This document shows, piece by piece, positions 1 to 47,572 of a stretch of DNA of 47,572 nucleotides. This DNA is from a virus. The notes under the pieces were generated by a model that saw only the letters and a program-made list of their open reading frames with translations, was not told the origin of the DNA and ran no database searches. The stretch lies in the IMG/VR virus record IMGVR_UViG_3300008262_000117, positions 1 to 47,572 of that record; one strand, 5' to 3'. The translations under genes were made by a program, and so were the position numbers. How positions within the stretch are numbered: position 1 is the stretch's first letter; each line of letters starts with the position of its first letter.

Positions 1-528
1 CTCTGGTGTTGCTAACGGTGCATCTGCAAGTGCCTTCTGTTTCGCAATTACAGTTTTCCAAAACGCGATTGGATCCAAAAACCCTGAGCCATCTGCTGAC
101 CATAGGTGTTTCTTCCCTTCATGTATTTCCCAGTGGAGATGCTTTCCCGTGGAAGCACCAGTGGTGCCCATTTTACCAATAACAGTGCCAGCTTCAATCT
201 TTTGACCCTTTTTAACTTTCAGCGAGTCTTTAACCATATGAGCGTATGTGTGAGTCATCCACACGCCATCAACCTCAGACAACACTCTTACGTAATAACC
301 ATAACCATCTGGTTCACCATTTGCTTTCTTCTTCTCGGAAGGACCTGCATAGAGCACGGTGCCGTCAGAGGCTGATTCTATATAGCATGGTTCTTGAGAA
401 GACCAAATGTCTATTCCATTGTGGTGCTTTTTACGCTTTTCAATCGGATGAATTCTCCAACCAAAGGGAGATGTTATTTTCCAGTTCTTTCCCTGAACTC
501 CATCAATAGGAAATTGTGCTTTTGCCAT
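1..528 (-). CDS. M23 (LytM-type) peptidoglycan endopeptidase, C-terminus cut by window edge
   Basis: Reading from 528 toward 1 gives at least 176 residues with the layout of an M23 zinc metallopeptidase: the FGWRIHP entry motif (about 22-28), HHNGID supplying a zinc His and Asp (H36, D40), YAHM (about 95-98) and the HLHWE zinc motif (H130, H132). These enzymes cut peptide cross-links of peptidoglycan, so this is probably the endolysin or a virion-associated lysis enzyme. No signal peptide is visible. The ATG at 528 is preceded by a weak AGGTAGG. The frame is still open at base 1, so any wall-binding domain lies outside the window. It is the last visible gene of the leftward block. The family is clear; the role in lysis is inference. 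Confidence 0.9.
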   Translation of the reverse strand, partial: MAKAQFPIDGVQGKNWKITSPFGWRIHPIEKRKKHHNGIDIWSSQEPCYIESASDGTVLYAGPSEKKKANGEPDGYGYYVRVLSEVDGVWMTHTYAHMVKDSLKVKKGQKIEAGTVIGKMGTTGASTGKHLHWEIHEGKKHLWSADGSGFLDPIAFWKTVIAKQKALADAPLATPE

Positions 529-565
529 TACTACCTACCTTAAATAAAAATACAATATTTTTAGT

Positions 566-1075
566 TTAAGAGAGGTAGTCGCGCTCTATTCTGTATACAC
601 AGTGTTCGATGCCTGTACCTACGGGGTTTATATAGGTAAAAACTGCTTCTGTCTTAATAAAACCAGATTTTTCTAATACACGGTGGCTTTTTACATTATC
701 TGGTTGAACATAAGCCTCTAGATAATCTAAATTAAAAATATCAAAAGAGTATTGTTTTATAAGAATAACTGCGTTAGTTGCTATGTTTCTATTAGAGAGT
801 TGAGAGTCAACCCAGTAACTAATAAGTCCGCTGTTTGTTATTTTGTCGATTTGTATAATAATTTGACCGCAGATGTGGTTTTGCCAAAAAATATTAAAAA
901 CTTTTGGAATCGAACCTTCTTTAAGAGGAATTCGATATTTTTCTATAAGTTCTAAATTTCTATTGTAAATCTCTTCAAGAGCTGTTGAATTAAAAGTTGT
1001 TGCATTAGATACAGAAACCAGACCCTGCGATAAGTTCACAAGGTCTGGTTCTATGAATTCTTTGGTGCGCTCCAA
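566..1075 (-). CDS. GNAT-family N-acetyltransferase (RimJ/RimL-like)
   Basis: This 169-residue protein has the C-terminal signature of GNAT acetyltransferases: a strand with the pattern GLISYWVD, an acetyl-CoA loop region LSNRNIAT (about 93-100), then LEAYVQPDNVKSHRVLEKSGF, which is the typical family ending in which N and S position the substrate and the E-K-x-G-F turn closes the fold. RimJ/RimL-like members acetylate protein N-termini or small amines using acetyl-CoA; the substrate here is unknown. The start is a TTG at 1075 placed directly after the stop of the upstream gene, so translation is probably coupled. No better ATG exists near it. It is AT-richer than its neighbours, a possible sign of separate acquisition. 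Confidence 0.85.
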   Translation of the reverse strand: MERTKEFIEPDLVNLSQGLVSVSNATTFNSTALEEIYNRNLELIEKYRIPLKEGSIPKVFNIFWQNHICGQIIIQIDKITNSGLISYWVDSQLSNRNIATNAVILIKQYSFDIFNLDYLEAYVQPDNVKSHRVLEKSGFIKTEAVFTYINPVGTGIEHCVYRIERDYLS

Positions 1076-1336
1076 CTACTCTGCTGGTTCTTCAGCTGGA
1101 GGTGCAAGAACTTCGGTAACAAAAACATCTGTATCCTCTGGACGATTCAAGTTTTCGTTAGGCACCCAATCTTTCATACCTGCTGCTTCTAGTGCAGCGA
1201 AGTATGGAGCTTCAAGACTTGCTCTATCTGCTTCAATAGCAGGATTGTCATGGTCTGTTGATAGCTCAATCATTTTGGCGCGAAGCCAAGCAACCTTTTC
1301 TTTAGGGTCTTCAAAATCAGGGATTTGAATTGCCAT
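1076..1336 (-). CDS. hypothetical protein, 86 aa
   Basis: This short acidic protein begins AIQIPDFEDPKEKVAWLRAKM, has a helical middle and ends in a proline/glutamate tail (APPAEEPAE). I do not recognise the family. The ATG at 1336 follows a strong AAGGAAGGA, so the longer frame to 1366, which would translate through that site, is rejected. Its stop touches the TTG start of the acetyltransferase. Confidence 0.75.
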   Translation of the reverse strand: MAIQIPDFEDPKEKVAWLRAKMIELSTDHDNPAIEADRASLEAPYFAALEAAGMKDWVPNENLNRPEDTDVFVTEVLAPPAEEPAE

Positions 1337-1377
1337 TGTGGTCCTTCCTTGTGCTTTGGTATTCAATCATAGCATTA

Positions 1378-1479
1378 TTACTTATGAAGAATGCTTTTAA
1401 CTTCTTGTTCGACTAGACGCTTTCTAAGCGCAGTGTTCTCTCTTTGCAAGGCAATATTCTGTTTCCAGAATAAGCCCAT
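1378..1479 (-). CDS. possible microprotein, 33 aa, amphipathic helix
   Basis: An ORF starting ATG at 1479 encodes a short helix with heptad-like spacing (IALQRENTALRKRLVEQEV), which could form a coiled coil. It lies in the 140-base gap between the FmdB-like microprotein and the 86-residue gene, starting 5 bases after the previous stop on the same strand. The ribosome-binding site is weak, so reality depends on the leader context and helical composition only. Function unknown. Confidence 0.4.
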   Translation of the reverse strand: MGLFWKQNIALQRENTALRKRLVEQEVKSILHK

Positions 1480-1484
1480 AACTG

Positions 1485-1601
1485 TTAAACAACCGAGTAT
1501 TCCCCGCACTCCGTGCAGGTCACCAGTTCTTCGGCAGCAGTCATGGAACGAACGACTTCTCTGTGGTGCTCGTTAGAACACTTATAGTCGTAAGTTGCCA
1601 T
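1485..1601 (-). CDS. FmdB-like zinc-ribbon microprotein, 38 aa
   Basis: The product begins MATYDYKCSNEHHREVVRSM and continues to a CTECG knuckle (C29, C32). This matches the layout of FmdB-type zinc ribbons, which start M-P-T-Y-x-Y-x-C and have a second C-x2-C, although the first half here has C8 and HH12-13 in place of the usual C-x2-C. Its ATG overlaps the reductase stop as TAATG, so it is translationally coupled to that gene. FmdB-type ribbons are often called regulatory, but the role is not established. Confidence 0.65.
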   Translation of the reverse strand: MATYDYKCSNEHHREVVRSMTAAEELVTCTECGEYSVV

Positions 1602-3649
1602 TACTTATCTTTTTGGTTCTCCACAATAAGCTTAATCTCGCATGCGTCTGTGGTGCAGTAAGCATCGCCAATAGCATCAGCTGCTAGTCCTGCATACACG
1701 CCAGAGAAATCAATAGGGAAGAGTTTCATTATAGAATCTTCATACTCTTCTTCAGTGATTTGGGTGTAAGGCATTTGTGGGTATGTGAAGTTTCCTGAAG
1801 GTAGGAATGAGACAGTTTTAAGCTGTCCGTCATACATGTGAAGGACTGTGCCTACATGCTCTGATTCCTTTTCAGGATCGAATGAAACTGTGACAGATAC
1901 AGAGTTATCAGACCAATAGTGTTGTGCAGTTGCAGCAAGGCTCATCTTCTCAAAGATGGTTACATCTTTCTCTGCACGAGATGCGCCAGATTTAATTGGA
2001 AAGAAAACAACACTAGTTGTATCTGGAGATTCAGATGCTGGTTCTACTGTGTAGTTAGCCATCTTAAAAAGTGGGAGCATTGGGTCTGTGTTTCCAAAAC
2101 GAATTGCTCGCTTGAAGAACTTACCACCTGGAGTCCAGTGAACTCCTGGTGATTCACCTGCAAGGATTGAAACAGTTCCTGATGGTTTTACAGTAGTTGT
2201 TTTGATTGATTCACGGATACCAAGCCACTCAGAGTAAGTAACATCATAGCTTTTAATTGTTGCGTATCCATCGTCCATCCACTTTCGTAGGACTGGGAGT
2301 CCGTGGAGGTCTGCAAAGTTTGCAACTCCCGACATAGACGTTCCAATTCTTCGGTTACGTTGCATAATTGCATTTGTCTCTTCCCAGTGTGTTGGAAGGA
2401 GAGTGACAGTTTTTGCGTAGAGATATGCGAATTTAAGTGTTCGCTTGTAATCTTCGATTGAGTCGTGACGGTTGAGGTAAGTTTCAACGAGAGTGCAGCA
2501 CTCATAGGATTCAAGTGACTGCTCTGCACACGGGTTGTAACCTGCAACTCGGTGGTCTTTGTTGTTGATTGGGTCTGCAAGTCTTCCGTATTGTTTAGAA
2601 ACATCCAGCCAAATTACACCAGGCTCACCGTTTCTGGCAATACCCTCAACAATGTTTGAAAGGTCTTGTCCTACTTCAACAGAGACAGAGTTGTTAGACA
2701 TCCAAGCCCAACCGGGTGCATCTGCATCATAAGAGTTACGCTGTGGGAACTTCTCTGCATTCTTCAAGTTCAAGAAGTTATCATCATCTAGACGACCAAT
2801 TAAAAGCTCTGCTGAACGACGAACGTTTCCTGAGACAACACAAACGCCAATAAGATTTCCAATATCTGCAATGTCTACACGTGTGAGCTTCTCACCTCCA
2901 CGTCCAGCAAACATTTTGCGGATGTGGTTGTGTAATTTAATTAGTGGGTCGGGTCCTGCTGCTGTTCCACCAAAAGTTTTGATTGGCTCTCCGAGCGGGC
3001 GGATTTCTTTGTAATCAAATACTGGAGCCGCCGTATCTGGTCGTAGGAAAGCATCGAGGAGGGCTGTGGTTGATTCCACCCATCCTTCTCTGGTGTCTGG
3101 GATGACATAGGTCTCTCCTTCTTCTGGTGTGTAGATTGTAAAGTCTTTGTCAGCACCTTTGTCATCAAAACCAACACCAACGCCAAGCATTGATGCTTCC
3201 ATAAGAAATCCAAAAGGTTTTGATGGATTGTTCTTTGTCATCTCTGCAGTTGAAACAAATGCGCAGTTTTGAAGTGCTGCTGAGTTTCTCTGGACATTAA
3301 CAATGTTAGTTCCCATTACCCAAAGTCCACGTCCTGGTGGAGTCCACTTCAAGTTGAATAAACGGTCAAATGCTTCTTTTGCAGATGCTTGTGCGCGAGA
3401 GTCATTCCAAGGAAGACGCTGTGATTTGCAATGGTCTTTTTGAATTGAGTACATACCATTAACAACTCGTTCGCAAACATCTGACCAAGATTCTTTAGTT
3501 CCATCTTCTTTTAATCGTGAGTATGTGCGAAGAAATGTAATCTCACCTACGGAGTTACCTGCTGCATCTGTATAACCAAATGGCGCTTTCTTATCCTTAT
3601 ATGTTGCAACAAAGTCTTTTGACAAGGAAAAAGAGAAAGCGATACTCAC
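1601..3649 (-). CDS. nrdJ: class II adenosylcobalamin-dependent ribonucleoside-triphosphate reductase
   Basis: This 682-residue protein matches the monomeric B12-dependent reductase family (Lactobacillus leichmannii type), which reduces ribonucleotides to deoxyribonucleotides in the cytoplasm. The key residues can be aligned by spacing: C129 (family C119), C374 and E376 in NPCAEQ (C408, E410), C385 (C419), the KPSGTVSILAGESPGVHW loop at about 488-505, and a C-terminal CTTDAC pair (C665, C670) equivalent to the thioredoxin-reducible C731/C736. The length is normal, with no visible intein or truncation. The start is GTG at 3649 behind AGGAG. The radical generator is adenosylcobalamin, so the enzyme works without oxygen but requires B12 in the host. 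It supplies nucleotides for phage replication. Confidence 0.96.
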   Translation of the reverse strand: MSIAFSFSLSKDFVATYKDKKAPFGYTDAAGNSVGEITFLRTYSRLKEDGTKESWSDVCERVVNGMYSIQKDHCKSQRLPWNDSRAQASAKEAFDRLFNLKWTPPGRGLWVMGTNIVNVQRNSAALQNCAFVSTAEMTKNNPSKPFGFLMEASMLGVGVGFDDKGADKDFTIYTPEEGETYVIPDTREGWVESTTALLDAFLRPDTAAPVFDYKEIRPLGEPIKTFGGTAAGPDPLIKLHNHIRKMFAGRGGEKLTRVDIADIGNLIGVCVVSGNVRRSAELLIGRLDDDNFLNLKNAEKFPQRNSYDADAPGWAWMSNNSVSVEVGQDLSNIVEGIARNGEPGVIWLDVSKQYGRLADPINNKDHRVAGYNPCAEQSLESYECCTLVETYLNRHDSIEDYKRTLKFAYLYAKTVTLLPTHWEETNAIMQRNRRIGTSMSGVANFADLHGLPVLRKWMDDGYATIKSYDVTYSEWLGIRESIKTTTVKPSGTVSILAGESPGVHWTPGGKFFKRAIRFGNTDPMLPLFKMANYTVEPASESPDTTSVVFFPIKSGASRAEKDVTIFEKMSLAATAQHYWSDNSVSVTVSFDPEKESEHVGTVLHMYDGQLKTVSFLPSGNFTYPQMPYTQITEEEYEDSIMKLFPIDFSGVYAGLAADAIGDAYCTTDACEIKLIVENQKDK

Positions 3650-3728
3650 GGTGGCTCCTAAAGGTAAAAGGGGTTTAAAAAATTTAAGGTGAGTCTATAG
3701 TTTATCGCGAAAAAGTAAAGGCGATGAA

Positions 3729-3881
3729 TTACTTGACTTTATTCCAGCCAGAGTGTTGTCCTGCGCATCCTTGTTTAGGACAACGAGGACGACCATGGCC
3801 GTCATCATACTCACGAGGACGTCCACAATATGGACACTTGTCACGCAGATTTTCAGGAAGCTTCTCAGGGGTTGGTCTCAT
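3729..3881 (-). CDS. zinc-ribbon microprotein, 50 aa
   Basis: The ORF encodes CPYCG (C16, C19), an Arg/Gly linker and CPKQGC (C34, C39) before a HSGWNKVK ending, a compact four-cysteine zinc ribbon. Its ribosome-binding leader AGGAGCCAC is almost identical to that of the reductase just downstream, which suggests co-expression at similar levels. It overlaps the end of the upstream DUF4406-like gene by 17 bases. Function unknown; a nucleic-acid or protein contact role is plausible for such a fold. Confidence 0.75.
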   Translation of the reverse strand: MRPTPEKLPENLRDKCPYCGRPREYDDGHGRPRCPKQGCAGQHSGWNKVK

Positions 3882-4248
3882 TGTGGCTCCTCTCAAGATT
3901 ATTATCCCCTAGAAAAAATATGTTCATTTCTAATTCCTTGGCTATTTCAAGCTCTAAACAGGCACCAGCTGATTTCTCCCAACCGTGAAGCATTACTATA
4001 GATTCACACTTTAAAAGTGCTTCAATGTCTCGACGCATATAGAACTTGCGTGGGTATATGTAATTTGAGTCAAATTCCTCTGCTGGGTTCCATACATTAA
4101 AACCTTGATTTCTAAGCCATTCTGCTGCTTTATTGAATGTCGGACGGTTGTAGTCAGGTAGCCCTGTCATTGGTCCAGATAGATAATAAATGTTTGTTGG
4201 TTGTTGTTGTTGTTTGCCAAGATTGGCTAATACTCGTGGATTCAGCAT
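3865..4248 (-). CDS. DUF4406 / nucleoside 2-deoxyribosyltransferase-like protein
   Basis: The 127-residue protein has the family pattern: a YLSGPMTGLPDYNRPTF nucleotide-binding entry (about 22-38), WNPAEEF (about 53-59), a RRDIEALLKCESIVMLHGW segment and a SAGACLELEIAKELEM helix that carries the conserved Glu. Related nucleoside 2-deoxyribosyltransferases swap bases on deoxyribosides and act in nucleotide salvage; DUF4406 members themselves are not well characterised. Location two genes upstream of the ribonucleotide reductase fits a nucleotide-metabolism role. Its ATG overlaps the previous stop as TGATG. Confidence 0.85.
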   Translation of the reverse strand: MLNPRVLANLGKQQQQPTNIYYLSGPMTGLPDYNRPTFNKAAEWLRNQGFNVWNPAEEFDSNYIYPRKFYMRRDIEALLKCESIVMLHGWEKSAGACLELEIAKELEMNIFFLGDNNLERSHNETNP

Positions 4249-4751
4249 CAGTGATTGTGACTTGAGATGAGGGTATCTTCATAACCACACTCACCACATT
4301 CAATAGTTTCTATTGAACCTTCAATGTCATAACTTAAATATAACTGTCCCTCGATTTCAGTGTCATCTGGGATACCTGCTTTATCAACATTTGCAAGCCA
4401 CTGCCGAACATCTGAAACATAACGTGGATTACCATTACCTGCATCCATAAAAATAAAAAGAGCTGCAGAAGTTGTGTTTGTCTTTTTACTATCAAGAGGA
4501 TTATCTTCATATTCAAAATCTAGATAATCTTCATTCTCTACATCTTCTTGTGCTTCAGGAGATGGAATAGACATTATTTGAGTAAGAACAAAATCTACAT
4601 GGGAATCTGCAATATCTTTACAAATTGAGTATTGACTGTCTTTAGTGTTCAAGTCCCATTCAAGAGGTGACTCTTCTCGGTTGTTAGGATCAAAACCGCC
4701 AGCCATCATCATCTGAAGGGTGAGAGCCTCTTTTAATTCGTCAATTTGCAC
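4248..4751 (-). CDS. hypothetical acidic protein, 167 aa, C-terminal CxxC knuckle
   Basis: I do not recognise the family. The protein is strongly acidic in the middle (EDVENEDYLDFEYEDN) and ends with a short CGECG knuckle about 14 residues from the C-terminus, a half zinc site that would need a partner or dimer. It overlaps both neighbours (11 bases upstream, TGATG downstream), so it belongs to one translationally coupled leftward operon with them. Confidence 0.75.
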   Translation of the reverse strand: MQIDELKEALTLQMMMAGGFDPNNREESPLEWDLNTKDSQYSICKDIADSHVDFVLTQIMSIPSPEAQEDVENEDYLDFEYEDNPLDSKKTNTTSAALFIFMDAGNGNPRYVSDVRQWLANVDKAGIPDDTEIEGQLYLSYDIEGSIETIECGECGYEDTLISSHNH

Positions 4752-5061
4752 TGCCCTGTTTCCTTAAGTCTTTTCGAACAATAAGCTTTCTTATTGGGGT
4801 ACAACATCCATCACATCCGTGAATTGAATTGTAGATGTCCTTACTAAGCATAAACTCGTCAGGGTCTGGATGTCCGACGCCATGCTCGCAGATTCTCTCC
4901 ATAATTCCAAGGTCTTCCCGCCAGTTCTGTGGCAGGTGGCGCATATGGTGTTTAGAGCGGTTGTGGATGGTGCAAAACTCTTTTAAGCACTGGTCTTCAG
5001 GATGGACGTCCTTTAGCCTTACCGAGGAGTGCTCTAATTTAAATGTCTTTGGTTTTGCCAT
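4741..5061 (-). CDS. hypothetical Cys/His-rich protein, 106 aa
   Basis: The product is rich in histidine and cysteine: C30, the HHMRHLPQNWREDLGIMERICEHGVGHPDPDEF core, and GCDGCC near residue 83-88. The spacing suggests metal binding, but no named family can be assigned with confidence; similar proteins are, to my knowledge, common in actinophages as hypothetical. It is the first gene of the leftward operon. Its start codon lies only 30 bases from the start of the divergent glycosyltransferase gene, so its promoter must overlap coding sequence or be absent. Confidence 0.8.
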   Translation of the reverse strand: MAKPKTFKLEHSSVRLKDVHPEDQCLKEFCTIHNRSKHHMRHLPQNWREDLGIMERICEHGVGHPDPDEFMLSKDIYNSIHGCDGCCTPIRKLIVRKDLRKQGSAN

Positions 5062-5091
5062 AAAACAATCCTACAGGTGTAGGGTGTGGTT

Positions 5092-5745
5092 ATGGAACAC
5101 TACAACGTAGTAATTGCAACGCCTGGTTCTGATATGAAGGCGGATTTTGTAAAGAGCCTGATAGAGACTACAAAATGGCTTAATCACAAAGGTTTGAAGT
5201 ATCACTTTGTATCTCAATATTCGAGCTTTGTTCCAAGCGCCAGAGAGAACACTGCAACCGACTCTTACGGGGCGGATTGGCAAGCGGTGGCTTTTGGGGG
5301 TGGAGCCTTTACCTATGAAAAGATTATTTGGATAGATTCAGACATCTCTTGGTCTGTGAAAGATTTTGAGTTAATTTTGAAAAGCGATAAGGACATCATC
5401 TCTGGAATGATGGCTATAGGTCGAGATGGTCGTATAGGGGCTATGAGGGTTAATGAAGCAGGACATCCTGTCTCTCTAAACGCTGTGGAGTTTCTAGTAG
5501 AGGGTGAGCCTGTCAGGGTTGATGGGGTAGGTTTTGGATTCTTGGGGGTCAAGTCTGGGGTCTTTGAGAAGATGGCTAGGCCATGGTTCAAGATTCGAGA
5601 GACTGGGGTTGAAGGGGCAGACTTTCCTGTCATGTTGGGGGAGGACTACTCTTGGTGTGTTGGGGCTAAAGAGGCTGGGTTCCAGATTTGGCTACATCCC
5701 TTGGTCAGGGTTGAGCATCATAAGGCAGTCATTTTTACTGTCTAA
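5092..5745 (+). CDS. GT-A fold glycosyltransferase-like protein
   Basis: The 217-residue product starts with a Rossmann-like strand (YNVVIATPGSDMKADFV), has the metal-binding DxD motif as WIDSDISW (about 81-88) and a later GEDYSWCVGAKEAGF segment (about 181-195) typical of the acceptor and general-base region of GT2-like enzymes. It would transfer a sugar from a nucleotide-sugar to an unknown acceptor, for example phage DNA bases, virion protein or host wall polymer. The start could be GTG 5086 or ATG 5092; ATG 5092 is chosen because AGGG sits 7 bases upstream. It is isolated between the leftward operon and the repeat region. Confidence 0.8.
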   Translation: MEHYNVVIATPGSDMKADFVKSLIETTKWLNHKGLKYHFVSQYSSFVPSARENTATDSYGADWQAVAFGGGAFTYEKIIWIDSDISWSVKDFELILKSDKDIISGMMAIGRDGRIGAMRVNEAGHPVSLNAVEFLVEGEPVRVDGVGFGFLGVKSGVFEKMARPWFKIRETGVEGADFPVMLGEDYSWCVGAKEAGFQIWLHPLVRVEHHKAVIFTV

Positions 5746-6257
5746 ATGTCGACATTTGAGGCAGATTTCTCTGCATGGTCGATTATTCAAAATCTAGTGT
5801 TTGGTGTATAGTTTTTAGAGTTACTATCATCAAAAAAGTTCAGCCTTTTTTGTAAAATCCTGATAGTAGTTTATTTGGGCTGTAAAAATAACTATCAAGA
5901 AAAAAGCTAAAAAACTTTACAAACTGCGATAGTTATTTTTTTCATTGTAAAACATACTATCAAGAAAAATAAAAAGTTTTTTAAAAAATCGTGATAGTAC
6001 AGTTTTTTGCAGGAAGGTCTCTACTATCAAAGAAAATTCAAAAACTTTTTAAAAATCGTGATAGTAAAAATAAAAACTATACTTAATATTTTAATATTCA
6101 ACCTATTTCCTATACGCGTATGAGAAAAAAGTTTCACCCCCTAAGAAAATGGGTTGAGAATTCGAATATTTAAAACTAGTATTAGGTTGTATTTAAAAAT
6201 AGTGTATGGTAGTATCTAAGTCCCAGATTGGGGTGGAAATTGGTGGAAGGATTTAGG
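5746..6257. other. gene-free AT-rich region containing the ACTATCA repeat array
   Basis: About 510 bases without a credible gene. The left half holds four spaced repeat units (listed separately). The right half (6070-6250) is AT-rich with TATACGCGTATGAG at 6113-6126 and ends at the promoter of the next gene. No tRNA is visible. Such a repeat-rich AT stretch between transcription units is a usual place for a replication origin or partition site, but this is inference. Confidence 0.7.
5823..6065. repeat. array of four 43-45 bp units with ACTATCA/TGATAGT ends
   Basis: Units lie at 5823-5867, 5891-5933, 5956-5998 and 6023-6065. Each begins ACTATCA and ends TGATAGT (second unit: CGATAGT), so the 7-base ends are inverted repeats. 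The interiors are A-rich then T-rich then A-rich and similar but not identical. Spacers are 22-24 bp, giving a period of 65-68 bp. TGTAAAA precedes units two and three. The arrangement suggests binding of a dimeric protein at regular helical positions, as in iterons, centromere-like sites or multi-operators. Confidence 0.85.
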
Positions 6258-6286
6258 TTGACAAGTTCTCTAGTGTTAGGTAATAA
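6258..6286 (+). promoter_or_regulatory. promoter TTGACA-17-TAATAA, leaderless transcript predicted
   Basis: A perfect -35 (6258-6263) and a good -10 (6281-6286) with 17 bp spacing end 7 bases before the ATG at 6294. The RNA would start at or next to that ATG, so the message is probably leaderless. Confidence 0.8.
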
Positions 6287-6293
6287 TACTTTT

Positions 6294-6485
6294 ATGAATG
6301 ACAAAATGACAGTGACTCCTGAGAGAGTCAAGTATGTGATTGCTGGTCGTTTGATGAAAGATTGGTTTCCTACAAGGATTCCACTAGATGCAGACGAGTG
6401 GTTAAAAATCGCAACCAGAGATGCTGAGGCAGTGGTTGACGAATTGATGGCTCATGGACTTTTGAAAGTTGAAGGTGCCAAATGA
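6294..6485 (+). CDS. hypothetical protein, 63 aa, possible small winged-helix
   Basis: The protein begins MNDKMTVTPERVKYVIAG and ends with a DAEAVVDELMAHGLLKVEG segment resembling the recognition helix and turn of small winged-helix proteins; this is only a weak resemblance. The ATG at 6294 has no Shine-Dalgarno and lies at the predicted transcription start. Its stop overlaps the next start as ATGA. It opens the rightward operon 6294-7652. Confidence 0.7.
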   Translation: MNDKMTVTPERVKYVIAGRLMKDWFPTRIPLDADEWLKIATRDAEAVVDELMAHGLLKVEGAK

Positions 6486-6712
6486 GTTGGGAACAAGTAG
6501 CAGTTATTGGGGTAGTAAATTTCTTTAGTGTTTTTATGGCGATGTTTATTATTTCTGCCATAAACGCATTTAGAGAAGCACGACGCAAAAATGAGTTCCT
6601 CGAGAGAATGCTTGGGGGCTTGATTGAAAAAGCTGAGACGGATACTCAGTTCAGAAACATCATGGGGTGGAACTTCATGGGAAACGAGAGAGACAACAAT
6701 GACGAACGCTAG
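6482..6712 (+). CDS. hypothetical membrane protein, 76 aa
   Basis: One N-terminal membrane segment (about residues 5-27, VAVIGVVNFFSVFMAMFIISA) is followed by a charged helix (FREARRKNEFLERML) and a polar tail. The family is unknown. ATGA overlap with the upstream gene; its end overlaps the next gene by 14 bases. Confidence 0.75.
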   Translation: MSWEQVAVIGVVNFFSVFMAMFIISAINAFREARRKNEFLERMLGGLIEKAETDTQFRNIMGWNFMGNERDNNDER

Positions 6713-7178
6713 AGATGCACTAGCCATGCTAGGACTTAGTGCAGAAGAAGCAGTTGAGGCAGATGAAAGTCTGACTCGCAAACCAAGTCGTGACAAGAGG
6801 ATTTGCCTCTGTGGTCACGCTATAAACAAACACTCAACCGACGCTGGTTTGGTTATATGTGTACCAAGCAGATACAACTGCCCTTGTAAAAATCTTCGTC
6901 CAGTAGTTGAGGTTGAAGACACCAGACTGTTCCTGAGAAAGACCAGTGGTCCTGGAGTAGAACACGCTTTGACTCGTGGACTTGCTGCATCCTTCAGTGC
7001 AGACAAAAATGTTGAGTGGATTGAAAATCCTAAATGTGACAAGTGCTCGATTGAAGCAACTCCAGCAGGAGATGTGAGAATTGTGCCAACAGCAGTCACT
7101 GAGTATAAAACCGTCTCTTATGAAGCGACTGGTTACGATGCTCTTCTTTGCGAGAATTGTCTTGAGGCGATACGATGA
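6699..7178 (+). CDS. double zinc-site protein, 159 aa
   Basis: Two cysteine clusters are visible: CLCGHAINKHS followed by C and CPC within 31 residues (about 35-65), and CDKC (about 116-119) pairing with CENC near the C-terminus (about 153-156). Each could bind one zinc ion. The first pattern, a C-x-C-G-H with a later C-x-C, occurs in phage hypothetical proteins but has no function known to me. ATG 6699 is chosen because GAGAG precedes it and the longer frame overlaps the upstream gene heavily. Confidence 0.75.
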   Translation: MTNARDALAMLGLSAEEAVEADESLTRKPSRDKRICLCGHAINKHSTDAGLVICVPSRYNCPCKNLRPVVEVEDTRLFLRKTSGPGVEHALTRGLAASFSADKNVEWIENPKCDKCSIEATPAGDVRIVPTAVTEYKTVSYEATGYDALLCENCLEAIR

Positions 7179-7471
7179 AAAAACAACTAATACCCATCCT
7201 TTGGGATATGACTGTTAATCGTGAAATCTCCCCAGAGGCTTATCAAAAAATTATTCAGCAGGTCGGGGATATTTCTGATGGTGCCATTTTGGATAAAGTC
7301 GGAAAGCTTGAACAAATGGTTAAAGATTGGGAAGCCTCGATGGGTGAGGAAGATAAGACTTTCTATACCCTCGGGATTCGTCGAGCCATCGATGTCCTTG
7401 TGGACAACGACCCTGACATCTTGAAGCAACTGCCTATCCTTGAAAAGGAAGACACCCCAGATGAGCGGTAA
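7175..7471 (+). CDS. hypothetical protein, 98 aa
   Basis: Predicted all-helical, with no recognised motif. It is joined to its neighbours by an ATGA overlap upstream and an 11-base overlap downstream, so it is part of the same operon. Function unknown. Confidence 0.75.
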   Translation: MKKQLIPILWDMTVNREISPEAYQKIIQQVGDISDGAILDKVGKLEQMVKDWEASMGEEDKTFYTLGIRRAIDVLVDNDPDILKQLPILEKEDTPDER

Positions 7472-7652
7472 AGAAAAAATCACCTTGACTAAAGAGGAAG
7501 CCGTAACCGCTCTACGGATTGCTCGAGCAGGTGGATGGTACCGACACCGAGAACTCAATGAGAGTGCTTGGCCCAAAGGCAAAAACCAATTTGTAGATGA
7601 CTCAAGTCGTCTTATAAAAAAGCTTGAAGAATTTTTAGACGTTGACGTCTAA
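7461..7652 (+). CDS. hypothetical protein, 63 aa
   Basis: A short basic-then-acidic helical protein with the segment LTKEEAVTALRIARAGGWYRHRELNESA, which may be a small helix-turn-helix but is not diagnostic. ATG 7461 is favoured by AAGGAAG 13 bases upstream. Last gene of the operon that starts at 6294. Confidence 0.65.
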   Translation: MSGKEKITLTKEEAVTALRIARAGGWYRHRELNESAWPKGKNQFVDDSSRLIKKLEEFLDVDV

Positions 7653-8020
7653 CTAGCAGGTTCTTGCTTTTACACCTCCCCCAAGGTAGTCTTCGGAAAA
7701 CCAGAACGGAGGTTTACTGTGATCGAATTCTTCCTTCTTGCTTGGTCCGAGTTGATGCAAGTCTTGCTTTTGCTTTTGGCAGTTATGGCTTAATTTTCGA
7801 CTCGACACGCCGACCAGAATCACTTTTTATTCACCCATTTTGTGCTGCCGTCCAACACTTTGAAACCCATTGATTTACGCTCATTTCAGAGTTTTGGCCC
7901 AAACTTTTGTTTATAAAGGACTCTTTTCTTGCAGCATTTTTGAAAAAAACTTTTTGACTATGTGTGTTATTTTGTATTCCAAGTAGAAACTAAAAAACCC
8001 TACTTAGAAGGAACTTGTTC
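7653..8020. other. mostly gene-free stretch before the holin-like gene
   Basis: Apart from a possible 24-residue membrane peptide (7719-7793) this 370-base stretch shows no gene. It has T-rich runs (7905-7975) and a TTGACT-like box at about 7955, but no convincing -10, so the promoter of the holin-like gene is not settled. Confidence 0.5.
7719..7793 (+). CDS. possible membrane micropeptide, 24 aa
   Basis: A GTG at 7719 lies 7 bases after a strong GGAGG and opens a short frame whose product is almost entirely hydrophobic (FFLLAWSEL then a Leu-rich run, ending AVMA), long enough to cross a membrane once. It sits upstream of the holin-like gene, so a lysis accessory role is possible. The strong ribosome site is the main support; a longer overlapping frame here (7664-7873) has no such site. 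Confidence 0.45.
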   Translation: MIEFFLLAWSELMQVLLLLLAVMA

Positions 8021-8317
8021 ATGAACAAAGCAGCACTCGAGTCCTACCTACGGAACCTCCTTGGTCAGGTCATCGGCGCAGTAATGATTGTTAGTCAGAC
8101 CAGTGGCGTGGGCTCTCCACTCGACTTCGGTTCTGGCGAATGGCTACTTGTAGCCAACGCACTATGGGCATCTGTTATCCCAACGGCACTCCGCTGGATT
8201 AACAAGAAGGACCCAGCATTTGGCCGCATCGCAGTAGCCGCTGCTGCCGAAGTTACTAAGAAACTTGCCACCGAGGCTGCAAAGCCAAAGAAGGCTCCAG
8301 CAAAGAAGAAGTCCTAA
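8021..8317 (+). CDS. holin-like membrane protein, 98 aa
   Basis: Two membrane segments are visible (about 13-30, LLGQVIGAVMIVSQ; about 40-60, WLLVANALWASVIPTALRW), then an AFGRIAVAAAAEV helix and a lysine-rich tail (KPKKAPAKKKS). Short size, two membrane spans and a basic cytoplasmic tail are usual in phage holins, which form the pore that triggers lysis. The ALRWINKKDPAFG segment resembles actinophage membrane proteins annotated as holins, as far as I recall. AGAAGGA precedes ATG 8021. No lysin gene is adjacent. Confidence 0.65.
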   Translation: MNKAALESYLRNLLGQVIGAVMIVSQTSGVGSPLDFGSGEWLLVANALWASVIPTALRWINKKDPAFGRIAVAAAAEVTKKLATEAAKPKKAPAKKKS

Positions 8318-8335
8318 CAAAGGAATAACTTTAAG

Positions 8336-8524
8336 ATGCCAATGACCCCAGAGGAGCTGAACGCTCACGTTGAGAAGGAGCTCAGCCTTAAAGCTGACAT
8401 TGAGAGTTTGGTTACTCTCATGCGTAACGCTGAGTATCGAACCAAAACCGAAAAGATGTATTACGCCGACCAACTCGTTGAGAAGCGTGCAGAACTCAGG
8501 AGACATCTCGGCATTGACGAATAG
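8336..8524 (+). CDS. hypothetical helical protein, 62 aa
   Basis: Charged and helical throughout (ELNAHVEKELSLKADIESL; QLVEKRAELRRHLG), compatible with a coiled coil. No family recognised. AAGGA lies about 11 bases before ATG 8336; the second ATG at 8342 is less well placed. It lies between the holin-like and putative small-terminase genes. Confidence 0.7.
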   Translation: MPMTPEELNAHVEKELSLKADIESLVTLMRNAEYRTKTEKMYYADQLVEKRAELRRHLGIDE

Positions 8525-8539
8525 CTGGGGGTAAAAATT

Positions 8540-9532
8540 TTGACCGACCTCCAGATTTTTGACGGCAAGGGTGACGATGAGCCAAATGAACCGCTCATCG
8601 ACACCCCTGTCGACATGCGGCCCGATTTGTCTGAATTGGGTTTTATCGAGCATGACCGCGGCATAGTTGAAGATACCTATGAGAACCGCTTGCTTTTACG
8701 CCAACATAACTTTCAATGGGTTCCCGTCTATACAGAGAACGGACACCCGACTGGGCTAATTGAGGCCCGCTCCCTTGAGCAGATGAAGGAACGGCGACTC
8801 ATGTCGCTCTCCAGCAAAAGGGCCCTATTAAGCGAACCACTTCAGAATAACTCCGATTACTTGACGGGTCTGGATCTGGTTGTTGATTCAGAGGCGTGCA
8901 AACTCGTACCGCCTTGGGTACTCGGCGCGACCCGCGCCTACCTAAAAGAGCAGGAAGATGGCGGACCGCCAACGGCTCGGCGAGCGCCAAAAGCATTACC
9001 TATGCGTTGCCGTGCCCACACATCCGAGGGCATCCGCTGCATGCTGTGGTCATCGGGGCGTATGAAAGATGACGGCTTGTGTCGCCTACACCTTGGCGCG
9101 AACAAGAAGACGGGCGCGGACATCGAACGGGCTCGCAAGAAGCTGATGCAGTCTGCACCCTACGCGGTGGACAAACTTGAAGAACTTATGGAGAACGCCA
9201 TCTCCGAGCCAGTCAAACTCAAAGCGGCGACAGAGATTCTTGACCGTGCTGGTATCCGTGCTGGTATGGAGATTGACCTCGGCGTGGAACTTAAAGATTC
9301 CCGAACACCCGCTGAGATTATTGCTGAACGGCTTGCCCGCTTAAAAGCAGGAGCCACCATCATTCAAGGCGAGCTTGTTGATCACACGGACCAGAAAGAA
9401 GCAGAAGTTGTTTTGGAGTTAACGGAAGAAGACCCCAAAATTTTTACCCCCCAAAGCTCTGATCCGAGCTCGACATCGGAACAACTTTCCCAACCAGCAA
9501 TCTCTGAAGAGGAGCTCGACGAGCTACGATGA
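8540..9532 (+). CDS. putative small terminase subunit or other DNA-binding protein, 330 aa
   Basis: Visible parts are a variable N-terminal half; a four-ligand cluster RCRAHTSEGIRCMLW...CRLHLG (about 154-183), possibly a zinc finger; a helical block SAPYAVDKLEELMENAISEP-VKLKAATEILDRAG (about 203-236), of a kind seen in phage small terminases and related DNA-binding proteins; and a disordered acidic tail. Small terminases recognise the packaging site. No large terminase gene follows, so this remains uncertain. The start is TTG 8540, preceded by GGGGGTAAAAATT, a copy of the dispersed motif; an inverted copy lies inside the gene at 9436-9452. Confidence 0.5.
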   Translation: MTDLQIFDGKGDDEPNEPLIDTPVDMRPDLSELGFIEHDRGIVEDTYENRLLLRQHNFQWVPVYTENGHPTGLIEARSLEQMKERRLMSLSSKRALLSEPLQNNSDYLTGLDLVVDSEACKLVPPWVLGATRAYLKEQEDGGPPTARRAPKALPMRCRAHTSEGIRCMLWSSGRMKDDGLCRLHLGANKKTGADIERARKKLMQSAPYAVDKLEELMENAISEPVKLKAATEILDRAGIRAGMEIDLGVELKDSRTPAEIIAERLARLKAGATIIQGELVDHTDQKEAEVVLELTEEDPKIFTPQSSDPSSTSEQLSQPAISEEELDELR

Positions 9533-9735
9533 CAACCGAACAACTTTTGGAATTAGCACAGCTGCACGCAGAGCGGCTCGAGAACGACATCAAGCTGGCC
9601 CGCACAAGGGACGAACATATTCGAGTAACGGCTCGCGCTAATGAAGCAGCGGAGATGGTTAACGGATTGTTGAAACTTCAATCAAATGAGCCGCAGCCTG
9701 TTCGCAACATCAGCGGCATGGGATTTATAGATTAA
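9529..9735 (+). CDS. hypothetical helical protein, 68 aa
   Basis: One long predicted helix (ELAQLHAERLENDIKLARTRDEHIRV) then a short tail. ATGA overlap with the upstream gene suggests linked function, possibly a partner of the putative small terminase. Family unknown. The stop codon lies inside the left arm of a long hairpin. Confidence 0.75.
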   Translation: MTTEQLLELAQLHAERLENDIKLARTRDEHIRVTARANEAAEMVNGLLKLQSNEPQPVRNISGMGFID

Positions 9736-9775
9736 TTACTAAACTATGCTAGATGCTAGCATAGTTAGTAATTAA
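9732..9775. terminator. long AT-rich inverted repeat, 20-21 bp arms
   Basis: The arms 9732-9752 and 9756-9775 are complementary except for one extra A in the left arm, with an ATG loop of three bases. No T-run follows, so it may be a factor-dependent terminator, an RNA processing site or a protein-binding palindrome. It overlaps the stop of the upstream gene. Confidence 0.6.
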
Positions 9776-9798
9776 CGGTTTGTCAAGAGGAGAACGGC

Positions 9799-9876
9799 AT
9801 GGGACGGCTAGAGGGTGACTGCACAAAAGAACCTGCGCCAAAAGACGGCGCGAGCGATATGGACGATTTGCTGTGA
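9799..9876 (+). CDS. possible microprotein, 25 aa
   Basis: ATG 9799 follows a strong AAGAGGAG and the frame ends TGA, overlapping the next gene's GTG (GTGA). The product is small and acidic (GRLEGDCTKEPAPKDGASDM). It could be a leader peptide that couples translation of the zinc-ribbon gene downstream. No family recognised. Confidence 0.5.
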   Translation: MGRLEGDCTKEPAPKDGASDMDDLL

Positions 9877-10010
9877 GCACCTTCAGTAATTTTTACCCAC
9901 CGAAGGCGGCGAGCAAAACGGATTGCTTCTGGTGCGGCGAGGAACTTAATCCAGACGGCGTGTGTAAAAGCTGCGCCACAACTCAACGGCCCGCCTCAAC
10001 CACTTCCTAA
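9873..10010 (+). CDS. zinc-ribbon microprotein, 45 aa
   Basis: The frame encodes CFWCG (C18, C21) and CKSC (C31, C34), a compact zinc ribbon, flanked by polar tails. Start GTG 9873 overlaps the upstream stop as GTGA. It contains an inverted copy of the dispersed motif (GGTGGGTAAAAATT read on the minus strand, about 9890-9903), here encoding part of NFYPP. Function unknown. Confidence 0.6.
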   Translation: MSTFSNFYPPKAASKTDCFWCGEELNPDGVCKSCATTQRPASTTS

Positions 10011-10570
10011 TAACGGCGTGCGCCTGAGCGCATACATATATACAAAGGTATGTCGCGTAGTAATTTACACCTAAATTACAACGGTAATAATGCAGGAAGA
10101 TTTGACGGCCAGCTCTGATTAGATCTACACATCCAAATAACTTTTCCAAGCTGTAGCTGAACGTCGGATTTTGTGTGCACGCACAAATATGCAGGAAGGT
10201 CACCAGCACGTAGCTGCAGATCACCGTCAACATCCAAACAACTTGAGACAGCGGCCCGCCGCCAGATCAAGAATTTTTACCCCCTGAAGATGGCCAGCTC
10301 CAGATCCCTGAACAACTTATGAACAACTTTGGCTGCCAGGTTGACAGAGCTTGACAAGCCAGGTAGGATTAGGTTTTGCAACCTAGCGGCCGCAAAACTA
10401 AAAAGGGCCCTTCAGCTTCCAACTTCCAAATAACTTTTACCATCCCAAGCTGCAGCACCAGGTGCCAGGTTTTTGCAGGGGTAAAAATTTCTGATCGTTT
10501 CGGGCCCGAGCTGTGGAACTTCCAAATAACTTTGTAACTAGATGACAGCTGTAGGTTGCAAACCAAACAC
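10011..10570. repeat. non-coding repeat region with CNTCCAAAYAACTT and GCAGGAAG motifs
   Basis: No gene is visible in this stretch. CATCCAAATAACTT or a close variant starts at 10130, 10231, 10423 and 10519 (spacings 101, 192 and 96), and a weaker copy lies near 10305-10316. TGCAGGAAG occurs at about 10091 and 10190. GGGGTAAAAATTT is at 10478, and an inverted copy is at about 10272-10284. Six- and eight-base palindromes are dense: AGATCT, GTGCAC, CTGCAG twice, GCGGCCGC, GGGCCC twice, CAGCTG. The layout resembles a degenerate tandem array of about 97 bp units. Confidence 0.65.
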
Positions 10571-10599
10571 TTGCGCAGATAAAAAATTTATAATAGAAT
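10571..10599 (+). promoter_or_regulatory. promoter TTGCGC-17-TAGAAT, leaderless transcript predicted
   Basis: The -10 box TAGAAT (10594-10599) lies 7 bases before the GTG at 10607, the same geometry as the promoter at 6258. There is no Shine-Dalgarno. The -35 box is only a partial match. Confidence 0.6.
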
Positions 10600-10606
10600 C
10601 GATGGC

Positions 10607-10903
10607 GTGATAGAGACATTAATACTTTGGCAGTTGACTCGCATTCGAGACGACATAGACAACGACCCTTATGGTGAACAAGACTGGATTGTTGGGATGT
10701 TGGTCTTGGGATCCACACTGTGGCCAGTCGGAGTTTTTCTGGTGGCGAGGCATCACACAGGTCTGAACATCTTTCGTTCCTTACTAGCAGCTGCAGCCTT
10801 GGCCAGCGTTACTCTCTTCATCAACCCGCTTATCTATGTTGTGGTAGCAGTTGTTTTCTTTGTCGGAGCGATTTGCTATTTTGACAGGGAGAACATAGAA
10901 TAG
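10607..10903 (+). CDS. hypothetical membrane protein, 98 aa
   Basis: Three hydrophobic stretches are visible: about 27-47 (WIVGMLVLGSTLWPVGVFLV), 54-72 (FRSLLAAAALASVTLFI) and 74-91 (LIYVVVAVVFFVGAICYF). No family recognised. The GTG start has no ribosome-binding site and lies at the predicted transcription start, so it is probably translated from a leaderless RNA. Confidence 0.7.
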   Translation: MIETLILWQLTRIRDDIDNDPYGEQDWIVGMLVLGSTLWPVGVFLVARHHTGLNIFRSLLAAAALASVTLFINPLIYVVVAVVFFVGAICYFDRENIE

Positions 10904-10945
10904 TTTCTGAAGCACCTGCTTCAACAAAATGACGGAAGGACAACC

Positions 10946-11251
10946 GTGTCAACAATTACAAAAGTAGCGGCATTACCTCAATGCGACTTCTGCACAGATA
11001 AAGCAAGATTTGACGGCATGACAACATACGGCCCGTGGGGCAATATGTGTGAACCACACTTCGATACATACGGCGTCGGCTTAGGAACAGGCAAGGGCCA
11101 GCGGCTCGTCGAAGAAGGAGAAGATGTTGTGATGTCGTGGGGCGAGCTCGCGGATCTCAATCACGGCAAGCAAGTAGAACTATTCGGTTTCTGCAGTTGC
11201 GAAGACTTAGAACCGCACGAATACCCGTATGAAGATTGCGGGCGTGCATGA
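10946..11251 (+). CDS. conserved phage zinc-binding protein, 101 aa
   Basis: The N-terminus carries CDFCTDKARFDGMTTYGPWG-NMCEPHF, a C-x2-C followed by a C-x2-H, that is, one zinc site; a second small cluster (FCSCEDLEP) lies near the C-terminus. Similar proteins are common in actinophages, to my knowledge without a known role. GTG 10946 follows GGAAGGA. ATGA overlap with the next gene. Confidence 0.8.
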   Translation: MSTITKVAALPQCDFCTDKARFDGMTTYGPWGNMCEPHFDTYGVGLGTGKGQRLVEEGEDVVMSWGELADLNHGKQVELFGFCSCEDLEPHEYPYEDCGRA

Positions 11252-11661
11252 GAGTGCCGAGCAAGTTGTATCACGCAGCACCAGAGTGCGTGTTCACGGA
11301 CATCAACGGCGAGGGATTAAAGTCCCACTTCGGAGAAATTTACGCGGCGTGTACTCCTGCGGATGCAATGAATTTTATGTGGTTCAGACTTCTAGACCAC
11401 CCGCACTACAAGTTCGAGAACGGCAAGGTAGTCGGCATGGACTTAGAACGGCATGACCGCATCTACGTATTTGAAATTTCAACTAACGGCACGTCCAAAC
11501 AACGGTGGCGTGCTGGGACTGACCACTCCGCTGCATTCTTTGGCGGCGCGGAGAGTTGGGTGTACGCGGGTAAAAAGATTGAACGGCACGCCCTAACGGG
11601 AGTCTCGTACTTCACCCGTGAGATGGTGGAGTCAGCAAGATCCGCTGCAGCGTCGAAGTAA
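11248..11661 (+). CDS. conserved hypothetical protein, 137 aa, possibly ADP-ribosyltransferase-like
   Basis: The protein begins SKLYHAAPECVFTDINGEGLKSHFGEIYAA and continues with A-x2-F and VFEI strands and a W-x2-GTDHSAAFFGG loop. The sequence of H near the start, INGEGLK and a following IYAA strand resembles the order of motifs in KptA/Tpt1-type and related ADP-ribosyltransferase folds (H, GL, strand-Y), but the resemblance is loose. It is more safely called an actinophage conserved protein. It overlaps the upstream gene by ATGA and is followed by a terminator. Confidence 0.7.
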   Translation: MRVPSKLYHAAPECVFTDINGEGLKSHFGEIYAACTPADAMNFMWFRLLDHPHYKFENGKVVGMDLERHDRIYVFEISTNGTSKQRWRAGTDHSAAFFGGAESWVYAGKKIERHALTGVSYFTREMVESARSAAASK

Positions 11662-11675
11662 CATCCAAATAACTT

Positions 11676-11720
11676 AAACCCGTGGAGCTCACTGCGAGCC
11701 CACGGGTTTATTATTTTGCT
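11676..11720 (+). terminator. intrinsic terminator
   Basis: A 10 bp stem AAACCCGTGG / CCACGGGTTT (11676-11685 with 11700-11709) is followed by TTATTATTTT. It closes the 10607-11661 unit. Confidence 0.8.
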
Positions 11721-11900
11721 ATGGGTAAAAAAGAACGGGATGAACTGCGTCGTTTAACACGGGGCGTGCCTGGAAATTATGTGCAGAACCAGAAGTCCCA
11801 AGTCTTTGAAGACCGACGCACGAAGCGTCGTAGAACCCGCGGGGTAAAAAACTCAGAGGCCATCAGTGAATCGGCCGATCACGATTCAACTTCCAAATAA
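11721..11900 (+). CDS. possible basic protein, 59 aa
   Basis: Highly basic (ELRRLTRGVPG; RRTKRRRTRG), so nucleic-acid binding is plausible. ATG 11721 directly follows the terminator, with no Shine-Dalgarno but a TATTAT box ending 6 bases upstream. The reading frame contains two copies of the GGGTAAAAA motif (11723, 11842) and its stop lies in a CTTCCAAATAACT motif, so part of the sequence may be conserved as DNA rather than protein. Moderately doubtful gene. Confidence 0.45.
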   Translation: MGKKERDELRRLTRGVPGNYVQNQKSQVFEDRRTKRRRTRGVKNSEAISESADHDSTSK

Positions 11901-12000
11901 CTCAAAACCACAGAACCACAGCAAAAACCCAACTCCTCAGATTTTTACTCACGCTCAAATCGCCAGGGCCCCAGGCCAGTCCAAACTTCCAAATAACTTT
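11838..12000 (+). repeat. paired GGGGTAAAAA and CTTCCAAATAACTT motifs
   Basis: GGGGTAAAAA at 11841 is followed by CTTCCAAATAACT at 11890. An inverted ATTTTTACTC lies at 11941, and CTTCCAAATAACTTTTT follows at 11986. Apart from the end of the basic-protein frame the stretch 11901-12099 has no gene. The same pairing occurs at 10478/10519, 19977/20036 and 20442/20486. Confidence 0.65.
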
Positions 12001-12036
12001 TTGATTACCAAGATGTCTAGTCAGGTGTGGCGAGAT

Positions 12037-12065
12037 TTGCTTTTATCAGGTAGATGATGTAATGT
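12037..12065 (+). promoter_or_regulatory. promoter TTGCTT-17-TAATGT with CAGGTAGATG spacer
   Basis: The spacer contains CAGGTAGATG, a variant of the GCAGGAAGRTG element of the promoter family. It lies 35 bases upstream of ATG 12100, with the AACGACGAAGGG leader between. Confidence 0.6.
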
Positions 12066-12099
12066 TTGTTATGCCAAGTAAAACGACGAAGGGATACAA

Positions 12100-12297
12100 A
12101 TGGCAAAGGTAGTGAACATAAGCACCATCTCGAAAGATGATTTCGAGGGAATGATTTCTGCGTTCATCACAGATGAGCAGTGGGAAAAAGTTGCTGACGA
12201 ACTAGAAGGTCGTGCCGAAAACTTTCTTGATGGTTTGCTCAGCGACATCATTGAAGATTACAAAGAAGGCGTAGGTGTCTTTGATGATGAACTGTAA
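12100..12297 (+). CDS. hypothetical acidic protein, 65 aa
   Basis: Helical and acidic, with no recognised motif. Preceded by the recurrent AACGACGAAGGGA leader. It overlaps the following microprotein gene by 11 bases. Confidence 0.75.
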   Translation: MAKVVNISTISKDDFEGMISAFITDEQWEKVADELEGRAENFLDGLLSDIIEDYKEGVGVFDDEL

Positions 12298-12370
12298 TTG
12301 GTGCGGAGATGAAATAAAGTCAGGCTTATACGAAAATCACAAATGCATAGAAGAAAACGAGGAGAACTAA
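12287..12370 (+). CDS. zinc-knuckle microprotein, 27 aa
   Basis: The frame encodes CNWCGDEI (C3, C6) and later HKC (H18, C20), a possible single zinc knuckle. It starts inside the previous gene and stops immediately before the next ATG, so translation coupling is likely; it could also serve only as a coupling ORF. The CxxCGDEIK ending resembles the CEKCGDVK tail of the next protein. Confidence 0.5.
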   Translation: MNCNWCGDEIKSGLYENHKCIEENEEN

Positions 12371-12616
12371 ATGGCGACCTATAAAATCTATGCGACCCTC
12401 ACCAAAGAGTATGTGGTTGAGGTGGGCGAGGCAGAGAGTGAAGACGACGCCATCAACAAACTTGATGACTGGATTTCAGATGACTTCGAGGATTATGAAA
12501 TCAACGCCAAGTGGGATTTTGTTGCTGTCAATACTGACTGCTGTTCCCACGACTCTCACGAAAACTATTGCGATTGTTGTATGAGCACTTGCGAAAAGTG
12601 CGGAGATGTGAAATAA
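12371..12616 (+). CDS. hypothetical protein with Cys-rich C-terminus, 81 aa
   Basis: The first 55 residues form a small beta-alpha-like domain (YKIYATLTKEYVVEVGEAES), followed by a dense cluster CCSHDSHENYCDCC and CEKCG. Eight Cys/His ligands would allow two zinc ions. ATG immediately follows the stop of the microprotein, with GAGGAG upstream. Function unknown. Confidence 0.75.
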   Translation: MATYKIYATLTKEYVVEVGEAESEDDAINKLDDWISDDFEDYEINAKWDFVAVNTDCCSHDSHENYCDCCMSTCEKCGDVK

Positions 12617-12662
12617 TAAACCTGTTCCAAATGGAACTATCCAAAACGACGAAAGGATAAAA

Positions 12663-13385
12663 ATGCCAAACTGGGTATTCAACAACCTGACTATTACAGG
12701 TGAAGAGCAAGACCTCAAGAAGTTTGCTGAGAAGGCAAGCAAGCCACACCAGTCCTACTGGATGGATTGGACAACAAATGAACAGAAAGAAGAAACTGAA
12801 AGCAGAGTTATTTCTTTCTGGAACTTCAAAGAGCCAGAGAACAAGCAACTTTACTTTGCTAACTCTGACTACAAGCCTGAAGGCTATGACCAACTAAGTG
12901 TTGAAGAGAAGATGGCTATCTCTATGCAATTCAAGTCAGATGGTTGGTATGACTGGAACTGCCGTGAGTGGGGCACGAAGTGGGATGCAAGCGACCCATA
13001 CCTTGAAGACAACAGCGAGAAGGGCGAACTCCGTTATTCCTTTAGCACGGCTTGGTCTCCTGCGGAGGGTGCATACCAAGCAATGGTTGAACAGCACCCA
13101 GAACTGTCCTTTGAGTTTGATTGCGAAGAGGAGCAAGGCTGGGGTGTGAAGTTTGCCAGCGAGAACGGCGAGTTGATTGTGGTGGAGGAGTGGGACATCC
13201 CAAATAGCCACGCTGATTATGTGGCGAGGGATAACGCAGACGGATGTTCCTGTGCCCACTATTCGGATGAACCCGAGGAGTGGTATGAGGACTGCCCTGA
13301 CCGAGAAGAACGGCTCGCCCAAGAAGCCAAAAAGACGGAAGAAGTAGTTCAGAAGTTTGAAGACATCAGCGAGATGATTGTCTAA
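12663..13385 (+). CDS. Api92-like protein with ferredoxin-like fold, 240 aa
   Basis: It opens with MPNWVFNNLTITGEEQDLKKF, the hallmark of the Api92/YubB-like family, followed by W-x-WN, a central WGTKWDA motif (about 103-109) and a TAWSPAEGAYQAMVEQHP segment. The family occurs in phages, plasmids and mobile elements; its biochemical role is not known to me. A GAAAGGATAAAA leader precedes ATG 12663, and a GC-rich hairpin follows the gene. Confidence 0.85.
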   Translation: MPNWVFNNLTITGEEQDLKKFAEKASKPHQSYWMDWTTNEQKEETESRVISFWNFKEPENKQLYFANSDYKPEGYDQLSVEEKMAISMQFKSDGWYDWNCREWGTKWDASDPYLEDNSEKGELRYSFSTAWSPAEGAYQAMVEQHPELSFEFDCEEEQGWGVKFASENGELIVVEEWDIPNSHADYVARDNADGCSCAHYSDEPEEWYEDCPDREERLAQEAKKTEEVVQKFEDISEMIV

Positions 13386-13398
13386 GAACGGCACGGCG

Positions 13399-13424
13399 TG
13401 GGTGGGGTAAAAAAGCCCCACCCA
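13399..13424 (+). terminator. GC-rich hairpin after the Api92-like gene
   Basis: GGGTGGGG (13400-13407) pairs with CCCCACCC (13416-13423), with a TAAAAAAG loop. No U-run follows, so it may act as a U-less terminator. Its loop and left arm form a GGGGTAAAAAA copy of the dispersed motif. Confidence 0.6.
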
Positions 13425-13476
13425 TACCAAACGGCAGGGTAGTATTAGTTTATTGAAACGGAAGGGTAAAAACGGG

Positions 13477-13818
13477 ATGGAAGAGAACGAGATTCTAGAC
13501 GCGGAGCTTGTAGAAGACGGCTCGCCTATAGAGGTAAAAATAGTAGACCCGCAGCCTGTAGAGCGCTCGCTAGGTTACTTCGCGCTTGACGGGAACTACG
13601 GAGACGCTAGCGGTCTGCTCGTATTGGAAACTACATTTTGGAGAGAAGTAGATTGGGAAATCCTCGAGTCAGCATCGGATAGCCAGCGTGCAAATGTCGC
13701 ACGGTTAATAACGGAGTCCTACGAGAAGCCTGAGGAGATGTCGGTGTTGTATGACAAGTTCGAGCAATACGGTATTGACCTCGATAACTTTATGCCGCGG
13801 GACCAGCTTGACAGTTAG
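13477..13818 (+). CDS. hypothetical acidic protein, 113 aa
   Basis: Unrecognised. It has an acidic N-terminus (EENEILDAELVEDG), a mixed middle (FALDGNYGDASGLLVLE) and a helical C-terminus. GGAAGGGTAAAAACGGG precedes ATG 13477, so a GGGTAAAAA copy lies in the ribosome-binding leader. The longer frame from 13453 would translate that site and is less likely. Confidence 0.7.
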   Translation: MEENEILDAELVEDGSPIEVKIVDPQPVERSLGYFALDGNYGDASGLLVLETTFWREVDWEILESASDSQRANVARLITESYEKPEEMSVLYDKFEQYGIDLDNFMPRDQLDS

Positions 13819-13840
13819 GCCCTTGATAGGGTAAAAATCT

Positions 13841-13871
13841 TACGTGGGTTTCTTCGTCGTTATCCCACGTA
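13841..13871 (+). terminator. hairpin TACGTGGG/CCCACGTA
   Basis: An 8 bp perfect stem (13841-13848 with 13864-13871), with a 15-base loop, between two transcription units. There is no following T-run; another T-run lies at 13902. Confidence 0.5.
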
Positions 13872-13970
13872 GACCTGAGCAAGTCACAAAACTGCTCACC
13901 TTTTTTTTGGCGCTCGCCATTTTTATCCCCACAGGGTCAGGAAATAAATCAAAAAGTTTTGGTGTTCTAC

Positions 13971-13999
13971 TTGACAATGGCAGGAAGATGAAATAATCT
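13971..13999 (+). promoter_or_regulatory. promoter TTGACA-17-TAATCT with GGCAGGAAGATG
   Basis: A consensus -35, the family spacer element and a good -10. GGCAGGAAGAT and ATCTTTTCCTGTC form an imperfect dyad around the -10, which may be an operator. It drives 14030 through the AACGACGAAAGGA leader. Confidence 0.8.
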
Positions 14000-14029
14000 T
14001 TTCCTGTCAAACGACGAAAGGACACCCAA

Positions 14030-14521
14030 ATGGGATACACCCATTATCTAAAAAGAAGTCTCGATAGTAACGAGCCTGAACTTTATGAAAAGGTTCGTAA
14101 AGGTTTTATCGAGTTAGTAAAAAAAGCTGACCTCAATGGCATAACAGTTGCAGATGCTTTTGGAGAAAAAGCAGGTGCGTGGCAAGCAGATGGCGAGCGC
14201 ATCGCTTTCAATGGCATTGAACCACAAGCGTGTGAAACTTTTCATTTCTCTCAGATAGTGCCACCTGCACCTGATTGGGATAAAGATGCAAAAACTTCTT
14301 TCAACTTTTGCAAAACACAAATGCACCCTTACGACACTTTAGTTTGTGCAACCCTAATACTCATCAAAGATGTTTTTGGGAAGCAAGTTGAAGTTTCCTC
14401 AGATGGGGGGTGGGAAGAGTGGTCTGAGGGTCTAGCCCTCTACACCTCAGTTTTCGGAAAGACCACGACACCTGAAAATCTTTTTGCTGAAGAGTTTGCA
14501 CATTTAGCAGAGAGATGGTAG
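14030..14521 (+). CDS. conserved hypothetical protein (MGYTHY family), 163 aa
   Basis: It starts MGYTHYLKR and contains the recurring pattern FHFSQIVPP, FNFCKTQMHPYDTLVCATLILIK and VEVSSDGGWEEW. Proteins of this layout are frequent in phages and some bacteria, without a function known to me. It leads a unit continuing to the MoxR/VWA pair. Confidence 0.8.
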   Translation: MGYTHYLKRSLDSNEPELYEKVRKGFIELVKKADLNGITVADAFGEKAGAWQADGERIAFNGIEPQACETFHFSQIVPPAPDWDKDAKTSFNFCKTQMHPYDTLVCATLILIKDVFGKQVEVSSDGGWEEWSEGLALYTSVFGKTTTPENLFAEEFAHLAERW

Positions 14522-14562
14522 ATTAGTTTTCACTAGCACCAACAACGACGAAAGGACACCCA

Positions 14563-15018
14563 ATGCTAGATAACACGAAAGAAGTTCAGGGCGTAGGAGT
14601 TTATGCAGAGTTCCGTAAGCCCGGAGCAACAATGCAAATAATCATCACCCCTGATGGTTACACAACAGATGGCAAAGATGTTCCTGCCAATTTGTTTCGC
14701 AGAGTGGTAACACCTGCTTCCCCAAAGAAACAATGGCGTAACTCTCCAATACCTAATCACGCAATAACTGAATTAGGTGGAGTAATGCTTGATGATGAAA
14801 AGAAAGAAGCGTTTGCTACTCAAAGATTGTTTTTCGCTATGGATTTGTTTGATGCGATAAACAATGGTGGTTGGCAGATTGTAAAAGATGCTTTCCTTGT
14901 GGAAGTATCAAAAAAGGATTTAGAAGAAATCCGAACAGGTAAGACACCCAACAAGTTGCTTTATCGCATTGGTTTAGTGCGTGAAGCAAGCGAGTTCCCT
15001 GAAGAACTCATAGCGTAG
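14563..15018 (+). CDS. hypothetical protein, 151 aa
   Basis: Unrecognised; mixed composition with an N-terminal beta-rich part (VGVYAEFRKPGATMQIIITPDG) and a helical C-terminal half. The AACGACGAAAGGA leader precedes ATG 14563. It probably shares a transcript with the AAA+ gene downstream. Confidence 0.75.
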   Translation: MLDNTKEVQGVGVYAEFRKPGATMQIIITPDGYTTDGKDVPANLFRRVVTPASPKKQWRNSPIPNHAITELGGVMLDDEKKEAFATQRLFFAMDLFDAINNGGWQIVKDAFLVEVSKKDLEEIRTGKTPNKLLYRIGLVREASEFPEELIA

Positions 15019-15038
15019 AGAGAAAAGGACATAGGGAA

Positions 15039-16082
15039 ATGGAAAATGTAAATCTTAGAGAAAAATACTCTTCACTAGGTGGGAGTAGCACACTATGGCA
15101 ATTCGCTGAAGAAGTTGTTGCACAGGCAGTATCTGAGAGTTCAACAAAAACTCTTTCAGCAGTAGTGAACCCTGCGGGGCGTTATGTTGCTCGCGCAAGT
15201 GGTTCTGACAGAGCGCCACGCAAGTCAAAGCAAGTTATTAGTGTCGAGAGTATGGAAGGCGCTGAGTCTTATGCTCGACCAAATGGCGATTTGTATTTTG
15301 GTCGCAAGTGGGGCGAACACTCAGATGTTATGGCACTTCGCAAAGCGAGAGAAATGACAATGAAGTCTTTCGCAGGTGAAGGTGGTTCTCCAATGTTCGC
15401 ACTTATTTATGGCGCTCCGGGTTGCGGAAAAACTGCGATGGTCGAAGCAGCGTTTGGTGAAGATGTTGTCACACTTATGGGAACAGGTGACACAGAAGTC
15501 GCTGACTTAGTTGGTGGCTATGTCCAAACTCCAAGTGGTGGTTTCGATTGGGTTGATGGTGGTTTGATAGATGCCGCCGTCAATGGCAAAGTTTATTTCA
15601 TTGACGAAATTGGTTTGATTGACCCAAAGGTTTTGTCACTTGCTTATGGTTTGATGGACGGACGACGCGAGTTAGTTGTCACCGCAAATCCTGAGCGTGG
15701 CACTATCAAGGCTCACGAAAACTTTTTCGTAGTCGCTGCGACAAATCCAAATGCTCCGGGAGTTAGACTTTCTGAAGCGTTGTTATCTCGTTTCACTATT
15801 CAAGTTGAAATGACTACTGATTGGGCGCTCGCAAAAAAGCTTGGAGTTCCAACTGCGATGGTTACTGCTTCACAAAATCTTGCTAAGAAGCAAGTATCAA
15901 ATGAAGTTTCTTGGTCTCCACAAATGCGAGAACTTATTGCTTTCCGAGATGTTGCGAAAACTTTTGGCAATACTTTCGCTATCTCGAACCTTCTTGCCTC
16001 TGCCCCCGAAATAGACAGACCTGTCGTTGCCGATGTGCTGACAAGGGCTTATGGGGAAGAGGTCAAGCCAGCGAAAATCTAA
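15039..16082 (+). CDS. MoxR/CobS-type AAA+ ATPase, 347 aa
   Basis: All core motifs are present: Walker A GAPGCGKT (125-132), Walker B VYFIDE (185-190), sensor-1 Asn in ATNPN (about 236) and an arginine finger in LLSRF (about 251). The order matches the MoxR and CobS chelatase-related ATPases, which work as hexamers with a VWA-domain partner to remodel or assemble a target complex. The VWA partner is the next gene. The target is unknown. The first 80 residues are phage-specific. Confidence 0.92.
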   Translation: MENVNLREKYSSLGGSSTLWQFAEEVVAQAVSESSTKTLSAVVNPAGRYVARASGSDRAPRKSKQVISVESMEGAESYARPNGDLYFGRKWGEHSDVMALRKAREMTMKSFAGEGGSPMFALIYGAPGCGKTAMVEAAFGEDVVTLMGTGDTEVADLVGGYVQTPSGGFDWVDGGLIDAAVNGKVYFIDEIGLIDPKVLSLAYGLMDGRRELVVTANPERGTIKAHENFFVVAATNPNAPGVRLSEALLSRFTIQVEMTTDWALAKKLGVPTAMVTASQNLAKKQVSNEVSWSPQMRELIAFRDVAKTFGNTFAISNLLASAPEIDRPVVADVLTRAYGEEVKPAKI

Positions 16083-16111
16083 CCCCTATGTCGGATTTTC
16101 GTTGAACAGGT

Positions 16112-16141
16112 GGGGGGCGCTTCATTGGGTGTCGCGCCCCC
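16112..16141 (+). terminator. GC-rich hairpin
   Basis: GGGGGCGC (16113-16120) pairs with GCGCCCCC (16134-16141), with a 13-base loop, between the ATPase and VWA genes. No clear T-run, so possibly an attenuator. Confidence 0.55.
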
Positions 16142-16153
16142 TACTCTCCCTAC

Positions 16154-16181
16154 TTGACACCCAAAGCATTTTCATTATAGT
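16154..16181 (+). promoter_or_regulatory. promoter TTGACA-16-TATAGT
   Basis: A consensus -35 and a strong -10 upstream of the VWA gene. The spacer lacks the GCAGGAAG element of the other promoters, so it may be regulated differently. Confidence 0.75.
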
Positions 16182-16225
16182 ATTTACCTGTCTCGGACAA
16201 AGACATAAATGGAAGGAACGACGAA

Positions 16226-17995
16226 ATGGCACACATAAAGATTTCTGCCACTAGAGCAGAGTCCACTCCGAAAGAGTGGTTAGGCGTAGGCGCACAGATA
16301 GGCGAACTTGTAAATACTTGGTCTGATAGGTCAGACCTAATCGCTTATGTAGGTGAAGGTGCAGGTGGTAGCGCACCAGCGTGTTACAACCCTGCGCTCG
16401 CAGAGGTTGAAGTAAATACAGAGATTGCGTTTGGCAAAGTAACAACTCCAATGATGGTTGGAGATTTACGCGAGCGCACTCAGCAGTATGAGTTTCCTAA
16501 AGCAACAGGCGCAATACTTCACGAAGCGTTTCACGCAAAGTTTTCTATTTTTGACATACCAAAGGCTCACAAAGATTTAGAAAAAGATGAAGTTGAAGCT
16601 TTGATGTTACTTGAAGAAGGTCGCATTGAAACTCAGGGTGTTTGGCACAAACCTGACTCTCTAAACTTTCTACGCTCTTGCGCGATGGAAATAGTTATCG
16701 CAGATGCAAAAGAAATGGAAGCAAGCACTTCAACTACTCAAAGTTGCGCTAGTGCGATTGGTTTAGTGTTGGCTCGCGTTGATGCGGGCATCATAGATGC
16801 TGATGAAGTTGCAGGTATCGAAAAGCAGGTTTTAGATTTCTTAGGTGAAGAAGTTGTTTCTAAGTTGCGAGAGATTTCTAAAACTTTCCGCGAAACTATT
16901 ATTGACTTCCCAACTCAGGGAGAAACTCTTCTCTATCCATTAGCAAAAGAGTGGGCGAAGATTATTCGCGATGTGAAAGAAGAGAAGGGCGAGAAAGATG
17001 AGCAGATGGCTCAGGCTTTCGCTCAGGCTCTTATGGAAGCATTAGAAGAGGCTTCAGATGAAATGTCAGTTTCAACAAGTATGGCGCTATCAGACCAACA
17101 AATGTCTGAGGAAATGGCAGAGGAAGCAAAAGCAAAAGCAGACCAAGCCAAAGAAGAAAATGACAACAAAGATGTGGCAAAAAAAGTTTTCAATAAATCC
17201 ACAACAGAAACAGGTGGAAACACAAACTCGACTCTTGTAGAAGTTCGTAAGCCAACTAGCGCAGAGCGCATCGCGGCAGTTACGATTTCTAAGATGCTAG
17301 AAAAAGCAAAGTATCGTGACAGAGATGCGACAGAGATTACTTCAATTATTCCTCCCGGAAGATTGCGCTCTCGCGCACTCGTCCAAAATGCCGCGATGAA
17401 GTCACGCGGAATTGTGCAACAAACAGAAGCGTGGCGTCGCACAGTTCGTAAGCAGACAGAAGAAACAACTCTTACAGTTGGCGTGATGGTGGACATTTCA
17501 GGTTCTATGGGAGATGCGATGAAGCCAATGGCTACAACTGCGTGGGTTATGTCTGAAGCAACTCGCAGAGTTCAAGGAAGATGTGCGATGGTTTATTATG
17601 GTTCAGATGTTTTTCCTACCTTGAAGGCAGGACAACACCTTGAAGAAGTTCGTGTCTATTCTGCGAGCGACTCAACTGAAAAGTTTGACAAAGCATTTCG
17701 CGCACTTGATGGCGCACTAAATCTTCTCAATGGAAGTGGCGCTCGCTTACTTGTAATTGTTTCAGATGGACAATACACACACGAAGAAAAAATAAAGGCT
17801 CGTCATTGGACAAAGCGTTGCGCCGAGTCAGGCGTTGCGGTTCTATGGCTTCCTTTTGATGGCGGTCATTACGCCAAGTCTTTACTCGATAATAAATCGG
17901 GCGTGGTAATGTCAGGTGTGCTTGACCCTGTATCGGCTTCCGTAGAAATCGGAAGGACGGCAGAGCGAGTTCTAACAAATGTGGGAACGCGGTAG
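16226..17995 (+). CDS. VWA-domain partner protein with HExxH motif, 589 aa
   Basis: The N-terminal half contains HEAFH (99-103), the zinc-metallopeptidase HExxH signature, followed by an LLEEGRIE helix (about 128-135) that could give a third ligand. The middle (about 250-325) is a highly charged coiled coil. The C-terminal third is a von Willebrand A domain with a complete MIDAS, DISGS (423-427), and a later VSDG. MoxR-VWA pairs act as chaperone or chelatase systems, and CobT is the VWA subunit of cobalt chelatase, but CobT lacks HExxH as far as I know. Hence a metal-dependent protease or remodelling role is equally possible. Confidence 0.88.
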   Translation: MAHIKISATRAESTPKEWLGVGAQIGELVNTWSDRSDLIAYVGEGAGGSAPACYNPALAEVEVNTEIAFGKVTTPMMVGDLRERTQQYEFPKATGAILHEAFHAKFSIFDIPKAHKDLEKDEVEALMLLEEGRIETQGVWHKPDSLNFLRSCAMEIVIADAKEMEASTSTTQSCASAIGLVLARVDAGIIDADEVAGIEKQVLDFLGEEVVSKLREISKTFRETIIDFPTQGETLLYPLAKEWAKIIRDVKEEKGEKDEQMAQAFAQALMEALEEASDEMSVSTSMALSDQQMSEEMAEEAKAKADQAKEENDNKDVAKKVFNKSTTETGGNTNSTLVEVRKPTSAERIAAVTISKMLEKAKYRDRDATEITSIIPPGRLRSRALVQNAAMKSRGIVQQTEAWRRTVRKQTEETTLTVGVMVDISGSMGDAMKPMATTAWVMSEATRRVQGRCAMVYYGSDVFPTLKAGQHLEEVRVYSASDSTEKFDKAFRALDGALNLLNGSGARLLVIVSDGQYTHEEKIKARHWTKRCAESGVAVLWLPFDGGHYAKSLLDNKSGVVMSGVLDPVSASVEIGRTAERVLTNVGTR

Positions 17996-18070
17996 CAATA
18001 CGGCGAACTCTCAACCTGAGTCTTGTTATGCGTCCTTCCAGCGCGTTGTCCAAACAAGATGAAGGTAAAA

Positions 18071-18105
18071 GTGGAAGCCCCGTCGGTCACGGCGGGGTTT
18101 CCCAC
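18071..18105 (+). terminator. hairpin after the VWA gene
   Basis: GTGG and CCCCG pair with CGGGG and CCCAC around a GTCGGTCAC loop, with a TTT bulge; likely a terminator or processing site. The AACGACGAAAGG leader follows at once. Confidence 0.55.
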
Positions 18106-18128
18106 CAAACGACGAAAGGCGGGTAAAA

Positions 18129-18581
18129 ATGGACGGCATACAACCACTACTTGACAATGTAGGTGCAACAGTTGAGTGGGATAGCGGTTTGCCGATGCAC
18201 GAAGATAAACGGGACGCGATGTTTTATTGCGACGGCAACTCTTCACGATTTGTGGCAGGGGTAAAAATAGCTGAGTTCTCGGTAGACATTTATTGCGACG
18301 GCATCACCGATGTTCGTGATAGAACAAATGGCCAGCGTTATACATACGGCGGGGATTTAATAATGCACGACTACACGACGGACGAGTTGTTAAATCAGGC
18401 AACCGAAAGCGGTGACTTAGAGATTGTCAATAACAGTTGGTTCGATTTGTATTGTGATGGCGAGCATCTTGATACGGTGACGCACGATGTGTGGGACGCA
18501 ATACGGAGTGCTATTTCTTGGTTACAAGAAGAGAAGCAAAACGCACAAGCCATTGAAAATGTTGGCTTGGAGATGGTGTAA
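18129..18581 (+). CDS. hypothetical protein, 150 aa
   Basis: Not recognised. A repeated short pattern stands out: MFYCDG, DIYCDG and DLYCDGEH at about residues 32, 53 and 107, suggesting internal beta-hairpin repeats. Preceded by AACGACGAAAGGCGGGTAAAA; a GGGTAAAAAT copy overlaps the start codon, and another lies inside the gene at 18258. Confidence 0.75.
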   Translation: MDGIQPLLDNVGATVEWDSGLPMHEDKRDAMFYCDGNSSRFVAGVKIAEFSVDIYCDGITDVRDRTNGQRYTYGGDLIMHDYTTDELLNQATESGDLEIVNNSWFDLYCDGEHLDTVTHDVWDAIRSAISWLQEEKQNAQAIENVGLEMV

Positions 18582-18613
18582 CGGGTAAAAATAACGGGTA
18601 GGAGAAAACGACG

Positions 18614-19099
18614 ATGGCAAGAGTTATTCAGTTGATGTTGGTAGAAGCAGAAAGCGCAGAAGACGCAAAGCGGTCTGTTCTTGGTTTGCTTGAAGGTGAT
18701 GGTTCGCCTACACCTGATTGGTCGGATTATCACGATGTAGTTGAGTTCTTCGACAAGGAAGAAGCGGTTCCCTACTCAACAACCATTGGCAAGATGATGT
18801 TTAACGAGATGGTTGCAGAACGGGAAGCTGAACTGAAGAGGTATTACGACCGGGTAAAAAATTTCGATTTGAAAAAATCTGTTGAAAATTACGACCCGTT
18901 CAAGTCAGGTGGTTACACAGAAGATGACTTCCGTATCTATGAGATTAGAAAGATAGCCAGCATCTTGGAAGATAGATGGACTATGGATAGTGCCGTCTAT
19001 GACCTAGAAACTTGGTCAGCAAATCTCAAAGCCTTTAGAGAGCGTTGCGAACTTGCCCCTGAGATGCAATACCTAGTTGCGGTGAGTTTCCACCACTAA
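18614..19099 (+). CDS. hypothetical protein, 161 aa
   Basis: Unrecognised, mostly helical and charged. The short leader contains AACGACG directly before ATG 18614, with GGAG further up. One GGGTAAAAAA copy lies in frame at 18852 (encoding RVKN). Likely co-transcribed with the gene at 18129. Confidence 0.75.
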   Translation: MARVIQLMLVEAESAEDAKRSVLGLLEGDGSPTPDWSDYHDVVEFFDKEEAVPYSTTIGKMMFNEMVAEREAELKRYYDRVKNFDLKKSVENYDPFKSGGYTEDDFRIYEIRKIASILEDRWTMDSAVYDLETWSANLKAFRERCELAPEMQYLVAVSFHH

Positions 19100-19122
19100 G
19101 CGACACGCCCAGCAAAATGTGT

Positions 19123-19151
19123 TTGACAAGAGTGCAGGGAAGTGCAAGAAT
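19123..19151 (+). promoter_or_regulatory. promoter TTGACA with GTGCAGGGAAGTG spacer
   Basis: A family promoter with spacer element GCAGGGAAG and AAGAAT just before ACTTCC, which forms a GGAAG...CTTCC dyad with the spacer. GCGACACGC lies at 19101, as near two other family promoters. Confidence 0.7.
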
Positions 19152-19176
19152 ACTTCCAACGACGAAAGGAGTAGAA

Positions 19177-19284
19177 ATGGCGAAAAAACCCGTCATTATT
19201 TACATACATTGTTGGAGATGCGGAAGCCCGTTCTCCATCAAGGAAAGTGATTACACACATCACGCAGGGTGCGGTAAATGCTAA
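19177..19284 (+). CDS. zinc-ribbon microprotein, 35 aa
   Basis: Encodes HCWRCG (C12, C15), HH (28-29) and CGKC (C32, C35) after a short hydrophobic strand, a minimal zinc ribbon. It has the full AACGACGAAAGGAG leader and its own promoter. It overlaps the next start by 7 bases. Function unknown. Confidence 0.75.
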   Translation: MAKKPVIIYIHCWRCGSPFSIKESDYTHHAGCGKC

Positions 19285-19430
19285 GCGTTTGCGTTAGATG
19301 CGGTTGGGAACTCCATCAAGACTTTGGGTGGGTAGATGCCTTTGGCGAACTCACTTGTTCAGATGGTATAGCCCATCAACCATCAAAAGTATCAAAACTT
19401 GTTACCAAATCGTTACCAAAAAGTGCTTGA
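19278..19430 (+). CDS. zinc-binding microprotein, 50 aa
   Basis: CVRCGWELHQDFGWVD followed by a single C and a H (about C5, C8, C27, H33) gives one zinc site. The tail (VTKSLPKSA) is encoded over a TTGTTACCAAATCGTTACCA element that recurs upstream of the promoter at 28626. ATG overlaps the previous gene's end. Confidence 0.65.
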   Translation: MLSVCVRCGWELHQDFGWVDAFGELTCSDGIAHQPSKVSKLVTKSLPKSA

Positions 19431-19436
19431 CTTGAC

Positions 19437-19466
19437 TTGACAGATGTCAGGAAGGTCGTGTAATGT
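19437..19466 (+). promoter_or_regulatory. promoter TTGACA-18-TAATGT with TCAGGAAGG, structured leader
   Basis: The predicted RNA starts near 19473-19475, where TCAGG-GAAA-CCTGA (19475-19488) forms a 5 bp hairpin with a GNRA-type loop. A second stem from CTCTC and GAGAG follows at about 19492-19515. The leader is about 70 bases long. Confidence 0.75.
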
Positions 19467-19544
19467 TCTATCTATCAGGGAAACCTGAGAACCTCTCTGA
19501 GGAAGTCTCTGAGAGAAATGACGAAATGAAAAGGAGTCTTAGTT

Positions 19545-19907
19545 ATGTCTAAGGCAACAGTTACAAAGACAGTAGCAACACCAGCAGTAGTAGAAGTAAC
19601 AACCACAGTTGAGACAAAAGCAAATGCCGTTTATCTCGACAAAGCAACCCAGATTGTGATTGAGCAGTTCATTGAAAAGCGTGACCTCATTACAAAGATG
19701 GAAAAAGAAAAGAAGGAACTAGAGGCACAAATCAAGACTTATCTTGGTGAGGCTACACAGGGACTTCTACCAGATGGAACTCTCCGTCTTGAAGTATCAC
19801 ACCGCGAGCGTCGCGGTATTGACACCGAAGCCCTAAAGACCGCCTTTCCAGAGGCATACGAAGCAACACAAACCCTTAGCAAGTATGTGGTGCTAGTCGC
19901 TAAGTAA
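19545..19907 (+). CDS. coiled-coil protein, 120 aa, recombination-accessory-like
   Basis: It has a Thr/Val-rich N-terminus, a charged coiled coil (IEKRDLITKMEKEKKELEAQ, about 43-62) and a C-terminal pattern LPDGTLRLEVSHRERRGID-EALK-FPEAYEA. The last pattern resembles small phage proteins encoded beside YqaJ-type exonucleases, but no exonuclease neighbour is seen here. AAGGAG precedes ATG 19545. An intrinsic terminator follows, so it is probably a strongly expressed single-gene unit. Confidence 0.7.
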   Translation: MSKATVTKTVATPAVVEVTTTVETKANAVYLDKATQIVIEQFIEKRDLITKMEKEKKELEAQIKTYLGEATQGLLPDGTLRLEVSHRERRGIDTEALKTAFPEAYEATQTLSKYVVLVAK

Positions 19908-19924
19908 AAAGCAGTAACGAGAAG

Positions 19925-19954
19925 CCCCCGCAGAGATGCGGGGGTTTTTCTTTT
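19925..19954 (+). terminator. intrinsic terminator
   Basis: CCCCCGCA / TGCGGGGG stem, with a GAGA loop and TTTTTCTTTT tail: the clearest terminator of the window. Confidence 0.95.
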
Positions 19955-19976
19955 GTCCAGATGCGTGCGGAATTGC

Positions 19977-20051
19977 GGGGTAAAAATTCCGGGAGCTGAA
20001 GCAAAAAATCCAGGTCAGCAGCAAATTCCTGCACCAGGTGCGAATAACTTT
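19977..20051 (+). repeat. GGGGTAAAAATT ... GCGAATAACTTTT composite element
   Basis: GGGGTAAAAATTCC begins at 19977; GTGCGAATAACTTTTCAATGATGCAC follows near 20039. The same order, including CAATGATGCAC, recurs at 20442-20510. The element lies between a terminator and the next family promoter. Confidence 0.6.
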
Positions 20052-20092
20052 TCAATGATGCACGGATTATTTGGTGACTTTCTTGCAAATGA

Positions 20093-20121
20093 TTGACAAA
20101 GATGCAGGAAGGTGTTAGATT
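20093..20121 (+). promoter_or_regulatory. promoter TTGACA-17-TAGATT with TGCAGGAAGGTG
   Basis: The best member of the family: perfect -35, the spacer element TGCAGGAAGGTG, a good -10 and a downstream ACTTCC that forms a GGAAG/CTTCC dyad. The AACGACGAAAGGA leader follows. Confidence 0.85.
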
Positions 20122-20148
20122 ACTTCCAACAACGACGAAAGGATTGTT

Positions 20149-20367
20149 ATGGCAAAGCCAAGTGTTACCAAAGTAAAGAACTGGGAAGTTGTCTATGACA
20201 GCGACTTAGTATCAGTTGCAGTTGGGACAGCAGAGTTTCACCAAGACTATTGGGCAGTTACAAACAAAGTAACAAAGAAAAAGAAGTATTACTACGGAGA
20301 GATGGCTTGGGCAGACTCCCGTCGTGAAGCAAGTGACATTGACTTCGGAGCGTGGAGTATTAACTAA
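20149..20367 (+). CDS. hypothetical protein, 72 aa
   Basis: Small beta-rich-looking protein (WEVVYDSDLVSVAVG; YWAVTNKVTKKKKYYYGEM), unrecognised. Single-gene unit with family promoter and intrinsic terminator. Confidence 0.8.
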   Translation: MAKPSVTKVKNWEVVYDSDLVSVAVGTAEFHQDYWAVTNKVTKKKKYYYGEMAWADSRREASDIDFGAWSIN

Positions 20368-20383
20368 GCGTCGAAGAACAAGA

Positions 20384-20418
20384 ACTCCCGTGTCGAAAGA
20401 TGCGGGAGTTTTTCTTTT
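20384..20418 (+). terminator. intrinsic terminator
   Basis: ACTCCCG / CGGGAGT stem (20384-20390 with 20403-20409) and a TTTTTCTTTT tail. Confidence 0.9.
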
Positions 20419-20441
20419 GTTGGAAAGCTGCCGCTGCCGCT

Positions 20442-20510
20442 GGGGTAAAAATTTTTGATCGGCCCGGTTTATGTAATGGTGAACAACCAAACAACTTCAC
20501 AATGATGCAC
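20442..20510 (+). repeat. GGGGTAAAAATTTTTGATCG ... CCAAACAACTTC composite element
   Basis: GGGGTAAAAATTTTTGATCGG at 20442 closely matches GGGGTAAAAATTTCTGATCG at 10478. AACCAAACAACTT follows at 20485, as CTTCCAAATAACTT follows at 10519. The stretch to 20583 has no credible gene. Confidence 0.7.
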
Positions 20511-20583
20511 CTGCGGCGGAGATGGTGGGTGCGGTGGTGGTGGCGCTCGCAAAAGAAATGTTTGCGACACGCTAGAAATGAGT

Positions 20584-20613
20584 TTGACAAAGTTGCAGGT
20601 AAATGAAATGATT
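20584..20613 (+). promoter_or_regulatory. promoter TTGACA with TTGCAGGTAAATG spacer
   Basis: Family -35 and spacer variant; ATGATT (20608-20613) before ACTTTC aligns with the -10 of the 20093 promoter. The predicted RNA start falls at about 20620, where the structured RNA begins. GCGACACGC lies at about 20567. Confidence 0.65.
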
Positions 20614-20619
20614 ACTTTC

Positions 20620-20695
20620 ATACACGGAGTCCAGCAGTGGTCACCTGAACGACTTGAACTCTAGAGGGTCGGAAACAAGATGTTGCTCCGTGTAT
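20620..20695 (+). ncRNA. candidate 76-nt cloverleaf-like structured RNA
   Basis: A perfect 10 bp terminal stem, ATACACGGAG with CTCCGTGTAT, encloses three short hairpins: a CCA/TGG or CAG/CTG arm near 20631-20646, CGACT/GGTCG near 20650-20671 with a 12-base loop, and AACA/TGTT near 20673-20684. Size and order recall a tRNA, but there is no TTCGA T-loop, no 7-base anticodon loop and no usual D-stem, so it is not a normal tRNA gene. It starts at the predicted +1 and lies in the leader of the next gene. It could be a leader regulator or a separate RNA. Confidence 0.45.
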
Positions 20696-20723
20696 ACCTA
20701 AAAATGACGAGAGGACAACTCAG

Positions 20724-20966
20724 ATGGCACAGATTGAATTAACTGAAAAAGAAGCAGAACTATCTGCGATGGGTATGGCACTACTGCTTACCTTTATGCA
20801 AGAACAACTCAACAAGCATAAAAATCATAAAGATTACTCAATGGATAAGTTGTTTGCGTTAATGGAAATGTATGCAACAACAGGTGATTTGTGGGTGCGG
20901 TATCAAATGACTACAGGACTCACAAGAGAAGAGATTTCTCAATATATCTCAGAGCAGGAAGGATAA
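20724..20966 (+). CDS. hypothetical helical protein, 80 aa
   Basis: Unrecognised; helical (KEAELSAMGMALLLTFMQEQL) with a TTGLTREEISQYI segment. First gene of the 20724-22729 operon; the ATGACGAGAGGAC leader precedes it. Confidence 0.75.
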   Translation: MAQIELTEKEAELSAMGMALLLTFMQEQLNKHKNHKDYSMDKLFALMEMYATTGDLWVRYQMTTGLTREEISQYISEQEG

Positions 20967-20968
20967 AA

Positions 20969-21256
20969 ATGGCGACAGTAAAAAAGCAGATTAGACCTGA
21001 AAATGGTTTAGTAGCACCACTACCATCTAGTGCGGACAAGTTGGAGTTTATGAATTCTACTTATCCAATAGGTTTTGGTTTCTCTGAAAAAGGAAATCTA
21101 CTTATGTTTGTTCACGACCACCCAGTTGAGGGCGAAGCACCAGTTGTTCTAGAACACCTTATTGCACCGAGAGAGTTGCAAAAAATTATTGAAGCAGCAC
21201 AAGACACTTTAGATAATCTGGGTCGTCACTTGATGGGTGTAAAGCCCCGTGGGTAG
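20969..21256 (+). CDS. hypothetical protein, 95 aa
   Basis: Unrecognised. It starts at ATG 20969 behind AGGAAGGATAAAA, only 2 bases after the upstream stop. A beta-rich middle (IGFGFSEKGNLLMFVHDHP) precedes a C-terminal helix. It overlaps the next GTG start. Confidence 0.75.
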   Translation: MATVKKQIRPENGLVAPLPSSADKLEFMNSTYPIGFGFSEKGNLLMFVHDHPVEGEAPVVLEHLIAPRELQKIIEAAQDTLDNLGRHLMGVKPRG

Positions 21257-21482
21257 AAGATTTAAGAAAGTAGATGAAATAGATTTACAAATACTTTCGG
21301 ATTTAGAAGTGTTCTATAAAGAGTTTTCTATCTCAAAAAAGAGAGTAGATAGACTAATGAACTCTGCTCTAAAAAATAAAATACCTTGCAAATATATATC
21401 TGAAGTTACGGGACTTTCTCTCTACACAGTAAAAAATCTTGCGGAGAAGAAAAGAAAAGCTGAAGGGTTAAAAACAAAATGA
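21249..21482 (+). CDS. small helix-turn-helix protein, 77 aa
   Basis: A central ISEVTGLSLYTVKNLAEKKRK (about 50-70) has the spacing of a helix-turn-helix, and the protein is strongly basic, so DNA binding is likely. It could be a regulator of the repeated promoters, but nothing in the sequence shows which sites it binds. GTG start within the previous gene's end; its stop overlaps the next ATG as ATGA. Confidence 0.65.
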   Translation: MGRRFKKVDEIDLQILSDLEVFYKEFSISKKRVDRLMNSALKNKIPCKYISEVTGLSLYTVKNLAEKKRKAEGLKTK

Positions 21483-21673
21483 CAAATAAAAAAGATGCGG
21501 TAGAGCAAAACTTTGCGTTTGTAATAAAACTTTCTGGAATTGTTTCTGCTAAAAATGAGGCAGAAGCAAATAAAAAAATAAACTCGCACCTAGACGACCT
21601 AGGGGCAATAGACTCCGATAAACACGACCTGCATTGGCCTGATGTTTCTTGGGAAATGGAGTATGCACTATGA
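21479..21673 (+). CDS. hypothetical protein, 64 aa
   Basis: A small protein with a VIKLSGIVSAKNEAEANKKI segment that looks like one beta-alpha unit. ATGA overlaps on both sides. Function unknown. Confidence 0.7.
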   Translation: MTNKKDAVEQNFAFVIKLSGIVSAKNEAEANKKINSHLDDLGAIDSDKHDLHWPDVSWEMEYAL

Positions 21674-21972
21674 GCAAGGAAGTAGAAGAACTAGAAGAAC
21701 TAGAAGAAGAAGATAGCGAGTTTCTAACTGCGGGGTTAGTTGGCGAGTATCTTGAACAAGAGTTTGATGAGAACGAAATTGTTTCTTACAATATCTACAG
21801 TAAATCAGATGTTGAGTCAGACCTTGGTGTTGAAATCACAGACGAACAATGGATAAAGTTCCTTAGACTCTGGGAGAACGATGAAGTCCTCAATGAAGTC
21901 CGTGCGCAAGTGTGGCTAGAAGCAGTGGATACTATTCGTGAAGAACTCGGAATAGAAGAAGAAGAAGAGTGA
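21670..21972 (+). CDS. hypothetical very acidic protein, 100 aa
   Basis: Glu-rich at both ends (EVEELEELEEED; ELGIEEEEE). Unrecognised; could mimic DNA charge, but this is speculation. Starts with an ATGA overlap at 21670. Confidence 0.7.
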   Translation: MSKEVEELEELEEEDSEFLTAGLVGEYLEQEFDENEIVSYNIYSKSDVESDLGVEITDEQWIKFLRLWENDEVLNEVRAQVWLEAVDTIREELGIEEEEE

Positions 21973-21982
21973 AGGGGTAAAA

Positions 21983-22159
21983 ATGTCGGCAACTGAAGAC
22001 AGAAAACACTTACGGGATATGTCTATCCAAGAGTTAGAAAAGATTATTTGCGAAGAGTGCAAAGAACCTGAGAAGACACTAGACCAATACTTGTGTCCGA
22101 ACTGCTCCAAAGATGATGACAGACTCTGTGTTGATTGTTGCGGTTGTTACGATGACTGA
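21983..22159 (+). CDS. zinc-ribbon protein, 58 aa
   Basis: Three cysteine pairs are visible: CEEC (about 23-26), CPNC (about 38-41) and CVDCCGC (about 49-55), enough for one complete zinc ribbon plus a second half site. GAAGGGGTAAAA precedes ATG 21983, so a motif copy serves as the ribosome leader. It overlaps the next gene by 8 bases. Confidence 0.7.
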   Translation: MSATEDRKHLRDMSIQELEKIICEECKEPEKTLDQYLCPNCSKDDDRLCVDCCGCYDD

Positions 22160-22511
22160 ACCTTTTTATGGTTACCAAACTTGCGATGCGTGCGGTGTTC
22201 CCAAAGAGTGCCAGAGTCAAGAAGAAGTTGTTGATAATGGCATCGCATTTAATTTTCAAGAGTTAGGTTACTACGGGGGTTTCATAGACAATGCTCCAGC
22301 GATGGGGGATAAAAATCTGGAGTGGAACCTATGTCACGAGTGCATACTTAAGATGTTACAAACTTTCCCGATGCTTGCGGCTAAGTTACCGAGAGGTCTT
22401 CACCCAACTGACGATAAAACCAAGCCCTGCTGTGATTGGGCTTGGAAGCACGAAGGAGATGCTATGACAGGAAGAACTTACTTTGCTGATGGTTTGGGGG
22501 GCTGGAAATAA
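22152..22511 (+). CDS. zinc-binding protein, 119 aa
   Basis: CDACGVPKEC (about 11-20) and CHEC (about 61-64) form one zinc site; CCDW lies later. Unrecognised family. ATG 22152 is chosen because it overlaps the upstream stop, the operon's normal pattern, rather than 22113. Confidence 0.7.
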   Translation: MTEPFYGYQTCDACGVPKECQSQEEVVDNGIAFNFQELGYYGGFIDNAPAMGDKNLEWNLCHECILKMLQTFPMLAAKLPRGLHPTDDKTKPCCDWAWKHEGDAMTGRTYFADGLGGWK

Positions 22512-22729
22512 TGAGTGAGAGCATAGACAAGATAAATCTTTCGCGGACAGTTTTATTTGTGGGTGACTACTTCAGCCTGATGACCACAGTTGTCCTTGAG
22601 GAGAGCAAGCGTGCGGAAGGCGAAGATGATGATGATTTCGCTATTCGCTTGGCAAAACAGTTTATGTTGGGCTACTACGGGTGGGACTTAGAGGCAGTAG
22701 CCAATGAGATTGGGATTGTCGAGGAGTGA
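22511..22729 (+). CDS. hypothetical protein, 72 aa
   Basis: A helical acidic protein (EESKRAEGEDDDDFAIRLAKQFM), unrecognised. TAATG overlap with the previous gene. Last gene of the operon that starts at 20724. Confidence 0.7.
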   Translation: MSESIDKINLSRTVLFVGDYFSLMTTVVLEESKRAEGEDDDDFAIRLAKQFMLGYYGWDLEAVANEIGIVEE

Positions 22730-22746
22730 GCTCCTGAAGGAAATCA

Positions 22747-22925
22747 GGGTAAAAATTTTGTTTTATTCTAGAGCTCCAGCACACGCAGCTGGAGCTTCGC
22801 GCTCGCGGTGTGTTGATGAGGCGGGACTGCTACCCCCTGCCGCACCCTCCGCCCGCAACCCCTAGCGGGGGAGAGGTGTCGAGTCTTTTCCTATCACTTC
22901 CCTGTATGCGGTTTAGTATGTATCT
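22747..22925 (+). promoter_or_regulatory. intergenic hairpin and possible leaderless promoter
   Basis: GGGTAAAAATTTT at 22747 is followed by a 9 bp hairpin AGCTCCAGC/GCTGGAGCT (22772-22796) and a GC-rich stretch with CCCC-TAGC-GGGG. TAGTAT (22914-22919) ends 6 bases before ATG 22926, which has no Shine-Dalgarno, so a leaderless RNA is possible; no clear -35 is seen. Confidence 0.45.
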
Positions 22926-23171
22926 ATGGCTGATGTAGAAATCCTTGACTCCTCTGTTCACCCAAACCCTGAAGGTGAGAGGTTTGTTGCTGCGTTGATT
23001 GACGATGCTAATGATGGTCGCGTCAAGTTAGTAATTATGTTCGAAGAAGAAGGCTATACGGCTGTTCTTGATTTAGATACTTTAATAGAAGAAGAAGATA
23101 TCTCTGCAAAAAAGCACACCCAAGATGGTGGAAGATACGACTTTCTACTTCGTGATTTGCTCTGGGAGTAG
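22926..23171 (+). CDS. hypothetical acidic protein, 81 aa
   Basis: Beta-rich core (RFVAALIDDANDGRVKLVIMFEEEGYTAVLDLDTL), unrecognised. It directly precedes the Ntn-hydrolase gene (2 bases apart), so the two are probably co-transcribed and may work together. Confidence 0.75.
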   Translation: MADVEILDSSVHPNPEGERFVAALIDDANDGRVKLVIMFEEEGYTAVLDLDTLIEEEDISAKKHTQDGGRYDFLLRDLLWE

Positions 23172-23173
23172 TA

Positions 23174-23755
23174 ATGACAACGATGGTAGCAGTGCAAGGA
23201 CCTACTTGGGCAGTCGTTGGCTGCGACAGCCAAGTTACTGAAGACAATAAAATTTTTATCCTTCCTAAAGATAATCCGAAGATAATGAGAAATGGTCCTT
23301 TCTTGTTTGGTGCTGCGGGCGATATGCGTGCTATCAACTTACTTGCTTATCAGTTCAAGCCACCCGTTCCACCCGTGAACTGTTCTGGAAGCAGACTAGA
23401 CAAATTCGTTTCAAGTAAATTCATACCTGAGTTGAAATCATTGTTTGATGAAGTTCAATACGGGGAAAAGGGAAACCAAGAGTCAGAAATCCTCTGCGTT
23501 GTGCACGGACGCATCTACGAGATTGGCTCTGGTTACGATTGGTGCCGTGACCAAAGCGGAATTTATGCGTTTGGTTCTGGAGGAGAATACGCTCTGGGTT
23601 CGCTGCATAGTCAGCTTGAGGGTAAAAAATTTACGCTAACTGCTGTGCGTGCTGCGGTTCGGCGCTCGCTAGAGGTTGCAACAAGGCTTGACCCTAATAC
23701 TGGTGGTCAGTTGCTCATCTCTGTTCAGCAAGATGAGTGCCGTCAGCCAGGCTAA
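23174..23755 (+). CDS. proteasome/HslV-like Ntn-hydrolase family protein, 193 aa
   Basis: The start MTTMVAVQGPTWAVVGCDSQ corresponds to the TT-x-VA...G-D strand pair of proteasome beta and HslV subunits, in which an N-terminal Thr (here T2 or T3) is the nucleophile. It continues with KIMRNGPFLFGAAGDMRA, the usual G-AG-D/S turn, and GSGGEYALGSL near residue 135, equivalent to the conserved G-S-G-x2-A loop. A phage member might degrade or process proteins, or be a scaffold only. The paired ATPase is not adjacent; the MoxR ATPase at 15039 is a different class. Confidence 0.82.
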   Translation: MTTMVAVQGPTWAVVGCDSQVTEDNKIFILPKDNPKIMRNGPFLFGAAGDMRAINLLAYQFKPPVPPVNCSGSRLDKFVSSKFIPELKSLFDEVQYGEKGNQESEILCVVHGRIYEIGSGYDWCRDQSGIYAFGSGGEYALGSLHSQLEGKKFTLTAVRAAVRRSLEVATRLDPNTGGQLLISVQQDECRQPG

Positions 23756-23766
23756 CCATCTACAAA

Positions 23767-23780
23767 AAGTTATTTGGAAG
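23767..23780 (-). repeat. inverted copy of CTTCCAAATAACTT
   Basis: AAGTTATTTGGAAG just after the Ntn-hydrolase stop is the only clear minus-strand copy of this motif seen. The rest of 23756-23886 shows no gene. Confidence 0.7.
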
Positions 23781-23886
23781 TTGAAAAGCCCCTCTCCGCC
23801 CTGACCTCAAAAGTGTTAAGACAATTCGGACATTTTGACTGTGGTCTTTATCACAAAAAATTATTTCATTTTCCTGCCATTTCGAC

Positions 23887-23914
23887 TTGACTTTCCTGCA
23901 TTTCTGAGTAAAGT
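23887..23914 (+). promoter_or_regulatory. promoter TTGACT-16-TAAAGT
   Basis: The spacer holds TTCCTGCA, the family element in inverted form. GTTCT...AGAAC (about 23913-23929) forms a 5 bp hairpin near the predicted start, before the AACGACGAAAGGA leader. Confidence 0.65.
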
Positions 23915-23950
23915 TCTCTATGTAAGAACAAAACGACGAAAGGAAAGACA

Positions 23951-24109
23951 ATGCGAGGACTACCTGATAGTGCGATTTACGGAACTTACAAGCGTCTAAA
24001 GCCACGCCGTAGCCGTAGAAGCCGACAGGAACTTACCTTCCTAGAGGTAGTGCAGGAACTCCTACACGCTCTCTATGTCTGGAACTTGCGCCGAAAGGCT
24101 CGCCGATAG
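23951..24109 (+). CDS. small basic protein, 52 aa
   Basis: Arg-rich (KRLKPRRSRRSRQ; RRKARR) with a helical middle (LTFLEVVQELLHALYVWNL). Possibly binds nucleic acid or a membrane. It has its own promoter and full leader. Confidence 0.7.
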   Translation: MRGLPDSAIYGTYKRLKPRRSRRSRQELTFLEVVQELLHALYVWNLRRKARR

Positions 24110-24111
24110 AT

Positions 24112-24138
24112 TTGACAAAATGCAGGAAGATGTAATAA
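24112..24138 (+). promoter_or_regulatory. promoter TTGACA with ATGCAGGAAGATG, -10 TAATAA
   Basis: Family promoter with a short 15 bp spacing to TAATAA (24133-24138). CTTA/TAAG may form a small hairpin at the RNA start. It directly follows the stop of the basic protein. Confidence 0.7.
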
Positions 24139-24175
24139 ACTTATCCAGTAAGACAAAATGACGAAAGGAAACAAA

Positions 24176-24385
24176 ATGTTCGACAAAGTGCTAGAGGCAG
24201 TATTTATGTTCGACACTTCCAAGTGGAAGCAAGAGCGCAAGTATGTAGTGCGCCGTAATGTTGTATTCACTCTAATCGCAATAATCGCGCTCGCCGTGAT
24301 TTGGACAGTTGCAAAGAACTTGTGGTGGACAGAAAATGGTTATTGCTGGGGCGACATCATTGAGTGTCAGTTTGGGGGCAAGTAA
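24176..24385 (+). CDS. single-span membrane protein, 69 aa
   Basis: A cytoplasmic basic N-terminus is followed by one membrane helix (about 30-47, VVFTLIAIIALAVIWTVA) and a short outside tail with two cysteines. Unrecognised. ATG 24176 is favoured because the in-frame ATG at 24158 lies inside the ATGACGAAAGGA leader. Confidence 0.75.
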   Translation: MFDKVLEAVFMFDTSKWKQERKYVVRRNVVFTLIAIIALAVIWTVAKNLWWTENGYCWGDIIECQFGGK

Positions 24386-24564
24386 TGCGTAAGGGAAGAT
24401 TTGGTCAAGACCTATCTGAGATTTCAGATAGCGACTTCGCGGACTTCCTATTGAAGTTTGCCTTTATGACAGACGCACAATTAGCAGAGCGTGACGCACT
24501 ACCAACAAAAGAAGCACGGAAGGCGTATGTAAGAAACCTTCCTCTCCCGAAGATTGGGGGCTGA
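24385..24564 (+). CDS. hypothetical protein, 59 aa
   Basis: Helical (SDSDFADFLLKFAFMTDAQLAERD) with a basic tail; unrecognised. TAATG overlap with the membrane protein. Confidence 0.7.
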   Translation: MRKGRFGQDLSEISDSDFADFLLKFAFMTDAQLAERDALPTKEARKAYVRNLPLPKIGG

Positions 24565-24566
24565 AG

Positions 24567-25055
24567 ATGTCAGGGGGTAAAAAAGCTGGCACAACAGCGC
24601 CGACTTGGGACGAGTTTGTTGAGTGCACGCCGTATGTTGATGGGAAACCTAGACCTGATTTACTAAGTGACCAAGAAACAATGTGGCAGAACAAGTTTTA
24701 TGTGGTGTTTAGGAAATACCTAACAGCACACGGAGCAGATGGTCCGATGCACCTCAGCATTAGACATCAACAGCGCAAGGCTATTCGAGATTGGCGTCAT
24801 TTCCAACGCATCAAGAACGAACTTGCGGGTGCTCAACGAGAAGCAATAGAGATTTTCCCACCTGAAGCATTGTTAGTTGATGGTGCTAATCAGTATCACT
24901 TGTTTGTTTTAGCGATGGGAGATACAACGCCTTTTACTTGGAAGACGGGTCGTGCCGTTTCAGGTGAAGATGGTGGAGAAGAGATGGAACGCAAAATGCG
25001 TGATATGGGTTTCGACCCAAAGCACACAGTCCAACGACCGAGAGATGGAGAGTAA
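24567..25055 (+). CDS. conserved phage protein (RDWRHFQRIKNE family, DUF7694-like), 162 aa
   Basis: The core LSIRHQQRKAIRDWRHFQRIKNELAG..REAIEIFPPEALLVD..NQYHLFVL (about 65-118) matches a widespread phage domain of unknown function; I believe it is the one called DUF7694. In other phages the same domain occurs alone at this size. GGGGG precedes ATG 24567, and GGGGGTAAAAAA lies at 24573, inside the gene's start. Confidence 0.7.
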   Translation: MSGGKKAGTTAPTWDEFVECTPYVDGKPRPDLLSDQETMWQNKFYVVFRKYLTAHGADGPMHLSIRHQQRKAIRDWRHFQRIKNELAGAQREAIEIFPPEALLVDGANQYHLFVLAMGDTTPFTWKTGRAVSGEDGGEEMERKMRDMGFDPKHTVQRPRDGE

Positions 25056-25057
25056 AA

Positions 25058-25255
25058 ATGAAGAGCCAGCGTTTGGCTGAAGAAGCAGCAAAGATGTATG
25101 TAGATGGTTTGGCAGTCGAGGCAGTAGCCCAGAAGTTGGGAGTTGCCTACAGGACAGCACGCAAAGCCATTAGAGCAGGTGGGGTGGAGTTTAGAGACCC
25201 ATCTCAAAGATTAGTTGGGCGAACTCGCCCAGATAGGAGCGTAGTCAATGCCTAA
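25058..25255 (+). CDS. helix-turn-helix protein, 65 aa
   Basis: AKMYVDGLAVEAVAQKLGVAYRTARKAIRAGGV (about 12-43) is a clear helix-turn-helix of the resolvase/Hin type, followed by FRDPSQRLVGRTRP, a common basic tail in phage HTH proteins. It is a candidate regulator of the repeated operator-like sites in this half. ATG 25058 follows GGAGAGTAAAA. Confidence 0.75.
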   Translation: MKSQRLAEEAAKMYVDGLAVEAVAQKLGVAYRTARKAIRAGGVEFRDPSQRLVGRTRPDRSVVNA

Positions 25256-25394
25256 GAACATTGTTTGGACAGCGTTGATTTCTGCGCTCGCCGTTGTAGG
25301 TTCAATAATCTCTGCGGTATTTGGTGCATCTGATTTAGTGATGGCGTTTGGTGCAACAGCAATTTCGTTTGCCATCTTGAGTGGGAGAGAATAA
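25248..25394 (+). CDS. small membrane protein, 48 aa
   Basis: Two hydrophobic segments, about 7-25 (WTALISALAVVGSIISAVF) and 30-43 (LVMAFGATAISFAI), with short polar ends. Overlaps the HTH gene by 8 bases. Function unknown. Confidence 0.65.
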   Translation: MPKNIVWTALISALAVVGSIISAVFGASDLVMAFGATAISFAILSGRE

Positions 25395-25790
25395 ATGTGG
25401 TTATTTACTGATACAGGTTTTGTTAGTGCGGTTGTTTCAAAGGAAGACCGAACTAAGATTTCTGTTCGCGCTCGCGATAAGAAGTCGTTAGAAGGTTTTG
25501 TGAAGATGTTCAGGGTAAAAATTGTAGAACTCGAGCATCGTGATTATGAATATCGCATCTACCTGACAAAAGAACAACTGACTCAATGGCTTGCAACCCG
25601 AGTTGAGGAGTTGAACTATGACAATTTCAAGACTCAGGTGACAAAGACACGCGGTTATGATTTCGCGGAGCCTCTGCACGGAGTCTGGTATGAGATGTTA
25701 GAAGTGTCTGACAAGCGTAAAAAGACCAAAAAGGCAAGCACTTTAGGTTCACGCTGGTATGAGGAAGAATACAGTTACCCTCAGGCGTAG
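25395..25790 (+). CDS. conserved actinophage hypothetical protein (MWLFT family), 131 aa
   Basis: MWLFTDTGFVSAVV at the start, RVKIVELEHRDYEYRIYLTKEQ in the middle and LNYDNFK near residue 76 form a pattern I recall from many actinophage hypothetical proteins. Role unknown. ATG lies directly after the previous stop. Confidence 0.8.
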   Translation: MWLFTDTGFVSAVVSKEDRTKISVRARDKKSLEGFVKMFRVKIVELEHRDYEYRIYLTKEQLTQWLATRVEELNYDNFKTQVTKTRGYDFAEPLHGVWYEMLEVSDKRKKTKKASTLGSRWYEEEYSYPQA

Positions 25791-25804
25791 GTGCGTGTCT
25801 TGGT

Positions 25805-25835
25805 TTGACAGCCTTTTCTGCATCTGTGCTATGGT
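25805..25835 (+). promoter_or_regulatory. promoter TTGACA-19-TATGGT with structured leader
   Basis: The promoter has a wide spacer and TGTGC before TATGGT. The 95-base leader holds GGGC-GCCC (25870-25883) and GGTTGC/GCAACC (25887-25907) hairpins before AAAGGAG. The leader could regulate the lysozyme gene, but no known riboswitch is recognised. Confidence 0.55.
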
Positions 25836-25937
25836 TTTATAGATGAAACGACACATTAGACAAAACGAAGGGCGTCCTAGCCCATTGGTTGCGAGTAACT
25901 AGCAACCTGCCCATGTCCCCTAACAAAGGAGAAGCAA

Positions 25938-26585
25938 ATGCGAAACCCTTTATTTCGCCATGCCGAAACTACTACGTTTGGTGTGATAGCAGCAGTGCTA
26001 GCAGGAGCAGTCGTATGGAGTGCGGCAGCAAGTGCAGAAACTAATGAAACGAACGCAGGAGCAGCAGCACCCGCTGTTGTATTGGAAGAAGTGCGGCTCA
26101 TCAATATGGCAGCAGCACGGATAGCTGGAGCTGAGTCCAAAGAGGAGAAGCTCCAAGAGGTAAAAAATCTAAGAACCCAGATGCAGCTTGAGCTGTTCGA
26201 AGACCGAACTGTTCCCCTTGCTCCTCTGGAACTGAAGACCTTACTCAGACTCGTTGGGTTTGAGGGTCAAGGCTTGAAGACCGCTTGGGCAGTTGTAATG
26301 ACTGAGTCCAATGCTCGTCCTAAAGCCCATAACTCAAATACTCGAACAGGCGATAACTCTTACGGGTTGTTCCAAATCAATATGATTGGAGCACTTGGAG
26401 ATGCACGCATTGAGAAGTTTGAACTCAAGAAGAACGAAGACCTACTCAACCCTGTGACTAACGCGGAGGTTGCTTTCCATATGAGTGGTGCAGGAACTAA
26501 CTTCTCAGCGTGGAAGGTTACTGGATATAATAATGGCAGTGAAAGGTTTGAATCTTTCCTTGCTGAATACCCGACCAAAGGATAG
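25938..26585 (+). CDS. secreted lytic transglycosylase / lysozyme-like protein, 215 aa
   Basis: An N-terminal hydrophobic segment (about 14-31, FGVIAAVLAGAVVWSAAA) serves as a signal peptide or membrane anchor. After an Ala-rich linker, the C-terminal part has AWAVVMTESNARP (catalytic Glu in MTES, about 122), NSYGLFQINM (about 141-150) and a final NAEVAFHMSGAG helix, the SLT/lysozyme-like arrangement. It would cleave the glycan strands of peptidoglycan at infection or lysis. It pairs with the protein that follows. Confidence 0.88.
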   Translation: MRNPLFRHAETTTFGVIAAVLAGAVVWSAAASAETNETNAGAAAPAVVLEEVRLINMAAARIAGAESKEEKLQEVKNLRTQMQLELFEDRTVPLAPLELKTLLRLVGFEGQGLKTAWAVVMTESNARPKAHNSNTRTGDNSYGLFQINMIGALGDARIEKFELKKNEDLLNPVTNAEVAFHMSGAGTNFSAWKVTGYNNGSERFESFLAEYPTKG

Positions 26586-26587
26586 TT

Positions 26588-27076
26588 ATGAGTCAAGAAC
26601 CAGAGCGTTTGTATGAGATGGAAGAGCCTAAGGCGCTCGCAGTTGAGCCTGAAACTCTCCCTGTTGTGATGGCTGAGCCAGCACCTGAGATGGTAAAGGT
26701 TGAAGAACCAGTTGCCATCGTAGTTGAGCCTGAAGTTGTTGCGGTTGAAGAACAGATCGCGCCAACTGACAAGAAGACCAGGGGTAAAAAATCCGTGGTC
26801 GGATCGCAGATCGCCGATGGAACTTCTGTTTATCTTTCTAAAGTTGTCTTTGAATCTGAGTATGCAAGGAACAGTAACTCTGTTGCTGTGCTTCAGATAC
26901 GCCTAATCGAACTTGGTTATGCGACTGCTGGAGATGACAAGCAAGGTTGGATTAGTGCGGGAACTGCAAAAGCCCTTGAAGACTTCAAGAGTGATAACGC
27001 GGTTGCTTCAGACATCTACTCACAAGAGATGATTGAGGCTGTATTCGCTGGAACTTCAGTTGAGGTTCTCCCATAG
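26588..27076 (+). CDS. Val/Pro/Glu-repeat protein with possible peptidoglycan-binding domain, 162 aa
   Basis: The N-terminal 60 residues are a repeated V-E-P/A-E-P pattern (ALAVEPETLPVVMAEPAPE). A basic hinge (KKTRGKKS) precedes a C-terminal domain, NSVAVLQIRLIELGYATAGDDKQGWISAGTAKALEDFKSD, which fits a PG_binding_1-type repeat (L-x-L-G-Y...G-x2-T-x2-A-x2-F). It may target the neighbouring lysozyme to the wall, though it lacks a signal peptide. GGGGTAAAAAATC at 26781 lies in frame in the hinge. Confidence 0.65.
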   Translation: MSQEPERLYEMEEPKALAVEPETLPVVMAEPAPEMVKVEEPVAIVVEPEVVAVEEQIAPTDKKTRGKKSVVGSQIADGTSVYLSKVVFESEYARNSNSVAVLQIRLIELGYATAGDDKQGWISAGTAKALEDFKSDNAVASDIYSQEMIEAVFAGTSVEVLP

Positions 27077-27094
27077 TTTAGTTTTTACAACATC

Positions 27095-27137
27095 AACGCC
27101 CAGTGCATCTGAGAAAATCAGAACGCTGGGCGTTTTT
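27095..27137 (+). terminator. intrinsic terminator of the lysis unit
   Basis: AACGCCCAG / CTGGGCGTT outer stem with an inner TCTGA/TCAGA stem and a TTTTT tail. It separates the rightward and leftward blocks. Confidence 0.9.
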
Positions 27138-27213
27138 GTTTGGACAACGCAAGGTGCGGGAGAGCTTGGCTGCCTAAATTTTTACCCCGTCAAGCTCTCC
27201 TGTGTCTCTGCTG

Positions 27214-27245
27214 CAAAAGAAAAACCCCCCAGTTTCCTAGAGGGT
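27214..27245 (-). terminator. intrinsic terminator, minus strand
   Basis: Read leftward: ACCCTC pairs with GGGGGT across TAGGAAACT-G, followed by TTTTTCTTTT. It ends the gene at 27266-27430. Confidence 0.75.
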
Positions 27246-27265
27246 CTTCTTAAATCTATTAAGTT

Positions 27266-27430
27266 TTATGCTGTTGCTTGAATTAGAGCGTCTACATCTT
27301 GCTTGATTATGTAATACGCTACGGCACAGCCACGGCAATACTTCTCTGTTGCTGGGAGCCCTAGTTGAAAAGCATCTGTGCCTGAGAATACTAGGTCTGT
27401 GCTCTCACAGTTTGGAACTTTGCACTTCAT
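27266..27430 (-). CDS. zinc-ribbon microprotein, 54 aa
   Basis: C3 and C8 (CKVPNC) with C32 and C35 (CRGC) give one zinc site, followed by a helix. ACGACGAAAGGG leader and own family promoter. Function unknown. Confidence 0.75.
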   Translation of the reverse strand: MKCKVPNCESTDLVFSGTDAFQLGLPATEKYCRGCAVAYYIIKQDVDALIQATA

Positions 27431-27481
27431 TTGTTTCCCTTTCGTCGTTTGTTTCTATAAGGCGTTTGCCTTATAGGTAGA

Positions 27482-27509
27482 ACTTTAACACCTTCCTGCA
27501 CTTTGTCAA
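27482..27509 (-). promoter_or_regulatory. promoter TTGACA-16-TAAAGT with GTGCAGGAAGGTG
   Basis: A near-perfect family member on the minus strand. A 9 bp hairpin CTATAAGGC/GCCTTATAG lies at the predicted RNA start (about 27457-27478). GCGTGTCGC sits just upstream. Confidence 0.85.
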
Positions 27510-27518
27510 GCGACACGC

Positions 27519-27752
27519 CTACTCGACATTTCTTTCAATGTCTCTAGTTGCCCCACAAGTTGGACACTTCCACTCGTAGTATTCGGTGTCGTGTGACAAT
27601 TCGATTTCGACATCTGCTTCGACATCTTCAACCTCAAACATCTTGCACTCTTCGTTATAGCAAGCCTCTGCACGAACATCACTCCACTCGTGCTGAGCCC
27701 CTGAGATTTGGTATTCGTTTCCTGTAACACCTGCGGGATAGTTGCTTGACAT
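27519..27752 (-). CDS. zinc-binding protein, 77 aa
   Basis: CYNEEC (about 31-36) and CPTCG (about 63-67) form a zinc site around an acidic middle (EVEDVEADVEIELSHDTEYY). The sequence around WKCPTCGATRDIE is ribbon-like. ACGACGAAAGGAAAACAA leader. Confidence 0.75.
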   Translation of the reverse strand: MSSNYPAGVTGNEYQISGAQHEWSDVRAEACYNEECKMFEVEDVEADVEIELSHDTEYYEWKCPTCGATRDIERNVE

Positions 27753-27785
27753 TTGTTTTCCTTTCGTCGTTTGCCTCTAAGTAGA

Positions 27786-27813
27786 ACAATAGCACCTTCC
27801 TGCACTATTGCAA
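27786..27813 (-). promoter_or_regulatory. promoter TTGCAA-16-TATTGT with GTGCAGGAAGGTG
   Basis: Family spacer element intact, weaker -35. It drives the 27752 gene. Confidence 0.75.
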
Positions 27814-27849
27814 GTCGAATCGCTGTTTATTACATCACATTTTGATAAC

Positions 27850-27880
27850 AAAAAACCCCCCCTAGAAAGGGAGGGAGGGT
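27850..27880 (-). terminator. intrinsic terminator, minus strand
   Basis: Read leftward: ACCCTCCC pairs with GGGGGGGT around TCCCTTTCTA, then TTTTTTG. It ends the three-gene unit 28551-27897. Confidence 0.75.
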
Positions 27881-27896
27881 CTTTCGTTCGAGTTAT

Positions 27897-28226
27897 CTAG
27901 GAGGCAACCAGTAACTCGCGGACTCGTTGTTCGGTGTCTTTAGCCAGAGCCAGAGTCTCACCCTCTTCCCCTGTGCCACCTGTGAGGACGACATCGCCAA
28001 CGATAAAGTCAGAGCCTACCCAGAAAGTCTTGTCCCAGAGTTTCTGTGCGGTTTGATTGTGCGGTAGCCCAATGAGTTTGCCTTCCTCATTGACCCAGAT
28101 AGTTAGGTCGTTTGCTAAGTCAATAGCCTGAACCCAACCACCTACTGCGGATTGTAAAGCTTGCAACCCTGTATTGTCCAGAGTTTTAATCTCACCTTCT
28201 GCGGTGATTACTAGAGCGTTTGTCAT
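27897..28226 (-). CDS. DUF3846 domain protein, 109 aa
   Basis: The pattern VGGWVQAIDL (about 29-38), LTIWVNEEGKLIGLPHNQTA (about 41-60) and FIVGDVVLTG (about 74-83) is the DUF3846 signature. The family is common in actinophages and plasmids; function unknown. TAATG overlap with the membrane peptide upstream. Confidence 0.88.
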   Translation of the reverse strand: MTNALVITAEGEIKTLDNTGLQALQSAVGGWVQAIDLANDLTIWVNEEGKLIGLPHNQTAQKLWDKTFWVGSDFIVGDVVLTGGTGEEGETLALAKDTEQRVRELLVAS

Positions 28227-28342
28227 TAGTTGAATACCCCCAATACTCCAAGTGTTGCAATAATAACTACGGTTAGTATTGCCCCTCCTATACCTGCCAT
28301 TTGTGCATCTAGGTTTTCATCTATCCAGTCAAGAATAAACAT
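28226..28342 (-). CDS. membrane microprotein, 38 aa
   Basis: A short polar N-terminus (ILDWIDENLDAQM) and one hydrophobic helix (GIGGAILTVVIIATLGVLGVF). TAATG overlaps link it to both neighbours, so it is translated from the same message. Unknown role. Confidence 0.65.
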   Translation of the reverse strand: MFILDWIDENLDAQMAGIGGAILTVVIIATLGVLGVFN

Positions 28343-28551
28343 TAGGCAACCCTTCCCCAGATAATGTCCTGCACCTCTGCATCAGACATAGTGCGGTAAG
28401 TCATTGCTGTGCCTGTGTGTGTTTGCTCGTATACGGTGAACTCTGTAATAGAGTGAGAGCCAGTAAATAACTCTCTAACCTTTTGAACTGTATCAACGTG
28501 AAAGTTGTATTGACTTCCACCTGCGGTGATTGCAATTCCATAAGTCTTCAT
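28342..28551 (-). CDS. hypothetical protein, 69 aa
   Basis: Small beta-alpha protein (TYGIAITAGGSQYNFHVDTVQKVRELF), unrecognised. First gene of the three-gene leftward unit. Confidence 0.75.
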   Translation of the reverse strand: MKTYGIAITAGGSQYNFHVDTVQKVRELFTGSHSITEFTVYEQTHTGTAMTYRTMSDAEVQDIIWGRVA

Positions 28552-28603
28552 TGTGTGCCTCTTTCGTTTTGTCGTTATGCGGTGAGCCTCTCACCACACG
28601 CTT

Positions 28604-28631
28604 AATCTATCACCTTCCTGCACTATGTCAA
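28604..28631 (-). promoter_or_regulatory. promoter TTGACA-16-TAGATT with GTGCAGGAAGGTG
   Basis: A perfect family promoter, followed by a GGTGAG/CTCACC hairpin at about 28580-28594. About 20 bases upstream lies TTGTTACCAAATCGTTATCA, the same element as upstream of the 19437 promoter. Confidence 0.85.
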
Positions 28632-28679
28632 GTCATAACCCCCCATATTTGATAACGATTTGGTAACAAAGTTTTAGCC

Positions 28680-29200
28680 TCTAACATCACAATAACCCCT
28701 ACACACCTGACCAGACCTGACCACCTATAGCCCCCAGCCAGACTAACCAGCCAAGCACTAGGCACACCAGGCACACCTGGTCAGACTTACACAAGTTGTT
28801 TGTATCTCTAGCCAAAACATTTGCTACTCGTCAGTAGCTTCCTCCACCTCCTCCACCACCAGACCCACCACCTACTAACCCACCTACCTCTACTCACAAG
28901 CACCTAGCCCAAGCACTAGCCCCAAGCCTTGACCACCTTGACCACCTAGCCCAAGCACCAACACCTAGACAACACAAGACACACTCAACATTGACAAGCA
29001 CAAGCACATAGACACAAAAAAGTAAGAGCCTCTCAACAAAGCAAGCACATAAACACAAAAAAATAACAAGATAATGACAACCTGCCTACTTTTTATAAAA
29101 CAAAAACTAAAAAGCACACAACAAAGCACAAGAAAAAACAATCCTGGCAGCAAAACAAAAACCAACAAAACAACGAAAAAAAGCCCGGAACGATTTGGCA
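28680..29200. other. gene-free stretch almost devoid of G on the plus strand
   Basis: The plus strand is almost only A, C and some T, with recurring CAAGCACTAG, CACCTAGCCCAAGCAC, GACCACCT and later CACAAGCACA phrases. The only long frame (minus strand, about 28965-29237) is a low-complexity Phe/Val/Leu product caused by the skew. Such amino/keto skew is seen at some origins, packaging sites and unstructured RNA regions. Confidence 0.7.
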
Positions 29201-29217
29201 AAAGGCTATATATAAGC

Positions 29218-29303
29218 GGAGCCGTCTCACAGGCCAAAAGAAGAAATCGTTAAGGTTCATAAAATCGCTGCTGCCGTACAATGAAGTGGCTCCGTACGGC
29301 TCC
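29218..29303 (+). promoter_or_regulatory. overlapping inverted repeats before the head operon
   Basis: GGAGCCGT (29218-29225) is complementary to ACGGCTCC (29296-29303), and GCCGTAC (29273-29279) to GTACGGC (29294-29300). The second arms overlap, so the two stems exclude each other, an attenuator-like layout. TACACT (29316-29321) ends 6 bases before GTG 29328. Confidence 0.5.
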
Positions 29304-29327
29304 TTTAAAAGCCTGTACACTAGGTAA

Positions 29328-29822
29328 GTGGAAATCCCAACTCTCCCTTTAGATGAAGTCACCTTCATCCAATCCTTACCGCGCCCGCAAGCTGAGTCTC
29401 GCATGCGAGCTTTGTGGGAGGTTGGCTGGTCCCTGCAATCAATCGGGTCCTCTCTCATCCCTCAACGCCCTAAGACCACAATCCACTTCTGGGTCAAACG
29501 AGCCACCCCTGAGCAACAACATAGGCAGGTCCCCTCACCGCCACCCCGCTCTCTAACAACTAGCGTTCCAACTAAGACTGCCCCTCGAGTCAGGACTATC
29601 TCTCCTGGCGTTCCTGAGCACCTTAAGAACGAGATTAAACAGTTATCTCTACAGGCACGTCTCTACAGGGCTAAGACTCCTGCAGGGCATCCTGTGGCTC
29701 TTGCCAATGACCAACTGACTGTTATGGTTAAAACCCTCTACACAATGGGCGTTCCTGCTCAGGCGTTGGCTGATTCCGCTGGTGTCTCTTACAGAGCTAT
29801 GATTCGAAGGATTAGTAGATGA
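29328..29822 (+). CDS. DNA-binding protein with two helix-turn-helix segments, 164 aa
   Basis: The N-terminal part RALWEVGWSLQSIGSSLIPQRPKTTIHFWVKR (about 27-58) and the C-terminal part MVKTLYTMGVPAQALADSAGVSYRAMIRRISR (about 132-163) both have HTH spacing, joined by a basic Pro-rich linker. Position at the head of the structural operon suggests a regulator or a packaging-site protein (small-terminase role is possible). GTG 29328 has no strong ribosome site and may be leaderless. Confidence 0.65.
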   Translation: MEIPTLPLDEVTFIQSLPRPQAESRMRALWEVGWSLQSIGSSLIPQRPKTTIHFWVKRATPEQQHRQVPSPPPRSLTTSVPTKTAPRVRTISPGVPEHLKNEIKQLSLQARLYRAKTPAGHPVALANDQLTVMVKTLYTMGVPAQALADSAGVSYRAMIRRISR

Positions 29823-30145
29823 ATACAACCTTCAAGAATAAAACTGGCTCCTACGCTCCCTCTGAATTGGCAATTGTTGTTTGGTCTAACCCAAAAGGTA
29901 GAGGCAGAGCCCTTGAGACTATGACTACAGAGGATTCAACCCTACCGATTGTTTTTCCTGCTACCTATTTAAAGAAAAACAGGGAGTGGAGTAATGCAAC
30001 TTTTGTTTCTAGCGTTCAAGAGGTTTTTGACTTTATCTCCCAAAGCACTCGAAGCCACCCTTTAATAGTTCCAATGCCTATTGCTAAATCAGCTTTAGGC
30101 TGGGAAAACTTTTATGTACCAACCGAATATGTTGAGGAACAATGA
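29819..30145 (+). CDS. hypothetical protein, 108 aa
   Basis: Unrecognised, mixed composition (ELAIVVWSNPKGRGRALETM). ATGA overlaps on both sides, so it belongs to the head operon's lead genes. Confidence 0.75.
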   Translation: MNTTFKNKTGSYAPSELAIVVWSNPKGRGRALETMTTEDSTLPIVFPATYLKKNREWSNATFVSSVQEVFDFISQSTRSHPLIVPMPIAKSALGWENFYVPTEYVEEQ

Positions 30146-30513
30146 AAAAGCAGTTAGATGTCTTTCCAGCAATCGTAAAACTCATTTCTCCGGGCGCCCT
30201 TTCCGAACTAAGCATGACCAGTGTCAAGGGAGATATGCCCCAAGGGACTAGGAAGTTGGACCGTTGCAGGGTTGTAGTTTTGAATGAGACAGTTTTGATA
30301 GCTGTGGATTCTCCAGAAGGTCCGCAACTTGTGTTTCGGGAAAAGATAGTTGAAATGATTAATGAAAAAGGCTTGGACAGGGTAAAAACCGAATCAGGCA
30401 AGATGCTGGCCTTCATAAAGGACACCAATTGCGGTTGTGGTTCTCGGTTGAGGGGTTGGAACCCATTCAACGGTATTGTTGCTTCTACGGAGGACCCAAG
30501 TGGAATTATTTGA
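30142..30513 (+). CDS. conserved phage hypothetical protein, 123 aa
   Basis: Ends with TNCGCGSRLRGWNPFNGI, a C-terminal motif I recall from actinophage proteins near the portal. The middle is beta-rich (CRVVVLNETVLIAVDSPEG). Function unknown. ATGA overlap upstream; it overlaps the next GTG by 14 bases. Confidence 0.75.
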   Translation: MKKQLDVFPAIVKLISPGALSELSMTSVKGDMPQGTRKLDRCRVVVLNETVLIAVDSPEGPQLVFREKIVEMINEKGLDRVKTESGKMLAFIKDTNCGCGSRLRGWNPFNGIVASTEDPSGII

Positions 30514-30784
30514 GTTTACAGTTCTTGCTCTTGCGACCTTCCGAATTACCAGACTAATAACGCGGGACGTTATTACCGAGCCTATTAGGGCTAGAGTCTG
30601 GAAAAAGCGTCCTCCAGAGTCATCAAAGCTAGGTTACCTGTTTACCTGCGAGTGGTGTATGTCGATTTGGACAGCATCACTTATCTACGGATGCTTTATG
30701 ATTACATCAGTAACTGTTATCCTTTTAGTGCCATTCGCACTGTCAGCGGTAGCAGGACTGTTGACTGCGTATGAGGACAAATAG
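30500..30784 (+). CDS. DUF1360-like membrane protein, 94 aa
   Basis: The pattern LALATFRITRLITRD..TEPIRARVW followed by KLGYLFTCEWCMSIWTA (about 51-67) and a last membrane helix (about 73-93) is the DUF1360 layout. GTG 30500 is preceded by GGAGG. Family function unknown. Confidence 0.82.
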   Translation: MELFEFTVLALATFRITRLITRDVITEPIRARVWKKRPPESSKLGYLFTCEWCMSIWTASLIYGCFMITSVTVILLVPFALSAVAGLLTAYEDK

Positions 30785-30817
30785 CTCATGCTCCGTAACA
30801 AAGTGAAGGGTTAGACA

Positions 30818-32602
30818 GTGGCGGTATTCAAAAAAGAAGAACCAGCACAAGAACCAGTCGTCTCTGAAATTAAGAAACCACGTTCTAGTCGCCGTACGCG
30901 TACCACTCGTTCCCGTCAAGTTGTTGCGCCAAAAACTACTCCGCAATCAACAGGAATTCTTTCAGTCTTTAGTTCACCGAATTCTCCAGCTCCACTTTCA
31001 TACAACACTCCTCGCTCTATGACTGCAGCAGCAGTCCAAGTCAAAGTAAATGACAAAGGCGAGTTCGAGCAATTTAAAAATCGTCGTTCCGCTTCTTCCT
31101 CTGCATGGCAAGCAGAAGCTTGGGAATATTACGATGCAATTGGAGAAATCAAATACGCATTTAACTTAGTTGCCTCTGTTGTATCTCGTATTCGTATTTA
31201 TGCAGCAGCAATTGATGATCCTTCACAAGCTCCAGTTTCTGTAAATGAATCTCGAGTAGTTGAAGAACGTCTTGCATCTGCAGCAGAGCGTGCTCTAGAT
31301 CGTCTAAACTCTGCATATGGCGGTCAAGCAGGTCTTCTTAAAGATGCAGCTCTCAATCTTTCAGTCGCTGGCGAGTGCTACTTGGTACAAATGCCAGCTC
31401 GCACAGGAAGTGGTGTTCCTGAGTCTTGGGACATTCGTTCTGTTGACGAAGTAGTAACAGATGCTCGTGGTGGATTTAATGTTATTGGTCGCCGCGAACA
31501 AGGTGCAGGACAAGGTGGCGGTTCTGCTTTTGGAGTAAGCAAACTTAATAAGAATGCATTCGTAGGACGCATCTGGCGTTCACATCCTCGTTATTCCGAC
31601 GAAGCTGATTCATCACTTCGTGGTTTGCTTGATATGTGTGCTGAACTTCTTCTCCTCAACAGAACATTCCGTGCAACTGCACGTTCTCGTCTCAATGCAG
31701 GAGCACTTTATCTTCCAGACGGACTTTCTGTTGCTGCACAAGCAGACCCTAACTATCCATACGATTCTGAAGACGGAATGGGAGCGGGCTTCACAGCTGA
31801 AGAAGCAGAAGACGAATTCGAAGAACAACTTATCGATGCGATGACAACTCCGATTCGCGATGAAGAATCTGCGAGCGCTGTTGTTCCTCTCATCATTCGT
31901 GGTCCTGCAGAACTTGGCGACAAGATTAAGCAGTTCAAGTTTGAGCGTTCCTTTGACCCATCACTTGCAGAACGTTCTGACCGTGTACTAGAGCGCATCC
32001 TTCAGGGACTAGATGTTCCAAAGGACATCGTTACAGGTCTTGCAAATGTTAAGTATTCAAATGCAATGCAAATTGATGAATCACTTTACAAGGCACACAT
32101 TGAGCCATTGATGCTTTTGATTTCAGATGCTCTAACAGTTGTTTACCTACGTCCATATTTGATGGCTAATGGTTTCACTGAGTCTGAAGTAAATCGAATT
32201 GTTGTTTGGTATGACCCATCAGCAGTTTCTACACGCAATGACCGTGCAGCAGATGCTGATTCAGGATTTGACCGTATGGCAATCTCAGGAGACACATGGC
32301 GTCGTGCTCATGGCTTCTCAGACCAAGATGCACCTACTCCAACAGAAGTTGCACTTCGACTTCTACAAGAGCGTGGAGCAATTACTCCAGAACTTACAGA
32401 AGCAATGCTCAAAGCAGTAGCGCCTGAAGTTATGCAAGCAGTTCAGCAAGTAAGTCAAGAAAATTCCGTTGCACCAATGTCTCCAGAGTTACAAACTCTT
32501 CTTGACGGTGCAATTGGTCAAGCTCAACCAACCGAAACGACACCAGCGACTGAAACACCCACCGAGGAGGCAGTACCCCCAACTGAGGAGGTTCAGCAAT
32601 AA
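30818..32602 (+). CDS. portal protein, 594 aa
   Basis: The protein has a disordered basic N-terminus (SSRRTRTTRSRQ), a portal-like core (WEYYDAIGEIKYAFNLVASVVSRIRIYAA, about 104-132; later FRATARSRLNAGALYLPDGL and ILQGLDVPKDIVTG) and a Pro/Thr/Glu tail. Length and position at the head of the capsid genes fit a siphovirus portal, the dodecameric ring at the DNA entry vertex. GTG 30818 follows GTGAAGGG. Its stop overlaps the next gene as TAATG. Confidence 0.85.
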   Translation: MAVFKKEEPAQEPVVSEIKKPRSSRRTRTTRSRQVVAPKTTPQSTGILSVFSSPNSPAPLSYNTPRSMTAAAVQVKVNDKGEFEQFKNRRSASSSAWQAEAWEYYDAIGEIKYAFNLVASVVSRIRIYAAAIDDPSQAPVSVNESRVVEERLASAAERALDRLNSAYGGQAGLLKDAALNLSVAGECYLVQMPARTGSGVPESWDIRSVDEVVTDARGGFNVIGRREQGAGQGGGSAFGVSKLNKNAFVGRIWRSHPRYSDEADSSLRGLLDMCAELLLLNRTFRATARSRLNAGALYLPDGLSVAAQADPNYPYDSEDGMGAGFTAEEAEDEFEEQLIDAMTTPIRDEESASAVVPLIIRGPAELGDKIKQFKFERSFDPSLAERSDRVLERILQGLDVPKDIVTGLANVKYSNAMQIDESLYKAHIEPLMLLISDALTVVYLRPYLMANGFTESEVNRIVVWYDPSAVSTRNDRAADADSGFDRMAISGDTWRRAHGFSDQDAPTPTEVALRLLQERGAITPELTEAMLKAVAPEVMQAVQQVSQENSVAPMSPELQTLLDGAIGQAQPTETTPATETPTEEAVPPTEEVQQ

Positions 32603-33939
32603 TGGCTGAAGAAACTTGCCCCCCTGCAACACAAGATGTTGCTCTTAATCTTGATAACCGTAAAAAAGCAATTGATACTGCAATGTACGGTCCACTTAAT
32701 TCAACAGAACCAAACGATGAGTATTGGCAAGCACTTGCTGACGAATGGCAAGTAGACGCTGAGACAGCAAAGAAACAACGTTGTGGTAACTGTGCTGTCT
32801 TTATTCAGACTCCAGAGATGCTGGACTGTATTGCTAACGGACTAACAGGGGAGCAGAATGATGAATATGATTCAATTCAAGAAGCTGGTGACCTCGGATA
32901 TTGCGAAGCGTTTGATTTTAAGTGCGCTAGTGCTAGGACTTGCCGCGCTTGGGTTTCTGGTGGTCCTGTAACAGCTGCTGCTAAAAAGAAGATTGCACAA
33001 ACACCTGCACCAAAGAAAGACCGTGTCAAAGGTTCTGACAAGAATTCAAAAGGCTCAGCTTCAGGTGGAAAGAAAATCACTTTTACTCCAGCAATTGAAT
33101 CGTCTCTTCGCAAGAAGGTAGAAGAGCACAATGAGAAAGCTCCAAAGGGTCGCAAGACTTCTGTCTCAACCCTAAAAGCTGTATATCGCCGTGGTGCTGG
33201 TGCCTACTCTGTTTCACATCGTCCAGGTATGACTCGTAACCAATGGGCAATGGGTCGTGTAAATGCATTCTTGCGCCTACTTAAGTCTGGCAAGCCAAAG
33301 AACTCTGCATACAAAGCAGATAACGATTTACTACCAGCAGCACACCCACGTTCTTCAAAGAAGAACGCTTCTACAATTATCGCTTCAGGTTTAATTCCAG
33401 AAGAACAAGATTTAGCAGATGCGCTTATTGCAATTACTCGAAAGCATGGACCATTTGATCAAGATGGTGATGGAGTGTGGGCTGGTTACACACCTGCTTA
33501 TGAGAACGAAGTTAAAGACATCGGAGTTAAGTGTTCAAACTGCGTATTCTTCCAAGGCCCAAATAAGTGCCAGATTATCTCCCTTGAGGTTGAAGCAGAT
33601 GGCAAATGCCGCTTTGCTGTTCTACCAGAGGGTGCAGTGTCAGGTTATGACGTTCCTGTTCGCGATGAAGAAGACCTTGAGCTTTTACTTGCATCCGCTG
33701 AAGCAGATGCAGAACTTAATGTTGAGTTGAAGTCCGAGTTAGATTATGAAACTCCAGAACAAGCAATCTTTGCTATGACAGAATTTGCAGGTCTAGGTTA
33801 TGAAGCAGAGTCTGCATTCCGTGCATCTTGGCTTCGTGCAGTTCGCAACAATGAAAACCCATTTAAGCGAGCAGCTGTTCTTGCAACAATGACATACGAC
33901 AGCATGGATTCCGACCTTCTGCCGAAAAGGAAGAGCTAG
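32602..33939 (+). CDS. Cys-rich head-associated protein, 445 aa
   Basis: Two cysteine clusters are visible: CGNCAVFI...C...LGYCEAFDFKCASARTCRAW (about 61-114) and KCSNCVFF...KCQI...GKCRF (about 310-340), both in the style of small HiPIP-like folds seen in phage head proteins. Between them the block RRGAGAYSVSHRPGMTRNQWAMGRVNAFLRL...DNDLLPAAHPRSSKK (about 194-255) resembles a domain found in algal-virus and phage proteins (DUF5824/5872-like, uncertain). The DxLLP.xHPRS ending recurs in the next protein. Confidence 0.7.
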   Translation: MAEETCPPATQDVALNLDNRKKAIDTAMYGPLNSTEPNDEYWQALADEWQVDAETAKKQRCGNCAVFIQTPEMLDCIANGLTGEQNDEYDSIQEAGDLGYCEAFDFKCASARTCRAWVSGGPVTAAAKKKIAQTPAPKKDRVKGSDKNSKGSASGGKKITFTPAIESSLRKKVEEHNEKAPKGRKTSVSTLKAVYRRGAGAYSVSHRPGMTRNQWAMGRVNAFLRLLKSGKPKNSAYKADNDLLPAAHPRSSKKNASTIIASGLIPEEQDLADALIAITRKHGPFDQDGDGVWAGYTPAYENEVKDIGVKCSNCVFFQGPNKCQIISLEVEADGKCRFAVLPEGAVSGYDVPVRDEEDLELLLASAEADAELNVELKSELDYETPEQAIFAMTEFAGLGYEAESAFRASWLRAVRNNENPFKRAAVLATMTYDSMDSDLLPKRKS

Positions 33940-33941
33940 CA

Positions 33942-36900
33942 ATGGCCAAGTATTCAAAGACACCTAAGCAGCAAGCTGCTATTGCTATTGCAAAGAAGAA
34001 AGTTAAGACTCTTTCTCTAGAACAACAGAATGAAAGAATCCTAGAAGCAGGTTTTGACATAGTTAAATCTGCAAACACTAAATTCTCTGGTTCAAGACTT
34101 ATTACTCGTAGAGCCGCTAAGTCTGTTATGACTCGTTGCTTATCTAAGTATGAGAACGAAACTTATTCGCTGCGCCGTATGCGCACTTTAAAAGAGCTTA
34201 ATGGTTATATTCAACTTGCTCAGTACAACAAGGTTTTTTCCGTCTCTCCTGAAAATACAGACTTACTTCCTATTTCACACCCACGTTCAACTCGCAAGCA
34301 TGAGCTCAGCACTGCAGAGGTAATGAAGCACCGTGCTCGTTGGATTATTGATGACCCAAATATTCAAGACGACACTGTTCGTTCAATTCTTTCTTCTGCT
34401 TTAACAGCACATCCAGCTTCACCTGAGTATGAATACTCTATTGCTCGCTTGCAATCAATGCCTCAAGGCTCTGTGCCTCAGTATGCACTTCTTGCTGCTC
34501 TAGGAGATGGAAACTCTCCTGCAGCCCGTCGTGCTCGTGCTATGCGTCAGCGCCGTGACCGTAAGGGTCGCTTTGCTGAAATGGGTGGCGGTCTACGTGC
34601 ACTTATTCGTCGTATTAGTGGAGCAGTTCAATCTCTTAGTGGTCGTGCTGTAGCAACTGATGAAGGTAGCGATACCTTCGATATGGAATTACCAAATGGT
34701 GATTTAGTTCGCGTCCCTGCAAAGTCTGCTGAAGGTGTTAAGGCAATTCTTAAGTCTGCTCAGGGTCCAGATGGATACAGCAAGACTGCAGCAAAGGTAA
34801 AAACTGGTGACCCAGTTATCGAAGAAGCTGATCTTGTAAAGATTGATGCACCTGCTGGATTTAGTAAAGATGAGAGCTGGTCTCCAAGTGACGTTGATAA
34901 AGAGTATTACGGAACCAAGATTGACCTTGGAACTAAGTACACAGATGATGCATACGATGTTATTAAAATTTCTACACCTAATGCTGCTGCAAAAGATAAG
35001 TTTGAAGCAGCGCAGCAACGCGAGGGTGAAGGACAGAATGTTGTTACTGAAGGAGCAGGAAAGAATGGTTCATTAGACCCAAATCTTCCTGTTTACTTTG
35101 TATCTCGTCGTGGTGAAGATGACAGCAAGCCTTTTGCTGTTGCACAGCGTTGGTCTGATGTTCAAGATTACATTTCACAAGACGAACCTAATTTTGAGAA
35201 GGGCGAACTTCCAAATCCAGCAAAGATGCTAGATGAAGGAGGAGAAGAACCAACTCCAGATACTCCAGAAGAAACTCCTGCATCAGAAGTTCAGGGTGAA
35301 TTAATTCCTAAGGTTTCAAAGAAGAACCTTAAGAAGAATATGAAAGAGTATAAGAAGAATCTAAAGGACTATGAAGAAAACGGTGGGCTATTCCCACTTG
35401 ACCCAAGTAAGGACCACATTCTTCTTCCTGATGGTTCTGTAGTTGACGCTGAAACTGGAGAGTTAGAACGCGATGCGTCTGGACAAGCTCCTACAGAAGA
35501 GCCAGCAGTAAAAGCAAAATTAGATGTAGGACCAAAATTAAATCTTCCTGAACAAATAAAAGATAGCGGTAAAAAACCAGCTGAGCCAACTCCTGGTTAC
35601 TACAACGTAGACCGCGGTGAATACACACCTGAAGGCCCTATTGATGGACAAGAAGCTTCTGACTTTACAGATGACCCAGCAGAGCTTGCACAGAAGTTTG
35701 ATACTCCAACTCTTGAGAAATCTCTAGAAGATGGTGTTAAGGGAACAGAAAAATCTCCTGCAACTGGTTATGGAACTTTGCCATTTGAAGATGGAGATGA
35801 AATTGTTCCAGCAGAAGCAATTTACAACGCTCTTAAAGAGCAGGGTGAAGATGCTGATGCAATTCTTGATGGTATTTATGGAAAGAAAGATGCAACTCCA
35901 GAAGTTTCTGATGAAGTTAAAGATGAACTTGGTAAAGACTTACCAGAAGTGCCAGAAATGGAAGGCGGAGACCCAACAGAGCTTCCTACACTTCTTGAAG
36001 GTTTGTCTGACGATGAGAAGGATAACTACGCCAAGACTGGTGAGTATAAGCAATATCTTCCAAAGAATGACACCTTTGATGTTCCAGAAGATTACGCAGA
36101 GCTTTCTCCAGAAGCATTTGATAAAGACCAATACGTAATTCCTGAAGATGCACCTGAAGGATTTAATTACGACCCTGTTGATATTGCTAATTACTACGAC
36201 ACGGAAGATTTGAAGGGCGAGTTGCGTCGTGCTCTTGAGCCAGGAAATGAAATGCCTGGTTATGGAATGCTTGGCACACAAACCGACGATGGTGAAGAGT
36301 ATTCAGCGTATGTTCCAGGCGAAGCAATTCGTGATGCGCTGCAATTACAAGGTGAAGACACCAATGCTTTGACCAAAGAAATCTATGATGAAGGTTTCGC
36401 TGGTCAAGAAGAAGACGCACTGACTCCTGAGCAAATTAATGACGCTCTAGAAGGAGAAGCACCTGATACAGAAGAAATCACACCAGAACCTGCCCAAGAA
36501 GCGCCTACCGAAACCACGGAACAAGCTCCGTCGGATGAAAAGGGACCCGAAGCCGTTGACGGAGTTGCAGTTGGAGAACCAACAGGACCAGCAAAGTTAA
36601 AGGCTAAAACTACTGAACTTAAAGCAGGAGATGTCACAACAAATGACTTCTTCACAATTGAGTCTATAGAACCTTCTGAGTTCCCAGGTAAGTCATGGGT
36701 TACTGGTTACTATCCAGGTCACGTCTCACAAAAAACTAAGTTGTGGAACAACGACACTGATATCTCTGTATATAGAAATATTGATGCTCCTACAAAGGGT
36801 GACTTGCCTGTGCTTTCAAAGCCAAAGGCAAAAGAGTATGACCCTGAAGGAAAGGTTTACAAGAACCCTGAAGGAGTTTGGGTTCCTAAAGATGCTGCTG

Positions 36901-39900
36901 CACAAAAACAATATCTAGCAGATTTTGAAAAATACAACGAAGAACTTGCTCAAGCTAAAGAAATGTGGTCTGCTCCTGAAGGATTAGAAGAGTGGGTTTC
37001 TGAATCTGAAGCTCCTGTTTACACACCAAGCAAACCTGTCGGTGTTGTTGGGGTTGGAGCAACTGAAGTAAAACCAGGAGACATTGCCTTCAAGAAAGAA
37101 GGAAAGAATGACTTCTACGAGTATTTCATTGTCCAAGATGTAACAACTGATGAAACTGGTAATGCTGTCGTTACAGGTTACTATCCAGGTCATCAGTCTC
37201 AAACAAAGACTTGGAAGGGCACCACTCCTATCGAAGTAATTCGTGGTGCATCTGATTTACCAGAACCAGGCAAGAAGCCAGCACTCGAGCGTCCAAAGAA
37301 GGATGACCCTGCATACAAAGAGAAGTATGCAGAGTTCAATGCAGCAAAGAAAGAGTCTGCTGCAACATTTACTCCTCCAATTGATGTAGATGCACTTCCA
37401 CCTAAGCCAAAGAAGGTCTCACGCCCAACACCTCCTGCATTTATGGGAGATAAGCTCAAGGCAATTGCTGCTGAAGCAAATGGTGACCCAGTTAAATTTA
37501 AAGAACTTCTTGCTAATGAAGAAGTAGTTCATCTTGACTTTGAGAGCACTGGAGGATTTACATCTCCAAGCCCAATTCAAGTTTCAATGACCAAGGTTAA
37601 AAATGGTGAAATCATTGAAGAGAAGACTCTCTTCATGAACCCAGAACAACCACTTGACTCTTTCTATACTGACAAAGACCCTTCAGAAGTTCTTAAAGAC
37701 TCAGATGGAAACCCAATCTCTGATGAGTTCTTGTCTAAGCAGATGTCGCAAGCAGATGCATTTAAAGAAATCTCTGACTTCCTTGGTGCAGACCCAATTG
37801 TTTCTGCACACAACATGCCATTTGATGGAGAAATCCTTCGTCGCAAGATGGCCGAGTATGGACTTGATTACAAGCCAGCTGGCGAGATTGACACACTCTC
37901 ACTTGCTCGCAAGGTTATTAATGGAAGCGCAGGAGACCACAAGCTTGAGGCTGTAGCAAATCGTTATGGACTTGCTGAGCCAAACACTGATTGGCACGAT
38001 GCTTCTGTTGACGTTGCTGTATTGCCTGGAATTCTTAACAATCTCTTGGATGAGATGGCTGTTACTAAGTCTGGTATCGATGTTCTTGACCTTGAGAAGT
38101 CTTCTGCAGATTATGACAAGGCAAAAGCAGAGTACGACGCATACAAGTCTGGAAAGAGCAAAGCAGACTCCGAACTTGTTATGTCAAAGACTTTTGCAGA
38201 TGGTATGGCTGGAAAAGATGTTCCAGAAACCGATGCTCTTGTCAAGGCTATGCCAAAAGACAAGCCAACTTCAGACGAAGTTTCACCATCTACTTCTGCA
38301 AAGCCAACCGAACTTTCAGATGGAGATTTCCAAGTCGAATCAGTCTTGGGCGGAAACGTATCCAACAACTGGGTATCTGACCCAGAGAACACAACAAATG
38401 TTGGAGCAATTGCTGTTGAAGAGTGGCAACCAGGCGACTTCATCAAGGCAAAGCATGATGGATTCCACGAAATTATTTCTATTACCCCAATTGAAGGCGA
38501 CGACAAGCGTGTGCTTGTTAAGCGCAGACTTCTTGCAAATGGAAAAGAGTATGAATCTGCTTGGGTTAAGTATCAAGCTTACGAAGTATGGCGTCGCAAC
38601 GGTGAGCCAGAAGCTGTTCCTGCACCAGAGCCAGAATTAGAACAACCACAACTTGAGATTGATGAAGCTCCTGAAAAGGAAGCAAACGCTGGTAAGTGGA
38701 ATGATTACAACATTGCAGAAGGTACAGATGGTGTCTTCTACGCAGAAAATATTTCTGCTGCAGATGTTCAAGCTCTAAAGGCTGGAACTCTTACTCCTCC
38801 TAAGCTTCCATTCTTTGCACCTCTTGGTGGTGGAAACAATCAGGAAACTGGAGAAGGTTACTTCTTTACTTCAGATGGAAAGCGTTTCTGGGGCAAGTAC
38901 GGTGCTGGTGGTGCTCTTATCCGTCGTAAGAATGCAGATGGAGAGTATGAATACTTCCTTGCAAAGCGTTCTAGTTCTTTGTCACAAGGTGGCGGTAAGT
39001 GGGGAATCCCTGGAGGAGCCCATAAAGACCAAACAATTGCTAAGGCTCCTAATGCAACTGCAAAAGAAGAGTTTATGGAAGAAGTTGGCGGAGACATCTC
39101 TGCACTCGAGCCAATCTACGTTGACACAAACAAAGTCGGCGCTGAATGGGCATACGAAACTTCTGTCTTTGAAGTAGGACCAGATCAGTACAACGATCTT
39201 TCATCAAAGGATGGAGAGAACACTGCAACTGGTTGGTTCACTGGAGACCAAATTAAGAAAATGGCTGATGCAGAAATGCTTCATCCAGACTTTGCTGATT
39301 CTTTCTCAAATATTGTTAGCAACTTAGAAGATGAAGATGCTAAAACAGATAAGCCAATCCCAGAGCCTGAAGTTAACGTTGAAGATGTACAAGCAACATT
39401 TGATACTTCAAACTGGAAAAAGACGGGGTCTCAAGCTGGCTCTAATCAAGGTGCTTTCTATACAGACCCAGACACTGGTAACCAGTATTACGTTAAGAAG
39501 CCAAAGTCTGACAAGCATTTTGCTAATGAGGTTCTTGGTGGAGCACTCTATGAAGAAGCTGGAGTTAAGTTTGGTCGTGCATACAAAGGCATAGACAAAA
39601 ATGGAAACTCCGTTCTTGTTTCTCCACTAGTTGAAGGTTCAGATGCAGACTTTGGAAGCAAGAAGAGTGATTCAGATGTAAAGAAAAACGCTCAAGACGA
39701 TTTTGCTGTAGATGCTTGGTTAGGTAACTATGATGTTATCGGACTTGAGTATGACAATGTTCTAACCGACAAAGATGGCAATGTAACTCGTATTGATGCT
39801 GGAGGCTCTCTTCTATTCCGTGCACAAGGCGGAACTGATAAGGAGTTTGGTCCAGAGGCAACTCAAGTTGATTCGATGCGTAATCCAAAAGAAAACCCAC

Positions 39901-41984
39901 AAGCTTCAGAAATCTTTGGAGATATGACAGATGAGCAAATTGCAGAGTCTGTAAAGAAGGTTCAAGCTGTAAGTGAAGAAAAAATTGATGAACTTGTTGA
40001 TGCAGCGTTCCCAGATGATGCAGAAACTGCTGAACAGCTTAAGACAACTCTTAAAGCACGTCGTCAATATCTTATTGACCGTTTCTTAGGTGGACAACCA
40101 GCTGAAGAAACATCAGAGACACCAGAGAAGCCATCTGTTGATTCAAACACAACGGTTCTCGACACTTCAGGTGACTTAGAAGCACAGTTAGCTGATGCTC
40201 AAGCTGCTGGAAAGAAAGTAGCTTTTAAGTACAACGGAAAAGAAAGAGTTGTAACTCCAAAAGGAGTGTGGAAGAACCCACAGAATGGCAACATCAACCT
40301 TTCAGCCATTGATGAAGAGGGTGTAAAGAAGAATTACACACTTTCTAAGTTTGAGCAGAGCGGTTCTACTGCTTCAGAAGCACCAGAGGCTGCTCCAACA
40401 CCTGAGAAGGAACTTCCACAAGCTCCAGAGGCTGCTCAGATTGATCCAGCAGAGAAGCAAAAGGTTCTTGATGAAGTCTCTGCTCTTGCAGAAAAACTTT
40501 TTGGTAATAAGGGTAAGACAAAAGACTTACTTGAATCTTTAAAGGGTCAAGATGGTGCTAACACAGACCTGATTGATTCAATTCTTGAAGATATAAACAC
40601 TCCATCTGCTCCTGCAGATGCAACTCCAGAAGAAAAGATTCAATCTGACCTTTCGCAAGCTCTAACTCCAGATGAAGACGCTGCTCCAGAAGATGAAGTA
40701 GCGCCAATTGACCCTGTAGCACTTGCAGAAGAATTAAAGAAGCCTTTAGACCCAGATTTGATTTGGGCAAAGGTAAAAGATGAAAAGGGAATTTCTGTAC
40801 TTGAAAACGGTGACATTGTTGTTGCTGAGAATGTAACTCCAGCTGGCTCAACTATTTACACAATGGTTAAGCGCAACGCTGATAATACATTTAGTGTCTA
40901 TCACCGAATCAAAGGTAATGACGGAACTTCTAGAGTTAAAACTCTTGCAGGACGTTGGCACTCATACACTGCTCTCTCTAGCCGTATCGAGAACGAGAAG
41001 TGGAAAGCAAAGATAACTCCAAGTAAAGTTATCTCAAAATCTAAGCCAGAAACTCCAGGAACTATTGCACCTTCTGCAATCCCTACAAAGAAGGGTGCTT
41101 ACGTATCTGCTGATGGCAAGACTCCAATTAAGGTTGGAATGATTGTCAAAGATACCAAGACTGGAAAGATTGGAAAGGTTGTATCTCTTAAGGATGAGCT
41201 TGTTACATCTAAGAGCAAATCAAACCCACAGGGTTACACCTATACAGATGTTGCAAAAGTCCAATGGGAAGATGGAAAGAAGAATTGGAAGGTTTCAACC
41301 TACCTAGATATTCAAGATACTTCAGGAGTAAAGCCAGATAAACCAGAAGATGATGGACCTACTGGTGGCGGTGGAGGAACACCTACAACCCCTAAGACTC
41401 CATCCAGTCCTGCGCCAGTAAACAGCACAGAGCCTAAAGTTGAGTTGCCTAAATACGAAGGCGCGGATTTAGCAGGTGCTACTTCAATTAAAGATGTAGA
41501 AGCAAAAGCAGTAGATAAAAATTCTATTGGTCATTTAGCTTCATATGGTGCAAACGATTACAGCGATTACAAGCAGTTCTTGCAAGGTGAACTTATTAAA
41601 GACCCTAACTCTAAGAACATGGCTCCTGGCATTTTGGTTCAAAACGCTAACCCAAATGATTCAGACCAAGATTTAACTAGCTATGGAGTTATCTCAAAGC
41701 AAGATGCAAAGACTGGTGACATTGAGGTTTCATACTTTGATGGTCCTTTAGCTGGACAGACAAAATCTACAAAGTCAGACAAAATCTGGTCCCGTGAAAA
41801 GTTTATTACTCCAGAGCAAGCAAAAGAATTAGACATTGAAATTGACCAAACTCTATTTGATAAGTCAAAGGCTGCTGGAAAAGCTAAAGGTGAGTTATAC
41901 GCTAAACAACAAGCCGAAAAGCTAAAGAAAGCTCAGCAAGCTGCTGAAACTCTGTATCTCCTCACCCAAGTGTTCCTTCTTTAG
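33942..41984 (+). CDS. giant multidomain head protein: exonuclease, NUDIX and kinase-like domains, 2680 aa
   Basis: Domains in order: an N-terminal part with NTDLLPISHPRST (about 107-119) and a basic RRARAMRQRRDRKGRF; two copies of an acidic module around residues 600-650 and 765-815 (ATGYGTLPFEDG; MPGYGMLGTQTDDG); two copies of a VTGYYPGHxSQ module (about 920, 1077); a DEDDh exonuclease (about 1190-1375: HLDFEST, SAHNMPFDGEIL, DTLSLARK, HDASVDVAVL); a NUDIX domain (about 1650-1795: AKEEFMEEVGG, with Lys replacing the usual Arg); a kinase-like domain (about 1823-2047: DAWLGNYD, TRIDAGGSLLFRAQG); and further beta modules. It probably enters the host with the DNA or stays in the head. The C-terminus appears frame-broken. 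Confidence 0.85.
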   Translation: MAKYSKTPKQQAAIAIAKKKVKTLSLEQQNERILEAGFDIVKSANTKFSGSRLITRRAAKSVMTRCLSKYENETYSLRRMRTLKELNGYIQLAQYNKVFSVSPENTDLLPISHPRSTRKHELSTAEVMKHRARWIIDDPNIQDDTVRSILSSALTAHPASPEYEYSIARLQSMPQGSVPQYALLAALGDGNSPAARRARAMRQRRDRKGRFAEMGGGLRALIRRISGAVQSLSGRAVATDEGSDTFDMELPNGDLVRVPAKSAEGVKAILKSAQGPDGYSKTAAKVKTGDPVIEEADLVKIDAPAGFSKDESWSPSDVDKEYYGTKIDLGTKYTDDAYDVIKISTPNAAAKDKFEAAQQREGEGQNVVTEGAGKNGSLDPNLPVYFVSRRGEDDSKPFAVAQRWSDVQDYISQDEPNFEKGELPNPAKMLDEGGEEPTPDTPEETPASEVQGELIPKVSKKNLKKNMKEYKKNLKDYEENGGLFPLDPSKDHILLPDGSVVDAETGELERDASGQAPTEEPAVKAKLDVGPKLNLPEQIKDSGKKPAEPTPGYYNVDRGEYTPEGPIDGQEASDFTDDPAELAQKFDTPTLEKSLEDGVKGTEKSPATGYGTLPFEDGDEIVPAEAIYNALKEQGEDADAILDGIYGKKDATPEVSDEVKDELGKDLPEVPEMEGGDPTELPTLLEGLSDDEKDNYAKTGEYKQYLPKNDTFDVPEDYAELSPEAFDKDQYVIPEDAPEGFNYDPVDIANYYDTEDLKGELRRALEPGNEMPGYGMLGTQTDDGEEYSAYVPGEAIRDALQLQGEDTNALTKEIYDEGFAGQEEDALTPEQINDALEGEAPDTEEITPEPAQEAPTETTEQAPSDEKGPEAVDGVAVGEPTGPAKLKAKTTELKAGDVTTNDFFTIESIEPSEFPGKSWVTGYYPGHVSQKTKLWNNDTDISVYRNIDAPTKGDLPVLSKPKAKEYDPEGKVYKNPEGVWVPKDAAAQKQYLADFEKYNEELAQAKEMWSAPEGLEEWVSESEAPVYTPSKPVGVVGVGATEVKPGDIAFKKEGKNDFYEYFIVQDVTTDETGNAVVTGYYPGHQSQTKTWKGTTPIEVIRGASDLPEPGKKPALERPKKDDPAYKEKYAEFNAAKKESAATFTPPIDVDALPPKPKKVSRPTPPAFMGDKLKAIAAEANGDPVKFKELLANEEVVHLDFESTGGFTSPSPIQVSMTKVKNGEIIEEKTLFMNPEQPLDSFYTDKDPSEVLKDSDGNPISDEFLSKQMSQADAFKEISDFLGADPIVSAHNMPFDGEILRRKMAEYGLDYKPAGEIDTLSLARKVINGSAGDHKLEAVANRYGLAEPNTDWHDASVDVAVLPGILNNLLDEMAVTKSGIDVLDLEKSSADYDKAKAEYDAYKSGKSKADSELVMSKTFADGMAGKDVPETDALVKAMPKDKPTSDEVSPSTSAKPTELSDGDFQVESVLGGNVSNNWVSDPENTTNVGAIAVEEWQPGDFIKAKHDGFHEIISITPIEGDDKRVLVKRRLLANGKEYESAWVKYQAYEVWRRNGEPEAVPAPEPELEQPQLEIDEAPEKEANAGKWNDYNIAEGTDGVFYAENISAADVQALKAGTLTPPKLPFFAPLGGGNNQETGEGYFFTSDGKRFWGKYGAGGALIRRKNADGEYEYFLAKRSSSLSQGGGKWGIPGGAHKDQTIAKAPNATAKEEFMEEVGGDISALEPIYVDTNKVGAEWAYETSVFEVGPDQYNDLSSKDGENTATGWFTGDQIKKMADAEMLHPDFADSFSNIVSNLEDEDAKTDKPIPEPEVNVEDVQATFDTSNWKKTGSQAGSNQGAFYTDPDTGNQYYVKKPKSDKHFANEVLGGALYEEAGVKFGRAYKGIDKNGNSVLVSPLVEGSDADFGSKKSDSDVKKNAQDDFAVDAWLGNYDVIGLEYDNVLTDKDGNVTRIDAGGSLLFRAQGGTDKEFGPEATQVDSMRNPKENPQASEIFGDMTDEQIAESVKKVQAVSEEKIDELVDAAFPDDAETAEQLKTTLKARRQYLIDRFLGGQPAEETSETPEKPSVDSNTTVLDTSGDLEAQLADAQAAGKKVAFKYNGKERVVTPKGVWKNPQNGNINLSAIDEEGVKKNYTLSKFEQSGSTASEAPEAAPTPEKELPQAPEAAQIDPAEKQKVLDEVSALAEKLFGNKGKTKDLLESLKGQDGANTDLIDSILEDINTPSAPADATPEEKIQSDLSQALTPDEDAAPEDEVAPIDPVALAEELKKPLDPDLIWAKVKDEKGISVLENGDIVVAENVTPAGSTIYTMVKRNADNTFSVYHRIKGNDGTSRVKTLAGRWHSYTALSSRIENEKWKAKITPSKVISKSKPETPGTIAPSAIPTKKGAYVSADGKTPIKVGMIVKDTKTGKIGKVVSLKDELVTSKSKSNPQGYTYTDVAKVQWEDGKKNWKVSTYLDIQDTSGVKPDKPEDDGPTGGGGGTPTTPKTPSSPAPVNSTEPKVELPKYEGADLAGATSIKDVEAKAVDKNSIGHLASYGANDYSDYKQFLQGELIKDPNSKNMAPGILVQNANPNDSDQDLTSYGVISKQDAKTGDIEVSYFDGPLAGQTKSTKSDKIWSREKFITPEQAKELDIEIDQTLFDKSKAAGKAKGELYAKQQAEKLKKAQQAAETLYLLTQVFLL

Positions 41985-41998
41985 TAGATGCTCTTAAA

Positions 41999-43276
41999 AT
42001 GGCAAATAATGACAACCCAGCGGAAGCTGCTAACGGTTCAACTACTTTGCTTGACTCGGATTCAATTGAGGATTTAGAAGTTCACGTTGGTATGGTTACT
42101 GACAAAGATGGTCAAAAGAAAATTCGTCTGCAATTTACTCTAACAAGCTGGGCTGGAAAGCAAGTAACAGCTAAAGCAGACTCAGACCCAAATATTACAA
42201 AGACCAAAGCTTTAAGACTTGATAAATGGAAAAAGCAACCAGACGGTTCTGTTGTTTGGCAAGACACTTGGGATACCAGCACTGTTGATTCAAACAAGAA
42301 CGGTGTGACTTTCGAAGGACCTGCTGGAAAGGGAACTTTCCTTCTTCACCGTGCATCTAAGTCAATAGATGACACCGAAGTCGATTTCTTTAAGTATCAC
42401 AGTAGTAGTCCATACGCTGTTTCATTTCACAACAAAGCAGAGATTTATCTGCCAGCAGATGCAACTCCTGAAGATGTTGCAGAAGCTTTAAACTCTTTAG
42501 GTGGTATTTCTCAGGTTCGTCCTGCCCTTGAGTCAGATGTTCGAGGTGTTATTGAAAACAAAATGATTTGGCTTCTTGGTGCAGCAACTGATGGCAAAAA
42601 GAACTACGCTGGAGAGCTTCGTCAAAAGACTCTAGACATTATCAAAGAAGAGTATGGATTTACTGCAGATGATGTTGAAATTGTTGCAGACCCTCTAGCT
42701 AGAGGACGTATTAATTATTATATGCCAGAGGCTGCTGTAGAAAAGCTTATGGAGAAGACAGGATTCTCTCCACACATTGTTCATAACTGGAAGGGTGGAG
42801 ACCAAACCAACACTGTTGATTGGTTCTACGATGTTATTACATCTGGAGGAATCTACGCAACTGCTACTCGTTGGATGAATGGAATTAACAAGAGTGGAAT
42901 GTCCTCCTCTTCTGATATTGATGCCAACGGCGGAAATTACGTTTTTGCCTCTCCATCATCAAAAGGCTCGAGCACTTCTTCAAATCTAGCTTTCTACTTT
43001 AACTCGAAGAGTGTGCTTCGTCGTCTTGACTACTACAAGAACAACTCTGATAAGTATGGGCAGCTTCAATCTGACTCGGAAGACATTGTTGAATCTTTAA
43101 GCAATAACTACGGCGAGTTGATGTTTAAAAAGAACCTCTCTTGGGCAGACTTGTCCTCCATATCAATGCCAACAGCTATTAGAGAAAAGCTGATTGAAAG
43201 ATTGATGTCTGAAGGAAAGACTGATTTAGCAGACATTGTTGCTGGTAAAAAGAAAAAGAAAGGGGCTAAGAAATAA
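41999..43276 (+). CDS. hypothetical protein, 425 aa, probably the continuation of the giant protein
   Basis: ATG 41999 has no ribosome-binding site. The same frame is open upstream from 41948 and encodes SVSPHPSVPSLVDALK leading directly into this protein, which suggests that it was originally joined to the 2680-residue ORF and separated by a one-base loss. It has a beta-rich N-terminal domain (LEVHVGMVTDKDGQKKIRLQFTL) and a long mixed C-terminal part (WLLGAATDGKKNYAGELRQ; WADLSSISMPTAIREKLIERLM). Family unknown. Its stop overlaps the next gene as TAATG. Confidence 0.75.
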   Translation: MANNDNPAEAANGSTTLLDSDSIEDLEVHVGMVTDKDGQKKIRLQFTLTSWAGKQVTAKADSDPNITKTKALRLDKWKKQPDGSVVWQDTWDTSTVDSNKNGVTFEGPAGKGTFLLHRASKSIDDTEVDFFKYHSSSPYAVSFHNKAEIYLPADATPEDVAEALNSLGGISQVRPALESDVRGVIENKMIWLLGAATDGKKNYAGELRQKTLDIIKEEYGFTADDVEIVADPLARGRINYYMPEAAVEKLMEKTGFSPHIVHNWKGGDQTNTVDWFYDVITSGGIYATATRWMNGINKSGMSSSSDIDANGGNYVFASPSSKGSSTSSNLAFYFNSKSVLRRLDYYKNNSDKYGQLQSDSEDIVESLSNNYGELMFKKNLSWADLSSISMPTAIREKLIERLMSEGKTDLADIVAGKKKKKGAKK

Positions 43277-43881
43277 TGGCTCTTATCTCTGAATACGTAA
43301 TTTTTGGCACTCCTGGAGTTATCGAGAAACTATCTGGAGAAGACCAAATCAAATTCCCTATATTCGATGCAGTTCAGTTCGTGTATGAGGGAGACGACGA
43401 TGAAGCCGATAGCGGCATCCTCGTTCGTGGAGGACGCGGCATGTTTTACCCAGTTGATCCAGAGTTAGTTAAGGAAACCAACGGTACAATTGAGGTTGCT
43501 GCGTTCGACGGTACCTATCGAATCAGGAAGTTCACAGAGGAAGACTCTGCGCTTCTAACTGGTTATGGACTGACTCTAACCCCGCAAATGATGGAGGAAA
43601 TGATGGCAATCGACGAACAAGTCGGTTTAGAACAAGCCGTTGAGGCATTGTCAAATGATGCTGGCGACGTCACAGCTGTTGTCTTCACAGTTACTGGGCT
43701 TGGCACTTTCTTCCGCACAGATGGTAAGTGGACTCCTGCCACTCCTGAAATGTCTGAAGAATATGACGGCTCAGAAATTACAGACATTGACTATGACAAA
43801 TCAGCAGACCTTGTAAGCCGCTGGGATGCTGGTGACAAGCTCACTAAAACAGACCTAGCAGATTACGCGGTAGAGGAATAA
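43276..43881 (+). CDS. hypothetical acidic protein, 201 aa
   Basis: Unrecognised; mixed, with a FDGTYRIRKFTEEDSALLTG middle and an acidic C-terminus (YDGSEITDIDYDKSADLV). In operon order with the head genes and coupled by TAATG to its neighbour. GAGG precedes the next gene 2 bases later. Confidence 0.7.
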   Translation: MALISEYVIFGTPGVIEKLSGEDQIKFPIFDAVQFVYEGDDDEADSGILVRGGRGMFYPVDPELVKETNGTIEVAAFDGTYRIRKFTEEDSALLTGYGLTLTPQMMEEMMAIDEQVGLEQAVEALSNDAGDVTAVVFTVTGLGTFFRTDGKWTPATPEMSEEYDGSEITDIDYDKSADLVSRWDAGDKLTKTDLADYAVEE

Positions 43882-43883
43882 TA

Positions 43884-46613
43884 ATGCAATATCTAGGTAG
43901 AAATGATAGCTACGTTCTATTTTCGAACGAAAACTTAGCAGCAGTTATTGACGAGTCTACAAACACTGTTGTTCGAGTAGACAGTAGCTCAGTGTTGCTT
44001 GCTTCTGCAGATTGGGATACTTATGCTGAAAAGCCAGTTGCCTCTTCTGTTGAACTTGCAAATGCTGCTGTAACTGACCTAGATATTAAAGTTTTAAGTA
44101 ATGGCGATAGCAGCAACATGTACACAATTCCTGATGCTGTTATTGCAGAAGCTAAAAGAGGTCTTGCTTGGAGACGAGAAGAAAAACGAGGAGGGACACC
44201 AGTTGGGCTTAATACCGCTCGCACGCTTGCTGGCGGCGGCCAAATCGGCATCGCAAAAATCCGCCACATTGCAAAGTACTTCCCAAGACATGAAGTTGAC
44301 AAAAAGGGCAAGGGTTATAAACCGGGTCAAGCGAATTACCCCAGCAACGGTCGCATTGCTTGGGCTCTTTGGGGTGGAGACGCGGGCAAGAGGTGGGCGT
44401 CAGCAATAGTAGAACGCGACAATAAAAAGCGTTCAAACAATTCAGTTGTTGCATCAATTGATGAGTTCATGCCTATTCAAAGAATTGATTACACAGCATT
44501 CACTCCGTCAGATTATGAACCAGATTTTTATATTCGTATTCGTTTAGACGGTTCTGGAATTGATCGTTTATATAAAGTAGATATTGAAGGTTACTGCACC
44601 GTTTGGGATGACGGCTGCTGGGAAGACTTGGGTCACATCGATCACGACTTCATCACATATGACAAATCGCTTGATGACCCATATGACCAAGTTCAAAAAA
44701 TCCATACTCCTGTAGACCGTGAGTCTGCAGTAAAAATCTCTGCAATGCTGGATAACAATCCTTTTAATCCAGTATCGGTGCAGATGATTGATTTTGATGA
44801 ATCAGATTTAATTGAAAGAGCAATCCCTGAAATTGACTGGAATTTCTTAGACCAATTATCTGAAGATGATGTTTACGAAGTAGATGAGTGGGATGATGGT
44901 CTTCTTGCTGTAGGTGCTCCAACTACTGAAGCTCCAACAAATCAAGACGGTGACTACACACCAGAAGAGCGTTCAGAGAAGGCTTCTCGACAAGTACGAG
45001 ACCAGCTTGGTAAATTTGCAAAAGCTGGAAGCACTGTCATTGTTGGAAACGACCCTAAATACACAGGAAAAATTCTTTCTATTAATTCCGATACTCAGGA
45101 AGCTAACGTAGAGTTCCCAGGTGGAAGTGTTGTTGCTGTTCCTGCAAATCAGACTCAGTTAGCAGAAGATTATCAACCACTTCCTGTTCAAGGTTTTCCT
45201 AGTTTTGAATTAGACACCTCTGGAATTCTTGGAGAGCCTCGAGTTCCTATTGATGAGCCAACAGCAAAACTTCCAGGACGTTTACCACCTCTTACAGTAG
45301 ACAGTCTTCAAGTCATGCTTACTGACTGGACAAGCTGGGTTGCAGACCAAAGAGTTACTCCTGAATACACAGGGCAACCTGTAAGTGCACCAGCACCAGC
45401 TGCTGGAACTTCTCCTGCTGTAGATACACGACTTGACCCAAACACTGTTCTTGGTAAGTACTACACAGGTTCATTTAATCCAGACGGCACTCCTAAGCCA
45501 GGTTGGAATCCTGCTACTACAGAAAATGTTTACAACAACCCACTACTTCGTGATTGGTTGGATAAAAAATATAACAAGACAGCTGACCCAGAAACTGCTT
45601 ATCACCGAGATGGTTGGTATCGACCAACCCGTACATACGGAGATCTTGGTCCTAAAGTAGAAGGCAAAAAGTCTGCAAAAGATGTAAAAAAGATTAGTAC
45701 AGATGACTACATGAAGAAGTTTGACCCAGATCTTGAGATGTCAATTATTTCTTCAGCTGAAGGTAAAAAGCCTAACTACGAAATCACTCCTGAAAAAACA
45801 GACGTTGCTCCTATGTACATTGCAATTGTCGCTGAGGATGACCCAGCTGCAGTTATGGAGTTAGTTGCACTAGTTCCTGCAGGTGTAGACACAACCCAAC
45901 CAGCAACATTTAAACGTCGTAATCGTAAATGGGAACGCGATGAAAGAATTCTTGCTGACCTAAAAAGTCCAACACCTCCACCAACTATTGTTCTAAGCAC
46001 AGAACAACTTGCTGATGTTGTTTCTCAAATTGATGGTGGAATTGTTGCTTCTTTAAATGTAAACATTGCAATGGCTTTGAGTCTAAATCCAATCACTGCC
46101 GCTGGTGGTGCTGACCAAAACCGCGGTAATGCAGAAAAACTTCGTCGTTATTGGACAGTTGGCAAGGGCGGATTAAAGATTCGTTGGAACTCCCCAGGAG
46201 ACTGGACTCGTTGCCACCGTTATCTATCTAAGTATCTTGGTCCACGTTCTAAGGGCTACTGCGCACTACGTCATAAAGAGATGACTGGTATGTGGCCAGG
46301 AGATAAGCGCAATCCAGGTATGAAGAAGAAGTCTTTAGTTTCCAGTATTGAAGCACTTCGTTCTGAAGAGCAAATTATTGATTCATTTACTTTGACTGCT
46401 CGTGCTGAAGCCGCTAAAGCTAAATTTGCAGGTCGCGAAGGCGCTAAGCCAGTTGAGCACGGAGCAAAATTTGTAATACCTCTAGTTATTCCTGAAAATA
46501 AGGAATCTGGGGATGGTCGCATCTTTGATAAAGGTGTAATAGTTATGAGAGACCTACCTCTGCCACTACGAAAGGCTTGTTCGCAATGGGTTTATCCGTG
46601 GAGTTTCCGCTGA
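43884..46613 (+). CDS. fused head protein leading into the capsid maturation protease, frame-broken at 3' end, 909 aa
   Basis: Recognisable blocks: LAWRREEKRGGTPVGLNTAR...KIRHIAKYFPRHE..YPSNGRIAWALWGGDAGKRWA (about 93-177), a module seen in actinophage head proteins; a KAGSTVIVG beta module (about 376); RGNAEKLRRYWTVGKGGLKIRW..GDWTRCHRYLSKYLGPRSKGYCALRHKEMTG (about 750-802); and the start of a prohead-protease-like region FVIPLVIPENKESGDGRIFDKGVIVMRDLPLPL (about 862-895). After RDLPLPL the reading changes to RKACSQWVYPWSFR and stops. The natural continuation lies in the +1 frame from 46570. Confidence 0.8.
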   Translation: MQYLGRNDSYVLFSNENLAAVIDESTNTVVRVDSSSVLLASADWDTYAEKPVASSVELANAAVTDLDIKVLSNGDSSNMYTIPDAVIAEAKRGLAWRREEKRGGTPVGLNTARTLAGGGQIGIAKIRHIAKYFPRHEVDKKGKGYKPGQANYPSNGRIAWALWGGDAGKRWASAIVERDNKKRSNNSVVASIDEFMPIQRIDYTAFTPSDYEPDFYIRIRLDGSGIDRLYKVDIEGYCTVWDDGCWEDLGHIDHDFITYDKSLDDPYDQVQKIHTPVDRESAVKISAMLDNNPFNPVSVQMIDFDESDLIERAIPEIDWNFLDQLSEDDVYEVDEWDDGLLAVGAPTTEAPTNQDGDYTPEERSEKASRQVRDQLGKFAKAGSTVIVGNDPKYTGKILSINSDTQEANVEFPGGSVVAVPANQTQLAEDYQPLPVQGFPSFELDTSGILGEPRVPIDEPTAKLPGRLPPLTVDSLQVMLTDWTSWVADQRVTPEYTGQPVSAPAPAAGTSPAVDTRLDPNTVLGKYYTGSFNPDGTPKPGWNPATTENVYNNPLLRDWLDKKYNKTADPETAYHRDGWYRPTRTYGDLGPKVEGKKSAKDVKKISTDDYMKKFDPDLEMSIISSAEGKKPNYEITPEKTDVAPMYIAIVAEDDPAAVMELVALVPAGVDTTQPATFKRRNRKWERDERILADLKSPTPPPTIVLSTEQLADVVSQIDGGIVASLNVNIAMALSLNPITAAGGADQNRGNAEKLRRYWTVGKGGLKIRWNSPGDWTRCHRYLSKYLGPRSKGYCALRHKEMTGMWPGDKRNPGMKKKSLVSSIEALRSEEQIIDSFTLTARAEAAKAKFAGREGAKPVEHGAKFVIPLVIPENKESGDGRIFDKGVIVMRDLPLPLRKACSQWVYPWSFR

Positions 46614-47572
46614 CATGGATATGTTTGAAGCTGACGAAGAGGAAGCTTCAGAAGACTCAGGTAAAGTAGAGGCGGGTAGAATAGTAATCAAGAATGCTCG
46701 GATTATGGCTGTCACTATTGTGCCAAAACCAGCATTCCAAGAGTGCTATATCCAAATCGTTGATGATGGCAACGAGTTAGAGGAGGATGCTGTGTCAGTT
46801 CCAGATGGTATTTATGTAGATGGGGTGAACCCACTAGACGCATCGGCGCTTGTTGCTTGCGGAATGGTCGCGGGTGCAATTCCTGTAGAACCTCCTGCAG
46901 AATGGTTTGAAAACCAGAAACTTGATAAAGCGACTCCACTCACCATCACAGATGAAGGTCGCGTATTCGGTCACATTGCCGCTTGGCATGTAGACCACAT
47001 TGGAATGGCGTTTGGAACTCGTCCTCCACGCAGTCGTTCTAAATATTCATACTTCCACACTGGAATTATTCGTACCGCAGAAGGTAAAGATGTTCCAGTT
47101 GGTCAACTAACTTTGGCTGGCGGTCACGCTGGTCTTGAGGCTTCTGCTGAAGAAGCAGTGCGTCATTATGATGACACTGCATCAGCATTCGCAGACGTGC
47201 ACGCAGGTGAAGATGCTTACGGAATTTGGGTTTCAGGTGCTCTACGCCCTGGCACAACCCCCGAGCAAATCAGAGCCGCTCGTGCATCAGCTCCATCAGG
47301 TGACTGGCGACCAATCAAGGGACACCTTGAACTGGTTGCTGTTTGCCAAGTAAACGTTCCAGGCTTCCCAATTGCTCGTGCTCGTGTTGCATCAGGTCAG
47401 GTAATGGCTTTGGTTGCAGCAGGTGCAAACGTTCTTGCTCAAATGAAGCATGACCCAATTGCCGAAATCAATTACAAGATTGATGCTCTAGAGAGTATTC
47501 ATAAAGCTTCTCAAGCTGCAGCTATGGCTGAAAAAATGGCTAGCCTTTCTGCTCGCGTTGCGGGTGCAAAGG
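46570..47572 (+). pseudogene. capsid maturation protease, displaced C-terminal part, runs off the window
   Basis: Frame +1 relative to the previous ORF gives ERLVRNGFIRGVSADMDMFEAD, which in the proteases I recall follows the catalytic core, then RIVIKNARIMAVTIVPKPAFQECYI, GHIAAWHVDHIGM, GHAGLEASAEEAVRHYDDT and a coiled-coil end still open at 47572. The usual core between RDLPLPL and RLVRNGF (a WQ-GEH...VG-I-D type stretch) is missing, so this is a deletion plus frameshift, or an assembly fault. A separate start at ATG 46615, behind a distant GGAG, is possible. Confidence 0.65.

Follow-up and report, generated by a model that had tools for sequence, protein, structure and literature searches.

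Paired half-sites with lineage-specific letters at a multi-site locus and a helicase promoter in freshwater actinobacterial phages

The stretch of DNA analyzed here (the window) is the 47,572-bp IMG/VR virus record IMGVR_UViG_3300008262_000117. Sequence similarity marks it as part of the genome of a freshwater actinobacterial phage akin to DSL-LC01, a phage whose 129-kb genome was assembled from lake water (PMC10611076). The window's portal protein shares 74% identity with its counterpart in Actinomycetia phage DSL-LC01 and 57-62% with those of the Microbacterium phages Pumpernickel, Zooman, Big4, Cece, and A3Wally. Nearly the whole window is matched colinearly, at approximately 94-99% identity, by a 160.7-kb contig (G002), which also has the array described below. 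The same contig holds, at 138-160 kb (L078-L079), a second copy, approximately 80% similar, of the structural region found at 26.7-47.5 kb of the window, and may be a composite assembly or a duplication.

The array locus sits between divergent gene blocks. From the stop of the glycosyltransferase gene to the next operon, the sequence is 73% AT and contains no convincing gene. The features of the locus are listed below, with the strand given for those that have one.

5086..5745, + strand: glycosyltransferase-like gene, so named in an earlier reading of the sequence alone (phrog_1574, annotated unknown function); ends left of the array
5822..5868: unit 1, TACTATC-N33-GATAGTA, half-sites 5822-5828 and 5862-5868; near-identical in the related loci L004/L005
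5890..5934: unit 2, AACTATC-N31-GATAGTT, with inner A and C non-complementary (ACTATCA / CGATAGT)
5955..5999: unit 3, TACTATC-N31-GATAGTA
6007..6017, + strand: TTGCAGGAAGG word, in the spacer between units 3 and 4
6022..6066: unit 4, TACTATC-N31-GATAGTA; the copy best kept in L006/L097, L026/L094, and L095
6085..6170: element 2, a long imperfect inverted repeat with arms at 6085-6111 and 6144-6170
6167..6212, + strand: two 23-bp direct repeats, TATTTAAAAnTAGT...GGT
6258..6287, + strand: sigma-70-like operon promoter, TTGACA-18-AATAAT (11/12), approximately 190 bp downstream of unit 4
6294..6485, + strand: 63-aa protein, first gene of the operon, found only in close relatives by the search used
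6482..6712, + strand: small membrane protein, by sequence inspection; similar small genes lie here in relatives
6699..7178, + strand: zinc-ribbon 'CICGH' protein, 159 aa, conserved and used as the landmark of the array locus in relatives

Four dyad units of the form TACTATC-N31/33-GATAGTA were read directly at 5822-6066. Without the outer flanking base, unit 1 spans 5823-5867 (45 bp, ACTATCA...TGATAGT), unit 2 spans 5891-5933 (43 bp), and units 3 and 4 span 5956-5998 and 6023-6065 (43 bp each); the outward flanking base, T/A, extends the unit ends to TACTATC...GATAGTA and is A/T in unit 2. Start-to-start distances are 68, 65, and 67 bp, and the spacers are 23, 22, and 24 bp. These values agree with the earlier reading (hereafter the sequence-only reading), which had described four spaced units of 43-45 bp, repeating every 65-68 bp with spacers of 22-24 bp, in an AT-rich, gene-free stretch. 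The 7-bp inverted ends that it gave, ACTATCA...TGATAGT, hold for units 1, 3, and 4 but not for unit 2, whose right end, CGATAGT, is one base off (6/7 match). The pattern ACTATCA-N26..34-TGATAGT had three exact matches in the window, compared with none in 100 dinucleotide shuffles. The proposed phasing at six helical turns did not stand, as 65-68 bp amounts to 6.2-6.5 turns and the period in two-unit relatives is mostly 57-59 bp.

When the 600-bp array region was compared with phage records by DNA similarity, only chance matches were returned, and Rfam and tRNA scans produced no credible match. The units were rejected as promoters themselves, since none of the four has T as the sixth -10 base; with the base that follows the right half-site, they read TAGTAG, TAGTTA, TAGTAC, and TAGTAA (final T in 0/4). 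A packaging or terminus site was likewise rejected for the array, the syntenic locus being internal in Microbacterium relatives recorded as linear genomes.

The sequence-only reading had also noted that one spacer carries a word found in promoter spacers, and this was confirmed: besides TTGCAGGAAGG between units 3 and 4, the minus strand has three copies of GTGCAGGAAGG, at 27491, 27795, and 28613, within TTGACA-like promoters. The spacer word is kept as TTTTTGCAGGAAGGTCG in L006 and as TTTTTTGCAGGAAAATCG in L026 and is replaced in L012. Minus-strand promoters with TTGACA-N4-GCAGGAAGG recur in the window at 27490-27530, 27790-27830, and 28610-28640; the GCAGGAAGG word, shared by these promoter spacers and the spacer between units 3 and 4, is also present in relatives and is perhaps a host-factor site. 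Elsewhere in the window, a low-complexity, strongly C-rich, and mostly gene-free stretch (28650-29200, GC skew approximately -0.28) lies between the small-gene and structural regions. An AAA ATPase at 15039-16082 matches ATPase and porphyrin/cobalamin-type families; beside it, at 16226-17995, is a gene for a protein of 589 aa; the corresponding DSL-LC01 protein carries the annotation 'cobalamin biosynthesis protein'. A B12-dependent ribonucleotide reductase is encoded at 1601-3649. All three are conserved in five genomes.

Loci of relatives were gathered by a profile search with the CICGH protein, which yielded 80 loci, from which 63 non-redundant upstream regions were counted. This 159-aa protein has two predicted zinc sites; its AlphaFold model has a confident fold (pLDDT 91) with no significant match in the PDB, and no CICGH homologues were found in bacterial genomes. 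A sequence-agnostic count of inverted 7-mers in the loci gave the lineage pairs TACTATC/GATAGTA, TACTAGG/CCTAGTA, TACTAAG/CTTAGTA, and TACTAAC/GTTAGTA. Of the 63 regions ahead of a CICGH gene, 29 had at least one exact unit of the general form TACTAxy-N30..33-y'x'TAGTA (shuffle mean 0.06, maximum 1) and 34 had none; relaxed rules brought the count to 37 of 62 regions, but shuffles then gave 7.5. TACTA was the sole 5-mer core that behaved in this way (29 regions), the next best (7) being its own shifted overlaps. Among 45 units, the gap was 31 bp in 28, 30 bp in 9, 32 bp in 7, and 33 bp in 1. The unit ends were kept in relatives; their loss was part of what the sequence-only reading had named as evidence against it.

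By lineage, the letters xy at the array locus are TC, GG, AG, or AC. A single xy was used in 15/15 phages with two or more exact units, a count in which part of the TC set, but not the GG, AC, or most of the AG sets, had been selected by the TC pattern. When 2.9 million viral contigs were scanned by pattern alone for doubled units of the AG or GG type, every match with a period of 57-59 bp adjoined a CICGH gene, including the previously unseen L184, and the remaining matches were simple repeats and chance. As judged from these comparisons, the conserved feature is the unit with TACTAxy half-sites 30-33 bp apart, not the phasing between units, and the four units of the window at 65-68 bp are a local elaboration.

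The syntenic region of the Microbacterium relatives is without the TACTAxy array. At the syntenic place in phage Cece (L089, 5695-5760), there are dense CTATC/GATAG palindromes (AACTATCCACTATC...GATAGTGGATAGTT) with a layout unlike that of the array. In Pumpernickel, the intergenic region upstream of the CICGH gene is 1.16 kb long, and several CGCAGnnTGCG-type dyads (L088, 4757-5340) are maybe a lineage-specific site set of its own.

Element 2 separates the array from the operon and has a core of CCTATACGCGTATG (6109-6122) and CACCCCCTA, with a run of C. Counterparts were found in 41 upstream regions, where the arm sequences differ yet stay complementary; the core TATACG(C/T)GTA ... CTAGGGG is best conserved in the AG/GG clade, and many relatives have a long inverted repeat around TATACGCGTATA together with a CCTAGGGG-like second palindrome. 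Mismatches in the arms comprised 62 G-T versus 41 A-C, a weak strand preference, and alifold gave a consensus fold for the AG/GG clade with almost no covariation term. An RNA reading of element 2 was rejected on these two results, and the repeat is regarded as a DNA-level element. An N15-type telomere (protelomerase) site was also considered for the TATACGCGTATA core and rejected, as the flanking arms are not centred on the palindrome.

A search of whole contigs turned up a second locus, approximately 70 kb from the array in the replication cluster, where it is flanked by the genes for a RuvC-like resolvase and the DNA helicase. A unit was present in this gap in 17/17 phages examined, including 12 fetched afterwards; in G002, the near-identical relative of the window, this unit has the sequence AACTATCAAGAAATAAAAAGTTTTTTAATTTTTCGTGATAGTA and is separated from the array by 73 kb. 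The left half at the helicase is TACTAAG in AG phages, TACTAGG in GG phages, TACTAGC in GC phages, and AACTATC or TACTATC in TC phages, and its xy letters are those of the array in 11 of the 12 typed phages. An odd variant, TACTTAG, occurs at both loci of DSL-LC01. The two loci change letters together, as if they tracked one control protein with a shifting specificity. Whole-genome scans of five near-complete genomes, with mismatches allowed, gave no convincing locus beyond the array and the helicase.

The right half at the helicase reads TGnTAGTAT in 14 of the 17 phages and TAGTAT in 16. Because TGnTAGTAT is so common, and because Microbacterium relatives without the unit have sigma-70-like promoters at the same spot, with a TGCTAGxxT-type extended -10 (TGCTAGTAT, TGCTAGGCT, TGCTAAGCT), the right half is placed on the helicase promoter, at its extended -10. 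It is non-symmetric (GTTAGTA) in several phages of the AG and GG types, as would be expected if it were a compromise between promoter and operator demands, and on account of this asymmetry the helicase site may be bound as a half-site. As in an operator regulon, a like site is found at at least two separate loci per genome, and the change is matched between loci across lineages. The promoter overlap of such a regulon is present at the helicase and not at the array; the nearest good promoter is the one some 190 bp to the right of unit 4, and that the array does not overlap it counts against the operator reading.

Our preferred reading, to which we give a probability of about 75%, is that the units are cognate sites of one phage-encoded regulator, dimeric or a dimer of dimers, acting at the helicase promoter and the multi-site locus. 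The regulator would read the two lineage-specific letters xy (TC in the window phage) in inverted TACTAxy half-sites approximately 38 bp apart centre to centre, with a 31-bp A-tract-rich middle, and the same protein would bind the single site at the replication-helicase promoter approximately 70 kb away. Binding there would most simply block RNA polymerase until the right stage of infection. The array and the adjoining element 2 would probably serve this circuit as a control centre with high occupancy, be it as a multi-operator, an origin, or both. The anatomy of the sites, their conservation beyond chance, their presence at two loci per genome, the matched change of letters, and the promoter overlap at the helicase are observed; that a protein binds them, as a dimer and a repressor, and what the multi-site locus does are inferred. 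A half-site separation of 38 bp is large for a simple HTH dimer, which counts against the regulator. The dimeric protein and multi-operator put forward by the sequence-only reading appear to fit best, given that the arms change together, that each phage uses one variant, and that a cognate unit overlaps the helicase promoter; the helical phasing between units is not conserved.

Proteins with DNA-binding features in all five near-complete genomes were a small serine recombinase, a two-HTH protein, a 61-aa HTH protein, and WhiB proteins. The two-HTH protein (approximately 165 aa) is the leading candidate binder, a tentative choice that we would put at somewhat less than even odds. Its gene lies within approximately 1-9 kb of the array in nine phages; in DSL-LC01 it is at 13797-14285, and orthologues are present in G002, G015, G018, and G022. 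In a set of 50,697 phage records, the two-HTH protein was found in eight, precisely those with a CICGH gene, whereas the helicase is present in hundreds. The recognition helix of the two-HTH protein is AYSG in most AG phages, GG phages, and DSL-LC01, AYAG in TC phages of the clade of the window, AYPG in GC phages, and TYAG in some AG phages, a pattern that does not separate AG from GG and is confounded by phylogeny. Its AlphaFold model has two helical HTH modules (pLDDT 83) and no significant match in the PDB.

A replication origin, in which the array would provide initiator (iteron-like) sites and element 2 with its AT-rich flank the melting or priming site, is possible but rather unlikely. 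The site at the helicase promoter would then let the initiator regulate the replication operon, and it suits this account that the second target is a replication gene, that the array has several sites and the helicase one, and that the locus is gene-free, 73% AT, and placed between divergent gene blocks. The origin is kept among the possibilities because the array adjoins element 2, whose long inverted repeat with its conserved TATACGCGTATA / CCTAGGGG core recurs in 41 upstream regions. The tandem sites by an AT-rich, structured element are thus as in an iteron origin, which the sequence-only reading had listed, but the strand-composition switch is missing. Cumulative GC skew, the check proposed with that reading, tracks gene orientation and gave no origin signal, and in five genomes the third-position skew of coding strands kept its sign across the array, although skew signals are often missing from phage genomes. 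Two further points weigh against an origin: the array is absent from the Microbacterium syntenic region, and no initiator was recognised.

Complementary arms that change together, as seen in most units, would also arise if each unit were a stem-loop of a structured RNA or a cruciform, with the arms kept by base pairing. This is very improbable, since TACTA is invariant without compensated drift, one xy is used throughout the units of a phage although pairing does not require it, unit 2 has an A/C mismatch, the arms of several helicase sites do not pair (TACTAAG with GTTAGTA), the A-rich middles hold no second stem, and there was no credible Rfam match. Resolvase-like sites of the small serine recombinase, a 219-aa protein kept in five of five near-complete genomes, are similarly hard to credit. 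The recombinase is disfavoured as the binder because phage G025, in which the flanking RNR and primase genes are covered, has units at both loci and no detectable recombinase; in addition, one site overlaps a promoter -10, and the half-sites of small serine-recombinase crossover sites are much closer together than those of the array units. Least credible is a partition centromere (ParB/ParR-type), which was among the earlier suggestions. Tandem regular sites in a gene-free stretch would suit it, but the second site lies on the helicase promoter, the genes present (terminase, RNR, polymerase) are of a lytic type, for which partition would not be needed, and a general look through the genes conserved in five genomes, rather than a dedicated ParA/ParM search, revealed no partition protein; we found nothing in its support.

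Among sites described in actinobacterial phages, those with a lineage-shifting consensus that appear nearest by analogy to the array units are the extended start-associated sequences (ESAS) of Cluster K mycobacteriophages and the operators/stoperators of Cluster A. Each ESAS has 17-bp arms around a spacer, in most cases of 4-13 bp, and goes with a 13-bp SAS, a sequence found at many start codons (PMC3203893). Like the array units, ESAS are paired inverted half-sites at conserved gene starts with a consensus that varies between subclusters, a left half nearer to consensus than the right, and no assigned binder (PMC3203893). The array units differ in their 7-bp arms, spacer of approximately 31 bp (30-33), two loci per genome, lack of a SAS, and -10 overlap. 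Stoperators (L5, Bxb1) are 13-bp sites present in 20-30 copies genome-wide, oriented with transcription and serving temperate-phage immunity; they share with the array units a lineage-specific site that evolves with its cognate repressor and a position at promoters (PMC6550527). In contrast, the array units are 45-bp dyads at two loci, in phages without an integrase or repressor recognised here. Because neither the defining geometry nor the copy number of ESAS or stoperators is found, the units are filed as a new variant among phage operator systems, a member of neither. Iteron-type origins (lambda ori, plasmid oriV) likewise combine tandem dyad sites, an AT-rich stretch, and further inverted repeats, whereas the array lacks a skew signature and sites of its type are found again at a promoter far away.

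The literature found on DSL-LC01-like phages covers genome features only, and the units offer an initial clue to what a conserved non-coding locus of these phages does, possibly in replication control. In this group of lake actinobacterial viruses, the regulator and its sites appear to switch specificity together, and the natural series of matched site pairs (TC, GG, AG, GC, and TTAG at both loci, AC at one) would make the evolution of DNA-binding specificity and the insulation of co-infecting phages testable with a few short DNAs and proteins. It is conceivable, though rather unlikely, that the array and element 2 are a replication control centre of a new kind, whose initiator/regulator, with a rapidly switching two-letter specificity, also gates the helicase promoter. 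If so, initiation would be coupled to helicase supply, and related phages in one cell would be mutually insulated.

Follow-up and report, generated by a model that had tools for sequence, protein, structure and literature searches.

An oriented and clade-specific repeated word among the early genes of a freshwater actinobacterial phage, with a possible stoperator-like role

A freshwater actinobacterial virus carries, in its early-gene region, ~27 copies of an asymmetric word of 10–12 bp, most of them oriented with transcription, and we tentatively propose, at slightly short of even chances, that these copies form an oriented operator array acting on transcription elongation and stoperator-like in anatomy. 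The window, i.e., the whole stretch of 47,572 bases that was analysed, is a fragment of a phage of ~120–160 kb, kin of the Actinomycetia phage DSL-LC01; nothing in the near phage database matched it, and the gene calls used below are simple ones made within this analysis.

Results

Exact copies of GGGTAAAAA number 25 in the window (21 on the + strand and 4 on the − strand), all within 8529–30388, when dinucleotide shuffles predict 0.30 (no more than 3 in any of 100 shuffles) and an order-3 Markov model predicts 0.68 (Poisson P ~2e-30). The oriented motif reported by a sequence-only reading, which had called for a Markov background count, is thus real, and its orientation bias was borne out. 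The ~16 kb of structural genes contain no exact copy. That reading had seen none outside 8.5–30.4 kb, which is exact for the 9-mer, but the 8-mer GGGTAAAA has one match outside the array, at 43444 (−). The conserved word is [GAC]GGGTAAAAA[TA], with little conservation beyond position 11. The copy coordinates first given were correct to within a few bases, while the total of about 32 copies was slightly high: to the exact copies can be added the variant GAGGTAAAAA at 13531 and 26157, kept at aligned positions in relatives, and tentatively GGGATAAAAA at 22306, a single and weakly supported copy that is kept where alignable, whereas three inverted copies were rejected, those at 13918 and 23248–51 being lost or changed in relatives at 81–85% identity and that at 11941 reading only AGTAAAAA. 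Our best estimate is 27–28 real sites.

At the left end of the array, GGGGTAAAAATT (8528–8539, +) follows a stop codon and adjoins the TTG start at 8540, and is kept in the relatives L003, L005, L007 and L049; the same sequence lies antisense in the gene at 8540–9532 (9439–9450, −), where every class A relative keeps it, even L011 and L017 at ~70–73% DNA identity. The non-coding stretch at 9.74–10.6 kb holds TGGGTAAAAATT (9888–9899, −; missing in L003, L005 and L049) and two further GGGGTAAAAATT copies, one at 10272–10283 (−; kept in L049, altered or interrupted by an indel in L003 and L005) and one, inverted relative to it, at 10478–10489 (+). Further along, CGGGTAAAAAGA lies in a gene (11567–11578, +; L003, L005 and L049 keep GGTAAAAA), TGGGTAAAAAAG overlaps the start of a gene for a small basic protein (ATG at 11721; copy at 11722–11733, +), and GGGGTAAAAAAC lies in that small basic gene (11841–11852, +), where the class B relative L014 has GAGGTAAAAAA, its own clade word. 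GGGGTAAAAAAG stands between the hairpin arms GGGTGGGG and CCCCACCC, 19 nt past a stop codon (13404–13415, +), and is followed by AGGGTAAAAACG just 5′ of the ATG at 13477 (13463–13474, +), by the variant GAGGTAAAAATA in a gene (13531–13542, +; kept in L003, L004, L005 and L049) and by AGGGTAAAAATC, 10 nt past a stop codon (13828–13839, +).

Between 18 and 21 kb, CGGGTAAAAATG overlaps the ATG at 18129 (18120–18131, +), GGGGTAAAAATA lies in the gene at 18129–18581 (18258–18269, +), CGGGTAAAAATA comes immediately past a stop codon (18582–18593, +) and CGGGTAAAAAAT lies in the gene at 18614–19099 (18851–18862, +), while GGGGTAAAAATT recurs 27 nt past the terminator-like hairpin 19919–19950 (19977–19988, +) and 29 nt past that at 20380–20413 (20442–20453, +). 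GGGGTAAAAATG, immediately past a stop codon and with an ATG as its 3′ end (21974–21985, +), has no aligned sequence in the relatives at 81–85% identity. The tentative variant GGGATAAAAATC lies in a gene (22306–22317, +; L049 keeps GGGATAAAAATT), AGGGTAAAAATT is found 17 nt past a stop codon (22746–22757, +) and again in the gene at 25395–25790 (25512–25523, +), AGGGTAAAAAAT lies in a proteasome-like gene, 23174–23755 (23619–23630, +; AAGGTAAAAAA in the class B relatives L009, L010, L014 and L016), and a second GGGGTAAAAAAG occupies the first codons of the gene at 24567–25055 (24574–24585, +). The remaining copies are the variant GAGGTAAAAAAT in the gene at 25938–26585 (26157–26168, +; kept in L003, L005, L049 and L087), GGGGTAAAAAAT in the gene at 26588–27076 (26781–26792, +), a GGGGTAAAAATT at a convergent gene junction, with the same direction as the leftward genes at 27266–28551 (27177–27188, −), and the last one, AGGGTAAAAACC, in the gene at 30142–30513 (30379–30390, +; kept in L108).

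Copies therefore occur in leaders, over starts and stops, within genes and just past terminators. More than half of the sites are intergenic and ~28% lie within genes, scattered along the gene length, one of them 8 nt past the start. Relative to transcription, 94 sites in five class A lineages are sense and 15 opposite (~14% opposite), lineages that share phylogeny and are only partly independent in such counts; the bias persists when the count is limited to intergenic sites at over 25 nt from a start (37 sense to 11 opposite, P 2e-4), and sites turn with the gene strand at convergent junctions of three lineages. In the near-complete relative G014 both sites and genes switch strand near 78 kb. 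Among 119 class A sites, 23 (19%) abut a start codon and 81% lie elsewhere. Of 119 intergenic sites, 14 are at most 45 bp past a terminator, compared to 2.4% expected, with none just before one. Where a site overlaps a start, a Shine-Dalgarno-like sequence is present in the word or 5′ of it; transcription must then start further upstream, and such a site is part of the message. Distances to starts are scattered, with no fixed value; the 50-nt flanks show no linked promoter or second box (−35/−10) and no information content, and locally the word is not unusually unpaired in RNA and has no consistent flanking hairpin.

Comparison with relatives indicates that the word itself is maintained. In the relatives of 81–85% DNA identity, the word is unchanged at 16 of 21 aligned sites in L003, 16 of 20 in L005 and 17 of 22 in L049, when local neighbouring 9-mers are kept at 20–30% (Fisher 6e-8, 8e-8 and 5e-6, respectively), and the alignable sites keep it in L007 (3/3) and L011 (4/4). 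In three near-complete relatives the sites fall in one early region, at 95–116 of 136 kb in G004, at 71–90 of 118 kb in G008 and mostly at 75–105 of 127 kb in G014. These data show purifying selection at aligned sites and support its acting on nucleic acid rather than protein, as had been proposed from copies in intergenic DNA and inside genes in different frames; indeed, the kept sites include non-coding DNA and two reading frames. Related words (AGGTAAAAAAT, AGTAAAAAGTAAAAAC, GCAAAAAGTAAAAAC and GGAAAAAAAT) are found in sister clades at places of the same kind, and at two syntenic sites, 11841 and 23619, class B phages have the class B word, i.e., the word changed with the clade, as expected if the specificity of a binding protein had drifted.

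Discussion

The non-random number of copies, their location in one early region, purifying selection, an orientation that follows transcription, the clade-specific change of the word and the enrichment past terminators together lead us to the operator-array reading. The ~27 repeats would form an oriented array to which one sequence-specific protein binds, within transcribed early and accessory operons; once bound, the protein would hinder RNA polymerase elongation as a stoperator-like roadblock, by which expression from the small-gene region is damped or timed. Two points of this are inferred, namely that the target of the protein is DNA and not RNA and that its binding obstructs elongation. 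Against this reading, ~14% of sites oppose transcription, and one of these, the 9439 (−) copy, lies inside a sense gene and yet is kept throughout the class A relatives; codon usage can also supply part of the in-gene sense bias.

To our knowledge, detailed accounts of transcription roadblock arrays exist only for cluster A and related actinobacteriophages. In cluster A mycobacteriophages (L5, Bxb1) and cluster CA Rhodococcus phages, stoperators are an asymmetric word of 13–14 bp in 20–30 copies, with an orientation tied to transcription, a location in intergenic DNA or at gene ends and words that differ by clade and drift along with the phage (PMC9283540, PMC6550527, PMC13313380). The same kind of scan applied to Bxb1 as a yardstick gave 32 operator/stoperator sites of near-uniform orientation, 6 of them within genes. 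The resemblance to cluster A stoperators suggested by the sequence-only reading holds for the layout: the word is asymmetric, though somewhat shorter, it occurs in at least 20 copies, and its orientation follows transcription, though more weakly (94:15) than in Bxb1. It does not extend further: our sites are confined to one region of 20–30 kb in genomes of 118–136 kb and not spread over the whole genome, have a different sequence, and lie within genes in ~28% of cases and in the opposite orientation in 14%. In addition, no homologue of Rep (L5 gp71/Bxb1 gp69) was found in 12 relatives, the cluster A repressor family phrog_357 giving 0/12 at E ≤ 1 in a set of which some are near-complete and several are incomplete records. 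As regards temperate life, the relatives gave no tyrosine integrase, and a serine recombinase of resolvase size came up in some of them (219–233 aa in four relatives, plus one interrupted by a contig end). An independent, non-homologous counterpart, in which large freshwater actinophages have in the early region oriented roadblock words of their own for each clade and an unrelated protein whose recognition helix changes together with the word, is a more specific and doubtful proposal. If true, abundant uncultivated freshwater actinophages would hold a second, unrelated roadblock set with several clade-specific words at comparable places, which would suggest more than one origin of the strategy, and would offer a natural series for how a phage re-writes ~25 binding sites when the specificity of its regulator changes. 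For uncultivated viruses, the clade words provide ready material to test which regulator belongs to which sites. Phages isolated on the freshwater actinobacterium 'Ca. Planktophila' have been reported (PMC10202952).

The word could instead act in the sense transcript, where GGGGUAAAAAU(U/G) would be bound by an RNA-binding protein, the ribosome or a nuclease in the control of translation or decay. The model here is the Start Associated Sequence (SAS) of cluster K mycobacteriophages, an asymmetric 13-bp GGGATAGGAGCCC that is Shine-Dalgarno-like and present in 11–19 copies, mostly in one orientation (PMC3203893). The sense orientation, the 23 of 119 sites at start codons, the merging of the word with the Shine-Dalgarno region in clades B and D, and a small arginine-rich protein (11721–11897) found in the same clades as the G/A-type words agree with it; however, 10 of 10 exact SAS words in TM4 lie 4–10 nt before a start, whereas 81% of class A sites lie away from starts, opposite-strand sites are preserved, the word lacks local RNA structure or unusual unpairedness, and sites cluster just past terminators, so that we regard an RNA element as unlikely. 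That clustering would suit a promoter element for a phage-specified or phage-activated RNA polymerase, one per small gene, and sister freshwater actinophages (DSL-LC01 and other contigs) do have transcription-oriented promoter-type repeats in 14–28 copies in the same genome region, either −10-like (TGATATAAT, TGTTATAAT) or GTATTTATT at ~80–110 nt before starts. The present word has neither a −10 box nor such a fixed start distance, ~28% of its copies lie within genes, those overlapping starts carry or follow a Shine-Dalgarno sequence and so belong to transcripts begun upstream, and the sigma70-like promoters of the window (TTGACA-16/18-TAnnnT, the spacer being TGCAGGAAGGTG) are separate and do not include the repeated word; a promoter role is decidedly unlikely.

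A role in DNA maintenance, be it nucleoid-like silencing, partition, Chi-like recombination or replication priming, would fit a short, asymmetric word with an A-tract, and at ~10.4 kb the word switches strand in a non-coding and repeat-rich stretch that could be an origin. We nevertheless judge it quite unlikely: the sites are limited to ~20 kb of genomes of 118–136 kb, their orientation tracks the local gene strand and not one fork direction, and the word differs between sister clades. The Chi-like or primase site that had been offered as an alternative is disfavoured by this same confinement (~20 kb of 136 kb), clade variation and flipping with the gene strand. As for chance, composition or codon usage, lysine and glycine codons give some sense bias to GGTAAAA in structural genes (5 sense, 1 antisense), but the counts and the aligned-site test refute this explanation, with 25 copies against 0.3–0.7 expected, zero in the structural genes, conservation far above that of neighbouring DNA and more than half of the sites intergenic.

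Returning to the operator array, the helix-turn-helix (HTH) proteins put forward earlier as binders fared unequally. The 25058 protein was rejected as specificity determinant, its recognition helix being nearly constant across clades with differing words, and the proteins restricted to clades A–D (18129–18581 and 22511–22729) are acidic and without DNA-binding signatures. The product of 29328–29822 (+), a protein of 164 aa predicted to have two HTH-like domains and a flexible linker, is an unproven and weak candidate for the cognate regulator, assessed by alignment, structural model and class comparison. Pfam, PHROGs, PDB sequence and PDB+BFVD fold searches with it returned only generic HTH matches or unnamed proteins, and its model has no repressor-like (Rep-like) fold match. 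It also occurs in Microbacterium phages, which have no comparable repeat in the stretches examined (in Pumpernickel, around the AAA-ATPase); since the Pumpernickel homologue sits between the terminase and portal genes and the examined stretch is without the repeat, a function in packaging is no less likely. At equal overall divergence, its N-terminal recognition helix tracks the motif type: it reads PKTTIHFWV(K/R)R where the clade has G-run words, but PKSTVHFW(V/I)(K/L)N where the words are of the AGTAAAAAGT type.

Distribution, conservation and placement of the oriented word

No word in the window is more strongly over-represented than the 9-mer GGGTAAAAA, which occurs 25 times (21 on the plus and 4 on the minus strand), always within 8529-30388, against expected counts of 0.30 from dinucleotide shuffles and 0.68 from an order-3 Markov model. 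Its conserved pattern is approximately [GAC]GGGTAAAAA[TA], with nearly zero information beyond 11-12 bases. In near-complete relatives, the sites were also confined to one early region, namely 95.1-116.5 kb in G004 (22 of 25 exact copies), 71-90 kb in G008 (clade word AGGTAAAAA) and mostly 75-105 kb in G014 (GTAAAAAGT).

The sequence-only reading had proposed that loss of the motif in close relatives would speak against it, and most sites showed no such loss: in three relatives at 81-85% DNA identity (L003, L005 and L049), the exact 9-mer was retained at 16/21, 16/20 and 17/22 aligned positions, so that this comparison does not refute the observation. For adjacent 9-mers, retention was 20-30% (Fisher 6e-8, 8e-8 and 5e-6, respectively), and the alignable sites of the more distant L007 and L011 were retained in 3/3 and 4/4 cases. 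Among the variant copies listed in that reading, the plus-strand GAGGTAAAAA at 13531 and 26157 were also retained in relatives, while 13918(-) and 23251(-) were not.

Copies in class A, the clade of the window, lie in leaders, over starts (the start codon being overlapped at 23/119 sites), directly 3′ of stops and within genes, where they use two frames and are scattered along the gene length. The words overlapping a start carry a Shine-Dalgarno-like sequence inside or upstream of them; the transcript therefore starts further upstream and the site lies within the transcribed region. As for the intergenic sites of clades A-D, 14/119 are found at most 45 bp past a terminator (2.4% expected) and 0/119 just upstream of one. 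Nothing remarkable was seen in local RNA structure at the sites. Sense sites outnumber opposite ones by 94 to 15 in five class A lineages, and by 37 to 11 (P 2e-4) among class A intergenic sites whose next start is over 25 nt away; codon usage can partly explain the bias within genes but not the intergenic one. In addition, site orientation matches the minor-strand operon at convergent junctions in three lineages, and in G014 the strand of the sites switches near 78 kb together with the genes.

In relatives whose AAA-ATPase is 60-74% identical, a different word is over-represented in the corresponding region: AGGTAAAAAAT (L009, L010, L014, L016), GGTAAAAAT (L008, L018), AGTAAAAAGTAAAAAC (L027, L030, L053), GCAAAAAGTAAAAAC (L024, L028, L029) or GGAAAAAAAT (L031, L033). 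Class B phages, a sister clade, carry their own word at the sites syntenic with 11841 and 23619. Some other clades have unrelated repeats of the promoter type, which either hold a TATAAT box or keep a constant 80-110 nt from starts; neither feature was found for the class A-E words. Note that in L048, L044, L041 and L054, TGTATTTATTTTTTCT, ATTATGTATTTTTTCCT or GTATCCACTTTT lies 75-110 nt upstream of most small-gene starts, and these are likely clade-specific promoters of an unusual type. The unrelated repeat TTAGTAGCA of L019-L022 (~40 copies in 14-21 kb, strands about equal) is a distinct, orientation-neutral array.

Candidate proteins and comparison with known systems

The array is best explained by a sequence-specific protein encountering elongating RNA polymerase, and we infer such binding and blocking because the sites lie in transcribed regions, are oriented with transcription and shift in concert between clades. 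The bound protein would meet the polymerase in the fashion of stoperators, the oriented repressor sites of cluster A mycobacteriophages, which the array resembles in copy number, asymmetry, orientation and drift between clades. Bxb1, scanned as a yardstick, has 32 sites of near-uniform orientation, mostly intergenic, with 6 in genes. However, genome-wide spread and a repressor homologue were looked for here and not found (phrog_357, the cluster A repressor family, gave 0 matches in 12 relatives), and the array is therefore not classed as a stoperator member. Identity with the Start Associated Sequences of cluster K was rejected, since all exact words in TM4 (10/10) lie 4-10 nt before a start (PMC3203893).

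The protein encoded at 29328-29822 is predicted to have two HTH-like domains joined by a flexible linker (model mean pLDDT 85.8), an arrangement that recalls the L5-type repressor with its two DNA-binding domains (PMC9283540). In clades with a G-run word, the N-terminal recognition helix of this protein has the sequence PKTTIHFWV(K/R)R, even where overall identity is only 54-56%; clades with AGTAAAAAGT-type words, which are about as similar overall, have PKSTVHFW(V/I)(K/L)N. It is nevertheless a weak candidate for the site binder, because its gene is flanked by terminase and portal genes, it also occurs in Microbacterium phages where the stretches examined have no comparable repeat, its C-terminal helix hardly varies, and no match to a repressor fold was obtained. 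The clades with G/A-type words and the TTAGTAGCA clade all conserve a 59-aa arginine-rich protein (DRRTKRRRTR; 11721-11897), which was not seen in the promoter-repeat clades.

Other repeats and relatives of the window

The octamer GCGCTCGC occurs 16 times (12 plus, 4 minus; 0.6 expected) at 8980-31871, mostly in the same early region, and is common to several clades with or without the GGGTAAAAA word. The element AACTTCCAAATAACTT has 6-7 copies (10128-12015 and 23767), almost every one of them within or close to the repeat-rich non-coding DNA at ~10-12 kb, a possible replication origin or control region. A near-perfect inverted repeat, TTAATTACTAAACTATGCTAG/CTAGCATAGTTAGTAATTAA, was seen by eye at 9736-9777, between a gene end and the non-coding stretch. 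The sigma70-like promoters (13999, 19448, 20105, 24130, 27498(-), 27802(-) and 28620(-)) have a conserved spacer in common, TGCAGGAAGGTG, located between TTGACA and the -10 box. This spacer may be a site for an activator or a repressor. The leader AACGACGAAAGGA is common to many genes.

The window, an IMG/VR record of 47.6 kb, covers part of the genome of a large tailed phage. It encodes a portal, an AAA-ATPase and a class II ribonucleotide reductase, and also has a gene syntenic with the Zooman rIIA-like gene. The annotated phages closest to it are DSL-LC01, an Actinomycetia phage of Dishui Lake (portal 74% and AAA-ATPase 68% identical), and Microbacterium phages, among them Pumpernickel and Zooman. 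In IMG/VR, contigs of up to 160 kb are either near-identical to it or 85-92% similar. The 160.7-kb contig IMGVR_UViG_3300047564_003843 carries two portal genes (L082, L083; 100% and 91% identical to that of the window), and is therefore probably chimeric, composed of two related phages. A small proteasome/HslV-like protein is encoded in the early region (23174-23755) and is also present in DSL-LC01, beside a WhiB gene.

What the first reader, a model, noticed from the sequence alone, without database searches (positions are those of the whole stretch)
33942..41984. A 2680-residue head-operon protein with exonuclease, NUDIX and kinase-like domains
A DEDDh exonuclease (HLDFEST ... HDASVDVAVL), a NUDIX domain with a Lys for the family Arg, and a kinase-like domain (DAWLGNYD ... 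TRIDAGG) are fused behind the portal and a Cys-rich protein, joined by acidic repeats and repeated VTGYYPGH modules. Such fusions recall polyvalent proteins that are injected with phage DNA to act against host defences or nucleotides, but the combination in a head operon is unusual.
Basis: partly seen in the sequence, partly recalled or inferred. Interest (0 to 1): 0.78.

Follow-up and report, generated by a model that had tools for sequence, protein, structure and literature searches.

The report
Giant multi-enzyme phage head-operon effector protein
A lake virus of bacteria encodes, right behind its DNA-entry portal gene, one enormous protein that strings together several enzymes (a DNA-cutting exonuclease, a NUDIX domain, a HipA-like kinase and a probable ADP-ribosylating end domain); it belongs to a large, little-described family whose enzymes are shuffled and swapped, and is probably carried in the virus particle to act on the host at the start of infection.

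Summary
ORF 33942-41984 follows portal and a Cys-rich gene and carries an intact DEDDh exonuclease, a divergent NUDIX and a kinase. The 2680-aa length is a truncation. A 76-bp out-of-frame gap after 41948, absent from all four aligned relatives, splits a ~3136-aa protein whose C-terminus is ORF 41999-43276. At least 46 distinct complete relatives (median 3136 aa, up to 6091 aa) occur in environmental phages, with portal just upstream in 72 of 76 loci. They share a frame: a constant N-terminal region (containing a QxRDxxGRF tract also found in the next large head gene), a kinase, and in nearly all that reach that far a constant C-terminal domain. Between these, exonuclease, NUDIX, UvrD helicase, ART, WYL-like and SH3-like modules vary in presence and order. 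The kinase model (pLDDT 93) is closest to CtkA/HipA; the C-terminal model (pLDDT 91) weakly but specifically resembles the ADP-ribosyltransferase DarT. Between two phages about 98% identical over 23.6 kb, the kinase alone was replaced (dS 1.6 versus 0.01-0.18). Best reading: a head-packaged polyvalent effector with exchangeable enzyme cassettes. Packaging and injection are inferred; one distant relative is annotated as particle-associated. New variant of a known kind.

The parts
30818..32602 (+). portal protein gene
   Evidence: PHROG 776 portal, E 1e-108; a portal homologue lies upstream of the kinase ORF in 72/76 IMG/VR loci
32602..33939 (+). Cys-rich 445-aa protein; residues ~167-256 share the first part of the giant's N-terminal region
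   Evidence: translation; profile built from giants only, E 5e-9
33942..41984 (+). 2680-aa ORF: truncated window copy of a ~3136-aa giant protein; in register with relatives up to 41948
34041..34877 (+). constant N-terminal region (residues 34-312)
   Evidence: found in the giants with the N-terminus held
34548..34574 (+). QRRDRKGRF tract (QxRDxxG[RK]F), shared with the downstream head gene
35595..35903 (+). 'acidic' module copy 1
   Evidence: 144 copies in 75 giants
36093..36413 (+). 'acidic' module copy 2
36609..36827 (+). GYYPGH module 1 (SH3-like by inspection only)
37059..37298 (+). GYYPGH module 2
37509..38078 (+). DEDDh 3'-5' exonuclease domain
   Evidence: Pfam RNase_T 8e-12; PHROG pol exonuclease subunit 1.6e-23; catalytic residues 29/29
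38412..38615 (+). third, divergent GYYPGH-type module
38847..39311 (+). NUDIX domain with divergent box
   Evidence: PDB 6uuf E 9e-10; Pfam NUDIX 0.0024, below cut-off; box alignment
39342..40139 (+). HipA/CtkA/PI3K-type kinase domain
   Evidence: alignments; AF2 pLDDT 93.3; Foldseek CtkA 3akl E 4.9e-7
39249..40235 (+). segment replaced between window and L009 (kinase cassette)
   Evidence: 70-77% DNA identity versus ~98% overall; dS 1.59
40161..40385 (+). WYL-like module
   Evidence: window profile; Pfam WYL 8e-7 for copies in relative L015
41091..41300 (+). KOW/SH3-like module (assignment by inspection)
   Evidence: weak DUF2098 E 0.11
41948..41949 (+). junction at which 76 bp present in L007, L008, L009 and L011 are missing
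41999..43276 (+). 425-aa ORF = C-terminal part of the giant in the shifted frame; ~42002-43228 matches the constant C-terminal (DarT-like) domain
43884..46613 (+). next large head gene, itself cut short by a 134-bp gap at 46569/46570 (1401 aa in L009); carries QVRDQLGKF

Best explanation
It is a head-operon polyvalent effector protein of a tailed phage, probably of freshwater Actinobacteria, about 3136 aa when intact. Proposed mechanism: the constant N-terminal region brings the protein into the procapsid beside the portal (inferred). The protein leaves with the DNA at infection (inferred, by analogy with T4 Alt and phage polyvalent proteins). The enzymes then act in the cytoplasm: the HipA/CtkA-type kinase phosphorylates a host target, the DEDDh exonuclease and NUDIX domain process nucleic-acid ends or nucleotide-type molecules, and the C-terminal DarT-like domain ADP-ribosylates DNA or protein (domain identities shown to differing strength; substrates inferred). 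Modules are gained, lost, reordered and, for the kinase, replaced as a cassette by recombination (shown). This suits diversification against changing hosts (inferred).
For: Domains. Portal just upstream in 72/76 loci. Constant N- and C-terminal frame with variable middle in dozens of giants; Pfam over 29 giant pieces finds exonuclease, UvrD, NUDIX, ART, WYL and KTSC in varying sets, and one search shows a different order in L015. All modules under purifying selection (window versus L011 dN/dS 0.06-0.33). Kinase-only replacement in two lineages. The kinase-bearing protein of Yersinia phage fHe-Yen8-01 is annotated 'phage particle associated protein'. QxRDxxGRF shared with the downstream head gene. 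Published precedent: PMC5512222 and PMC9503650.
Against: No virion proteomics for this phage or its close relatives. The only particle annotation is for a distant protein sharing just the kinase, and I could not find its paper. No substrate evidence. DarT resemblance is weak by E-value (0.03). N-terminal targeting is a guess from shared sequence. The window copy is broken, and it cannot be told whether by assembly or in nature.
Confidence: 0.6

Rival explanations
1. A mainly structural inner-head or portal-associated protein (scaffold, core or ejection protein) whose enzyme modules are accessory or decayed.
For: Fixed place behind portal; N-terminal region shared with both neighbouring head genes; long acidic linkers; constant ends.
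Against: Catalytic residues invariant in 29/29 exonuclease copies and the three NUDIX Glu in 29/29; kinase active-site residues nearly invariant over 83 sequences; modules vary in presence and order, unlike a structural core.
Confidence: 0.15
2. A packaged nucleic-acid and nucleotide starter kit for host DNA breakdown, repair or nucleotide sanitation rather than a weapon against host defences.
For: DEDDh exonuclease, NUDIX, and UvrD helicase in relatives.
Against: The kinase and DarT-like end domain, not the nucleases, are the constant enzymes; several giants lack exonuclease and NUDIX; kinase cassettes are swapped, which a housekeeping role does not predict.
Confidence: 0.15
3. A late-expressed toxin released at lysis or acting in the infected cell, as in phage-borne polymorphic toxins, not injected.
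For: Polymorphic-toxin-like modularity; the kinase also occurs in bacterial contigs, sometimes with the same C-terminal domain; MuF-linked polymorphic toxins are known in temperate phages (PMC5576092, listed, not read).
Against: The position inside the head operon and shared head-protein segments favour packaging; I did not look for an immunity gene.
Confidence: 0.07

Closest known systems
Phage polyvalent proteins (Iyer et al. 2017, PMC5512222)
   Same: Large multi-domain proteins of portal-terminase phages combining unrelated enzyme domains; predicted to be packaged and injected.
   Different: Here a fixed N-terminal region, a HipA/CtkA-type kinase and a DarT-like C-terminus frame a variable middle; in the passages I read, the kinases described there are a different group lacking the C-terminal lobe, and this family is not described.
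Phage T4 Alt and head-fused ARTs/NUDIX (PMC9503650)
   Same: Head-linked ADP-ribosyltransferase and NUDIX domains thought to be injected.
   Different: Several enzymes in one chain; ART resemblance is to DarT, with VIP2/C3-type ART (PF03496) only in some relatives.
CtkA / HipA-like kinases
   Same: Closest solved fold (TMq 0.59, E 5e-7).
   Different: About 13-18% identity; no Pfam hit above cut-off; fused into phage giants.
DarT DNA ADP-ribosyltransferase
   Same: Only high-probability fold match of the C-terminal domain (prob 0.98); conserved Glu aligns with the C-terminal AE motif Glu of DarT.
   Different: E-value 0.03; an extra ~260-residue N-terminal half; not matched by Pfam DarT; no macrodomain antitoxin seen in the genes examined.
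Giant >4,400-aa genes of Microbacterium cluster EK phages and Burro (PMC7302621)
   Same: Actinophage giant proteins, predicted virion-associated and processed.
   Different: Those phages did not appear in my tblastn search with this protein.
RenU-type NUDIX (PDB 6uuf)
   Same: E 9e-10 over 155 residues, including a shared RFWG stretch before the box.
   Different: Different box residues; this one keeps the three Glu.

Membership tests
Polyvalent proteins (phage type) | two or more biochemically unrelated domains in one polypeptide | tested here: met
   exonuclease, NUDIX, kinase, DarT-like
Polyvalent proteins (phage type) | encoded with portal-terminase head genes | tested here: met
   portal upstream in window and in 72/76 loci
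Polyvalent proteins (phage type) | one of the domains used to define the class (MuF, Alt-type ART, Ard, DarA/B, N4 RNAP) | tested here: inconclusive
   none in the window protein by Pfam; PF03496 ART in some relatives; C-terminal domain only DarT-like
Polyvalent proteins (phage type) | packaged in the virion and injected | not testable with these tools
   one distant relative annotated as particle-associated
Iyer-type polyvalent kinases | loss of the C-terminal lobe | tested here: not met
   model has a helical C-terminal part, residues ~104-249
HipA/CtkA-like kinases | fold | tested here: met
   CtkA best PDB match, E 4.9e-7, prob 1.0
HipA/CtkA-like kinases | sequence membership in Pfam HipA families | tested here: not met
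   HipA_2 E 0.011 in 2 of 10 members only
DEDDh exonucleases (DnaQ type) | D-E-D-H-D catalytic residues | tested here: met
   29/29 distinct copies; RNase_T over cut-off
NUDIX hydrolases | GX5EX7REUXEEXGU box | tested here: not met
   Arg and GX5E Glu lost, three catalytic Glu kept; Pfam 18.3 bits versus cut-off 21.1
DarT / ART superfamily | ART fold | tested here: inconclusive
   Foldseek DarT prob 0.98 but E 0.03; hhalign 54%, P 1e-4, shuffled and reversed controls <1% and kinase control 2.7%
DarT / ART superfamily | catalytic Glu and NAD-binding residues | tested here: inconclusive
   near-invariant H279, R308, Y331, E390 in A5 numbering; only the Glu is aligned to DarT

The most novel reading that the evidence does not exclude
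A previously undescribed, widespread effector chassis packed in phage heads: a loading N-terminus, a swappable HipA/CtkA-like kinase cassette and a terminal DarT-type ADP-ribosyltransferase, with other enzymes plugged in, by which environmental actinophages exchange their first-strike enzymes between nearly identical genomes, as polymorphic toxins do.
Probability: 0.35. Interest if true: 0.8.

Novelty: new variant of a known kind. Interest (0 to 1): 0.62.

Why it matters
If the protein is packaged, these phages deliver a kinase, nucleases and an ADP-ribosyltransferase in the first moments of infection, in proteins of up to 6,091 residues. The kinase swap between otherwise ~98% identical phages marks which enzyme the host arms race most likely acts on, and gives a direct way to look for its host target. 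The kinase and C-terminal families match no Pfam family above cut-off and can now be recognised in many genomes.

Tried and rejected
Programmed frameshift joining 33942-41984 to 41999-43276: rejected, relatives are contiguous and the window lacks 76 bp; the junction has no microhomology, so neither repeat collapse nor slippage is indicated. Membership of the polyvalent kinases of Iyer et al.: rejected (C-lobe present). Canonical NUDIX box: rejected. PDB sequence search with the kinase profile: nothing significant. Nucleotide search of phage records: no match. PADLOC: only the exonuclease stretch matches candidate family PDC-S48. BLAST self-comparison for internal repeats returned only the full-length match; profiles were used instead. 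No paper found for fHe-Yen8-01. Plant-pathogen kinase homologues (Pseudomonas syringae group) were left out of the alignments.

Full report
WHAT IS THERE. The frame at 33942-41984 is open for 2680 codons. It follows the portal gene (30818-32602; PHROG portal E 1e-108) and a Cys-rich 445-aa gene (32602-33939). The window is a 47,572-base IMG/VR virus record, with no nucleotide relative among 50,697 phage records.

THE WINDOW COPY IS BROKEN. Contigs L007 and L008, 99.9-100% identical to the window outside this point, and relatives L009 and L011 all carry 76 bp that the window lacks after 41948. The whole protein is 3136 aa in L007, 3133 in L009 and 3114 in L011 (L008 runs off its contig). The window's ORF 41999-43276 is the rest of it in another frame, and ends at the stop of the intact gene. 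The last residues of the 2680-aa product (TLYLLTQVFLL) are an out-of-frame tail. The next large gene is also cut by a 134-bp gap (46569/46570), and L007 lacks 91 bp of the gene before the giant; none of the three junctions has microhomology. I cannot tell assembly error from real variation; the intact form is the rule.

DOMAINS. Exonuclease: RNase_T E 8e-12, PHROG polymerase-exonuclease subunit E 1.6e-23; the D, E, D, H, D residues are invariant in 29 of 29 distinct copies. NUDIX: best relative is RenU, E 9e-10; Pfam NUDIX is below cut-off. Its box reads PGGAHKD...KEEFMEEVGG. The family Arg is Glu here and variable in relatives, the Glu of GX5E is lost, and the three remaining Glu are invariant in 29/29. 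Kinase: the alignment keeps GSN.G, YVK, a helix Glu, DAWL.N(W/Y)D, DN and RxD.GG. The AlphaFold model has pLDDT 93.3; the best PDB matches are CtkA, a HipA-like kinase (E 4.9e-7), then PI3K and PI4K. Pfam sees only a weak HipA_2 match. C-terminal domain: the conserved H, R, Y and E pattern suggested an ADP-ribosyltransferase before any structure search. The model (pLDDT 91.5, pTM 0.92) then gave DarT as the only high-probability PDB match (prob 0.98, but E 0.03, TMt 0.44). Profile comparison with 23 DarT sequences gave 54% (P 1.2e-4) and put the conserved Glu on the Glu of the C-terminal AE motif of DarT; five shuffles and a reversal gave below 1% and the kinase profile 2.7%. I hold the DarT link at about 0.7.

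A FAMILY WITH A FIXED FRAME. Scanning IMG/VR with the kinase alignment gave 312 encoding stretches, 80 kept, plus 63 in bacterial genome contigs. Among the distinct complete kinase ORFs in viral loci (46, median 3136 aa, range 874-6091), 32 exceed 3000 aa and 5 exceed 5000 aa. Portal is within 6.5 kb upstream in 72 of 76 loci where the ORF start is held, median 1.25 kb; three of the other four lie close to contig or locus ends or on a short contig. Nearly all giants that reach that far have the constant N-terminal region and the constant C-terminal domain. Between them come variable sets of exonuclease (55 giants), NUDIX (49), WYL-like (95 copies in 64), GYYPGH modules and 'acidic' modules (144 copies in 75); counts include near-identical contigs. 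Pfam over 29 pieces adds UvrD helicase, PF03496 ART, KTSC and pentapeptide repeats. Order changes too: in the 6091-aa protein of L015 the kinase precedes the exonuclease, and helicase and two NUDIX domains follow. The annotated lake phage DSL-LC01, predicted to infect Actinomycetia (PMC10611076), has a 3289-aa version called 'hypothetical protein'. Gordonia phages Forza and GodonK have kinase proteins immediately behind portal. Enterobacterial and Pseudomonas phages carry the kinase in large proteins, two of which show a C-terminal PF03496 ART.

KINASE CASSETTE REPLACEMENT. Window and L009 are 98% identical over 23.6 kb, but fall to 70-77% over about 1 kb covering the kinase. dS is 1.59 in the kinase and 0.01-0.18 in the other segments, with dN/dS 0.14. 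That is import of a divergent, working allele, not fast decay. A second case is L040 versus L092: 99.4% identical outside, 82% in the kinase, where the L092 kinase is 92-93% identical to those of L039 and L043 while the rest of the protein is 82%. Chimeric assembly is the main caveat; the window form also occurs in L007 and L008, and the L009 form also in L012.

WHY PACKAGED AND INJECTED. The gene sits in the head operon; a profile made from giants only finds its N-terminal parts in the gene before it (E 5e-9) and in the next large head gene (QxRDxxGRF tract, domain E 2e-5); and the fHe-Yen8-01 protein is annotated 'phage particle associated protein'. Precedents are T4 Alt and phage polyvalent proteins (PMC5512222, PMC9503650). 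A >4,400-aa giant of Microbacterium phages is predicted to be virion-associated (PMC7302621). Packaging, ejection and substrates are inferences here.

VERDICT. New variant of the polyvalent-protein kind: the general idea is known, but I found no description of this kinase/DarT-like frame, its frequency in environmental phages, or the kinase cassette exchange in the papers searched.

Noticed in passing
window 46569-46570 (gene 43884-46613): A second non-triplet gap (134 bp relative to L009) truncates the next large head gene from 1401 to 909 aa.
   Followed up: partly
L007 3085-3086 versus window 33553-33643: L007 lacks 91 bp of the Cys-rich gene; near-identical contigs each carry different out-of-frame gaps, without microhomology, in this region.
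   Followed up: partly
L009/L023 and L026 (contig IMGVR_UViG_3300047564_003843, 160,704 bases): One contig holds two portal-plus-giant loci, one near each end, with giants of 3133 and 3137 aa whose kinase domains differ: chimera of two phages, or a real duplication.
   Followed up: no
L077, L078, L080: Giants with two separate kinase domains in one protein.
   Followed up: no
L102, L106, L108, L112, L114: Smaller (680-1328 aa) proteins in bacterial contigs join the kinase to the DarT-like C-terminal domain, a minimal form of the module.
   Followed up: partly
window 32602-33939: Cys-rich protein between portal and giant has two CxxC(x)nC-type clusters, possibly metal-binding.
   Followed up: no
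window 1601-3649 (-) and 23174-23755 (+): Ribonucleotide reductase (PHROG E 1e-139) and an HslV-type peptidase gene (E 4e-23).
   Followed up: no
L123, L130, L135 and similar: The kinase family also occurs in Pseudomonas syringae-group genomes, outside any recognised portal locus; left out of the analysis.
   Followed up: no
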